From positions 14,266,240 through 14,330,239 of the forward strand of contig NC_049983.1 of the NCBI RefSeq assembly GCF_000003815.2: 64,000 bases of DNA, read 5' to 3'. Of this stretch, positions 1-64,000 are shown in pieces. This stretch comes from Branchiostoma floridae (lineage: Eukaryota; Chordata; Leptocardii; Amphioxiformes; Branchiostomatidae). The translations under genes were made by a program, and so were the position numbers. Positions within the stretch are counted from its first letter, which is position 1, and every line of letters starts with the position of its first letter. The notes beneath the pieces are model-generated. The model saw only the letters and a program-made list of their open reading frames with translations, did not search any database and was not told the DNA's origin.

Positions 1-669
1 TAATGAGGAAACATCGGGTCAAAGTTCACAGGTGCACAAACCACCCGATGTAGAAGCAATGCGTTTCCGCCTTTCGATATTTATTGCATGGTAAGTTTAA
101 AAATTTTAAAACCATTGAAATTGGAGACTGTTGAGTGTTGTACGGTTAACAAAAATTCTTTACCGCTCTACTACATTTCTGTAGGCTTACTCCACTGAAT
201 TATTACCCAAGTAAATCTTTCTAGATGACAAAATCAGAATATAGTGCATGCTTTATCGTAATATCATAGAATATCAACATTCAGAATTTTTTGGCCATTG
301 ATATCTTCTAAAACACCACGTTATCAAATCAAATATACTAGATGCTCCTGTTTTGTCTTGAATAAATACGTTGCGTGACACAAGAAAAAACGGTCGAAAG
401 TTAGTCTGCCTTTCTGTTGGCCCTGGTCATTAATCAACTAACATAACTGCTAGGTAATGAGCTATCATAAAGACATTCATCTTCTGACAAAACATATAGT
501 GATATCATGTGATACTTTGTATTATTGTGTTATGAAATGATGTAACTATGACTTTATTACCATTGTACAATCAGGTTACAATGATCAGTCTAGTACATTA
601 CTAGTTTGTAAGAAAGGTTTGTAAAAATGCCCATTTCATACATGCAATGTTTGTTATTTGTTGTGGTTA
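1..669. other. 3' flank of the Shisa-like gene, no gene seen
   Basis: AT-rich sequence downstream of the minus-strand gene that ends at 670. I see no splice-consistent exon here. It probably holds that gene's 3' untranslated region and intergenic DNA. Confidence 0.5.
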
Positions 670-1894
670 CTATATCTTGGCCGCCGCGTATCCCCCGTCC
701 TGTGGATAGGCTGGATCTGACAGTGGAGGGTACGGGCCCGCAGTCTGGGGGTATGCAGGAGGGGGGTACTGTCCACCTGCAGGGGGGTACTGACCACCTG
801 GAGGGGGGTACTGCCCGGCCGGATGAGCCACTGGGACCATCTGCTGACCTAAAACACAAGGGATGACATTCAACAGAACAATCCTTTCTGATCCATTTGG
901 GAACCATATACTGGACCATCTGCACATTGCATTACATTCCTTGCAACCAAGGAGCTTTGATGAAAGCTCCTATTGAAAGCTTGTTGCAACGTACATCACT
1001 TGTGAGAACTTGAGACGGTCTCACCCCAGATGTAACATTAGTAAACACGTTAGACGTATATGACTTATACATAGTAATTCAGAATAATAAAAGTTGCTTT
1101 TTTGCTGTACATTTTTTAAATCTAAATCACATTGTTGTAAATTTCGGAGATAACTTTGAGTGTATTTGTTGTTTGAATTATTTCTACCTTGTGCTCTCGG
1201 GCGACTTTGCTGCTTGCTCATGTAGATGCAGCAGCACACACAGGCCACGATGATGATGACTATACCGACTATAACGGCCACCGCGATGCCGATTATGGCA
1301 CCGATGCTAAGAAAAGTATATCAAATGAGTCCATGTTAAGCAAACAAACGAACAAGCAAACACAGAGCAAATATATCGTCTTTGTGTTATTAATATGTTA
1401 TAATTCATACAGTTTGCCCGACCGCAAATATACCTTTGCTATACCTTACTTAGTAAACCCTGGTCATTTTTGATGGCATTAATAACATCGATTGATTGAG
1501 TACTCGTAATTGAATGATGAAACAACCTGATAGACCACTACATGAAGAACTAGGAAGCACCGCTAGGACGCATTGCAGACACAGGCAGCAGTGTGTATGG
1601 ATAGGACAGAACTTTGTGAAAAGGAAAAATGTATAAACATTGCTTGTGCTTCCTTCTTCCGTAAATTGCTCATTGTATGATATATAGATATTGGAAAATA
1701 CCCGAGTTGCAGCGCCTTGCCGGCGACATTGCCCCAGTGGCCGGTACAAGCCGAGGTGTCGACATCAGACTCCCAACAGTCGTCACAACAGTCATTATCA
1801 CAGCAGTAGATGTCGTCATTGTCGTCAATCAACGGCCTTGGGCAGTTGAATGTGGTGAGCCCCCCAAAAGCCCGACATTGCTCTCCAGCAACAA
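670..1894 (-). CDS. Shisa/CYYR1-like single-pass membrane protein, 5' exon not found
   Basis: Three phase-compatible exons on the minus strand: 1894-1702, 1306-1188 and 848-670 (stop at 670), together about 163 residues. The first carries a cysteine-rich ectodomain with paired cysteines (YCCDNDCC then DDC), typical of Shisa-family proteins. The second encodes one strongly hydrophobic segment (IGAIIGIAVAVIVGIVIII) ending in CVCCCIYM, followed by a basic stretch with SKQQSRPR. The third is a proline/tyrosine/glycine-rich cytosolic tail with QYPPPGG-type repeats and a PPAY motif that could bind WW domains. The exon with the start codon and signal peptide should lie beyond 1894 but I could not place it, so the model is 5'-incomplete. 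Vertebrate relatives include Shisa, CYYR1 and VOPP1/WBP1; they are thought to act as membrane adaptors in trafficking or receptor maturation. Which subfamily this belongs to is uncertain. Confidence 0.6.
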
Positions 1895-3569
1895 CTGTAC
1901 AGCAATAAAAAGCAACACCACGTAGTAAGTCCTGTCCTACCAGTAATACTACAGGATTCCGTTTGTCATTTCCCCATATCTATATTCTACCATCAAACCG
2001 ATGAAGTCTTCATTCCGTGCTTCTTTCCCCAATTTGAAATTTATCACTATTTAACAAAGAAAACCCACTATGCTCACACAGAGGGAGGAAGAGAAAGAGG
2101 GAAGGAGAGAGAGAAAAAGGCACAAAATACACTGAGAGAGACACATAGAGACCATATGTACGCCCACGAGATCATCAAAAGGTAGGGAAACAGAATGCTT
2201 AGGGATAGCATATTGTATGGACTGTGTATTAGTGACTAGAAGGCTGTGTCCATACTGTTCCGCCTGGTACAATCCTAGTTACCGGTTTGTTTACATTTCA
2301 TAACGTAACATATAATGTTGGCAATCGTTATTTCATCACTTAAAAAACATGGAATTAACATTTGTCTTTGCATACATGGTACTGGGTTCAACAACTCGAA
2401 TTCTCTTCAGTGTTTGAGTGTCTTCGTAAGATCATACCTTGTTCATCAACGGGTCCACATGTTACGTACCTTTCAAAAGGAAAACCCCCAGCAGAAATGT
2501 TGTCACTCTCCACATCTTTATTGTCGTTATCTTCTTCTCTAAACGTGAATAGACGACAGTGACACTACCAACTTACAGATACTAACAGAATGGCACAATG
2601 ATAAAGGGCACCTAACCATAAACATGGTCGACGCCCTAGATTCTTTTGTTGCTGTGCAATTCTCTGCGAAGAGAGTGGAGAATGTCTCCTCATAAATTAT
2701 GTACCACTTCATGATGGTGCCTGTCCGTGGGTAGCACCAGAAAAACGTTTTCCATTTAAATTTTTAGTTCATTGCTTTCGTTTCTTTTAAACTACCTCTT
2801 AATTGCCCTTTCCATTATTCTTAAGGTATATGACAATAGACCGATCCTTGGAAGGCAGGTGAACTCACACTAAGCCCATAGTGCGGAATATTTCTGCGAT
2901 GACATTTGATTTGAGCCATATGCCACTTAGAATTCATGAATAATAGAAGATGGAGTCTGGGCTCAATCATGTAGGATTATTCCTTTTACGTTTGATTCAA
3001 AGAAACGCAGCCCCATTAAGTCCATCAATGAGGTATTTCATTATATTCTAATGAATACCACAAAGACTATGACTGTTGTTCTGAACAGCACACAATATTT
3101 TGGCGTAAATAAAATCCAAAAGGAAGAGCCTTATCTCAGACAGCAACAGTTACATAAACATTAATTAATTTCTTTACTTGAAGCGGTCATTTGCATTGAT
3201 ACGGTTCAGCTATATGTTACATTATTCACTGCGTCCCTTACTGGAGCAAATGCCAAGTGCTATCCTTTCATTTCAAAGGTGTTTTAGGAATCAAATGAAC
3301 TTCCAATTTCGTTGCAATTGAGAGACTATTATTCTAATTTCAACATCTGCTATATATGCTAGTATAGTAACTACATGTACGTCCAATTTACAATAATACA
3401 ATTGAAGACTGAGCTACTCGCAGAAACAAGCTGTAAACATTGTTACTGAAGCAAAAAGATAGATTCTTATAACTCAGACAATTTAGAGAAAATTCTTAGC
3501 ATAATTTAACTGACATTGATATCATTCACACAAAAATGAGGATTGTGGCCAGGATTCTGTGATTTGACC
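1895..3569. other. Interval without a supported gene
   Basis: It should contain the missing first exon of the Shisa-like gene and the 3' untranslated region of gene A, which ends at 3570 on the same strand. A purine-rich run (GAGGAAGAGAAAGAGGG-like) lies near 2080-2150. No exon could be assigned. Confidence 0.4.
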
Positions 3570-6500
3570 TCAAAGTTTAGTGTCAAAACTCTGCAGATTT
3601 TCTATAGATAATCCTGAACTTTGGTCCTGAATCGGTATAACCCCGACCTCTGGCGGGACGTTTGCGAATTGATCATCGTCGCTCTGAAAGCCTGTGTTGG
3701 TGATGCCCGTGGCGACGTCACGGGTTCCGTCGCTATGGAGTCTTCCATTTGCCATGCCGTTTGGCTTTCGTGCATCACCATTTTGCAGATTGGTCGCTGT
3801 GTTGTTGTTGCCATGGCGCTGTCGTACAGTGTCGAAGATGTCGAGGACTCTCGACTTGGGCACGATGCCGACGCGGAAAAAGCCGAGGTTGCCTTCGTCA
3901 ATCTTCGTGCAGTTCACGACCGTTGAAGCGACGTTCTCCGGAGATGGCCCATCACACAGTACTCCATCAACCTGTGAGTGAAGACCATAGGGTTATTGAA
4001 TTCTTACGGTTTCATCATAAATCCAGACATAGAGGTCATAGGATTAAGTTAGTATGAAATATGTTCCAAAATGGGAGTTATTGAACCAAAGGAATGCCCT
4101 CCATTGTCTAAAGTTTCTTTGCTGGCTACTTCTTGTCCCTTTGAATAAAACGTAAATCGTCACTACTCATGAGTATCTTGGATGAGCATCTTGGAAAGTG
4201 TGGCACTTACGTTGTCTCCGAGCTTGGCCAGCACCTGTGAGTGGTGTGTGGTGTCCGCCTCCCCGGACGGGTTAGCGGAGGTCACGGCGATGGGTCCCAC
4301 CAGGTCGATCAGGTGGGTGGCGACCGTGCAGTCCGGGATGCGGATGGCGATGCTCTCAGGGGTGCCGATGAAGCGGGCGGAGTCTCCCAGGCCAAACCTG
4401 TCCAGCCACGGACCTGGAGGGTACACATAGTAGTTAGGGTTCAAGAATGTGTGCTGGACGATTAGAAAAGTTTTTGTGATAGACGATATATAACGAAGTT
4501 CAGAAATAAAATGTTAAAAGCACTTATAAAATGATAAATATTGTCCGATAACTACTGCTATGCATCACACCAATATCGGAATGTTGGGAACGAGAAGGTT
4601 TCCATGGCAACGTACCTCTCTTGATAACGAGGCTGATGGAGGACGGCCACACCTCCTTCATGAAGTCCCACAGGAGCGGCCCGAACTCCTCCCTGGCTGG
4701 CTCCAGCTGACTCAACTGGAACAGAAGAGGCCAGGCTTCAGTAATCATTATTTCTTTATGGATTAATCATATATCAACGTTCACTATGAATGGCACACAT
4801 AGAAAGACCTGGAGTTACTGTGTTCACCTGTGAGATCCATATGGACATGGGTCTCTCCTCCGCTTGTTTCTTGGTGCGGTAGGCCCTCTCCACGGCGGCA
4901 GGACGGTTACAGGCCGCCACCAGCACGTACACGGTGTCTGTAGGCATGCCGCAGATCCCGCCGCCTTTCATCAGTTCTGTATGTGACACATAACGGTACG
5001 AGTCATCAGTAAAGGTGCGTATTCATACTGTCATCTGTTTCTCTAAATGTTTCCTCTGAGAATACAAAAGAAGAAGAAATTACTTTATGTAATAGCCTCA
5101 CAATATATAAATGTATCAAAAAGATGAAAAGTCATCAAAAGAAGTAAAGAAAAAACGGTACACTAACCTGAGATTTGTTTGACACCATTTGCCTTCCTGG
5201 CGTCCGCCATGACACACCCCTGTTCCCCACCCCTGCCGCGGTGCCCCCTCCCCAGGCTCAGGAGCGGGCTCCCCAGGGACATCACCTCCTCCCCACACAT
5301 GCCGTTCAGTAGGTGCACACAGAAACAGTACACGCACACCGCGCCAAACACACACATCACTACCAGCTCAAAATATTGACTAGTCTGGACGCCTAGCGCG
5401 TCTAACAGGAACAGCACACAAACCACCTCAAACACCACGGACAGGACCAACCACGCCTTGTTGATCACCACAGACAAGAAGATGACAAACAGGTTAAAGA
5501 GAAGAAAAGATGCGGCTCCTGCCGCCACACCGAGCCCTTCACTGCCTCTATAGACACCAGAGTACCTGACAGACCCCCACAACAGCCACATCATGCTGTA
5601 CACCATGAACGCCGTGCTCTCGAACGTCTTCCCTCGGGAGAAGCTGATGGTTCCCGCCACGAACTGGATGACTCCTGCCGGCACGATCACCCAGGGTAGG
5701 ACCAGAGACTTGTCCCCGGTAGACAACAGCGCCACAGCCAGAGCTGTCACGGCATTGGACAGGAACCCCAGCGTGTCGGCGTTGGCGTACTTGGAGTAGC
5801 CGAGAATAGTGTCATGAGACGATGTCAGGGCTGAGGAGGACGGTGTGTCGCCATCATTACATCGGCAGCGAGAGAACAGCTCCCGCAATGACTTCTCGGG
5901 TAGGAGACTCCTTCCGACTGGGACTATAGCCTTTCTAAAAGCAGAGTTCAGCGATAGAGCAAAGGTGCAGTAAAGGGAAATAGTTAGCATCAAAATACTG
6001 GATACCCCAACGAAGTTACTGTTCAAACCGGTAGTGGGAAGAGAAAGAACAAAAATGGCAAAACAGAGATTGTAGACCACTTCGGCAATGGTCTTGGTGA
6101 AGGACAGAAGGAAGAAGATGAAGAATAGTAGGACAATAACGGACGATGCAAGGATAGGAGGCGCCATCTCAGTCTTGTCCCAAAACTTGCTAGCAAAGCC
6201 ATAGGTCAGACCAAGCCAAAGAGTGGCAGACAGGGAGAAGACGGCCCCGTGGAACACGTCCTCTCGTCTGAAGGACACAACAGAAACCAGTAGCTGGGCA
6301 AGGCCCGCTAGCGCCATCCATGGTGTTGCCGGATGAACGTCATTAATGGCGCCAATAAAGAATAACCCCACAGCGCAGGTAGGCAGCATATTCATGGCGT
6401 AGCCAAAGATTAAGGCGTCGTTTTGGACGATTTGTTCCTCGCCGCCATCTTTACGGCGTTCCTCGCTCAAACCAGGAAAGCTAAAGTCGCTTCCTTTGCG

Positions 6501-7648
6501 GAAAGACACAGACAAGCCGACCACGTAGTACAGACCGAGCAGCACAGGTAATGTCTGGTAGCACGCTGCACCCCACCTGGCGGCAGGATAAAACAGTGCA
6601 ACTATCTCCATTACCATGGAAAAACTGATCAGAAAAGACACCAAACCAGTCAACGTGTGCTGCTTCACACCCGCTATTCCAAGAGAGAGGGTTATGAAGA
6701 GGAAAACAACATAGCCTGGGAACAAGGCGTCTTTGCGGGCATCAGAGGAGATGATGTCCAACCCCTCCAGGATTTTGGCGGACCCCAGGGAGCCCCAGAG
6801 CACCGACAGGCACAGGTACAGGGTGGTCAGGGTTGGGCAGCGGAGATGGAGCAGACGGGCACCTGCAAGGGACGATAGACAACATAAAGACTTAGTGATG
6901 TCTTCCCTACATGTATGAAACAATCAAAGGAATTGGACGTAGCGTTTCGGTATGTAGATACTGAATGTAGTTCTAAGTATAGGGAATATCGTAACTTTAT
7001 ATACATGTAGCTGAGAGACTGATATAAAAAGTACATGGCAAAAACAATGGTAGCTGTTTGTTTTAGAGATCAGGCTGATTATCATTATTATTAATTTTTC
7101 TTCAGAAAAAGTACATTTGTCAAAAACTAAGCTACTAAGACTAGTAGTTTTACAATATACAACTATTGCATGCGGATTTATAAAATGTACTTGTGTCTCC
7201 TATCACATTAGTAAGAGTTCGTCTGTCAAGTACAAGGAAGTTGAAACTAATATTTCTACAATCTGCAACTATTGCACATGGAGTTAGCGTTATACTTATA
7301 GAGTACATGTGTCTCCTATCACATGGGGAATGAGACATTTGACAAGCACAAGGAAGAAACATTACAGATCATGAAGTCTGTTTTTGATTTCTCATTGGAA
7401 AATGTTAGATTACCTTGAACTACATGTCACGTGAGCAAGAACCAGCCAGATTTCTTACCTGCTGAAAACTGCAGCAGGCCCGTGATGACCAGTACAGTCC
7501 CGGTGACGAGGCTGTTCGGCGCCGCTACAGTCAGGTCCAGACTGAAGTTGTGGGCAGCCAACACCAGGCTACCCAGCACCACTCCCGACATGCCCTGCAC
7601 GCGCGGACCCACGGGAAGGGTCGCGACTGTGTCACCTGTCCGCCCCAT
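3570..7648 (-). CDS. Gene A: three AceTr-like membrane domains fused to a YrdC/Sua5 domain
   Basis: Six minus-strand exons: 7648-7459, 6862-5168, 4976-4828, 4715-4616, 4413-4211, 3971-3570. They sum to 2,739 nt, or 912 aa. Residues about 20-600 form three blocks of roughly six hydrophobic segments. Each block has a motif like GPR1/FUN34/SatP transporters, clearest in the third (QFVAG, then SRGKTFESTAF). Residues about 628-820 form a YrdC/Sua5 domain: GMPTDTVYVL, VTSANPSGE and ASTVVNC. In the family this domain makes threonylcarbamoyl-AMP from threonine, bicarbonate and ATP. The KxR motif reads KKQ, and the Gly normally after PTDTVY is Val, so activity may be altered. The C-terminal tail is polar and low in complexity. 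Gene C at 38994 is a close paralogue on the other strand. The YrdC call is firm; the transporter family is a motif-level call. Confidence 0.85.
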
Positions 7649-9122
7649 GATGCTGTCTGTTGAAAATTACAGTCACTACTTCACTTAATCTGATATTCAG
7701 TGTAACACCCCTCTGGTACAATTGTCTACGGAACGCAACGGTGAGATAATTGCCGACAACTTAAGTCTGAGCTTGTAATTACAAAAGAAAACCTGTAATC
7801 TGCACAGTGACTGAAACGTTCAGCCAGTATGCATACATGTAGCACACGTTTGCATTCAAGATAACATCCATCAACTGCATGTGGCATTTCTTCGTTACCA
7901 GAGCCACATAGGCAAATAACATGTATTAAAGAAATACACAATTACATAAAATCATGATTCTAACATGCTTAATTAATCCTTAAACACAAACCCCCTAATA
8001 TTTGACTGTACATGCAACGACTTCAGGACAAACAGAAAAGTATTTTGTGTTTACTCCGGCAAATCTAGACTTAGCCCCCAGCGCAATCGTTCTTTCCTTC
8101 CTCCCGTCGCCACTCTACAACAAAGACAGACGAACTATGTAAAACTTAACGAACTCTCACACAAGGCACGTAGGATTAACTCGATTTCTGAATTATGAAA
8201 ACGAAAAGCTAGAACTTGAGTATCTAGTGTTACTATTTTGCCCTCAACTATACACAGAGAAGGGCAACCCAGCAGGGTGTAGATAAAGCAGCTCGTCGAC
8301 CTTGAGTGACTTGAAAGAGGTTCATATGTATACATTCTGAATACTTCAAATTGCGCCTGAATACTTCAAATTTCTGCAGACTGATCTCAAGTTTGTCGAC
8401 ACAAAATCTTCGTACAGTAACTTAAACCAATGTAACGTTAGACCAACACACCGCGCTATCAGAACTATGGCCATAGCAGGTGCATTCCTTAACTCACGAT
8501 TCATGATACATGTTTTTTTTTGTCATCATGCAGTCGTCCAGTACTATGGAGGATAAACAACTTAGAAGATATATAATATTCAATGTAGTTAAGAATATAT
8601 ACATATCGAAGTTTGCTTACCTATTTTGTTACTCGCAAACTTTTTTTTTTAATGGCCGGCTTTCTTCAGATTCTGTGAGCGCTCTGAACCGCAGGCGCGC
8701 GGAGATCAAAATGTTGTCCGATGACGCTGACTTGTACAGGATGTGGGAAACGTTAAGTATTTATAGGTATTGCTTAACAGAAGGAAGAGGGTACATTCTT
8801 GCTCGTAGCAACGTGAAGGGAGTGCGCCGTTTCACCTGGAGCGGCTCATTTGTAATGGCAAGTACGTCATAAATTTGCATATCGCTTCCCTGACCTTTAA
8901 CCTCGTGTCATCTGTCAAGGAAGTGGATTGTTGGAGAGTCGCAGTTCTTGGAAGTGATATAGAGACGATGTTATTTTTGTCCCTGACAACGGCTGTATCC
9001 GCTAGGGCGGCACTTTAACCTGCCTGGACGTGTCCTTAGAATAGGGAGTTACGTCAGCCCTTTGCAAAAACGTGCGATTGATATCCGGCCGACCCGCCAA
9101 GCACTGGAACTGTACTGTAAAC
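7649..9122. promoter_or_regulatory. Divergent intergenic region between gene A and GLOD5
   Basis: Gene A starts leftward at 7648 and GLOD5 rightward at 9123, so this 1.5-kb interval should hold both promoters. Visible candidate sites near GLOD5 are TACGTCA at 8863-8869 (CRE-like), a perfect octamer ATTTGCAT at 8873-8880, and TTACGTCA at 9049-9056, 67 bp before the GLOD5 ATG. An open frame at 8510-8872 has no recognisable features and I do not call it. Confidence 0.35.
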
Positions 9123-10670
<1,548 letters not shown>

Positions 10671-10861
10671 GTAGCTGGTATCTCGTTACAAAAATTATTG
10701 AGGATCACTTGTATGAAGATATCCAGGTGTTTTAACCATTTGTAAATTTCGTGTTCAATGAACATCGATCACTATTATGACCATGGCTCATGAGTTGTGC
10801 CCGTACCTTGAACATTAGCAGTTGAACTTTGTATCATGTTGTTTGGTTTGTACTACTGTAT

Positions 10862-10867
10862 AATAAA
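10862..10867 (+). terminator. Poly(A) signal of GLOD5
   Basis: AATAAA 192 bp after the GLOD5 stop codon, the first match downstream on this strand. Confidence 0.7.
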
Positions 10868-11851
10868 GCAGTATTCTTGGAAGAAGACTATGTCATGTGA
10901 CTTGCTATCTGTGTACCAAAATGTCATGAGTGCGCGATTGATGGTGTATGTGTGGTGGGGTTAAGACGTGACCTTCACTCGGCAAGTGGTTTCGGATCGA
11001 TTCAGCAGTTCTAGGTCTGACAAGTGGTGAGTTGTTTTTTTCTTCTCAGTACACGCCCAGACTTGCAGTTATTTAATGCGTTAAACAAACGAAATATAGG
11101 CCTGAAGCTTTGAGGTAATGCACGATGTGTATAATGAGTCCCTTCTTGGGTGTTCCTGCCAAGGATCGGCAAGACTGCCGAGGGAGGGTGCCGGGGGTCA
11201 GGGCTTGCCCGTTGTGGCATCAAGTTGGCTATATAGGAGCCTGTATATAGCTATGAACATGTTACTATTGTTAGACTCCATAAACAAACACCTGTTTCAA
11301 AGTAGATTTAATTCTAAACCGTCCGGCTAACTAATATCTTAATACGTGTTCATGTAACTTGTTCAGAAGAGGAGAAAAACATGGCCAGCAAGTGGAATTC
11401 CATTTCTGTATCATTTATTGAATTGAACCTTTGGAATGTTAACCACAAGTAACGTTATAACGTAGCACAGTTGCTTGTGATGTCTCCAAATATCATTCAT
11501 TCAAAGAATTTCACAAGGTCAAGAAATACTTGTCAGTTTGTAGGAATGTACAGTGCTAGATCTGAGTTCTGGCAGATAAATATCAAGATAAATATATTCT
11601 TTTAAATATAGATCTATAAAAGCGATAAGACTTAAAATTCACGAATACCTTTTTCAAGATTACACAGCTTTTCAAACATTCACGTTATCAAAATTAATTA
11701 ACGTAAGAAGTGCACATATTACAATCTATGACTACTGTGTAAACATTTAAGCAGCAAAAGTGAAAGAACAACAACGGGCGGCGTAACAGTTACTGTATCG
11801 ATCGAGGCGATTTAAATTCACCCGGAACTTTGGCTTTTGCTCGAGCTAACT
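10868..11851. other. Convergent intergenic region
   Basis: Lies between the 3' ends of GLOD5 (+) and the PhyH-type gene (-). A minus-strand AATAAA (TTTATT at 11414-11419) about 430 bp past the PhyH stop could serve that gene. No other gene seen. Confidence 0.5.
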
Positions 11852-13906
11852 TTAAGCAGTTTTCTGGAAGAAGGCAGGGGCCTTGTCCTGGAAGAATCCC
11901 TCCTTGTTCTCTCCGCTGACGAGGACAGTGGCGGGGAAGGTGCGGGGCCGGTCCGGGTCGTCTGAAGGGTAGGCGCAGGTCGGGACGTACCGCAGCACGA
12001 AGCCGCACCGCCGCCGGCTGGAGCGGTTCGGCTCGCTGGCGTGTACGGTCAGCCCGTGGTGTAGGGACATCTGCCCCGCCTGGAGTATAGGAAGGAATCC
12101 CGTTACTTGACATGGCCGCATTATCTTAACAGGCAGATTATGATATATTAAAGGCATTCTTTTTGCTTGGAGACCTTTTGTCTGTTACCTGACAAAATAT
12201 AGATACTTTTCATTACACAGTCGAAATTGATATAAGCACAAAAATCGACAAGTACAGTTTTACACGATTTGTAGCTGTATTTCGCTTCTACAATACTACC
12301 AACTACTTCTTTAGTTGTCTTATCTAGTGTGCTGTCTTGAGTGGTAAAGCTACACACCTTGAGAGGACACAGCACTTTGCTAGACTCGTCCACTAGCTCC
12401 GTGGGGATCTCCTGGTTAGAAGTCAGCATGTTCCCCTCCTTCTGTGCACTGCCGTGCTCTTGTAGACCATCTTTGTGGCTTCCTACGAACAAAATAAGCA
12501 AATTAAGAACACCGCGGTTGAAAGGTGGAGAAAAGAAGAATACCGATCATTGTCCTAGTGACTACATCGGCTCTTTTGTATGCTACTGAAGTACTGTGAT
12601 TGAACCATAAATGTACAAGTGGTATATAAATCTGTTACGCGAAAGTTAACTCGTGGCCCTTATTACCTGGTATGAAGTAAACTGCTCCGTTCTCAGCGTC
12701 AGCATCGTCTATAGCCAGCCACACGGACACAACCGGCCCGCCGTCCACTCCCCAGTACCTGCACAGGACACAGAAAACAAAGGCTCCTGTAGCTGTCACA
12801 TGTTAATATGTAAACGTCCTGTGAATGAATCGTCGTTTCTCAGGCGGGGTAACGTGCGTAGTCGAGTGGTTAGCGGCCCTGCCTCTGCTGAACTGGAGGC
12901 CGTGAGTTCGCTTCTGTCTGCGTCGCTCACCTGACATACACGCTACCGGAAAGGGTTGCAGTCCTGTGCTTGTCGGAAAGAGTTAGGTAAATTTTCCCAG
13001 TACAATGAACCTTTAAATACTGTACAAAGCGACTCAGTCTTTTCTGTCACGACCAGTGGAAGGGTAGCACTTCCCTGGGCTAAACTGAATCGATATCACT
13101 TTCACTTTCGGGCAAATTGGGTCCTCAAAGTTTTAAGACGTAAACAAACTTCATCCTTGCTTACCTGACGTCTTGGTGCCATGCTACATACGGCTCGACG
13201 TCCGGTTTCGTCCCGGAGATTTGGCTGACAGGGTACTTGCAGATGAAGCGGGAGTCCAGCAGGAAGACGTTGGGACCCAGGATGTCCCTCAGGACCGCCA
13301 CGACGGTGGGGTGGGCCGCCGCCTGCATGGCGAACTGGTGCTGCATGTGGGCGTTATGCAGGGAGTACTGGGCATTCTCCTTACCTGTAAGGTAATGGGT
13401 TGACTTTAGAAAACGCTGCTACAAAAAAGTCAAAATGGATTTATGCGTCTTTACCCTGTAAGGTCTACGTCACATTGCTTACCTACCCGGGGCCCGACCG
13501 GGCTGTTTGCGGAAACGAAAAATTAAAGTTTATGCCAATAAATATACACAAGGCATGCTGTTGAATTACTTTTGGTCCGTTTTTTGTTTTTGTTGTCCTT
13601 CATATAGTACTTTTCATTCCCCAAAATTGCCCGACTGGGCTCCTTTGTGCCTTATGGAGACCTTTTGTATTCAATACAGAGAAGGTCTTTGCTTTAAACT
13701 ACATGTACGTAGTAATTTCATTGTAAGACTAGAAAACATGCATGACAAAACGAGTAGAACAGAATCGTGCACCCACCGATCTTGCTCTCGAGGTCGTCGA
13801 AGTTCCTCCTGAGCGCCGCCAAGTCCTCCCCCTCCAGCACGGTCACACCGGGAAGGTACCCGTTCTTCTCGAAGAACTCTCCGTAGTCTGTTTTTGTCTC
13901 AGGCAT
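11852..13906 (-). CDS. Phytanoyl-CoA dioxygenase (PhyH) family protein
   Basis: Five minus-strand exons: 13906-13777, 13384-13165, 12758-12667, 12482-12358 and 12079-11852. They sum to 795 nt, or 264 aa. This is a non-haem Fe(II)/2-oxoglutarate oxygenase of the PhyH family. The first iron motif HxD appears as WHQDV around residue 112. The region WLAIDDADAENGAVYFIPGS is the family signature strand pair. The distal His falls in HHGLTVHASEPN, and the following RRRCGF supplies an Arg suited to binding 2-oxoglutarate. The start is the Met opening MPETKTDYGEFFEKNGYL, a normal PhyH N-terminus. The sequence looks closer to the broad PhyH family found in bacteria and invertebrates than to vertebrate PHYH or PHYHD1, so I give no symbol. 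The substrate is unknown. A tRNA-like SINE fragment sits in the intron at 12.85 kb. Confidence 0.88.
12845..12940 (+). mobile_element. tRNA-derived SINE fragment
   Basis: Contains an A-box-like TAGTCGAGTGGTTAGCGG followed about 40 bp later by a decayed B box (GTGAGTTCGCTTC), the layout of a tRNA-derived SINE head. It lies in an intron of the PhyH-type gene. No intact acceptor stem, so not a functional tRNA. Confidence 0.5.
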
Positions 13907-15230
13907 TTTGGTTGATGTGTTCTGTTCTGCGCCAAGGACGTGTATGACTTTAAATAAAGACGATAGCGTGGCTGTGTCAGCAGTCTGTTATAGAATAGTC
14001 GTATCAGGAAGTTTCGGTCGTATTTAAACGATTTTAGGGGATATTTGTGACGCGAGGAAGTGATATGAGCTCTGGTCACATGAGAGAGTAACTTGGACAT
14101 GACAAATGACTATTTTTAGACATGGGGTGCCGACATGCCCTCGACTACGTACACGGAAATGCCCCAAACCCAGTAAGTAATGGGTTTCCCTGGCGAAGCG
14201 CGTGGTTCTGTGGTGGCATGTTTACGAATGATGCAATGGTTTCGATCACTTGCACAATCTATCCTCATCTCGCCCCCTTATATTTCCCTACAGAAAGTCA
14301 GCAGTTGATATTTGTTGCGATATCATTTTATGAAAGACTAGTGCGCAGCAAACACAAGAGAATAGTAACGAAAGTAAAGTTGAGTTGATTTGAAAGATGA
14401 CTATTTCCATTACCCTATCTACATGTACTATGTTTGATATTGGTATAAATAGATTGCTTAACTGTCCGTGTGCTAATTTTCAATAAGAGGAAATATCATT
14501 GACGTAAGAAAAACACCTGCAATGGGACGCTTCCTTACTTAAGGAGGTTCTTTTTCCAAGTAAAGGGAATGTGATTGACGTAAGAAAACACCTGTGACGT
14601 TTCCTTTCCTTTTCTTAGTGTCTTTGCGACACATCGTGCATCATTTTGTATGGGCTATTAACTTCCCATTGTAGACCTTAGGATGTAGCATGATTGCATG
14701 TGTAACAAGTTGTAACATGCACAGTTCGGGTGTGGCACTGGGATTTCTTCTTTGTCAGTGAGCTCACCATAATTTCGACTACATATTCTTCACGATTCCC
14801 CACCATACAGAAAACATGAGCAGGTCATCTTAATGTCAAAATAAAGGACATTTTACTATCCAACTATACGGAAACTGCGTTTATACCTATTGTGGCAGTT
14901 CTCAACCTCCCTGTATGTTCCACTTGCAGTATTTTTGATCGAAAAAAATACGAACGAAAATTCTCACCATTGATTCTGCACAAAATTGCGATGCCTAGCA
15001 TCATATTGCCATTGCAGTTAGCCCTAAACGAAAAGAAAGTTCATTCTAATTTTCATGCAAACTTTCGTCTTGTACGGTTTATATGAATTGGGTGTGTGGC
15101 ATGGTCACTATCAAACTGAACTCGAGTAACCCCTTTTTTGCTGCACCAAACTTCTACATGACAAGGCTATGCATGAACACGTGCGCATGCACAGAGTAGG
15201 CGGGTGTCGTTTACGCCTATGTCCGTCATT
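13907..15230. other. Intergenic, no gene seen
   Basis: Upstream flank of the PhyH-type gene followed by AT-rich DNA. Segments near 14.48-14.62 kb (GACGTAAGAAAA...CACCTG...TTTCC) occur twice and resemble pieces of the repeats further right. No supported exon. Confidence 0.4.
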
Positions 15231-15234
15231 TATC

Positions 15235-16740
15235 GATGAATGCTTTGTTTAACATGACCATCAGCGTTTAAGATCTACATTATTCGTTCCCTTTACCTGG
15301 AAAACGACGAGGATATGTCCTATTTTTAGGATTTGTCCTTTTGTCCTATAATTAACTCACAGCAGATTAAATAACTGCGTCAACGTAGCCAGACAAAAGC
15401 TTTTTGTTAAAACGCTCTCAAGGAAACGAGCCGCCGTGTTGGTCTTGCGGTCATTTCCTTGAGTAGAACAAACTGAACAATAGAATACTAGTATATGCCT
15501 ACCTATTGACCTCCAGAACGTTGGGGGGGGGGGTGAAGGTTAATGCTGTTCATAACTGCTGTTGCGGTTCACAATCTCTCTTTGTGTCGCACCCTCAGTA
15601 TATCTGATGGGGGAGAAAGGAGCGAAAATTCTCAATATTGATAATGCAATCACAACATTTGGATATCTAGCATCATACTGTCGCAAAAGTTAGCCTTAGA
15701 AGAGAGATCATTTTGATTTTCATGCAAAAAGTTTTGTCATGTAAGTTTGATATGAATTTGGGTTTGTCGCCAAAGTTTGTCAGTAGTAAACGTTAATTGA
15801 CTGAGACTCGAGTAAGCCTTTTTGCTCGAAACTTCTGTATGGCGAGGATATGCACACATACATGTGTATTAGATATCCAGCGAATTCGAAATGTGTCGTT
15901 TGGGACGGACATACCTACGTCATTTATCGATGAACGCTTGTCTATGTCTATCCTGACCATCAGCTTTAAGATGTGCATTTATGTTTCCTTTACTTGGAAA
16001 GATTGTCGTGGGGAGAAAAATCACCTCTTTTCTACCAGGATATGTCCTTGGGCCAGGAGATCCATTTCTACATCAGATCAAACATAGATGGAACAATCCA
16101 GACAAAAGCTTTGTCGTTAGCAGGTGGATGGTCCGTTTCATTGGGAGGTCTGACCTCTCACGGAAACGAACCATCCACCTGTTGAATTTGAATCATTTCC
16201 TCAAGGGAACAATAGACCAGGGAAGGTGTCGTTTGGGGAGTTGCACTTGCGTCATTTATTGATGAACGCTTTGTCTATCCTGACCATCAGCTGTAAGATT
16301 TTTAAGTACGTTTTTGTATATTCTACTTGGAAAAGTTTTAGTGTGTACGGAAGTCGCTTCTCCTCCGGATCGCCCAGGATATGTCGCAGATCAAATATAG
16401 AACAATCCATATAAAGGCTTTATCATCCAACACCTCAAAGACCTCTCAAGGAAACGAACCGTCCACCTGTTATATTTGAATCATTTCCTCAAGTGAACAA
16501 TAGTATGTATCGATGACAGCTTTGTCTATCTTGATCATCAGCTTTAAGGTGTATATTTTTCGTTTCCTTTAGTTAGAAAAGTTTTGGTGGGGAAAAAATG
16601 ACGTCTTCTCGACCAGGAAATGTCCTTGCGCCAGGTGGGCTTTTTCTCAATTAAATTACAGCAGATCAACTAGAGACATAGCCAAACAAACGTTTTTCTT
16701 GCCCAACACTTGAAAGTCCTCCCAAGGAAACGAACCATCC
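15235..16740 (+). repeat. Degenerate tandem repeat array, units about 300 bp
   Basis: Diverged copies of one unit recur at about 15.24, 15.92, 16.25 and 16.51 kb. Shared landmarks in order are: GACCATCAGC(T)TTAAG, a TTTCCTTTACTTGGAAA-like stretch, a GGGGAGAAAAA tract, CCAGGATATGTCCT, AGACAAAAGCTTT, and GAACCATCCACCTGTT at the unit end. There is no conserved reading frame across the copies. Confidence 0.6.
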
Positions 16741-16751
16741 ACCTGTTAAGG

Positions 16752-18514
16752 TTGCCCCATTCTGACGTCACAAGTTAGAATCTTCTGCCACCACCCACAG
16801 GATATGTGGTCAAGTTCCAGCGGTTTCTTACAGAATTCTGGAATTCTGAAGTATTGGGCTGCAGCAAGTAGGACTGGGAGTGGTGAATGTCTCACCCTTG
16901 ATGTCATTATCTATTACGAATATACAAGGTTTTGCCCCGCGGCACACAACACATTTTACATTTTCTGCATTTCATCCTTGTTCAATGTTTCTTAGCACTA
17001 CTGATCATTATAAATCATCTGTCTCTACTTTGTAACAGAAGGCATCAACTTTTATTGATGTTTGTCTTAATTATACAGTGAAGTCGAGTGGACTGTTATT
17101 TGTAGATTGTTGGTAGGGCTTGTTTGTTGCTGCTTATACTGTCCGCCCCGAATGACGACAGAAAAATTGTCACGTACCCACCACTATCTTACACGTCACA
17201 GTGGGTGTCTTCACTTTACCTGGTCTCATCCGGTAACATTCTAAAAATACTACCTGAATTGTCTTTTAATAGTTGGATTTAATTTTCTAGGGGCTATTTT
17301 TCCAAGAAAGAAAATCTCTTTGACGAAAGAAAGCATTTGCGAAAGGACGTTTCCTTTACTTTACGAGTGGTATTTGTTGAGATTGTTTCTTTGTTTCTAT
17401 TACTTGCTGCCTGCTTAATATTGTCACGTCTTACACATCCCAGTTAATACCCAAATCATCGCTTAGTGGGTTGTACCTCGGCCCATCCTTAAGGAAGCAA
17501 TTTAAAGTAACATTCCATCTCCCATCTGAATGGCTTCTCGATCACTAGTTACTAGTACACTGTAGTGGATTTTACCTCGGCCCATCCCTAAGGAACTAAT
17601 CCGATCTCACACGTCACTGCATGTCTACATTGAAGAGGATTTTACCTCGACAAATGAAGTCAACCTAAACATGCTACATGACCTAGGAGCGAGGATATGG
17701 ATATATTCTTCACTACCTAGTTCGTCCTTGTTGGAACCGGCTTGGTCCAGAGTTATAAGACACTTGCTGAAGAAGTCAACGGCCCCTTTGATTGAGGGGA
17801 TATACCCCTGTCACATTTCCCACGATCTTCGGGCGTATCGATGGAAGATCGGCCATATCTAAGATCGACAGCGGGTTGCGCATATTTTTTACCTGAAAAC
17901 CGTCCCTGTCACATATGAGCCATACTTTGCACCTTGTACAATCGCTGTGCGATTAAGTTATTATCATAAGCGAAGCTCGGGCGATTGCCGCAGAACCGTC
18001 GTCCGATTGATTTCCGCCAAATGTGACAGGGGTATTACCGGTACGGCCACCGGCGATCTGATCAAGGACGTCATATATAGCGTCCTTAATCTGCCAGGTG
18101 AAGCAAGTAAGGCGAAGCCTCCTTCTTATATTTAGACAAGTCTAGACAAGGACACGACTCAGATGGAAACGTGAACTATGGTATCTACGTATACAATCGC
18201 CCAGAAAAAGTAAAAGTTATGCACTTTATCAAGGACGTGGACTTTTGTCTCTCGTTAAAAGAAAAAAACCTCTTCAAAAGTGTTTTGAAAATGTTCTTTT
18301 TGGACTTTTGGATTTACTAATGCACAATACTTCAACTTAAGACGTTGGTTTACAAAGGTTCCTCTTCCTTTACCTGGAAATGCCCGCCTGTGTGTTTCAA
18401 ACCGGGCCATATTTAGGCATACCTGTACACCTGAGCGTACAAATGATTACCAAGCTATTATGTCGGTCAACGACTGCTCCAAACTGAGTATCAGCCTGTG
18501 CAAAGTACAAAATA
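16752..18514 (+). repeat. Duplicated block, copy 1 (split by the 3.96-kb element)
   Basis: Begins TTGCCCCATTCTGACGTCAC and is clearly alignable, with indels, to 22911-24480. The first 450 bp are the best conserved (GGATATGTGGTCAAGTTCC, GAATTCTGGAATTCTGAAG). Later shared parts include repeated TTTACCTCGGCCCATCC motifs and a closing CAAAGTACAAAATA. Copy 1 is cut exactly there by the TA-flanked element and resumes after 22474. Confidence 0.75.
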
Positions 18515-18710
18515 CGAGGGGTGATCAATAAGTTCTCGGCCTAACTCAGAAATAATAAGCACAACTCAAATTCTGAGGCACAACTTTATAGTATGAAGCC
18601 TTTTATCAATATCCTCCAAATTACAAATCATTGGAGTCATTACTTTCCAGGCATTCGTTTTATGCAAATTAGAAGGTAATTGGCGAGAAAAAAGTGGTGT
18701 GAATTGTGAT
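18515..18710 (+). repeat. Left terminal inverted repeat
   Basis: Pairs with 22280-22474 on the opposite strand. Landmarks include AAATAATAAGCACAACTC, AGTATGAAGCCTTTTATC, GGAGTCATTACTTTCCAGGC and TTTTATGCAAATTAGAAGG, all of which recur as reverse complements at the right end. Confidence 0.85.
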
Positions 18711-18885
18711 CAGACATGTGTGGGTCGAGTTCCCCATGCCGTAAATTAACAAAAGACATTGTCAAAATGTTTGCTAATCATTCTCCTCCTATTTCAAGCA
18801 AAAAGAATTGGGTGTCTGACTTCCAGCAGCGCAAGTTCGATCGCACACCTCAGGTCAGGTCAATTGTCCCATTTTTTCCCGTTCT

Positions 18886-19140
18886 CCCTTACCTAACATT
18901 ACTGGGTGTCGCCTGCAAAGTAATGATCACAATAATTTGAATTTTTGTACAGATTTATATAAGACGTTATACTTGACATCTATGCTTCGAAATCTGAGCT
19001 GTGCTTATTATTTCTCCGTAAAACCGAGGACTTATTGATAATCCCACGTACTTGTATAAAATCTTATATAAATGTGTACCAAAATTCAAATTATTGTGAT
19101 CATTACGTTGCAGGTGACACCCAGTAATGTTAGGTAAGGG
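18886..19140 (+). repeat. Foldback segment inside the element
   Basis: Arms of about 80 bp at 18886-18965 and 19055-19140 are inverted copies (left CCCTTACCTAACATTACTGG, right its complement ending in GGTAAGGG). The loop holds a second, diverged end-like sequence at about 18,998-19,050 (GTGCTTATTATTTCT...CTTATTGAT) that resembles the element's own terminal repeat. This looks like a nested related element. Confidence 0.7.
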
Positions 19141-19152
19141 ATAACGAAAAAA

Positions 19153-19490
19153 AGTATCCTATTTGTCCTGAATTAGTCCTCGGCCCCTCCGTTATGAAGT
19201 GATGCGGAAATCGTCTGGAGCCTAAAGTCACCTATGCGCTGAGACGACCGCATTAAGCGGGCGTCCAAAAACCGCGCAAAGCAGAAAACTTGTCGAGGGC
19301 TGGGCGGGTGGGTCGCTTCAGGCTCCAGACGTAGCCGGAGGGCCACAGGAGGACTGACAGTTTGACATCTCTTAGTATTGTGGGGTCAAAGGGCAACTTT
19401 CGGGACCAATGACTAATCAGGTTAAATAGTATCCTATTTGTCCTGAATTAGTCCTCGGCCCCTCCGTTATGAAGTGATGCGGAAATCGTC
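19153..19490 (+). repeat. 63-bp direct repeat pair
   Basis: 19153-19215 and 19428-19490 are the same 63 bases by eye (starting AGTATCCTATTTGTCCTGAA, ending GCGGAAATCGTC). The second copy abuts the end of the 86-bp repeat described separately. Confidence 0.85.
19343..19428 (+). repeat. 86-bp direct repeat, left copy
   Basis: Starts CCACAGGAGGACTGACAG and ends CAGGTTAAATA. It recurs in the same orientation at 22147-22232, bracketing 2.7 kb of internal sequence. Confidence 0.85.
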
Positions 19491-20042
19491 TTCCGCCTTT
19501 GCCCTCTCTGACTTTGGAGCCTTTCCTCTCCTGTCCCCTAATACCTCCCTACAAAGATACTTCCTTAAGGTACCTTCTCGCTCCTTTCCTCTCCCTGTCT
19601 ACTCTTTCAAATCACTCCCTGTCTTTATCCCTCTCTCATCTTCCCATCCTTATCTTCGCTCTATCACCTTTCCTCTCCCCTTACTCATATGATTCCTTTC
19701 TTACTCCTCTCGACTTGTCCCCCTCACTCATCTTGCTCTTCTTTGAACTTTTATCACTAACGTTACATAAACCACACATTCCTAAGTATTCACACTCGTT
19801 TTCCCAACACTGATCATACCCACTCCAAATTTACACAGCGATTCAAACATGAAGGAAAAACAGACAAAACTGAACCGTGCTCTGTACTGCATCTGGTAAG
19901 TCATCACTGTGCGACACAAAAATCATTTATACACAGACGCACATCAGGCTGCTCACTTCTGTCCTCAATGCCCGTTTCCCGCGCACACCCTTTAGCCAGG
20001 CATCAGTCCGGCGACGATACTTACGCACTTCCGCCTAGCAAA

Positions 20043-20446
20043 TCATCCAGCCTCCCGCGGAAACCCATCGCACTGGATTTAGTTACAAAATGTCATGGAA
20101 GAACGTACATGACTTCCCGAATCATTCAGCCTTCCGCGGAACCCCTTCGCGCTGAATGATGTCACAGCAAATCACGAAAGAAAATAAACGAGCACAATTT
20201 CTCGGATCGTCCAGCCTTCCGCGGAAACCCTTCGCGCTGGATAACGTCACACCATGCTGAAAATACGACTGCACACTTCTCGGGTCATTCAGCTTACTGC
20301 GGAACCCCGTCGCACTGAATGATATCTTGCTGTGCTATAAAAAAGGCGTCAAACCAAAGACGTTCTTGGTCAGACCAATCTCAAAACAGGTTTACTCGAT
20401 TAGTTCCTAACCATCCAGCATCCCGCGGCACCCCATCGCACTGGAA
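20043..20446 (+). repeat. Array of five related hairpins
   Basis: Five 36-41-bp units at about 20043, 20121, 20205, 20284 and 20411 share a core like CCTTCCGCGGAACCCCTTCGCG. The flanking arms can pair: ATCATTCAGC with GCTGAATGAT in unit 2, and ATCCAG with CTGGAT in unit 1. Between units the arms switch from ATTCAG/CTGAAT to ATCCAG/CTGGAT, so pairing is kept while the sequence changes. Spacing between starts is 78-84 bp for four units, then 127 bp. The function is unknown; no reading frame is shared. Confidence 0.7.
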
Positions 20447-22146
20447 AACGACATGTCAAAATCCATCAAGAAAAATAGGGGAAAAAAATGACTTACAGTC
20501 CGTTCCTTGAGCTGTCGGCGGGGTTAGCTGAACTGACCGGCAGGGGCTGGGCGGTGTCGGGGACCGGAGCGCCAGTCGACCCTGATCCTCTGACCGCTGT
20601 CCCTTGTAGCACTGTGCCCTGAAGCCGCCTCCTCAGGTTCCCTGGTATTTATTATCTCACAACTTTATTCAGTACAAAGAAAACATGGTTCACAACATAA
20701 AACATCACAGCCTAACAGGTTCCATGGCGCTTCTTGACCCCTCTCTGCTGCTAAAGCTTGTGCAGGCCACCAACGGGTCCTATCGGGCCACACATCTGGC
20801 GAGGTTGATGATGGCGTGTCCCGGAGCTGGGTGGTGGTGTGTCCCTCGCATCCCTGTTGTTGGAGGGGGAGAGCGTCAGACCTGTATGAACAACACGTGA
20901 ACCATGAGATAGTGGGGAGGGACGGGCGCCCGGCAACAGGTCCGGTCCCAGACAGACAAGTCTAAAACAAACGCATCTTCCACACCGCCCAGCCCCCCCA
21001 CATGCGAGCGAGCCGCGTTACGTGGCGTAAGGCTGGGTCACGCGCGCCCACAACATCCAAACGCGCCTTACAGATACACACTCATACACATGCAAAACAA
21101 ACTCCAAACTAATGCAAAATATTAGCGGAAACCCCATACACAGCCTCGACGTTCAATCTAGGAAAGCAAAAGAAAATTCTACCTTGCCAAAACAGAAATG
21201 ACACCCAAATCGTACCGGCTGCAGCCTTCGAAGCTCAGAGGGGTTGGCTGAACGCTACGACAAGCTCTCTCAGCGGGGTGACGTCTGATCCTGAAAACAA
21301 AGAACCAGGAGGGGGGGGGTCGCCATCTTGCCTCCTGGAACATGCCATCGTCGTTCTCTGTTCCTGCCTGAAATATTCACGAAAATCAAAAAATGACATC
21401 AAAATCTGGAAACTCTCGTTCTGCTCCACACCTCAGCAATAAAAGCCAACACCCACAGCTTTCCTTCGCGGAGGATCACTATGGATACAAAAACATAACC
21501 AGGACAAAAGAAATTCGAGAGAACCACCATCTGCCATGTGGGCACCAACTATCTGCTTGGAGTAGCTGTCGGACCCTGCTAAAACATTCACAAAGGCACG
21601 AAAACACACAAGAATCAATCAGCTTCACGCAGAACAAAACGCCAGCCTGAACGAAAAAGGCGTCCTAAACTCGTCCCGGCCTAAGAAGGAAGAAAGGCTT
21701 GAAACTGTAACGAAAATGGCGTAAAGCAGTCACCCCTGCACTCCGGAACATTCCTCCCTCAAAAATCAAGTATTCATATGCAAAAAACAACAGACAACGC
21801 AAGGATTAAAATGATATAGCTGGCAGCCGGAATTCCAAGCGGTGCTAGAAAGGAAACACAAACAGCGAGAACCATAATCAGTAAAGGCCGCTCCGAACCT
21901 CTAACGAAGCACACACAGGAGTAAAGAGACGAGAGAAACACACGAAAAAGTACCAACCGACCGCGGAACCAAATCAAACCTTCCGTGGAAAGAACGTGTC
22001 CTCCCGAGGGTTAAATCAAAACGTGACCGCCAAGGCCTCGAGCCGTAGCGTGCTTCCCTGCGGCGTCGAAAAACCAACATCACTGCTGGGCAGGTTTTCT
22101 GCTTTGCGTGGTGAGCAGAAGTGGAGGGGTCCGTCGTAGACGAGGA

Positions 22147-22232
22147 CCACAGGAGGACTGACAGTTTGACATCTCTTAGTATTGTGGGGTCAAAGGGCAA
22201 CTTTCGGGACCAATGACTAATCAGGTTAAATA
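22147..22232 (+). repeat. 86-bp direct repeat, right copy
   Basis: Second copy of the repeat at 19343-19428. It is followed directly by the right terminal repeat region of the element. Confidence 0.85.
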
Positions 22233-22279
22233 AGTGGACAATTGATCTGAAACCTGAGGTGTGCGGGTCAAATTGTCTG

Positions 22280-22474
22280 ATCACACTTCACCCTTCTTTT
22301 TCTCGCCACTTACCTTCTAATTTGCATAAAACGAATGCCTGGAAAGTAATGACTCCATTGATTTGTAATTTGGAGGATATTGATAAAAGGCTTCATACTA
22401 TAAAGTTGTGCCTCAAAATTTGAGTTGTGCTTATTATTTCTGGGTTAGGCCGAGAACATATTGATCACCCCTCG
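22280..22474 (-). repeat. Right terminal inverted repeat
   Basis: Reverse complement of the left end at 18515-18710 with a small number of differences. It ends GATCACCCCTCG and is followed by the TA duplication. Confidence 0.85.
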
Positions 22475-22910
22475 TATCTACTTGATAATTGTACAATTGC
22501 TGGAATTCGCACCAGCGTAAAACCAATATTGAAATCCTGTTTAGGTTGTTTTCGGATAGAGATGGTCGCATCCCAAGCTGCCGAGGTCATTCCACCTACC
22601 TTGTTTTTGTCAAGTTGCTATTTGAAAAAAAAACGTACAGAAATATTGACACTAGTTTTGTATGTTAGCCACAACTGACACAATTCACTTGATTTGGAAA
22701 TATCATAAAATCAAGGGAGGTAATATTAATAAATTTGCCTATGGACACTTGTTCTTCTGTAAAAATACATTCAAGTGCTCATCGAGAAAAGGGATGGCAC
22801 CGTCCACATGGTGCTGTACATGTATTGTCTACCCGTTTTCTCTGATGTTTGTGATGTGATATTAGGTGACAAGAAATGTGTCAAATCTCTGGTTCGTGTC
22901 TAGCACATGT

Positions 22911-24480
22911 TGCTCCATTCTGACGTCACAAGTTAGAATCTTCTGCCACCACCCACAGGATATGTGGTCAAGTTCCAGCGGTTTCTTACAGAATTCTGGA
23001 ATTCTGAAGTATTGGGCTGCAGCAAGTAGGACTAGGAGTGGTGAATGTCTCACCCTTGATGTCATTATCTACTACGAATATACAACTTGTTTTGCCCCGC
23101 GGCACACAACACATTTTACATTTTCTGCATTTCATCCTTTTTCAATGTTTCTTAGCACTACTGATCATTATAAATCATCTGTCTCTACTTTGTGTCAGAA
23201 GGCATCAAATTTTATTGATGTTTGTCTTAATTATACAGTGAAGTCGATTGAAGTGTTATTTGTAGATTGTTGGTAGGGCTTGTTTGTTGCTGTTTATACT
23301 GTCCGTCCCGAATGACGGCAAAAAAAATGTCACGTAGTACGGTACCCACAACTATCTTACACGTCACAGTGGGTGTCTTCACTTTACCTGGTCTCATCCG
23401 GTAGCATTCTAAAAATGCTACATGAAATGTCTTTTAATAGATGAAGTTAATTCTCTTTGGCCTATTTTTCCAAGAAAGAAATTATCCAGGACGTAAGAAG
23501 TGCTTGCGAAATGATGTTTCCTTTACTTTGGAGTGGTAAATATAGAGAATGTTATGATCTCTTTGTTGACTTGGAATTTTCTGTCTGCCAAAATGACGCA
23601 GGAAAATTGTCAAGTTGCAACAGCCATGGGCAATCACAGTGGATTCCTTCATAATCACTTAGTGTGCTTTACCTCGGCCGGGCGGCCCATCCTAAGGAAG
23701 TAATATGCCACTGGGGATGTCTCATTGGATACCCATTGGCCCATCCTTAAGGAAGTAACCCAATCTCATGCGTCAATGGGTGGCTTCACTAAGTGGATTT
23801 TACCTCGGCGAAGGAACTTAAACATGCTACATTACAAAATGGAAAAGTCTTATCACTCTGGACGAAGTATGTTCCACAAAGGACGAACTTAGTGAAACTT
23901 GTATCCATTCTCACGTCTTGAACCTTGAGTCCGGAGTGAGGATTTTTTGTTGCAGAATAATCGCACTGACACACACACACACCGATTATAAGGTCAACGA
24001 CCCATATGCATGGTTGAGGCCTGGCTTCACCCATCAGCCTATTAGGTTGCCTCAAGTTGAGGCGTTATCGGTATATGCCACCAGCGACCTGATAGGTGAA
24101 CCCAGCGAGACAAAGCCTGCTTCTCATATCTAGACAAGGAAACGACTCAGATGGAAATGTGAACATGGTTATCGAATCATCGAGCAGTATAAGTGAACCC
24201 TACGTACTTGAGGTCTGTCAAGCATGTAGAATTTTCTTTCTCGTTATCAGGAATAATCTTTGAAAATGTTATATGTGGACTTTTGGATTTACGTGCATAA
24301 CTTCAACTAAAGAAGTTTAAGAAGGTTCCACTTCCTTTACCTGGAAAAGCCTGCCTATGTGTTTCAAACCGGGCCATATTTAGGCATACCTGTACACCTG
24401 AGCGTACAAATAATTACCAAGCTATTATGTCGGTCAACGACTGCTCCAAACTGACTATCAACCAGTGCAAAGTACAAAAT
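22911..24480 (+). repeat. Duplicated block, copy 2 (uninterrupted)
   Basis: Second copy of 16752-18514. It starts within 450 bp of the resumed end of copy 1, so the two form an approximately 2.2-kb tandem duplication. It runs unbroken through the site where copy 1 carries the 3.96-kb insertion. An open frame of 136 codons here (22866-23276) is not preserved in copy 1. Confidence 0.7.
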
Positions 24481-24610
24481 ATCTACTTGATAATTGTGCA
24501 AACTTTCATTTTCATTGCTTGGGAAAAGTCTGCCTAGGTGTTTGTACAACTTAGCGAACAGCCAACCACTAGCTCTTGAGTCGGTCAACTATGGCTTCAA
24601 AATAATTACT

Positions 24611-24904
24611 GTTAAGTTAAAAGTTAAAGTTACCCTTACATCTGTGCAGATGCTTTTGGGGTGGCGCCCATCTCCATTTCGAGTAGCCCTTGGGCCACAC
24701 ATGTGCAAGCCACTACAGCAGGGGGCTGGTCCGCTGGTAGTGATGTGTGTTTAACTTCCATACTCTTTCTCTTTAGTGCTGAGTGCTAAGCAGAGAAAGC
24801 AGCATGAACCATTTTTAAAGTCTTTGGTATGACCCGGCCGGGGTTCGAACTCACGACCTACCGAATGCAAGGCGAACACTCTAACCACTAGGCCATTGCA
24901 CCGG
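24611..24904 (-). mobile_element. tRNA-derived SINE
   Basis: On the minus strand it opens with a tRNA-like head from 24904: GCAATGGCCTAGTGGTTAG (A box), then a TTGCATT anticodon-like loop, then GAGTTCGAACCCC (B box). A unique body follows (AAAGACTTTAAAAATGG, CTTAGCACTCAGCAC), and the 3' tail is a short repeat of the AGTTAA type near 24611-24635. The acceptor stem does not close, so it is not a tRNA gene. Its family name cannot be fixed without a repeat library. Confidence 0.8.
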
Positions 24905-26287
24905 ACAAAGTACAAAACATCTTGATGTAAACTTTCCTCTTCCTTTACCGGGAAAAATTGTCCATGTGTTTTGGCCTTACTAGAGCTAAGCTATTTTTGT
25001 AATCTTAATTGCAAATTTTCGATGAGACAAAATTCTTCTTCTACCTGGAAAAATTCTTCTACCTGTTTCAAACATGGCCATATTCAAGCGAACAGTCAAT
25101 GACGAGGAAACTATTTCGGCGCCAGCGGTCAATAACGGTGATAAGAGTGCAAACCGTTCCGAACAAAGTTCTTCAGGTTGAAAGCTGGTCTACTCATAGA
25201 GCTCCATCGATTTTGTAAAAAAATCGTAATATCGAGGTTTCTGTCAAACTTTCCTTCTCGTTTCCTTGGCCTTGAAAGTACACCACGGTGATGATTTTGT
25301 GCTATGCGCTCATTACCACTGTTAATCAAGCGACAACGGGCTTGCTTTTGTAAACTTTAAGAAAGGAATGGCTACAGGAAAAATCCGTTCACTGAACACG
25401 GAAACCCTGTCTTACTATAAGAGCCAGTATCTAATAAGTTAAATTATTTCTTTGTTTCTTAAAACAAAGGGAATATGAGCCTTGTCAGTTTGCTAGAAAG
25501 TTTCATTTTCTTTTTTGTATAGAAATGTTACTTTTCATTGGTTAGTAGATGTTCTCAATAAGAAAAATTTATCTAGACTTTGTCGTTGTGACTTGCTTGA
25601 AAACTTTTTCTTGTCTTGTCTTGTCTTGTCTTGTCGCTACATAATACACGATATCTCTACTCTAGTAACCCAGGCAACATCAGCACGATTTGAATGTGTC
25701 ATCAATAATTTATTAGATGTTGTTCCTCATATAGATATACATGATGAACTGAACTGATGATAAATAAAAACTTGTGGCTTACACAATCACAAAATATATT
25801 TTTGGTTCTAGTAAATGTATGGCATAGTTGCACTTTATAAGCGCGTTTCACATATCAACTAGTGAAAGAAAGCTTAATATGACAAGATAATATGCTGTTT
25901 TATCGATTATTGCAACCAGCCATTTCTTTACTGAATGATAACAAGCTCATAAATACGGATAATACTTATCAATATTTGCTGGTAATCCTCATAACATGGC
26001 AGGATTATAAATAAATATGAATTCAGCAAAATTTTCAAAGCTGTGCCTGTTTGAAGCTTAAGTACATTGTCGTTATTTTTTTGTTTATTCATAGCTGCTT
26101 ACACATTGTAGTGATACTAATGTCCACTCAGTAACAGGTGCCTCACATACTGCCTTACGTTGGGCCCTAGTTTATATACACATTTAAAACCTGATCGTTT
26201 AGCGCTAGCAGAATGATAATACCCGTTCCACGGGCTCGCTATACACTCCAAACTTTACTGTTCATTGACGAGGTATACATGGTTATT
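24905..26287. other. Intergenic, no gene seen
   Basis: Further decayed copies of the repeat unit (TTTCCTCTTCCTTTACC..GGAAAAA, near 24.93 and 25.04 kb), then AT-rich DNA. A short CTTGT pentamer run lies at about 25609-25634. A minus-strand poly(A) signal (TTTATT at 26084-26089) about 200 bp beyond the ACOD1 stop probably belongs to ACOD1. Confidence 0.5.
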
Positions 26288-29200
26288 TCAGGGACAACTC
26301 AACATATCTGTAAGTTCTGAGCAATCTCTAAGATTCTCTAGTTTCTGTACCTTCCCCACACACTCCTGTACTACACTACCCGGAAGTGCCGCCTCGGCGT
26401 TGTCTCGAAACTTGGCGACGACGTCTTCCTGTCTCAGCGGGCGCCTCCAGTGGCCGTACGGCTCCGTACAGCGTGCCGTCACGACGGTTCCGTCACGCAG
26501 CCGCACCTCGACGTCCACGTACATGGTCTCGAAACACTTGATGTTATCGGGGGGATGGCGGATGTCCGTGCGGCGCAGAAGGTTCCTGAGCTCGGGGCGA
26601 TGCAGCAGGGCTGGCCCGAAGGACTGGCGGCGGACCGTCCCGTCCAGCAGGGTGGTGCAGACGTTAAACTGGAAGGAGTGGCGAGCCTCGTGTTCACACT
26701 TCGGGATGGGGCGATTCACGTAGCCACATCTGTCAAGAAATGCTAAAGTTAGTGACTTTGATATCCATGATTTCCAGGTTGTGCCTTTCCTCATTCCCTT
26801 TTTAGAAATAAAGGGCAATGTAGTATTCATTTCAAATGGAAGAACAAACTCTGCAAAGCTTGCCTAACTTGATTACTGATCAATGACTTACTTGGGCGCA
26901 TGCACGACCACCTGGCGGATGTTGTCCGTGTCTACAGTCCCGTCATGGCGTGCCAGCTTCCCGCGTACCTCGGCGGCGGCGTCCGAGGCCCAGTGCGTGC
27001 CCAGGTGTGCCGGGAACCGCTTGATCGCCACGTCCTGAAATTTCACAAATGTCATTAATATCTAAACGCCGCTGTTAACGTACTTTTTGCTAAGTTTAGG
27101 ATAATGCACGGTTATTTCAATGACACCCTGAACGACTGCTCAAAATACACAAATTCCATTTTATCTTTTACTTGGCTATAACTTGTCGCGACGCTGTTTT
27201 AGGAACAAACGCTACGTAGCTTAGGCTACCAAGACAGAGAACACTGTGAAACCTCACCTGTTTGTCCAGCAGGTGCCCACCGTTGAAGTCTTGTAGCGTC
27301 TCGGGGACGAAGTCGTCGAAGAAGGCGCAGAAGCCGCTCCGCATGTCTAAGATGTGGGGGTTCCCTTTCATCCCCACGGAGGCCAGCAGCGCCGCCTCCA
27401 AACCGAACCTCGCCGCGTTCCCGGCGTGCAGCGGCTTGGCCGTGGTGCCAGCGTTCGCCATCGGAGCACCTGTGAAGGGAAAAAATGTTTTTGTTTTTTT
27501 TTAATATCTACTTTCGGACAGATTAGGACAATGTGACGCTACGCTCAAGTTAGTAGATTATTTTAACAGTGCCACATACAAAGTGCAGACAGAAGGTAAA
27601 GGTAGTATTTTACCTCCCCGACTGAAGTTAGGTACCCATTTTTACACCTGGGTGAGGCGAGGAAGGTCATGTAAAGTGATTTTTCTCAAGGACACAACGT
27701 CGGGGGCACGGCGAGCATCGAACTTGGGACCTCTAGCACACACACTCCACCACAGACGGCGCCACCAAGGGGAACATTTAATTCAATTCAAAGATTTTCT
27801 TTTAAGCATTTTGCAACATAACATTCTGCATTTGTGCTGGTGGCTTTGACCCTGAACAGGAAGCATTGTGTGGAAGCCGGGGCCTAACCGCAATTTAAAC
27901 GCACTGCTACACAGGTTCCCTTTTTACCTGCTGCAGCAGCTTCACGCTCACTTACACATCTAAAACCCTCTAAGCCCAAAGTCAATTCCTAAATCGTGTA
28001 AATGTTTAACAGCTTACCTGCATAAGATGCGGCAGCGGACATGGCATTCCGTACGCGGGTGGGATCATGCTGCAGTAGCTTGGCACACGCGGCGGCGCTG
28101 CCCATCACCCCTACCACTGCGGGCGGGTGGAACCTTCCAAACACAAATGAAACATAGTAAGTCACGTACATCCCTCGATCACAGTTTCCTTGTAAGAAAT
28201 TTGTGACAAACATAGCATTTGAACTACATTAAAAAAATAGAATGACGTCTGCCTGTAAAAAGATAAAATTCAGTCGAACCCCGGTATGTTTGGTACAAGT
28301 CACGGTCATGTTCACTTTTTCACTTTATCTTAAAAATTGGCCCTACCTCCATGGGATGTTCTTGGCCTGTGCCGATGTCCTCAGCAGCCGGCCCTGTACC
28401 TCTATCCCCACGGCAAAGGCCTGGAGCAGTTCCCGCCCGCTGACCGTGCTGACGGGCCGCAGGAGATCGGTCAGCGCCAGGAGGGACGCCAGCACCGGCG
28501 CGCTGGGGTGCGTGGCAGGGTGCCAGGTGTCGTCGAAGTCCATGGAGTGCGCGCTGACTCCGTTGGCGAAGGCGGCCAGCGGCGCTGACGTGGTACGGTC
28601 CTTCCGCCCCAGGAGTGCACAGGAACCCGCGGGCTCTGGTATAACGCCCTGTGGGAGAAAACACTGTCGTTTCAATAGGCAAGTCTCAGCAAGGGCAGTT
28701 CTGATTGTTTTGATCCATGTTGCCAAGAAAAAGCCCCAAATAATCGTAGGCGAAACACTACCAGTTTGTGGCGTCTGAACTACATTTTTAAAGCACTAGA
28801 CCCTTGAGAACTACATATCAACAGACAAAATCATTCTATAACGATGATCTTTCTTAGTCGTGGTTTCATGCACGTTAATCCAGTTTGTTCAATCGGAGCT
28901 TTTTCCCCACCTGTTGCGCCAGGCTGTACGCGGCCACCATGCCGGCCACCTCGGTGGTAGAGCCGACCACCATGACCCCCAGGGTGTCCAGGATCATCCT
29001 CTTACACCTGCGTAGCACCACCGGGGACAGGTCCGAGTAGGACGTGCTGGCTACGTAGTCTGCCGTGTGTGCCGTGGCGCCCTCACTGGTCTTGTCTGGG
29101 TCTAAAGAAACGGAAACATAAATCGAGTTTGAAACAAATTAAAATAAACCGCACCGTAACAACATTTACTTTGAACGTTCTTGTATCAGAACAGCTACAA

Positions 29201-29311
29201 CAGTAAAATAGATTCTTTCTGAAATTTCAACATGAAGAAAACATATGTATCTGCATCCTTACCGACTGGCGCTGGTGCAGGGATTCCGTGCATGGGGCGC
29301 TCCTGCGCCAT
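26288..29311 (-). CDS. ACOD1: Cis-aconitate decarboxylase (immune-responsive gene 1)
   Basis: Seven minus-strand exons: 29311-29263 (coding part), 29101-28911, 28648-28347, 28133-28018, 27469-27258, 27034-26892 and 26729-26288. They encode 484 aa, against 481 in human ACOD1. This MmgE/PrpD-family enzyme decarboxylates cis-aconitate to itaconate, in vertebrates at mitochondria of activated macrophages. The catalytic residues known from the human enzyme are all present: Asp and His in HSMDFDDTWHPATHPS, His in RFHPPAVVG, Lys in AKPLHAGNAA and Tyr in YVNRPIPKCEHEARHSFQF. The first in-frame Met is at 29311. The exon itself stays open to an acceptor at 29413, so an upstream exon could extend the protein. 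An ATG with a possible donor near 29.6 kb joins out of frame. Family and role are firm; the N-terminus is not. Confidence 0.92.
27586..27768 (-). mobile_element. Probable decayed SINE in an ACOD1 intron
   Basis: On the minus strand it has a tRNA-like segment (GGTGGCGCCGTCTGTGG...CAAGTTCGATGC) followed by a body and a TACCTTTACC-type tail. The box motifs are weak and it is not similar to the SINE at 24.6 kb. Confidence 0.45.
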
Positions 29312-31885
29312 GGGGACGGACAGCGCCCCGCCCGGCCGGCCAGCGGGCGTCCATCTCTGCTGGAGTGTTCTGGTCCCGTCCGAAGCAGCGGTGAACCCCC
29401 GGCTGCCCGTCAGCTGTGACAAATTCAAGTGCAAGACCAATCATTAGAACCACTGGGGTACGTAAGAACATTTCATATACATTTCGCGACAAGTATAACA
29501 AAATTTCCTGACAATTTTTTGGAAACAAAAACGTGTAACTGAATAAAGTAGAGTAAAAAAACTCTTGCCTTATATCCAAGAGTACCTGTCCTAAGATTCA
29601 GAAGCCTGGCCATTGTTCTAATACAGTGTTCAAAAGTTAATGAAACTAGCGACACAGATATCTAAAGCGCTTTGAAAAAAAAGACATGAAAATCTAGTTT
29701 TATATGGCAGAACACTACGGTCATTGCTATATTTAGGAGCAACTTCTACTGTCAGAAATTTTCCACTAACCGTAATACGCGTTACCATGGTTACTAAAAC
29801 AATGTGACACCATCTACTGAAATACTCCCTGTGACCGTAAGGGGTGGTAATTGTATCTTTCTACGCATGCGCCATTAGATGGTAGGGGTACACGAGAGCG
29901 TTTGTGATTGGTGCATTTCAGTCACCGATATGTAATGATTGGTGCGTGTCAAAGTTGTGTTGCTACAATTAGTTACAGGGCATACCGAGAACCTAACCTA
30001 TGTAATTAGTCATTGCTTGTTAGGGCAAGCCTTTTTTTCCTTTCCGTCGATATCTCAGTTTCACAAGGCCGCTAACAGAGTGCGATTCGTCCTAAAGTCG
30101 ATATGATTACAGACGGATATTTATTCTATCCTACTTACTTAAAAAACAGTGCCTTATTTCACAACCTCTATGGAGATTACCGATAGTCCACGCAACATAA
30201 CAAATAAACTCCAGACTTCCGTCTGAAACTGAAACTATCTCTCATAAGCCGCTGTCGAGAACTCAGCTGATCGAAACCTTGAACCTTTTCTGATTGTGTC
30301 CGTCGTGAGTAAATTGTCACATGTTTCTTACGTCGGGGCTTTTCATATACGTGCCAGGACCTGTTTCATTTTATATACAAGATTACAACAGGCCACTTAA
30401 GGATGCTACAACTTACAAGAATTTCTTCAATACGTAAAAATATCGAATGTTACTGCTGCCATCCCAACATATCTAATATTTGCGTGAACTTTCCATATCC
30501 TTCTTTGTCAAAGCTCTGGACAGAATTTTACACTTTGCTTGACTAGATTATTGCTGAGAACCTTCAAGGTCGGATGCGTACAATCAAGTCGCGAGCTAAC
30601 ATTTCTTATTGTCAGACATTTCCTCATACGTCACAGGCGATGAAGAAAGGGTCTAAAATAGATAGAGGTAAACGGAAGGAAGGAACTAAAGACGAATGGA
30701 CATCTCAAGGTGTAACCATGATGTCACCTGTCTCCTTTGAAATCCAACCGGACTGTACGTCAGAAGGAAGGACAATAAGAAGACTCACTTTTTCCCCAGA
30801 AAGTGATTAAAAATTGCGTCACAAGGAGCGACGTTTGTGCGTGACGATAAATAGGCTCACATATTTCCCAGAAAAATGTTACACATGCACACACGCGCGT
30901 CACAAGGACTGACGTGCGTGCTGACAACAAGAAGACTCACTTTTCGTACACAGACATACACATACATTCGCCAATGTCAAGTTGTGCGCACTAGGTGACT
31001 TAGTGTTTAACTGACCACATCTGAAAATTTCACCTAATTGCTTACATTCACTATATATGGTATTGTACCTCTGTACTTGCAAAAAGACTGCATTTTGATT
31101 AACAAAGGAACTCAGTCTTCTCGTTAATGACAAGGAAACAAATGATTTAATCACTGAACTTTCATCCTCTACGAATGTGGGTTTCCCCCTCATCATATCA
31201 CCTGTCCCATGACCAAGGATATGCCCATTCTTCACCCGGAAATATCACATGTCTGCCCTCCTATAATCAGATGTCACCAGGGGATAAACCCAAACTTAGC
31301 TCAGTACGGCGTCTCCATGACTACATGACATCACTTCTAATTCTGGTCGGGCGGAAACAAAACCCCCCACACCCGGCTATGTCATAGTTTCACCCGTCAC
31401 ATTCTAAGTTAGACTCGAAGCGCGTTGCCTCCTTACAAGTAGTAAGATATTCTCACAGAAAGCGAGTACTGCAAATCGCCTGGAGGTCAACTATAGACGA
31501 GAAAGAAGACACCTGTTGAACTGAACTGTACAGGTAGGTTACAAATATTCAGTGTCCATGTAATGTAAGATGCAATGTCGTGTTCTAGATCTATGTTTTT
31601 TACTGATACCGGTTTACCTACCGGGCATGTTCAACCGCTCAATTCTGACACTGGTCAAGAAATAGTAAATTTTCCGGTTGAAAACTTTTTTTTTTTAATT
31701 TTGTGACGTGACGTTTGAAGGGTTAGTAAAGAAAAGCACAGTACATTTGTTGTCGACTGACCGTTTCGTTTTCATTTAGTGTTTGGTTTTTAGGTGTTTA
31801 CTTAAAAATCAGGGGTCACAAATAACTCATGTCCCTCATAGCAGTACCGACTTGATGTATTGTGTTTCCTCCGTAGCCAGTTGCG
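29312..31885. other. Upstream flank of ACOD1 and of gene B
   Basis: Divergent promoters of ACOD1 (-) and gene B (+) should lie here. Visible are a GTTACCATGGTTAC element at 29781-29794, degenerate CRE-containing repeats at 30.75-30.95 kb, and AT-rich DNA. No supported exon other than the possible ACOD1 5' exon near 29.6 kb. Confidence 0.45.
30748..30945 (+). repeat. Three degenerate repeats with ACGTCA-like sites
   Basis: Three related units at about 30748-30797, 30818-30860 and 30899-30945. Each has GTCACAAGGA- or ACGTCAGAAGGA-like starts and ends in an (A)GACTCAC or GGCTCAC element after an ACAA(T/C)AAG tract. Diverged, no reading frame. Confidence 0.5.
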
Positions 31886-34800
31886 ATGGGTTGGGAAGAG
31901 AAAGAGTTCGCGGCGGTGTTCTACAGCGAGCCGGGGGTGTTGGGCTTCCTGGCGAACGTACTGTCCGCCTTCCTCGCGGCGGTGGGGAACATGATAGAGC
32001 CCGCCGAGCAACCCGTGGTCGGCACGGTCATCACAGGTCAGTCGCCATACACTTTTGTTTGCATACTGTCACAGTTGACAATACAATATGGACTTAGCCA
32101 TGGAGTTTGTAGACTTAGCTATAACGTTAGTGTAATACAGTATCGAAACAAAACCAATTCATTACAGTAGCTTGTGTGACGTGTACGGGCTTGTGTTTGT
32201 CAAAGGGAAATCACCGTTTCTCATGAATGCTAAGTACAAGTAATCGTATAAATTCAAGTATCTGGCTGCTATGTGTGCTTCATTTTTACAGTATTATGGC
32301 ATTTTCTGCTAAGTATAGCTCTATAGAATAACAATTTTCTGTACAGCTCCATTTAGCCCCTAAATTGCCTAACGAAATGACATTCGCTTGACGTCATTCC
32401 GTCCTTTTGTATGTCGAAATTCCACGCAAAGAGGCATATCCAATAGAGATTCTGGTGCGTGAACGCTCTTTATGCATTGTTCATTGTCAACCGTTGCCAA
32501 TAGTTGCCCCATGCTGTGCCCTTGCAGGCGTACACCTGATAGTTATCGGCGGGTTTGTCCAGCTGGTTGCCGGCCTGCTCAGCTTCCGTAAGTACGACCA
32601 CCTGGCCGCCACCGCCTTCGTCACCTTCGCTGCCCTGTGGAGCAGCATGGGGGTTTTGAGGATCCTGGGAGCCACTTCTTTTGCTGCTTCGTCCGCGACC
32701 GTCGTAAACGCAACAGACGCCCCCGTCGTAAACGCAACAGACGCCACCGTCGTGAACGCAACAGCCGCCACCGTCATAAACGACGCAACCCTCCCGGGCC
32801 TCGTCTCCTACGCATGTGTGGCCGTAGTGTTATCCGTGACGTCAGCAACCACCAACTACGTCATGCCACCAGTCGCCCTCACCGCAGCCATATTGCTTTC
32901 CTTTGAAACCGTGGGGTTGTATCACATCTGGGGCAAGAAAGTAGCTTTCGCTTTAGAAGTCGTTTTGGTCCTTATAGCTCTCTATGGCGCTACAGCATTA
33001 CTGTTGAAGGGGGTTTTCCAGCGATGGGTTATTCCGGGTTTCGGTAACGCACCTTTCAATGTGTTACTGTTTGGCACAAAGGCCGGCACATCAAAAAGCA
33101 AATCAAAAGAAGAAGAGAAAAAGAAGAATACAAAATACGCCGAGCCCATGGGACTAGGTTATCTCAGTAACGTTCCCGTAGCCGCTATCTTTGCTTTCCA
33201 CTACCTCGGGTTTACTGAGTCTTTTCCCGCCGCCACACCGTGGGTTGGTCTCGCTTTGGTTTCACTCATCATCGCCTCTTACTACTCCTTCTTACGGAAC
33301 GACGCTTTTCACTGCATCATGTTCGGTACTCAGGCTACGTTCTGGCTATGCCAGGCCGCGGGGTTGGTCGCCTACAGTCTGACAGGTGAGCATGATCTTC
33401 GGTCTCCTCTTCTAGGCACGTGGGCATTCCTGCCTACATTCGCACTTCTTGTCCTGGTCTCACTCACCAAGGACAAAGTGACACTAGTCAACAACTTCGT
33501 CTTCGCTTTACTCTCCGTGGCTTGGTTCTCTGTGATCCCCCTAGCGGGAGCTAAGTACGCTGTAGGCGGCTTGTGTACCGCTCTGTCCGTCCTCTCTCTC
33601 TACTCTTCCTTCGCAAACCTCATCAACTCCGTCGCGGAGAAGCCCATCATGTGGGTTGGCTCCAAGTTCGTCGCCATGACAACTCTCAGGGAAGGTTTTC
33701 AGAGGTTTAGATGTTGCCGACCAGCCCGTGAGATCAGCACTGACAAGGACGCAGACGGCATGTGTAGGGAGGACAGTGCTGACACCTTAGCTTTTCTCAG
33801 CAATGCTGTCGCGGCGTGGGCAGCACTATCCGGCAATGTTGTCCACAGCGCTGCCGTCCACATGGCCTGGATTGTCGGAGCTGGGATTCTGGTACAGCTG
33901 CTGTCTGCCTTGCTGTCACTTAAGGTCAAGAAGACCGCAAAGCCAGCCGGGATGGTGTACATAGCAAGCGCCTTGATGTGGGGAGTCTGGACTCTAGTGC
34001 GTCACTCAGGTAGGGCACGATATTGGTTCTGTAGCTTTCTAATTTTCTGTCATTTGCATTGTCTATTGCTGATTTTAGATACATGAAGTCTTTTCGAATG
34101 GATAGCAAACTTTTTTGTTTTGTTTTTTTATAACTTTTAATTCATTTCGATTTCAGGATATATCTTCCAAAACACCTCGCTGGGCCACCACCAAGACAGC
34201 CTACTAGTCGGAGTCATCGTCCTGATGGTCATCAACCTGGGCAGCATGGTGTCCTCATGTTTTGTCAGCAAGGTAAAGACGCTTTGCAGTGGTTTAGTCT
34301 TTCATTATTCCAAGATTATGGAATTGTCATGGATAATAACACCACCATGTATAGAGAATACACGTTACACTTGAACTAGTATCTGATGGTAATATGCGTT
34401 ATTAGTAATTACACCTGTCATACTGACATGTCATTCACAAACTGTTTCCCCTAGATCTGGTTAGTGACCACAGTTCTGATGGAGGTTGTACAGGTCTGCC
34501 TGCTGCTCTTCACGCTGGACAAGCTGCCCTCCCATCTAGCGGAGGCGTTCCTGGGCCTGCTCGGGGTGGTGTGCCTGTACGGGGCGGGGACGGCGCTCCT
34601 GGCGGCCGTGTTAGGGGTGGACGTCTTACCGGGCCGGGGTCCCATCTGGCAGGTGAGTCTTTAGCACCTAGGTATTAAGTCTTGGAGTCCTTTGAGGAAT
34701 GATACATTGATTGTTATCGGTGCAATGGATAACTTATCTTAAATGACAGATGAATGATGAAAAGATGGGACTTGCTTGGGGTAAGGAGAGGAAAAGGTAG

Positions 34801-36884
34801 GAAGAAAAGAGGAAGGAACGGAAAGAAGATGGGAAGAGAGGAAGAATGCGACAGGATTTGAAAGAGAGGGATTTCATTCCGACAGTTCATATAATTACAA
34901 CTTCACTGCCTACGCGAATGCCAATGTTGATATGCCACCTTCCATACATACAGGTAAACACTGACACAGAGGAGGAGTCCAGTTCAGGCCAGCTGACCAT
35001 CCCCACGCCTTCCTCCAAGAAGACCAGCGGACTGCGGACCATCGCGGATCTCCTGGACGCTGGCGGGGTGTGCGGCATCCCCACCGACACTGTGTACGCC
35101 CTGGCCGCCTCCTGTAAACACCCAGAGGCCATCAAACGCATCTACCACATCAAGGTGAGATTATACTAGTACCCTTCGCCAAAGGCGTTTCATCTCAAAC
35201 GTAGGGAAATGTGAGGCGTATATTCGCAACGGTGGTCCCAGCCTTCATCCATAATTATACCTTTTTCTTTCTGAACCATAATGTTGGCTTATATATACAC
35301 CTTTGGTTGTGCATGTTCCCTCCTCGGAACTATATAACGTTATACATATAAGATGCCATTATATGTATATTCCATCATCACAAGAATACATGCCTCTTTC
35401 TTTCTGTACGCCTCGTACATACAAAATGTATGAAGTGATGTACCCAAAGAATGCGAAGTTTAAACGCTATACTAACACGAGTTGCTCCTCCCCACCCAGA
35501 GTCGCCCGGCCGAGAAGCCGATCTGTGTGTGTATCTCCCACCTGGGCCAGCTGGAGGCGGCACAGCCAGGCTTCAGCCCGCTGTTGTGGGACTTCATGCG
35601 CCGCTGTTACCCCGGCGGCATCAGCTGTGTCGTGCCCAAGGGCGACTGGCTCGCGAACCTCGGTAAGTTAAACCTCTTGTATGCCAATGGCTACAGGATG
35701 TCAATCGTTTTAAAACACAATCATTTCTTTATCTAAATGTTAGTGGTTACAAATAATATCCATATGATTCTGCACGTGCACAGGACTGGGTGATGCTGTG
35801 AGCTACATCGGCACAAGTGACAGTATCTGCATCCGGGTACCTGACAGCACGGCCACCGCCCATCTGGTGTCCATGACAGGTGGGTACAGAAATGGGAGAG
35901 AGAAGAGCTGGCATTGGACGAAATATCTATGGGCAGGGTATAGAGTGAAAATACATGGGAGATGGCTTACATGCTTGGTATGAGTGCAAAGTTAAAGTGA
36001 CACTTGTTACCTCCATGAAAAATAGAGGCATATTGTTCTGGATGTGTCTGTGTGTGCGGCTGCCTGTGTGTTTGTGTTTCTGGATATTTTTGTGGTCAGC
36101 ATAACTGAACAAAAGCTGTTGTTGTCATATCACTACAGGCTGGAATTGTGGCTTTGTTTTAAATTTTGTGGTCTGACAATACCCACAGGACCCCTGGGCA
36201 TCACGTCAGCTAACCCTAGTGGGGAGCCTGACTCCACCCATCACGACATGGTCCTGTCCTCCCTGGGAGACAAGATAGACGGCATGCTGTGTGACGGTCC
36301 CTCCAACGAGCTGGTCGCGTCCACCGTCGTCAACTGCATGAAGATAGACGAAGGTAGGCGTCAAACGATGCAAAATCAATGTGTTAGAGGCTTTCTTGTC
36401 ATGAGGGCATCTTGTGATTTTTATGACTTCCCCTTTTTACGGTTTAGAGAAGCCAAAGCACTTCGGTCACAGAGTGACGAGGTTAACGAAGTTGAGAAAA
36501 ACATCTACGCAATGGAGTTCCCCGTCGGGTATGATTCATTGTCACAGGGGTTGTGATGAATCAATCCATGTATATCGCTGACATTGTCAATTGTATCCAC
36601 AGTTATACCATATCTTATCATCTACTTCCTTCAAGGCATCTGCATCATCGAAACTTTGCTAAGTCTCCAGTCTCTAGCTAATGGCGCTTATATGATTTCT
36701 GTCTTAACCGACTGTTAAACTTTGAACTGTTCTGATTGTTATGTTTTCCCATCCCGTTCCAGTCGGCATCTCGTTCTTCAGGGTGGGGTGTACTCCTCAG
36801 GAAAGGGTGGAGCAGCTCTTCGCACAGGCTAAGGAAGCAGTCGGCCAGAATGCACAGTTGGAAGCCTCCATCAACTCCATTTAG
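31886..36884 (+). CDS. Gene B: AceTr-like membrane domains fused to a YrdC/Sua5 domain (KxR intact)
   Basis: Nine exons: 31886-32036, 32528-34009, 34157-34272, 34455-34652, 34954-35154, 35500-35662, 35784-35879, 36189-36353 and 36763-36884. They sum to 2,694 nt, or 897 aa. The N-terminal 650 residues hold three groups of hydrophobic segments. The first has the transporter-like motif GGFVQLVAGLLSFRKYDHL; the later ones are weaker (FLRNDAFH, LVQLLSALLSL). Residues about 680-880 are a YrdC/Sua5 domain with GIPTDTVYAL, IKSRPAEKP (the KxR motif), ITSANPSGE and ASTVVNC. B therefore keeps more of the family's nucleotide-binding residues than A and C. It has no long C-terminal tail and ends soon after FFRVGCTPQERVEQLF. 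A four-unit, 24-bp coding repeat near residue 108 gives three N-A-T sequons. B lies between A and C; its introns do not match theirs. Confidence 0.87.
32701..32790 (+). repeat. 24-bp coding minisatellite in gene B
   Basis: Units at 32701, 32725, 32749 and a shortened one at 32773 encode the octapeptide VVNATDAP with small changes. Three N-A-T sequons result, in a loop between hydrophobic segments, so the loop may be glycosylated if it faces outside. Confidence 0.9.
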
Positions 36885-38993
36885 AACACGCCTGGAGATG
36901 AAGACCCGTTGTGTTAACTATTCATAAACATATTTATCAGTTCAGGTTATCATCTGTAGAGAGGTGACACCGCGCTTTCCACAAAGTCCTGTCCAGCGTG
37001 ACAGAGCGAAGCTCTTCCACCTGAACATGATTTTAAAGAAGCCAAAACCAACTTGTATAGATGTAGCCAACACTTGTATTGGGCAGTCTTTGTCACGATG
37101 ATATCAATTACTGCCCCTTTGTCTCATGTATCTTCTACGTTTCTGCCATGCATTTGTAAGTCTCGTTCGGGCATGAAATTCAAATTATACATGTGTCAAA
37201 TCGTTTCATAAATACGTGACTAATTATGTTCAGTTGTTTGATGGTTTAATAGAAAAGCCGTACACGTAATTCCTAGCTATAGGGTCACAAGTTTTATTGA
37301 CAAATGTCGTCTGGAGTTAATAATTGCTGTATTGGTGTTTAAGATGATTGTCAGATTGATTGTAATGATTGGTAAAAAGTTGTAGATCGAGATTTTTAAA
37401 TAATTCCATACATCACCTCATGTTAGAACACTGACATTTAATGTTATGTTTGATAGACAATAATGAAATTATTTATTCACATCATTGCAAGTTACCTGTT
37501 GCAATGAACGTCTTGCTGCAACCTTGTTGATTTTTCATTATGTCATAATAAAATAAAGTATATTACGTTTGAAATTATGTGATACTTGTTCTTATTTAGT
37601 TTGTTGCTGTTGATGCATAATTGACAGAGAGCGTTACTTGTCGACGAGCGATGTTTAAAATTATAATGAAGTGGAACTCATTGCCGAGGGGCCGGAATAC
37701 AGTGTGCACAGATAGATATAGATACAGGTGCACAAGGATAATACCGGAAAAGTACATCTAATATATATATAGTCAGAACTAAACACACACAAAAGCGTAT
37801 TGATTCATAAAGCTGGTGATCGCCAAGAAATCTAGGCGGCATATTGGACACCATATCTATTATCCGTTTATATCCAAAATGATATTAATATACTCAAATC
37901 TTTAGTGCCTCTATTCAAGTATGCACAAAGAGCGTCACATGGTCGCCCCTACAGCACAAACATAGAATTGCTGTAGCTCTACACCCCCTCCCCCTCACTG
38001 GTCAGTCCCTTTTTATCTAGCAAGTCTTAACATTTAGCTGTCTGGTAGAGATAGCGTTTGTGTAGGTTTGCCTTGGGACATTGCAAACGGCGGACTACAA
38101 GTAACAAATCATTCTTAGTTTATTTGCATTGCCCTCAAATATCTCGTGATTTTCTCCTGACTATTGGGTAATACGTAAAACGCCAGTTAATCTTACTCCC
38201 CCAAAGTTTCACTTCCCCTTTCACGTTTCTGAGAAGGCCTCGAAAAAGTGAAACGGCCTCACTTGGCTCCCAGTCAACAGCTGTGTGTTTCTGTATGCAG
38301 GGCATGTTTGGTTTCAGTCACAAGATGCTGAAACATCAATTAAGTTAGGAAACGATCATTGGACTTCCCCGTCGGTTATGATTTTGTGTCACGTTGTTTG
38401 GCTTCATAACACAGCCGGACCTATCTGCGGTATTGTGTCCTTCAACCAAGACCTACGCCCGACGTGTGTTCGACGTCTTGATAGATAGGGTGACCTCGTC
38501 TTCAAGGTGAGTCAAATTTAATGGCATAAAACCTAGAATGAATTCTCCATTTCCTTGTTCAAGTCACTGAAAAGGCTGGCGACAACAAGCGGGAACACGC
38601 CTATGAATTTCTAAACCATTACTGTAATGGATAAAGAACTGTGATTGTCACTTTGAAAACTTCTACCTGCAGCTGAATACTAGTACTTTTCCTATACTGA
38701 TGTCCACGTGGACATATATAAATTTCAACGTTTCCAGCATATGCATGCTTTTCTAATTGAAATGAATCCCTACTTCACTTTTAACTTGTTGTTAGGTCCA
38801 GGGAACATGTCAGCTTTGGCTGCCACTTCGAATTCTGGACACTGCCGCACTTTTATTCAATAAATCAATAAAGCATTCATAATTGAAACTGGGCTTAATA
38901 TTCCCTGTTTGAAGAATGCCCATATCATGATTATATAGAAAGACTGTATACGTTATAAAGATCCTGATGTTCTGTACATATCGTGTATGACAG
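36885..38993. other. 3' flank of gene B and upstream flank of gene C
   Basis: Overlapping AATAAA signals at 37547-37552 and 37552-37557 probably end gene B, giving a 3' untranslated region of about 0.7 kb. The remaining 1.4 kb has no exon I can support and should include the gene C promoter. Confidence 0.5.
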
Positions 38994-41900
38994 ATGCCTC
39001 CTCGGAACAACGACAAGGTGACAACCCCTCTCGTGGGTCCGCGCGTGCAGGGCATGTCGGGAGTGGTGCTGGGTAGCCTGGTGTTGGCCGCCCACAACTT
39101 CAGTCTGGACCTGACTGTAGCGGCGCCAAACAGCCTCGTCACCGGGACTGTACTGGTCATCACGGGCCTGCTACAGTTTTCAGCAGGTAAGAAATATGTG
39201 TGGTTCTTGCTCATACGTGCATTTGAAGACAAAAACTTATCATACACCTGTCAATACAAACTCCAGCGTGATTTCACATCCGCAGTGGCCGTGTACGGTG
39301 TATTCTATGAATGGAAATATGACATTATTAAAATTTCAAAGGTTTTATCAAACGCTTAAAAATATCCATCAATCACATATCAATGTTTTACTTTATTTGC
39401 ATCTGTGCCTTTGCAGGTATCCGTCTGCTCCGTGGGCGTTATCACACCCTGACCACCCTGTACCTGTCCCTGTCGGTGCTCTGGGGGTCCTTGGGGTCCG
39501 CCAAAATCCTGGAGGGGTTGGACGTCCTATCCTTGGACAACCGCAAAGACGGCCTTCTCCCTGGTTATGGGGTCTTTCTGTTCCTCACCCTTTTTCTTGG
39601 GATCGCGGGTAAGAAAGAGAGGAGTAGCATTGTCAGTTGGATCTGTTTTCTGCTTAGTTTGTCCATGGTGATGGAGATTGTAGCCTTGTTCTATCCAGCA
39701 GGAAGATGGGGCACAGCCTGCTACCAGGCACTGCCTGTGCTGCTGGGTCTTTACTACGTCGTTGGTTTGACAGTGTCACACTGCACAGGTAACGGTGTGA
39801 GTCTGCCTGGTATGAGAGAGGAAAGTCAAGAGACAGACGAAGATGAGGATGTCGTCAAGAATGACGTTTTGGCGTTTGCATACGCTATGAATATGATTCC
39901 TACCTGTATATTAGCGCTCCTCTTCATAGGCGTTACTCGTACCACCAATCAGGCAGCGCCGTGGATGGCGCTAGCGGGCCTTGCCCAGCTATTGGTTTCT
40001 GTTCTGTCCTTCAGACGAGAGGACGTGTTCCATGGAGCAGTGTTTTCCTTGTCTAGCACATTCTGGCTGGGAATAACATATGGTTTTCTCAGTACGCTTT
40101 GGGGGAAGGCGGAATTGGCGCCTCCTTTCCTAGCTTCCTCCATTCTCGTTCTCATCTTCCTTGTATTCTTCCTTCTGTCCTTCACCCAAACCATCTCTGA
40201 TGTTGTGTACAACTTCTGTTTTGCCCTTTTGGTCCTTTCACTTCCCACTACAGGCTTGAACAGTACCTACTTAGGTATCGCCAGTATTTTGCTATTATTG
40301 ATCTCCATTTACTGTACCTTTGCTTTGACGTTGAACTCTGCGTTCCGGAGAACCCTTGTTCCCGTCGGGAGGAGCCTTCTACCTGAGGAATCGTTGCGTG
40401 GGCTCTTCTCTCGCTGCCAATGTGCTAGACGTCGACAGGGCTATGAGAGCCTGCCATCCGGATCAACCAGTGCTGGTCTTTCTGGTTCTGATACTATTCT
40501 CGGCTACTCCAAGTACGCCAGCGCTGACACGCTGGGGTTCCTGTCCAATGCCGTGACAGCTCTGGCTGTGGCGCTGTTGTCTACCGGGGACAAGTCTCTG
40601 GTCCTCCCCTGGGTGATCGTACCAGGAGGAGTCATCCAGTTCGTGGCGGGAACCATCAGCTTCTCCCGCGGGAAGACGTTCGAGAGCACGGCGTTCATGG
40701 TGTACAGCATGATGTGGCTGTTGTGGGGGTCTGTCAGGTACTCTGGTGTCTATAGAGGCAGTGAAGGGCTCGGTGTGGCGGCAGGAGCCGCATCTTTCCT
40801 TCTCTTTAACCTGTTTGTCATCTTCTTGTCTGTGGTGATCAACAAGGCGTGGTTGGTCCTGTCCGTGGTGTTTGAGGTGGTTTGTGTGCTGTTCCTGTTA
40901 GACGCGCTAGGTGTCCAGACTAGTCAATATTTTGAGCTCGGGGTGATGTGTGTGTTTGGCGCGGTGTGCGTGTACTGTTTCTGTGTGCACCTACTGAACG
41001 GCATGTGTGGGGAGGAGGTGATGTCCCTGGGGAGCCCGCTCCTGAGCCTGGGGAGGGGGCACCGCGGCAGGGGTGGGGAACAGGGGTGTGTCATGGCAGA
41101 CGCCAGGAAGGCGAATGGTGTCAAACAAATCGCAGGTTAGTGCATCGTTTCTAATATGTCTAATATTTATCTTTATGATACCTTTATATATTGTGAGGCT
41201 AAGTTATTGCTTCTTTTGCATTCTCAAAGGAAACATGTTGAGAGAGAATGACAGTATGAATACACATCTTAACTGATGACTCGTACCGTTATGTGTGTCC
41301 CATACAGAACTGATGAAAGCCGGCGGGATCTGTGGCATGCCTACAGACACCGTGTACGTGCTGGTGGCGGCCTGTAACCGTCCTGCCGCTGTGGAGAGGG
41401 CCTACCGCACCAAGAAACAAGCGGAGGAGAGACCCATGTCCATATGGATCTCACAGGTGATCACAGTAACTCCTGGTCTTTCTACATATACCATGCATAA
41501 GTGAACGTTGATATATGATTGATCAATGAGAAATATTAATTACTAAAGTTTGACGTCTTCTGTTCCAGTTGAGTCAGCTGGAGCCAGCCAGGGAGGAGTT
41601 CGGGCCGCTCCTGTGGGACTTCATGAAGGAGGTGTGGCCGTCCTCCATCAGCCTCGTTATCAAGAGAGGTACGTTGCCATGGAAACTTTCTCGTTCCCAA
41701 CGTTTCGTGGTTTTTGGACAATGCAGATCATTTTAAACTGCTAATGCGTTTCTTAACTTCCCTGTTTCTTTTTCAAATCGTTCAGGACACTTTGCCTACC
41801 GTTGTGGGTACTTGTTCTTGAAACCTAAGTACTATGTGCACCTTCCAGGACCGTGGCTGGACAGGTTTGGCCTGGGAGACTCCGCCCACTACATCGGCAC

Positions 41901-42633
41901 CCCTGAGAGCATCGCCATCCGCATCCCGGACTGCACGGTCGCCACCCACCTGATCGACCTGGTGGGACCCATCGCCGTGACCTCCGCTAACCCGTCCGGG
42001 GAGGCAGACACCACGCACCACTCACAGGTGCTGGCCAAGCTAGGAGACAACGTAAGTGCAGGGAAATTGATATCTGCAACTTTTCTTTCTTCATTGCAAA
42101 CTTTGAGTTTAGGTTCGAGTGACGAATGTAGTTGATTACGTGTAGAGTAAGACAAATGGAAGCATAAATTTTCCTGAAAGCCTCATTGTGTTATATGTCA
42201 TTTCATTATCATTAACCCGTAGGTGGACGGAGTACTGTGTGATGGCCCATCGCCCGAGAACGTCGCCTCCACCGTCGTGAACTGTGCGAAGATTGACGAG
42301 GGTGAGCTCGGCTTCTTTCGGGTTGGCATCGTGCCCAGGGCGCAGGTTATCGGCATCTTCGACTCCGTCCGTCGGCGTCACGGCAGAAGCAGTTCGGCGG
42401 GCAGACGTAACGACAGCGCCCCGCGCCGTCACTACGGATCCACCAACGCGGCGCGAACCGGCCACGTCGTCCGGGGCGTTGCGTCAGGCCTGGCGGGAAT
42501 CCTACAAGTACATGCCCAGGAGGACGACACGGACATCGGCGCTTCACCACAGGTCGCGGTCGTCAGTGGTGCTGATGACACGGCTAACTCTCTAGCTTTC
42601 TCCACAACCAATCTACTGGACTTAAAATCTTAA
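38994..42633 (+). CDS. Gene C: three AceTr-like membrane domains fused to a YrdC/Sua5 domain
   Basis: Six exons: 38994-39186, 39417-41135, 41308-41456, 41569-41668, 41849-42051 and 42223-42633. They sum to 2,775 nt, or 924 aa. Exon number, boundaries and phases are those of gene A; orientation is opposite. Membrane blocks lie at about 20-195, 215-390 and 430-600. The third carries QFVAG, then SRGKTFESTAF, the best match to GPR1/FUN34/SatP transporters. The YrdC/Sua5 domain at about 640-835 has GMPTDTVYVL, VTSANPSGE and ASTVVNC, but KKQ in place of KxR, as in A. A basic, polar tail of about 90 residues follows. The stretch encoded by 40500-41135 is nearly identical to gene A, whereas the first two blocks differ by roughly a quarter of residues. 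A poly(A) signal lies at 42862. Confidence 0.87.
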
Positions 42634-42861
42634 AATCGGCAGGTCTGAGCAAAAAGGAGCTTAGTTAGAACGAACACTGTACAGCGCGTCAAAACTACAA
42701 CGGAATATCTTTCAAAATCTCATGGCTGTAAAGTGTAAATACTTACTTTTATTCGTACCCTATCATAAACAATATTGTATAAACCCAATTATAGATTCAA
42801 CTTTACTTTATTTCTAATAAGACTTTTTCAGTTTGGTCCTACAACGCATTATTTTTTCTGT

Positions 42862-42867
42862 AATAAA
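42862..42867 (+). terminator. Poly(A) signal of gene C
   Basis: AATAAA 229 bp past the stop codon; a second AATAAA follows at 43192-43197. Confidence 0.6.
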
Positions 42868-44470
42868 ATCAGCATATACAACTTAATGACGGATTACCTT
42901 AAGGCTTTACTTCAAAGTAAAAACATGATCCCACAATAAATCTGCAGTCCTACTTAACGAGTAGATTTAGAAGTAGACTTGCATTGGTTGTTGGGGCGTT
43001 GTTTGAGGTATACGGCAAGCATTTACAATCGGGAACGGTACGGCTGTATGTAGTTGATATTGATATTAGTTCTGATTTCCTTAGCCGTATGTTGGTCCTT
43101 TGAATTGCACCATATGTACTTACTTGTTGCAAAGTACATGGCGTTGTGCCCTGAATGCCGATCGTGCTACTACTATGTCAATGAATCATTGAATAAACTC
43201 ATGAAAATGAGGATTGAATGAGTTATCTTGATTGATCTGATTTTATGTCTGATGGGAGGAAATGTAGAGTTACATGTAGCACATAAAGTGTAAGATCAAC
43301 AACACGCTTCTCAACTACATCTTTTTTTCTATCAACGTACGAACTGAGTATGTGAGTGAATACGAACTATTGAGGCGTAGAAATGTGGTCCGGGCGATAA
43401 TCATAAGGAAGGGCATTTTTTTCGGAAATGTTAGACAGACAGCGAACTTCTGAAGCCTTTGGGTTCCAGGTATTCTTTTCACTGTCACCTAGAATTCAAT
43501 TTCCTTGTAACATATCATTTGAGTGGTCCTTTTTTACTGTACTTTTAGGCCTAGAAACGTTTGGTGAAGACTAGAATTCTGCCAAGTGCATGTAGCGCCA
43601 CTGTGGGTACCGGGTGAAAAGAGCATCTTACGGCACTTTAGGTGGCGTCACTGTGGCCAAGAGATTTGACGACGTATTCCATCGATTGACAAAAAAGACA
43701 TTATTGTATTAAGCCTTGGTTGTTCAGTTTTACTTGTATGTTTTGATACTTGTTGACATTCCCAATATATAAAGTACACAAATCCAATCTAGAACGCAGC
43801 GAAGCAGTCAACGTGCCGCATTCCAGTGATCATGAGATCCTCGTCTGCAAAAGAGAGGAGAGGGGTGTACTTGCGCATGTAGAATACGGAAGATCTAAAA
43901 CGAGCAGACATGACCTCATCTAAGTGGTTTTACGAATGACTCACAAGACTCTCCCGTGGTCGTGTGTAATGGTTCCACGGTTAAGTTTCGGTGGCAACAA
44001 GTAGTTACTTGCCCAAAATACCACGTGATATTATCGATTTTGTTCATGCAAGACAGGTCAAGGGTACTTGACTCCAACAGGTAGCATGACGTACTCGAAA
44101 CCAGTTCTCGGAAGAGGAAATGCTGTACGATATCAACTCCCTTCTTGGAATAAACGGAAACTTTGGTCCGCATGCATGTGTCGTGCGTGTGTGGCCGACC
44201 TTGCCAAGCGGCTTTCGTTACTAGGTGATGGATTACATCACGCGGAAGTGACTAGGTGGTTTCCATCGGTATGAGCTCAGACTTTGTCATTCTGACCAAC
44301 CGACGGCCTGGACATAAAACGATTCTGATTCGCCTAAATGATCACATGATGTTGAAGACTGTTATTTAAAGAGTCTAACATCTGACCTGTCAATAGTCCC
44401 GACAGTCCCACGTACAGTCCCAGGTACAGACGTCCGTCCATCTTACCGTATCTACAGCCCTACAGAGACA
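42868..44470. other. Intergenic between gene C and PEBP1
   Basis: No supported exon. Two short related segments near 43.59 and 43.64 kb share a GGCGTCACTGTGG/GCGCCACTGTGG core. The PEBP1 promoter should lie at its right end. Confidence 0.45.
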
Positions 44471-46249
44471 ATGGAGAAGCACGGCGTGGTACCAGACGTG
44501 ATCGACGCCGCACCGAAAGGTGTTTTGGAGGTGGGGAAAAAGAAGTACTATGCAATAATGAACTACATGTACCAATCCTTTTGACTTGCTAGGTGGAAAA
44601 CTTTTTTACCGGTGGAAATTTCGTAACTGAGCAATTTTCTGTTCACAGGTTCAGTACGGAGCGCAGAAGGTGGACTTTGGGAACGAGCTGACTCCTACAC
44701 AGGTATGACATTGTCTCAAATAACTCCCCTCGATCGCGATTCAAGTGTGGTACAACCGTAGTTAGTCCTTGCACCGTGAAATTGAAAGATATCATAGGTT
44801 AGAAGAACATTTTGTGCTTCATGTTTCTTTCCCTTGATCGTAGGTAAAGGACAATCCCACGGTTCTGAAGTGGGACAGCGAACCGGGAGCCTTCTACACT
44901 CTCATTCTAACAGGTAGGACTTCCCGCCGTCTAGTTATGGATTGCCTAAGGGGTGGGCAGGGCTGGAAGAAATAGAAGGACGTGAGGAGAATTGAATAGC
45001 AGAAGGACCGTGACACAGGGAAATATTGAATAGCAGAGTGCTAGTGGATTTATCAAAACGCTGAGAGTGACCATGTGTGAGAGAATGGGGAATGGGGGAA
45101 GTATGTACGTCTGGGGAAGGGTAGCAAGACTCGCCAGCATTAAGATTCATATTGCAAGCATCATGAGAGCTCGAGTCAACTGCGCATTTATTTCCTCTTT
45201 CGCATAGCTTGTCTTGTGATTTCCAAGTCATCTGCGTGGTAAAGTTTCAGTTTCGATGACGCTCGCGCCATGCTTTGTCAATCAAGACACGCTGTATCCC
45301 TAATACTAGGCAACACGACTTTGCCTAACTCTGCGATAACTTTGATGGTTTCAGATCCTGACGCACCCAGCCGTGCCAACCCGGAGTACAGAGAGTGGCA
45401 CCATTGGTTGGTGACCAACATCCCCGGAAATGACGTCAGTAAGGGGGAGGAGCTATCACAGTTCGTTGGGGCGGGGCCACCTCAGGGCACAGGTGAGGTC
45501 AATGGAGATACAGATTAGAGTTGTGATTGAATGAAAGCCTTTATTGTACATTATTTCTGTCCAACTTGGCTAAGCACAGGTCACAAGAAAGACGTTTACA
45601 ACATACACATGTTGTCTAGTACATAAATTCGACTTCTTTTCGCTTCTTGGTAATGGGTAATGGTGAAAATGTGAGATGTATAGGTTTAGTTATAGTATAC
45701 GTCTTCTGTGTGCTTGTATTCTAAAATTAAATTTTGATTTCATATAGCGATCTTTAGCATTGACTTGTAGACATAAATTCTATATCGAAGTGCTATGGCC
45801 GTATGCACTAAGGTTGCCATGTTCATCCCTTGCCATGCCAGGCCTACACCGTTACGTCTATCTGATCTACAAGCAGCCCGGCAAGATCTCGTGTGAAAAC
45901 GAGCCCAAACTTACAAACACCTCCGGGGAAAACAGGTAAACATAACATTATTTTCTCTACGTCCATCACATTCTAACGTAGTACTTTTTTGCTATTGAAT
46001 TACCTTAAGATATTTTTCTTATAAAATATGTAAAAGGTCACATGTTCAACACGAAGGATGAATGTATCTTTTATGAGACACGTAACGTTATAAGTATCTT
46101 ACAGTTGTTGTTTTTGTCCTTCCAGGGGAAAGTTTAGCGCCCGTGACTTCGCGAAGAAGCACGCCCTGGGTGCACCTGTGGCGGGAAACCTGTTCCAGGC
46201 GCAGTATGACGACTACGTGCCGATCCTGCACAAACAACTCGGCTTCTAA
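44471..46249 (+). CDS. PEBP1: Phosphatidylethanolamine-binding protein (RKIP type)
   Basis: Six exons: 44471-44530, 44649-44702, 44844-44913, 45355-45492, 45842-45935 and 46126-46249. They sum to 540 nt, or 179 aa; human PEBP1 has 187. The family's anion-pocket motifs are intact: DPDAPSR followed by EWHHWLV, and [10 protein letters not shown]. Between them is VGAGPPQGT, and the end is [18 protein letters not shown]. PEBPs are small cytosolic proteins that bind phospholipid head groups; in vertebrates PEBP1 also restrains Raf kinase. There is no signal peptide, which argues against PEBP4. Exon 1 ([20 protein letters not shown]) matches the family's N-terminal strand, supporting the chosen start. 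AATAAA signals follow at 46402 and 46422. Confidence 0.93.
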
Positions 46250-46401
46250 CCGGAACCATAGCAACAGAACTTTGTAGTAATACCCAACAACGTCTATCGA
46301 TAATAACAATCTGACACCCAGCTGTCGTTGGCGCATTTAATGAGCGACATGATATTCTATGTTTTCTTTAAGTGACATTCAATCAAGACCTACCGTGCAT
46401 C

Positions 46402-46427
46402 AATAAATATGCTTTATAATGAATAAA
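46402..46427 (+). terminator. Poly(A) signals of PEBP1
   Basis: Two AATAAA hexamers at 46402-46407 and 46422-46427, 150-180 bp past the stop codon. Confidence 0.7.
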
Positions 46428-47063
46428 CATGTGAGTTTGAGTTATTTGTGATAGATTTAAGTAATTTTTCCAGGTTATGCTATTGCATTGGATAATCAGT
46501 AAATTATTGCTCAATAAGGAAATATCAAAATGTTGGTAGTTTTAGATTTAAGAGTTGTTAGGCTTCTCCTGAGTGTAATGTTCAAATCAAGAACAACCCC
46601 CACCTCAAACGTAACTTCTCGCCGCTCCGTCTAGCGTCAGAAACTGGAATCACAGCAGAAATTGTTAGGGACATTAGAGAAATTATGGTAAGAATTATAT
46701 CTTTAAATGACCTTTACTTTGGGTCAACCACATTATGGACAGGCAGCATTATTCGAGGGGGGGGGGAGAAAATAAACAGAACGGATCATAATGTCGCCTG
46801 TATAAAATGTAGGTCATTAAACAATATGTCACAAAGCCACCTTTGACCTCGGAGCTTTACCAGTTTGCGTTCTACCTACATTTTTTTTCTTTACACCAAA
46901 TTTGAAATTAAAACCATTGCCTGTACAATACATTTCAACAATGTCACGCCACATTTTGTAAAAGAAAGGGCATGAACTGTAAACAGATAGCTTATTTGGA
47001 TGTGCCATAGGTCAGTGTGACTGTGGGTCAGACAACATACCTCGCCCTGACGATTGGGCCGAT
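46428..47063. other. Intergenic between PEBP1 and the Rieske oxygenase gene
   Basis: Contains a run of about 12 G near 46757-46768 and no supported exon. The ATG of the next gene lies at 47064. Confidence 0.5.
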
Positions 47064-50000
47064 ATGGGACGGTTGTTCAAAGTCGGCTGTGCTTTTGTGA
47101 GGCATCGGTCTTCAGTCCTGACACCCATCCTACAGGTGGTTACCAAACCTCTGTCCACCACGAGTACCTCTGTGACCACGGAGGTTCACAAGTTCTGTCT
47201 GGAAACCCCTATTGACGAAGCCACCACGCCTCCTGCTAGCTGGTAAGGAAAATAACTGAACTTCTAAACGGTGTTCAAGATATATTCTCCTATTCGTACA
47301 AGCAGGCCATAATAAGCAGCTTTTGATATCGAGAAATCGCCCCTACATCGTAATTGTTTATGGATCCACATGCAAGCCACTGGTCAAGATGGCGGGTCAA
47401 AGAACACAGTGCAAGTCTGATAATGATATGATGAGCATTTGACAAAGATCATGCCAACGTAGGCTGTTAAAAGTTGTGTGCCGTCATGCCTTGGATACAG
47501 CTCGTTGTTATCGGCAAGGCATGAAATATATCTGACATTGCATACCTTCAATGAAAACAATAAACTGCTAGGGTCAGACATGGGTCAGTGTTCGAAACGA
47601 ATTGTGTGCTGCACTTCTCATCTGTTCCGCCAGGTGGCAGTTTTGAACAACAGCTAAACGTAGTTCAGTGTTGATGAGATTGAAGTTTTGTATTCCTCAA
47701 GTTTTAAGTTAAAGAGTAAAACTGTTGCAGGTACACAGATGGACGTCTGCACGACCTGGAAATGAGAACTGTGTTCCGGCGGAACTGGGTAGCAGTGGGC
47801 GTGGCTAACCAAGTGGCAAAACCTGGACAGTTCTTCACAGGTGTGTTGAAACGAAAATCAACGGTCCACGCTCGACCCAGAACTACGTGATGCAATCTTT
47901 TAAAAATCATCCCCCGACACCCATTTTTACTCGGATGATCCATTTATTTAAAACAATACATCTTGACCAGGATCAATATATAGAAAGTTTATTGCAAATT
48001 CTTGCCATCACTACAAACAGTGTATAACAATATAGCAAGGTCTAGTCTAGTCTAAAAGCTAACTCTACATTCTAGGTTGTTGGGTTAGACTTCTTTCTCA
48101 AAGACAGTGGAAGACGAAAATCCCACCTTTTCTATAACGTTAATGTGTGAGTTTTGTGATGTTAGAAGGAGAATTGTTTTCTTCATGTCAGTGAACGTGG
48201 AGAAATTTTGGTGGAATCTGGTAGCCTCTTCAAATAGTAGAAGCTGTTTTCTTTCATGAATATATTATGATATATCATACAAATCAATTTTACTTCCCGG
48301 TATACTAGGTGTACTAGGCACCGACCCGTTTGTGGTGGTGCGAGACCAATCTGACCAGCTGCGGGCCTTCCACAACGTGTGCCGCCATCGGGCTAACATC
48401 GTGGTACGGCAGGGGGAGGGGCAGGCTCAACACTTCACCTGCTGCTACCACGGGTGGACATACAGGCTGGACGGGAGGTCGGAAACTTCTCATTCAATTA
48501 AGTTCTACTGAACGCCCATTCCTCGTTAACTGGGAAAATTGGAGGTAGAAAATTGTAAAAAATAAAGTTGTCCAAAACGCTTACCTGCTGGTATGAACTT
48601 GTTACCACTTATATCGACTATCTTTTGCTATTTTTGTCTGGTGCTAACACGCTTAATTTTGGAGATATTTGATTTTTAGTAGGCCATGTCATCTTTCCTA
48701 CAATTTTGTAATAAAGAGCATATTACTACACAGAGAAATGTTCCAGCAAGTAATAGTGGATTAACAACAGCCAAATTAGCGCATTTTCCAACCCAAAACC
48801 TTCAAATTACACGCCAATGAGAAATATTTAACCGCCGTGTCATTTGTTTCGGAATAATGATCAAAATTACTAGCTATTAAGTTTGCTACATTTGTATAAA
48901 AGTAAATAAATGATTTTTTTTCTGATATGAAGACAAACCGTTTAATACTCCTTAATTTTCACCCTGTAGGATGGGATAAGAGCGATAGAATATATTTATG
49001 AAAATGGTTGGAAGCAGGCGATATCTATTCTACAGGTAAATGCCAATGAACTGTGGTAACGTAAATTACAGAATCTCTAACATTTGGAGGAAAGCCGAAT
49101 AGTGTACATACTGGCTCTATTTGAACTGATCAGGTCATGTTCGTCTATAATGCTGGACCTCTTATCTTCATGTTGCTAACTCAGAGTAGCAAAAAAGTGT
49201 AATCTTTGTTATCCGGAATACCCGTATAATCTTGTTCGTCCTATACCCACCCGGACTCTGCGGAAAGACACCCAAGATATGCAAGGTCCCTATCTTGGCG
49301 GGGTCTATTTAAATACATGCTAAGTAACAAAGGATTCACGCAATCACACGCTTTAGGTCAGAACCGCTTCGTCCTCGCGTCCTTTAATCAAGTCTTTGGG
49401 AATAGCAGGACATGATGCGATGGCAACATGCACCAGATGGACTGGGCCTTTCTAGCACAAGCTTTCGATATTGGAAAGACAACAAACTAAACACCAGTTA
49501 TCGCACTTCTTATAAAACATTTTTTAATGTCAGGACAATCTTTGTTCGTGGAACAAACACAATGTCACATCAATATAGAATGAATGTGCTACCTAACAAA
49601 ATGTCGATCCATACACCTTATATCGTGTGGTTCAATAATACCGGCAGAAAGAACTGTGTAATATGTGTATAACAAGGCTTTTGTTGATGAGCAAGGCTAT
49701 AAACAACAGTGAATTTTCCAAAAGAGAGCTGCATGTGTAAAGGCACTGGTCTGTTCTACAGTTATCCTGGCAGCCTGTCCCTTTATACTATTGTACTAAT
49801 GCCACGATTACATGACAAGCCTGACGTTATATAGATCTTGACTTTATAGAGTGGGATTGGTTTCACAAATAGCTTTCTGCCTTGAACCATGTGTCTGTCC
49901 ATGTAAATACGACTGGACAAATCACGTAACTGACATTCTCAACTATAATGGTTTTGGACATGTATGGACAAACCCGAGGTTGTATCAAGCAAAGGTGAAA

Positions 50001-53000
50001 ACTTCGGAACATCTAATGATAGTGAAGTCTTAACTCAAGTTAGCTATTAACTTCTGCAGCCCATATGCTTTTGATCATGGAGCTTAAAACTCAATGACAA
50101 GTCCTCAATGTAGATAACGTGGCGCTAGCGTAAATAGTGTCGCTGATTTACCGCCGTCTGTACGTAAAGGGGTCCACTGTGTAAAACGAGAAATATTTCT
50201 GTGACACGAATCTTGACTACATTGACCTTCATAATTAGCTGATCATAATCTCTGTTGCTATTTAAGACAAACATGCTTGAAACGTACCTTACTTCATCAG
50301 TCAGTGTTGAGCATGAATTTCTGTCATTCCAGTCCTGTGATCTTCAAAAAGCGCGCGAAAATGACGACAAACTTGGAAGAGTCTACTTTGACAACATGGG
50401 TTTACTTTGGTTCAGTCCAACCCAATATACATTTATTGAACTTGGCACTATACATTCCGTGTAATGTTGATTATTGAAGCATCAGATATCAATATAAACA
50501 CCCGCATCTATGAGAAATGAAAAGTCCCAGCATCGTAAAATTCACTGAAACAGAAACATATAAACAGACTGCATTGTGACTCTATGGCAAGCCAAGCCCA
50601 CCTACAGTAACATTACAGCAGAAAATAAGCCAAGCCCACCTACAGTAACATTACAGCAGAAAATATGTCTTTGGTTGATGTGCTCTTGCTGAACATCCGA
50701 TGACATGTTGAAGAAAAAAAATGGTAACGTAAATTATATGGTAACGTAAATTATATTTATGCTTTTAATGATAAATAAAATTTTAACAAACAGCTCTGGA
50801 AAGATTAACTCTGCAGGCAATTACTTATCTGGGAGCATTCTTTCCTATGAGTAAAAAAGTAATGATCTTTCTATAATTCTAATGGACTTATTATGGTAAC
50901 GTAAATTATATCAAAAAAGTGACAAACGGCCTGAGATTGGCGGTGATAGTCATGTTTCCAACATTCGTGTTTTATGTGTCCTGTCATTTGTTTGTTACGC
51001 AACACCACTGTTTAGCAGATAAAACAGTGAAAAAATTATCGGAAAATGTCTTTTCGTAAGCGAATTACACCCAACAGAAGTTCGGTAACGTAAATTATAC
51101 AAAAGTTGGCGACAAGAATAAAACGGCATCTGACGTAAAAGGGTCGTCTGCTGGACAAGTTCATCAACACGTGACAAGCCGGCCTAAGTGGTTGATGTAA
51201 ATTATGACTGAAAATTTAAAGAACTAACGTCTTTTCATTATCAGAATGCCATGATATTCACCTTTATAGCATTTCCGACACGTGTTTTTAGCGTGTTTCT
51301 AAGCAAAACCTTACCCGGGACGACCAAAAGGCAACTAACAATGGTGGGAAAACATTGCTTAGCATATTACTATCATGTACTTGTAACGGAAAAGGGCAAA
51401 ATACGTAGTCATTGTGTCTTTAAAGAAAACTGTGGCCCGCTGCTTATGTGCGACAGCAATTTGCCCCTTTAACGAGGAATGGGCGTGAAGTTAAACCAGC
51501 GAAGACTGTACAATTTTTGCCCGCCGCATATATGGTAAATGACAACGATAGATGTATGTGGGCCAGGTGTGCGCCATCGCTAATTGAATTTTACGAGGCA
51601 GCCAATTGGCGCGCGGCATTTATCATACGCGATGGCCTGATTGGTCGACAGTGTTTAGCTCTTTCTGTTACTATAGTAGTTTGTTATCTACACGTGCAAT
51701 TGCTTTGTATTCCTCTTTTTGTCGTTTCTTTTGCATTTTTTCTTGTGACAGGGAACGGTGTGCGTTGGTAAGTTGTTGATAATCAAGCCCTACCTCCAAC
51801 CCATTAGACTATCGAAGGCCCTGCGCCTACGCGGTATAAAGAACTTCTCTGCGCGAGAGAACGGCCTGAAGCCCGTAGCGGTGAGGACGTGGGGCCCGGT
51901 AGTGTTGGTGCAGCTGGAGGGAGACGGGAGGGAAGACTTCGAGGAGAAAACGTCTCCTTTGTTACAGCATCTCGACACGCAGGGCTTCACACACGGGATG
52001 AGGCACATATGTCGGCGAATCTATGATGCCAAGTATGTGAAGACTATGTTTTATTGTTATAGTACTTCGTCAGATATCGAAAAGTTCGACTCCCGTACAG
52101 AATTGTTTTTACCGACTAGAACCATGTCTTTATTTTTTCCATTAGATATAACAATATGTGCTGCTCTTCTACAAGTTCTGCTTTAACAGTTAACCCTCTC
52201 GGTGTTATCGTTTGTTGTGTGTGGCAGAGAGTCGATGCGTGGATTGCAGTACCAAATTTAGCAGATTGGGGGCAGGTCTGTAAAGTATTCCCTGGCCGGG
52301 TATAACCGCCTTTCCATGAATTGACATGGATTGATGTTTTACCCCTTTGATACCTGTTCCTTTTACTAGATGAACTTAACTATGATATACTTACAGGTGT
52401 AACTGGAAATTGTTGGTTGAGAACGCACAGGACCATAATTCCCATGTTGAGTATGTTCACAAAGATCTGGCAAAAATCGTGGATCTGCCTTCCACCAAGG
52501 TGCAAGCAACCGAACTGTACAGCAAAATGGTAAGACTGCACAGTTTCAGAAACTAGCTATGAGTTTGTATTCACATTTATTCGCCATTGATAAGACTCTG
52601 TACATAAAGAAACTAGTGCCTCTATTCAAATGTCTGCACAGACGAGTACCTCTAATACTTTTACCAATTCAGTATACACAAAATACCTGTCTCGATGATA
52701 TCTAATTTATCGATGTGTATGTGGTAGCATTAGAACGAATCACTCACTCGCTATCCATTGTTTGATTATACTGCTGCTGGGATCTCTGATGAACGAATGA
52801 TGAAGAAATTTGGTGAAATTTAATCGTTGGCGTTTCTTCCGTTAGACGGGACAAGGAGCGACGGAAAACGAGCAGTCTACAGAAGGCCAGCGTTACGGTC
52901 AGGCGGGGTACATCGTAGCAAACGTCTTTCCAAACCTCGCCATCAACCGCTACGGTCCGTGGCTGGACACCAACCTACTCCTTCCCCTGGCCACTGACCG

Positions 53001-53262
53001 GACACGGATAGTCATGGACTACTTCTTAGAAGAAGACTTCGTCAAGAACATCGGTGACAAGGAACTGGCGGAGTTTGTTGAAACAAGTTTGAAGGACAGT
53101 GACCAGGTGCAGAAAGAGGACAATGACATCTGTGAGAGTGTGCAGAGGGGACTGACGTCATCTGCCTATGACGTAGGGCGGTACCTACCCGCCATAGAAC
53201 ACGGTCCGCACAGGTTTCACATTTTCCTGGGGACGGAACTCAGGAAGGGACTGAAATTGTAA
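47064..53262 (+). CDS. Rieske non-haem iron oxygenase, choline-monooxygenase-like
   Basis: Six exons: 47064-47242, 47731-47840, 48309-48477, 51808-52032, 52397-52529 and 52846-53262. They sum to 1,233 nt, or 410 aa. Exon 1 encodes an Arg/Ser/Thr-rich N-terminus that suits mitochondrial import. The Rieske [2Fe-2S] ligands are CRHRAN and CCYHGW (C-x-H ... C-x2-H), around residues 120-145. The exon 3/4 join gives YRLDGRLSKALRLRGIKNF, which matches the same position in plant choline monooxygenase. The catalytic iron domain has NWKLLVENAQDHNSHVEYVHKDLA, with the two His of the mononuclear site. Plant and bacterial relatives oxidise choline or other quaternary amines toward glycine betaine, with electrons from ferredoxin. 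Substrate here is inferred. Vertebrates generally use choline dehydrogenase instead. Intron 3 is 3.3 kb. AATAAA occurs at 53420 and 53570. Confidence 0.88.
48478..51807 (+). other. 3.3-kb intron 3 of the Rieske oxygenase gene
   Basis: AT-rich and without a supported nested gene. It contains five copies of GGTAACGTAAATTA (49055, 50723, 50740, 50895 and 51084) and a perfect 38-bp tandem duplication. Small open frames here have no recognisable content. Confidence 0.6.
50589..50664 (+). repeat. 38-bp tandem duplication
   Basis: 50589-50626 is repeated immediately at 50627-50664 (unit starts AAGCCAAGCCCACCTACAG and ends GCAGAAAAT), with no differences seen by eye. It lies in intron 3 of the Rieske gene. 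Confidence 0.92.
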
Positions 53263-53419
53263 ATGCAATGTTAGCTGGTTCTTTGCGTGTGTACGTTTCA
53301 GCACGACGCAGAGCACAGTTTTACGTATATGAGATTTCTACCTAAAAGGTTTAGTCAGCTTGTGGTTTTATGAATGTGCACTGCAAAGCAGACGAGAAAC
53401 GTATCCTTTTAAGTATGTC

Positions 53420-53425
53420 AATAAA
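53420..53425 (+). terminator. Poly(A) signal of the Rieske oxygenase gene
   Basis: AATAAA 158 bp past the stop; another at 53570-53575. Confidence 0.6.
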
Positions 53426-56400
53426 TTGTTTCACAATTGTAATTTATGTGCCATATGACTACTTCTGTAAACACGTTCAAGGATTGAGAGAAAACATTCA
53501 TTATGATACCCTTTAGATGACCTTTGGAGTATTCTAGATTTCACATTCCCTTTGTTCTGTTCAACTTTGAATAAACTTATCATAATGCATATATGATCGA
53601 AGCTTATCCCATTAATATAGACCACATGCAGAGTTTTGAATGCCATATCCAAATAAATCCATACCATAAAGGAGATAAAGTCAGCATTATGATGACATTA
53701 GCTTATCTTGTGCTGACACTTGGCATATACTTCATTTGCGTAACCCAGTTCTCAGCGTGGCAAATATAAGTAAGCTACTTGCGAGCTGTGATAAGTAACC
53801 CATGGCTGGTTATAGTTTCATATTTCAGAAAAGAGGTCGCCATCTCATTCTATAATTTCACTGACGTCAGTCACGGAAGCAATACTAATCCTGTAGCAAT
53901 CCAAAAATCCAGGACCCAGGCTTCTTTTTGTTGAAGGATATTGGGAGATCTTGCTGGAAAATAGAACAGGATTTGGCCGAAGGCGGTATGTCTTGCCATG
54001 TCGATCAGAATGAATTGTTGGATATGCATAGCAACACAATACAACACACATGCTTGGACATCACGAAACGTCATGATAAGGATGCATGTAGTCGATACCC
54101 TTATGTATAATATTTCGGTATCTGCTTGATTATCTGTTGATTACGTTAAGTGATATATAGTACAGAACCCAACGCACACTAACACAATGTATACATATAC
54201 ATATAAATACCACAAACAAATCATGTTTTCCAAATCTGACCCACTTATCGAAGGTTATTGCAATTTGTTATAACGCTTCGTGCATCAAATAATTGAAAAT
54301 GCAACCAAGAACACTAGATCTGGTGGCACTAAGACTTTTGGACACATTATTTACAGTTTTTATCAATTCGTCCTGCAAACATTGTGCATTGTGTGGTCTG
54401 ACAGCTCGCAAACAGCCACCCGGAGTGGTCAACAGTCCGTGTTGTCCTAACCTTTTCCTTACGTCATCACGGTTCCTATTGAGGTTCGCAGAGTGTAAAA
54501 CTAACACGGCGTGTAGTATTGGGCCGTGCACAATGGAGGTAATAGCCGCAATCGCGGACCATGCGGTGTGATTAAGTGCACTCCAAACCACTTTCCTACC
54601 TCAGGGGGGTGTGCAAGCGGGGGATTACCTGCCACACAGGTGTTTTCCTGCTCATTTGACACGAAAAGTTTTCTGTGTCCCATAAAAAATCCCAAGGGCT
54701 CACTCCATCTTAACTCTGTCGCCTTCGTACATCGCGGGATTCTACCTAGCTATTGTCTCTCGTGAGAAACTACGTCACAAGATACAAGATACTTGTTCTT
54801 CTACTTTTTAATTGTTCCTTCATAATCCTTGTGTACAACAATAGAATCACTCTATAGAAAACCAAAGAAAATCGTTGATACTGGAGTAATGAGTTTTTGC
54901 AATGACAAATGTTTCTACAACGCTTCTAATCGTAAGGTATTTCAAAGATTAAGGAATACATTTGTGATTGTTTACCTTTTGGTCAGCAGGTAACGATAAT
55001 TATACACAACACAACTTCTAAAACAGTAGGCTGCGCTATGACAACAATATAAACACGAAAACTAGGGGTAGAAGATGGTCGACATTTTTAATGGAACGAC
55101 CGATTGAAAAAAAATGGCCTTGTTTTTGATTAAATGGTTTGCTGATAAACAATGGCGCGGAGCTTAACACATTACTTCACCCAAAGCAACTCGTCATTTG
55201 TTGAAGTAATTATATGAAAGGGAATTTGCCTTGTGGCGTAGAGAAATGAAGTTCCCTCCCTTGGGAGTCTTCGGTTTGAACATTCCAATTCCTTACGATG
55301 TTACTGGGTTGTCATTTGTACCAATCAATCTTCAGTCTGTACAGATTTGTAAACCACTCCGTGTACATGACAAATGCACTGTCTCTCGTATTACGTCATT
55401 AACATTGTGTCATCACAAACAGTGCCAAATCTCAGTCGGCAACACTTAAATATTTTGTATCAAGAAAATTATCCTTTATTTGGGCCAATGCTTTATTCTT
55501 TTATTCTACAGTTTGCCAAGCCGTTTCTATGATCTCCACGATAGCGTGTAGAATATAACTGTCTTTGAAAACTGTTGTAAAATACGTATTGCCATATACA
55601 ATGTACATTGTACATTGTGATACATTGTACCTGTTGTACTTGATAAAACTGTCCATATGATATATATGCATATATATTAAATCCTGCCTGAACTTGTCAT
55701 GTCTGTCTCTTTGCCGGTGAACATTTCTTGACTTGTGCGTCTTTCTTATGACAAGTTGTCGGCAACTCCCTTTTAACAAGCAGTGGTGACTATGCTGTCC
55801 AGTGCGTGACGTCTGTCTCTACTCTACGTGCCTTACGTTCGCTTTCCACGATTCCAAAATTTAAAGTCTAACAAATACGCCAGTCAAGTTGGAGACTGCT
55901 CTTTCTTAAGACAACAACGTTAAATCAATGCCGGAGAACGATTGCGGATACATGAAGTGCACTTTTCTAGTACAAATACAAGCCTTTTGGTGTCGGTTCC
56001 TGTGATGTCCTTCCCCTTCTGGGTCTCTAAATGGCGCTGGAGCTCTTGAATTGAGACTTGACATTTATTGGACACTTTCACATAATGCGGGGCTGCCCAG
56101 GTCCGGCTACTTGCCACCACTGGAGGCACGCTGCGTTTGAATCAACAGTTCCCACTGCAAATATTTTTCCTGTACAAAAGAGAACACTCGCCCTCCCACA
56201 AAGACGAAGCCATGCGTGTCGACGTCGCATTGAAATGGCTATACATGTCCTGACTTCTAACTTCTATTATAAACCAGACGGTGATACGATAAGTATTAGC
56301 GGTAACAATTTTTTCTGAGTGAAAGGCTTTCAACAAATCCCTTAATCCGCGTCAACTGTTACAATGAAGAGTCTTGGCGCCATACCTACATGTACTACAT

Positions 56401-56924
56401 TGTACACACACTAACACCTGTAGAAACATAACTGTACTGTGTGGATGTCAGTGACCGTGAACTTCTCTTCCCTGTAGCTGCACGTGTACACGACCCTGAA
56501 CTGTGCTAGCTTTATACAGACCCTGGGTAAGCAATGCTGAGATAATGGTGTCTATTGAGTCGATGTTATATGGCGATGTTTTGGTACATGTACAAATCAA
56601 TCATTCCTAGCGTTTTTCTTGTCACACACCTTGAACTGTTGTCACGGTGTTCACTTGGCTCCTGCCGCTGTGACATTCAGGTTGTCCTGGTAAGCAACGA
56701 TAAGTCAAGGGGGATAAATCTCAGGTATTGTCCCATCTGGCCTGTTTGTTGACGGGTGCCTGAAACGCCCGAATGCCGCGTTAAGTCGATTGGCCATTTG
56801 TATGGTGCACAACAACGCATTTAAGAAGCGCTTGGGAAAACATATTTAGGAAAACATGTCAGTCATGTGCGTCGCACGCCTTTCGTGCCATGGTATGTAG
56901 TCAACTACAGTACACGTATCAGCT
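53426..56924. other. Intergenic, no convincing gene
   Basis: AT-rich. A minus-strand open frame at 55920-56129 could be an exon relic but lacks clear splice partners. No RNA gene or repeat family recognised. Confidence 0.45.
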
Positions 56925-57725
56925 CTATTCCATGTACACTGCGTACACCGTCGCCACGCAGAACACGCTGCCGTTCTGGAAGGTTGAAGACGCGAAGGTG
57001 TCGACATTTGGGTCCCACGCACATCGGGACGCCACCCGTATGTCCTGCGCGTGGCGCTCCCCTATGTTGGCCACGCTGATAAGTTTATACCTGGGCGGGA
57101 GAAATTCCTTCATCCTCTGCTTCGCCTCCTCACATAAGTTCTTGGTTATCACACCGGCTGTGCCGGAGTTGTACACATAATCACACAATTTTTCCTCTAA
57201 CAGCTCTGATAACGCTTTCTCGGCGCGTCCCGAGAAGAATTTGGAGACGGGGCCGAGTTGATACGTGTGTTCTTGTTCCGGTTCCTCTTCTTCCGGCGGC
57301 CGCGGGTGCTGAGGTCTCCAGGGCCTGTCCGTGTGCGCCAGGTAACTCGCACCTTTCTTATCCGTCACCCTCTGCGCCGCCATCCTCTTCAAGTTCATGG
57401 CCAGTCGTTTGGTGACCATGAGGCTGCGGAGGTTGACGGGTGGGGGTGGCGGGGCCTCTTGCGAAGCCTTTCCCGCTCCGGACACGCCCGCGATGGTCAT
57501 GTGTATCTCTCCCTTGTCTATCTCCTGTTGCTGACACAACCGACGACTGTCCACCTTCGGTGCCTCATCTTTACCATTACTGAAACTACTGCTGGTGTCT
57601 CGTCGGCCTACTGAGGCCAGCGACGGCTGCCGACGGGTTAGCTGTTTCCCCTTGCCCGAGCTGCCGCCGCCGCCGCCGATCAAATCGAGCCGACTCGTCC
57701 TCTTCGCTAAATTTGCTTTGCTCAT
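56925..57725 (-). CDS. Tctex1-domain protein (dynein light chain Tctex-type, DYNLT4-like)
   Basis: A single uninterrupted 266-codon frame with a natural Met (MSKANLAKRTSRLD) and stop. The last 115 residues form a Tctex1 domain: EKLCDYVYN, ITKNLCEEAKQRMKEFLPPRYKLI, then SRCAWDPNVDTFASSTF and the signature ending FCVATVYAVYME just before the stop. Tctex1 proteins are light chains that bind dynein intermediate chains in cytoplasmic or ciliary motors. The first 150 residues are low-complexity and probably disordered: a Gly run, Ser-rich stretches, APPPPPVN and an acidic EEEEPEQE segment. A long tail before a C-terminal Tctex1 domain is the layout of vertebrate TCTEX1D4/DYNLT4. I see no RVxF phosphatase-1 motif like the one reported there. 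The coding region lacks introns, unlike every other complete gene here, so it may have arisen by retroposition. Confidence 0.88.
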   Translation of the reverse strand: MSKANLAKRTSRLDLIGGGGGSSGKGKQLTRRQPSLASVGRRDTSSSFSNGKDEAPKVDSRRLCQQQEIDKGEIHMTIAGVSGAGKASQEAPPPPPVNLRSLMVTKRLAMNLKRMAAQRVTDKKGASYLAHTDRPWRPQHPRPPEEEEPEQEHTYQLGPVSKFFSGRAEKALSELLEEKLCDYVYNSGTAGVITKNLCEEAKQRMKEFLPPRYKLISVANIGERHAQDIRVASRCAWDPNVDTFASSTFQNGSVFCVATVYAVYME

Positions 57726-60700
57726 TTTCTCCTCTTCCGAATTCCCTCGTAACTAACGCATTAATCCAAAAAGAGCCGACAGCAGACTGAAAATGTCGTC
57801 AATTACAGGTAAATGTGTTTACCTCAGAGTCGGGCACACTGTTGCAGCTAACGAACCGTGCAACAAGCCATGTAGTCCGCCTGCACTGTTCTGTTCACAC
57901 GCCGTGAGCAGCACTAGTGTTGAGCAATCGTGCCACCCACCTGTGGAGGTATCCAACAACAGCCTGGCACTAAAGACAATATTTTCATTACCCTACTCTG
58001 TTTGACACGTCACTCACGTCCGCCCGGCATGTGAGTCTACACATGTAACCACCAACACAAGAAACACACAGATAAGCTAAAAGCATATTTATGTACCATG
58101 TCGCAAACAATACGAACGCATGTAAAGCGCCAAAGAATTCGAACAGCCAATGGTAAGAAAGTTCTGAAAACATGTCTATGAATATTCAAGAGCGTGAAAG
58201 GGGCCTTGTTTGGCCACTCTCCGGTCTCCAAACATAAAGCGTGGAGGATTAGATGGGAACAAACTAAACGAGGTCGATCAACCGCCATGGAAACCAAGAG
58301 CAGAGGACAATCTTAAGAGTCTTTTATTTTGACTGGAGTGTTGCTGTCAATGGAGTTATGGGAGATTTTAGGGTGTTACAGGAATCTTAATAAGAACTGA
58401 TCGGCTCTGACATTAAGTACTGTGGAAATATGGCGTTAAACGTGTTAGAAAGGTAAAACGTGTGCTTAAAATCATATAATGGTCATTGTTCTGTCTCGGT
58501 TGAAATGTGCCTGCTCACATGTGTGCACCCTGGTTGGCACGACAAGGCGACAAACTAAGACCTCAGAACGTGTCATGCATGCAGAAATGCGAGAAAACAT
58601 AGCAAAACACGGGTGCGATTTTCCAGTCTCCAGATTGTACGTGATTTGTTTCCAACATTCTTCCGTCCCGGCCATGTCCGCGTCTTAGACTTTTCTTTGT
58701 TTTCCTTCCTTTCTTTCTTCCTTTCTCAACTGTCAAGATGCCTTTATTGCCACACTGTCTGTCATCGCAGACGTGTTGGAATTTTCATCATTTTAAAGTT
58801 TAATGTGCAAAGAACACTGTTTTTTCGGCGGGATAGTCCCAAAATATTTGCAGCATCCATTTTAAAGCAGTACGTGGATCATCTACTTTGTTGATAGGCT
58901 AAAAAAAGCTAAAGAACGCACTTATGATACCATCACCCATATTGTGCATCAAATAATAACTTAATTGCACAACAGTTGTCAAATATGCGAGACAATTACT
59001 GGCAAAACTGCCCAAGAAGACCACTCAATGGGTTGGTCAGTGTAGACAGGTGATCACTATAGACAGGGCCAGTCTTAATTCTTGGGTCAATGGGAAAATT
59101 ATGTAAGGGACTACCTAAAAGTGGTCACATAAGCCAGTTGATCCTTACGTAGAGGTGGTCACTTGTGCAGGCTCTGTGTGCATTTTAGACCTCCTTGTTA
59201 CAACAACGGTTACGACAATAGTCAGTCAGCATAACCTACTAATACCACCAGACCTTTCAGTGTTTGTCTGACGGTTCGCTCACACAATACTGGTAACCTG
59301 ATTCGGGCTAATCTTTTAATCAACAAGGGAAAGGGTTTTAAATCCCTTACAGGTTGGTCGCCGCTCGAAGCTCAGTTCCAGTTGATACGGGTTTATTGTG
59401 GCATTCACCAGCATAGCAAAACTAAACATTTACTCAGGGCAAGACTGATTAGATTATTTGTTAGAGGAGACCTTTGTCTTATCTTTTGCAGAGTGCATTA
59501 TGCTGATAGTCCAAACACGTTAGATTTTCTTTAGTTTGAAAACATTGTTTATAAAATTTAACTTCTTTTTTGTTGGTTTCTAGTGTTTGTGCCGTTTTAC
59601 ACTATATGGTTGTTAACGTTACATGATGTAGCGGTTTTCTAGTACTAGTATCATATGCTTCTCCATACCTTTGACGATAAGAAAAGTGATGTCGGTGCGA
59701 AGTAGCCAGATGGAAAAGGTAATGAATATGTGTACATGTATAATGTACATACTGCAAATGATTAGACGTCTGGTCTATATCCGAACTGGAGTCCACAAAA
59801 CTATGGAATGAACTGGATGTCGGTTATTAGGATGTTAATCAAAGTATATCTCGATAGGGACTAATCATTGAGGATGTTGGGGTAGGGGTGGAAAAAAAAT
59901 AAGGTTCCCTCTTACAACGTCAAAGGTACACGTCGCATGTTTCCAATTAGAAGTAGAAAACCTCTCATCAGAACAAAATACTAGAATCTGGGCATAGTCT
60001 CCAGCATACCCCATATGGATCACAAGAAAAATAGAAAAGCGGACAGGTAACCTTACAGATGTGTAAGCGGGCAAGACAGTACAGCACACTGAGTGTTATC
60101 TGTAAATTCGGTCAACTTCTATTCTTTTTCCTGCGACCTATGGAGTCTGGTTTCGGCACACAGGGCCAGATTTTGCTTTCCTTCTTTTTATCATTTCAAA
60201 AATATTAATCATCTTCCTGGTGGATATTAACTGTAGAACTATATGATGACGTGATAAAATCATTTAGTAGTGTTAAGTACATGACAACAAAGGAATCCTG
60301 TATATAGTGTTGAGGCCGAATCCATTACCAAGATCCTAGTCTGACCTTTCCTCACCCAGCACCCTAGTTGCTAGGTAACGCCCGTGCCTCCGCCATGACA
60401 AAAGAGTCAGTTTACGTCCTGCAAATGCCACGGTCATACCTTTAATCCGCGTTACCATGGCAACGAGAAAGCTGCATATTAAGAATGGTATGTTTAATCT
60501 GCGTCACTATGGTGACGAAGTAGAAGTTGTTCGCGCGTGCTATACTGTTCCATCTGAGTCTAAGGTGTTGAAGTTGCAAAAGACAGATAAGATAACCTAG
60601 AGAGTGTTTGAATCCCAAGGCCAAGTTTTAATCCCAACGAACGAGGTTAAAATAAAATAAAACGTGAAATTAAATGCCATACCGGTACGACATGTTCGGC

Positions 60701-62111
60701 TTTGATTGTTTTAATTTTAGAAGTCGACCGTGACATTCCTCTTTGTACTTTGAATACTTTAGGCAGACTGCACATGCAGAGATCTGCTTCTTTAGTTCAC
60801 CATACCCTTGTACGGGCTGAAACAGTGTAGGTACGGTCACAGACATTCGTCTCACTAAGATTGAGCCAACTACTCGTTGCTGTCGTTCTTTGCATTTTCG
60901 CCAGAAGGCTCCTCAAATTACGCGTAAAAGCGCAACAGTTGGTTTGCTTGCAAAGCATGGATGGCGAATGATGACAAGAAAATGAACAGTTCCACACCTG
61001 CCACACATGTTGGAGTAGATGTACGAAACGAAAGTTAACATTTTGTCACTCTAAGGTCATATTTATCCCTGCAGTTTTCGACCCTTTCCAAAGATAAAAT
61101 ATGTGCGTTACCTATATAGATTGCAAACATATCGGACATCAGATACTTATGTCATAAAATGTTAATTCATAGGTCGATGAAGAAGATGTAGAACATTAAA
61201 TAACAAAAGTGAAGAATCTGCATATTCTGTGTAGTGTGTTTGGCCTTCCCGACTACTTAGATTTTATCCGCACGCTCATATCAGTTTGGTTGTTCCCAAA
61301 GGATGTCATCAATATAATGATATCAACATGGCATATAACTAACAAGAGAGATGGTACATGTATACATGTTAAATGACTAGAACTGCTAGTTGCAACCTTC
61401 GTGTTGGTGGTCATGCAGAAAAGTAACTCTCAGCAGGTGGCGCTGTTGTATTATAACGTACACCTGTTCAATGACGACATAAAAGTTCTCATCTCTCTCT
61501 GTACTTTTAACCGTCCTCGTTCATTTTCTATTGAGAGAAGCTCTGAGAATGCCATGCTTATTGCTTTAGATCTATTACTCAGTCTTCATTAGCATTTTCT
61601 TCAGTCTTTAATACAGCTTGAACCAGTCCAATCTAATTCTCTGGCTTGCTCTTCGCGGCGTCCGTCGCTAATCCTTGGACGACTCCTGCCCTAAGCGACT
61701 TCCCCACCACCACCACCCCTACATTCAATATAGTATAAAACTTGTCCTCATGGAGTTATTCAGGAATGGAAAATATAAGCCTCAACTTCTTCTCATCTAG
61801 ATTGCCCTACACTAGAGACCACTCTCGGTTGTCACTACTACGGAACTTTCACTTCCTCCCATTGTCCACCCCGTTTAACAATCTGCGCGATCAGACCTAT
61901 GAAACCACCCATGGAAGGTAACACCCCATGGGTGGTTGGGTCAGGCTGTCACCCGGGAGAGGTCAAATGTTTCAACTCTCCTGGCGGCGTGACGTGCTAC
62001 TTCCTATAAACAACCCGCACTCTTGTACTCTGGGCGACATTCCGACCCGTTCCACCCTCCGAAACTAGTGGAAGAGGAAGGCGTGGTGATCCCGACTAGT
62101 ATAAGACAGAC
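57726..62111. other. Intergenic, no gene seen
   Basis: About 4.4 kb between the Tctex1 gene (-) and the last gene (+), which are transcribed away from each other. The only distinctive content is a cluster of three X-box-like sites at 60367-60516, listed separately. Confidence 0.5.
60367..60516. promoter_or_regulatory. Cluster of three RFX X-box-like sites
   Basis: GTTGCTAGGTAAC at 60367-60379, GTTACCATGGCAAC at 60451-60464 and the imperfect palindrome GTCACTATGGTGAC at 60503-60516. The first two fit the RFX-factor X-box consensus (GTNRCC, short spacer, RGYAAC) well. X-boxes often mark ciliary gene promoters. The nearest genes are the Tctex1 gene 2.6 kb to the left and the exon at 62112. Confidence 0.5.
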
Positions 62112-62194
62112 ATGGCGGACCCGCGGATGGTCGGTGTACAGGTACAGGGGCAGTACCAGCCTCAACAACAGTACGGTGGATATCCACAACCTAG
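62112..62194 (+). CDS. First coding exon of an unidentified Gln/Pro/Tyr-rich protein
   Basis: ATG at 62112 opens a frame starting MADPRMVGVQVQ and continuing with QYQPQQQYGGYPQP up to a strong donor (CTAG/GTAAGTGG). The exon is 83 nt, so it ends in phase 2. Such N-termini precede small membrane or cysteine-rich domains in several families (for example Plac8- or LITAF-type proteins), but 27 residues are not enough to choose. The next exon lies beyond the intron starting at 62195, probably outside the window. Confidence 0.6.
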
Positions 62195-64000
62195 GTAAGT
62201 GGAACTAAAGGGGGAGGGGGGCTGTGCTGATTAGGGCCAGGGTTCTTGAGCATAATTATTTTGTGCACATGTGGCTGAGTGACATGCTATTAAACATCGA
62301 CTATCTGACCGTATTCCGCACGTTGCCTGATGTGTCATCAGGCCGTTATATCTACATAGGATACCATATGCACGCCGCCAAGCCATACAAGATAGTGGTG
62401 TATTTACTATCGCATAATGTTTGGTAAACAGTTTCTGAGTGGCAATTGTATACGTTCGAGTTTCCATCCGTTTGCTATTTATAGTACGCCTTTTTACGGA
62501 TAATGCAATCTGTTATGCAATAGAACAGTATTTTTCCCTTGATTGATAATACAGTACCGTAAGTTTGAATGTGCGACGTGGGCCAGCCATGCTTTTCTTA
62601 CAAGCTGTGTTTGTGTGACCCTGGTATTTCATCTCCGGCATGTCATCTGCTGATAATCTCATTCCGCGCTGTTTGGTAACTCGCGTTTCAGCCGGCGAGA
62701 CGAAACATACCTGTCGGGTCTTTAACTTTTTAAGCCAGACGAATCCAGGTACAAGAAAAGATATTCGCACATGTCAAGGGCAGCTGCACTGGTGTCAGAA
62801 ATTAACGTTAAACCTTTACAAGTATGTCGCATGAACAATGTAATTACCAACCAGCCGACATGGCTTGTTTTATCATATCAGTTCCGTGCGAACGACAAAG
62901 GCGGTAGCGATGTCGAAGTCAAGAAAAAGTGACAACAGTCCAAGGTTGTTCCAGGCATTTGGATTGCTAAGAATAAATATGATTTTGTTCTCCTCCTGAA
63001 AATTTACCTTTCTTTTATCACGCTGCTGGCATATGTCATTTTAGCACTGTGACGTCCATGCGCTGTTTTCTGATTGGTGATAAACCGTACATTGCACGAA
63101 ACAGACAGTCCTGAACATTCCGTAACAGGTGGTTAGGCTGTTCTTGACTTGAGTGAAAGCTGTCTGTTTGCAGAATTTCATTCAAACAAAAAGGGGCACT
63201 TTTTATTTGACCACTTGCGCTGTGAACATTGATATTTCCAAGGAGCTTTTTAAATTACAGTGATGACAGAAACAATGCATATTCGTCATACACCTTGCGC
63301 TATTCTACCGAAATTTTCGCCAGTGCAGTGTAACAAACAACGCTAGTCGCTACGGTAAAAGAGCTGACTGTATTTTAGGATAACTTCAGGGTTATTAAGT
63401 TATAATTTTCCCCATTTAGTGTTTTGGATGTGACTTCAATTAACATCGAAATTGCTGTTCATTATACCAGCTTTACTGTCAACAGATAGCGGATTGGTAC
63501 AGCTGCTTTAAGACATCGCAAATATTTGCAAGGATTTTGTTATTAGTAACAACCACGAGTCTACATTGAAATATACTGCCCTTCAGTTGACCTCAGTCTT
63601 CCATATAATACCATGTTTATAGCGGTTATGGAAAAAATAATAGCACTAGCAGCGCATATCACCATTTAAATTTTGAATACGTGAATCTGTCTTCAAGTAG
63701 AATTTGTAGTAATTTTTTTTTTTACCTCGACCAATAAAGCATTCTAATTTTGCTAAGCCACGTTATGCAGTTGGAGATAGGACACTTGAGCAAAAAGGGC
63801 GGGGAAGTATAAGTTATTTTGCTCAGACATCAAAGTGGATGAACAACAGGAAGGAAACAGTGTGTACTGTACATAAATGCTGGGAGGTTGGGCTGATTAT
63901 CAAGATGTAAACTTCCTCCGCCCCCGCTGCCCTGTCACATGCTGTATGGAACCTCGCGGCCAGTGAAGCAGGGTTGTATACTATGATCCTTGTGCAATTC
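62195..64000 (+). other. Presumed first intron of the gene starting at 62112
   Basis: AT-rich sequence after the GTAAGT donor. I found no phase-compatible exon up to the window end. Confidence 0.4.

Follow-up and report, generated by a model that had tools for sequence, protein, structure and literature searches.

Three amphioxus genes that join triplicated AceTr-like membrane blocks to a YrdC domain and lie in one cluster with ACOD1

Gene models and the fusion

We analysed a 64,000-nt stretch of the Branchiostoma floridae genome (GCF_000003815.2, NC_049983.1, forward-strand positions 14,266,240-14,330,239), referred to here as the window; all coordinates below are window positions. Splice models built from the DNA contain three genes, A, B and C, each encoding three AceTr blocks followed by a YrdC domain, together with a gene for cis-aconitate decarboxylase (ACOD1).

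7648-3570, minus strand: gene A, 912 aa, three AceTr blocks, YrdC and a divergent C-tail; six coding exons (7648-7459, 6862-5168, 4976-4828, 4715-4616, 4413-4211, 3971-3570)
26288-29311, minus strand: ACOD1, 484 aa, spliced model with an open frame and a provisional start codon; exons 29311-29263, 29101-28911, 28648-28347, 28133-28018, 27469-27258, 27034-26892, 26729-26288
31886-36884, plus strand: gene B, 897 aa, with YrdC (7/7 core residues) after three AceTr blocks; nine coding exons (31886-32036, 32528-34009, 34157-34272, 34455-34652, 34954-35154, 35500-35662, 35784-35879, 36189-36353, 36763-36884)
38994-42633, plus strand: gene C, 924 aa, three AceTr blocks, YrdC and a C-tail; six coding exons (38994-39186, 39417-41135, 41308-41456, 41569-41668, 41849-42051, 42223-42633)

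The introns of genes A, B and C are GT-AG without exception and the frames are open end to end, with the stop codons of A and C ending at 3570 and 42633. A sequence-only reading of this DNA had proposed that each gene is a one-frame fusion of three AceTr-like blocks and a YrdC domain, with junctions at 41135/41308 (gene C) and 34652/34954 (gene B); both junctions are in frame in the splice models, and these models and the profile searches described below confirm that observation in the DNA. The case for a fused message draws on splice sites, reading frame, dN/dS and published vertebrate fusions. It is very improbable that the membrane and YrdC exons are instead separate genes at each locus, joined artificially by exon chaining, given that the GT-AG junctions are in frame in all three genes, that block 3, the linker and most of YrdC form a single stretch of high likeness between A and C, and that vertebrate fusions with the same domain order have been published (PMC13316224). 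An Rfam scan at the gathering threshold and a tRNA scan of the window gave no matches.

Genes A and C are old duplicates that have been homogenised across block 3 and most of the YrdC domain. Between them dN/dS is below 1 in each part compared (0.27 in block 1, 0.18 in block 2, 0.11 in block 3 and 0.15 in YrdC). Their C-terminal tails have only 26% of residues in common and show no signal of constraint.

ACOD1 sits between genes A and B, head-to-head with B, the two start codons being 2574 bases apart. Its product matches the solved cis-aconitate decarboxylase PDB 7BR9 by phmmer at 2.6e-128 (query residues 9-404 of 404), and a search for a second ACOD1 copy across the genome detected none. ACOD1 is the itaconate synthase, and itaconate is methylene-succinate. 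The chance of one given gene falling within 39 kb of 513 Mb is about 8e-5; the neighbourhood was spotted post hoc, with no neighbour named in advance, and by our own estimate the probability that a few neighbouring genes include some carboxylate enzyme is perhaps 5-10%. Among the matches listed for the ACOD1 and itaconate literature there was no mention of amphioxus or Branchiostoma.

The AceTr-like membrane blocks

Profile searches, which the sequence-only reading had named as a check, gave matches above the cut-off for both PF01184 and PF01300. For PF01184 the curated cut-off is 25 bits, and it was exceeded by exon 2 of gene C (29.3 bits) and of gene A (31.9 bits); gene B scored 24.3 bits for exon 2 and 26.3 bits for block 1 by itself. 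On single blocks this profile gave only 8 bits for gene C block 2 and left gene B blocks 2 and 3 unmatched, and gene C block 1 by itself had no Pfam match. A 28-row AceTr profile found three tandem blocks in gene C (13.8, 38.0 and 44.0 bits) and in gene A (9.1, 31.1 and 43.1 bits), and in gene B gave 33.0, 30.4 and 2.9 bits with an overlapping 10.5-bit fragment. Each block was also scored against 200 shuffles and its own reversal, and eight of the nine exceeded their best shuffle. The remaining one, gene B block 3, is the weakest of that gene and fell below it (-0.1 vs 6.8); it is 36% identical to gene C block 3, and its assignment as AceTr-like, made through this likeness only, is provisional.

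The blocks also resemble one another and the SatP family. Blocks 1 and 3 matched at E 1.4e-6 and blocks 2 and 3 at E 1.4e-4 (probability 53%), with only 0.031 for blocks 1 and 2, and hhalign gave 1e-9, 4.6e-11 and 6.6e-6 for blocks 1-3 as six-helix blocks. Among SatP structures, gene C block 3 matched 5YS3 at 3.6e-5 and 5ZUG at 1.5e-4, with most of the block aligned; the former phmmer match covers residues 2-156 of 168. A hydropathy scan counted 16 membrane peaks each in A and B and 15 in C, vs 18 for three six-helix blocks; these counts leave out one peak each in A and C that lies inside the YrdC domain. A search of the 513-Mb genome for other AceTr genes detected none beyond A, B and C. AlphaFold2 models of the exon-2 peptides of C, A and B, made from a three-sequence input, had a mean pLDDT of 36.2 and a pTM of 0.29 and were set aside.

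39854-40372, plus strand: gene C AceTr block 2 (aa 211-383), with NSAFRRTLVPVG, an AceTr-like C-terminal signature, at its end
40502-41005, plus strand: gene C AceTr block 3, aa 427-594, with Asn where SatP has pore Phe17
32698-32790, plus strand: gene B, loop in block 1; its protein sequence and alignment show three N-A-T sequons that could be N-glycosylated

At the F17 position, Asn occupies six of the seven rows of the block alignment; hmmalign placed six of the nine blocks there, with four Asn, two Val and no Phe. Elsewhere in the FLY constriction, Leu is found in 4/9 blocks and Tyr in 3/9, namely block 3 of A, of C and, by an unreliable placement, of B. Each of the six blocks placed, out of nine, has a degenerate form of NPAPLGL (SADTLGF, NADTLGF, EPGVLGF, EPMGLGY and, twice, PRVQGM), and Gly alone is kept in every one of them. 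In both A and C the fifth helix of block 3 contains a Glu (FEVV); inspection by eye also places one in block 1 and in gene B. The sequons suggest that the block 1 loop of gene B is extracellular or lumenal.

The YrdC domain

41117-42366, plus strand: gene C YrdC domain, aa 632-837, spliced across exons 2-6, identified by PF01300 (118 bits) and by Sua5/TsaC structures
41412-41420, plus strand: Lys-Lys-Gln codons at the catalytic-tetrad KxR site of gene C; gene A has the same residues

The PF01300 matches (4.2e-34 for gene C; 3.9e-35, 121.4 bits, for gene B) span residues 8-179 of the 206-aa segments and profile positions 2-168 of 178. Gene B keeps all seven core residues, the equivalents of K56xR58, S143xN145, T33, S181 and R195, and genes A and C keep six, with Arg replaced by Gln in KxR. 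This Arg is present in 80/80 bacterial relatives and in canonical YRDC, E. coli TsaC and HypF, and is Leu in YciO. A and C also lack the Gly of PGP, which is invariant in the 80 bacterial relatives. Patterns around PTDT had retrieved 175 relatives, of which these rows are the best 80, and their extraction required a PTDT-like motif; the conservation of T33 among them is a selection effect, and the KxR Arg and the PGP Gly lie outside all search patterns. All three genes carry TSAN, in which Thr precedes SxN as in TsaC, rather than the Pro of Sua5, and this Thr/Ser138 vs Pro difference has been described as a signature distinguishing TsaC from Sua5 (PMC10321239). In A, B and C the motif expected as STVVD reads STVVN (bacterial rows: Asp 68/80, Asn 3/80).

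A separate canonical YRDC gene is present in the same genome, so A, B and C are not needed to explain housekeeping t6A. Loss of the KxR Arg and the PGP Gly from A and C makes a single enzymatic role for all three genes unlikely, and an enzymatic reading fits B better because the catalytic Arg is absent from A and C. We also constructed a YrdC tree of 87 rows (three fusion domains, one canonical, three from E. coli and 80 bacterial). The fusion domains formed their own clade (100/100), whose placement was not supported anywhere, and canonical YRDC fell elsewhere on a long branch; given the long branches and the biased sampling, this tree yields no conclusion on the origin of the module. By eye, no intron position within YrdC is common to B and A/C, or to the fusion genes and the identified exons of canonical YRDC.

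Possible functions and comparison with known systems

Our preferred reading, held tentatively and at somewhat below an even chance, is that A, B and C are dicarboxylate-type channels or carriers with a cytosolic nucleotide-binding YrdC domain. From the sequences we infer how the proteins lie in the membrane, that they transport, which class of substrate they take, and that YrdC binds a ligand and is coupled to transport. Each protein would be a single chain with three AceTr-fold blocks, and two protomers could build the six-block ring of SatP, as has been proposed for a fish homologue (PMC13316224). The membrane part would form a pore, or a carrier coupled to H+, that accepts small carboxylates bigger or more polar than acetate; because the pore-narrowing AceTr Phe is replaced, mostly by Asn, a C4-C5 dicarboxylate appears the most likely substrate. 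In yeast Ato1, Phe98Ala and Leu219Ala widen the constriction and let succinate in (PMC13316224). The TsaC-type YrdC domain, on the cytosolic side, would sit at the inner mouth and there bind ATP together with a ligand of the carboxylate or carbamate type. In gene B, with complete core residues, it might activate the incoming substrate; in A and C, which have lost the tetrad Arg, it might sense substrate and set transport, so that B vs A and C would offer a built-in comparison of the enzyme and sensor readings.

Consistent with this proposal are the three AceTr blocks, the full YrdC domain, the TsaC-type Thr, the Asn at the F17 position, the A/C dN/dS of 0.11-0.27, the separate canonical YRDC gene, the fit of the gene B sequons to an outside loop and the presence of ACOD1 in the same cluster. 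Against it stand the 15-16 hydropathy peaks instead of 18, the missing KxR Arg and PGP Gly of A and C, the unconstrained A/C C-tails and the post hoc nature of the ACOD1 link. The earlier suggestion of a small-carboxylate membrane protein holds in part: these proteins may well handle such a compound. NPAPLGL is degenerate in the placed blocks and the pore Phe is gone, however, and the ability to transport may have been lost.

Were transport lost, the AceTr blocks could be a dead scaffold placing a threonylcarbamoyl-AMP synthase at the membrane. The seven core residues of gene B and the degenerate NPAPLGL in all six placed blocks fit such an anchored enzyme, but R58 is absent from A and C, a canonical YRDC gene exists, and an anchor alone would hardly preserve three blocks at the dN/dS seen between A and C; we regard this explanation as rather unlikely. 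In a bicarbonate or CO2/pH sensor, a reading close to the gate suggested by the sequence-only reading, YrdC would control an anion or proton pathway through its binding of HCO3- and ATP. Such a sensor would suit the loss of the catalytic Arg from A and C, since sensing could proceed without turnover, and the substrates of Sua5 are threonine, bicarbonate and ATP (PMC3695523). It too seems improbable, as none of the identified neighbour genes in the window points to bicarbonate.

Some fungal Ato proteins were at one time proposed to provide an ammonium or proton pathway. The change from Phe to Asn renders the constriction polar and the fifth-helix Glu, if it faces the pore, could serve such a pathway, but the AceTr members mentioned in two sources carry carboxylates (PMC13316224; PMC7419537), leaving this reading quite improbable. 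A narrower form of the dicarboxylate proposal draws on the only detected ACOD1 gene: the AceTr-YrdC proteins could be itaconate channels or carriers, coupled to or regulated by an ATP-binding YrdC domain and co-regulated with ACOD1. We consider this unlikely as it stands, although the linkage supplies the first directly testable substrate hypothesis for the fusion family. If true, non-mammalian chordates would have a protein dedicated to exporting or importing itaconate, and YrdC would have a role beyond tRNA modification, as a module for acyl adenylation or sensing.

The sequence-only reading had held that no such architecture was described; this proved mistaken. Ghasemi et al. (iScience, 22 June 2026; PMC13316224) describe, with an AlphaFold model, triplicated Gpr1/Fun34/YaaH domains followed by a C-terminal Sua5/YciO/YrdC domain in non-mammalian vertebrates, and this was the one paper found in a literature search combining AceTr and YrdC Pfam names or accessions. 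The fusion is reported there for almost all non-mammal vertebrate sequences and not for the protostome clade, and the passages on it assign no function; amphioxus, lancelet, cephalochordate and Branchiostoma have no occurrences in its main text. Vertebrate ATO-Sua5 (e.g. A0A3B3D9A3 of Oryzias melastigma) resembles A, B and C in its three tandem Gpr1/Fun34/YaaH domains, C-terminal Sua5/YciO/YrdC and length of ~900 aa, a likeness that rests on the published domain order and length rather than on sequence alignment. To that description the amphioxus genes add a KxR without its Arg in A and C, Asn at the pore position and a neighbouring ACOD1.

SatP/AceTr proteins (E. coli SatP; 5YS3, 5ZUG) share with A, B and C the six-helix block, by sequence, with conserved Gly and Trp, and their C-terminal signature recurs in block 2 of A and C. 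Bacterial SatP has one block per chain, forms a hexamer and lacks YrdC, whereas the amphioxus proteins have three blocks per chain plus YrdC and do not retain NPAPLGL or the pore Phe. With TsaC/YrdC, the threonylcarbamoyl-AMP synthase, they share the whole-domain profile and the TsaC-type Thr, with 7/7 core residues in B, but their domain is joined to membrane blocks, and A and C are without the KxR Arg and the PGP Gly. HypF and TobZ, multidomain enzymes of carbamoyl transfer, provide a precedent, since the product of their YrdC-like domain is consumed or channelled by the partner to which it is fused; their partner is a Kae1-like transferase (PMC9654439), whereas that in A, B and C is a set of transporter-like blocks.

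Three genes joining AceTr-like segments to a YrdC domain

We modeled three genes of the window (A, B and C), each with tandem AceTr-like (PF01184) membrane segments, blocks 1 to 3, followed C-terminally by a YrdC (PF01300) domain. They lie among the following features.

Genes and exons in the window
7648-3570, minus strand: gene A
26288-29311, minus strand: ACOD1 (cis-aconitate decarboxylase), seven exons, 484 aa, between A and B
31886-36884, plus strand: gene B
38994-42633, plus strand: gene C
45243-45515, plus strand: exon of a gene for a phosphatidylethanolamine-binding protein (PF01161, 8.4e-9)
52846-53259, plus strand: exon for a ring-hydroxylating alpha subunit (PF00848, 1.6e-18), perhaps choline monooxygenase-like
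56928-57752, minus strand: Tctex-1 family gene (PF03645, 2.3e-24)

Splice models built from the DNA gave six coding exons each in A and C, with identical intron phases, and nine in B; gene A is inverted relative to gene C. The frames are free of stops (912, 897 and 924 residues for A, B and C, respectively), and every intron has GT-AG borders. These spliced frames bear out the sequence-only reading that three genes each carry a membrane part and YrdC in one frame, and this observation is real. We searched the whole genome (513,431,437 bases in 431 contigs, with the window on contig C5). Protein searches of it that used the exon 2 peptides of C and B as queries recovered nothing beyond A, B and C. 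The PF01184 search detected A and C and missed B. Besides the three genes, the PF01300 search detected a single site, on contig C9, whose exons read as canonical YRDC; the genome-wide counts for both families are lower bounds.

Membrane blocks and pore residues

Against a PF01184 cut-off of 25 bits, exon 2 of A (31.9 bits) and of C (29.3 bits) scored above and that of B (24.3 bits) below, block 1 of B alone reaching 26.3. Taken alone, C block 2 scored only 8 bits, C block 1 had no Pfam match, and B blocks 2 and 3 had no PF01184 match. An AceTr profile of 28 rows (E. coli SatP plus bacterial loci) matched three consecutive blocks in each of C, A and B, the third block of B at just 2.9 bits. Scored singly, eight of the nine blocks exceeded all 200 of their own shuffles, and B block 3 failed to do so. 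Two solved SatP sequences matched C block 3 (3.6e-5 and 1.5e-4), and the C-terminal end of C block 2, NSAFRRTLVPVG, has NEQFGRTVLPIG as its SatP counterpart. Because of the profile, shuffle and SatP evidence, the description of the membrane part as triplicated and AceTr-like holds. A simple hydropathy scan gave 15-16 membrane peaks, versus 18 for three six-helix blocks.

Mere traces of the NPAPLGL signature are left in the blocks. The pore Phe, which is Phe in 24 of the 28 profile rows, is replaced by Asn (four) or Val (two) in the six blocks placed by hmmalign, the other three of nine being unplaced. A MAFFT alignment of seven blocks has Asn there in six, and phmmer likewise pairs the pore Phe with Asn in C block 3. 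The constriction Tyr is retained in 3/9 blocks and the constriction Leu in 4/9; every block of the seven-block alignment keeps the SYGFW Trp. In yeast Ato1, the constriction mutants Phe98Ala and Leu219Ala are reported to let succinate through (PMC13316224), and SatP is reported to carry succinate (PMC7419537). The replacements of the pore Phe in A, B and C suggest a constriction that is more polar, probably wider, and fit for dicarboxylates. A loop of block 1 of B (32698-32790, plus strand) contains three near-repeated N-A-T sequons, where A and C have a gap.

YrdC domains and the A/C pair

PF01300 spans the YrdC domain almost entirely in C and B, and its best PDB matches are threonylcarbamoyl-AMP synthases. 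We aligned the domains with the best 80 of 175 bacterial relatives, E. coli TsaC, YciO, HypF and the canonical YRDC of the same genome. By a Thr preceding SxN, all three are of the short TsaC type. Among the reported core residues (K56xR58, S143xN145, T33, S181 and R195; PMC10321239), B has 7/7, and A and C each have 6/7, the Arg of KxR being Gln. In 80/80 bacterial rows (best 80 of 175), as well as in HypF, TsaC and canonical YRDC, this position is Arg; YciO has Leu. All of these 80 rows also carry the Gly of PGP, for which A and C have Ser. In all three proteins STVVD reads STVVN; the last position is Asp in 68 and Asn in three of the same best 80 of 175. The YrdC domain of B is 54% identical to that of C and 27% to canonical YRDC.

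At synonymous sites, A differs from C by 0.56 per site in block 2, but by just 0.07 in block 3 and 0.17 in YrdC; in the C-terminal tails 26% of residues are common to both. Exons 3-5 are 97-100% identical and introns 2-5 46-85% (ungapped columns). By these patterns the pair is old and was homogenised, chiefly within exons, over a stretch of high likeness at about 40,497-42,051 in C (about 5801-4211 in A); smaller homogenised parts lie in exon 1 and around codons 241-270. This seemingly exon-limited likeness would reflect repeated short gene conversion or silent-site constraint. dN/dS between A and C is 0.27, 0.18 and 0.11 for blocks 1-3 and 0.15 for YrdC. In comparisons with B, synonymous sites are near or at saturation, and with this limit C versus B gives dN/dS of 0.30 for YrdC (dS 1.36) and 0.84 for the linker.

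ACOD1 linkage and relation to known fusions

The ACOD1 protein matches PDB 7BR9 (2.6e-128) and 6R6T (3.4e-128), and genome searches with PF03972 and with the protein itself detected no second copy. It lies head-to-head with B, the start codons being 2,574 bases apart (that of ACOD1 is provisional). Because ACOD1 sits between A and B, the only detected ACOD1, the gene for itaconate synthase, and the only detected AceTr genes fall within 39 kb, a linkage spotted post hoc and not named beforehand. Itaconate is methylene-succinate. Given this relation, the linkage in this one genome and succinate transport by SatP, transport or sensing of itaconate by the AceTr-YrdC proteins is a natural hypothesis.

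Between A and ACOD1 there are dispersed repeats 78-95% alike (16751-17387/22909-23553, 18512-18716/22477-22274 and 18096-18514/24094-24481), perhaps mobile-element remains. At about 10195-10330 lies a short tandem repeat that, translated in an open frame, gives repeated CLSV.

The architecture, which the sequence-only reading could match to no described system, is already in print (Ghasemi et al. 2026; PMC13316224). Using hmmsearch, those authors report a wide distribution of AceTr proteins among Bilateria, with ATOs in every major vertebrate lineage except mammals. They give a length of about 900 aa for vertebrate ATOs and for close homologues from invertebrates; a C-terminal Sua5/YciO/YrdC domain occurs in almost all vertebrate ATO sequences, and a protostome clade is without it. 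Three blocks were seen in their models, and they propose that a dimer forms a six-domain ring, stating that function needs investigation (PMC13316224). By architecture, which is the basis of this assignment, A, B and C belong with the vertebrate ATO-Sua5 fusions; new here are the divergence of YrdC residues between paralogues, the altered pore residue and the linkage to ACOD1.
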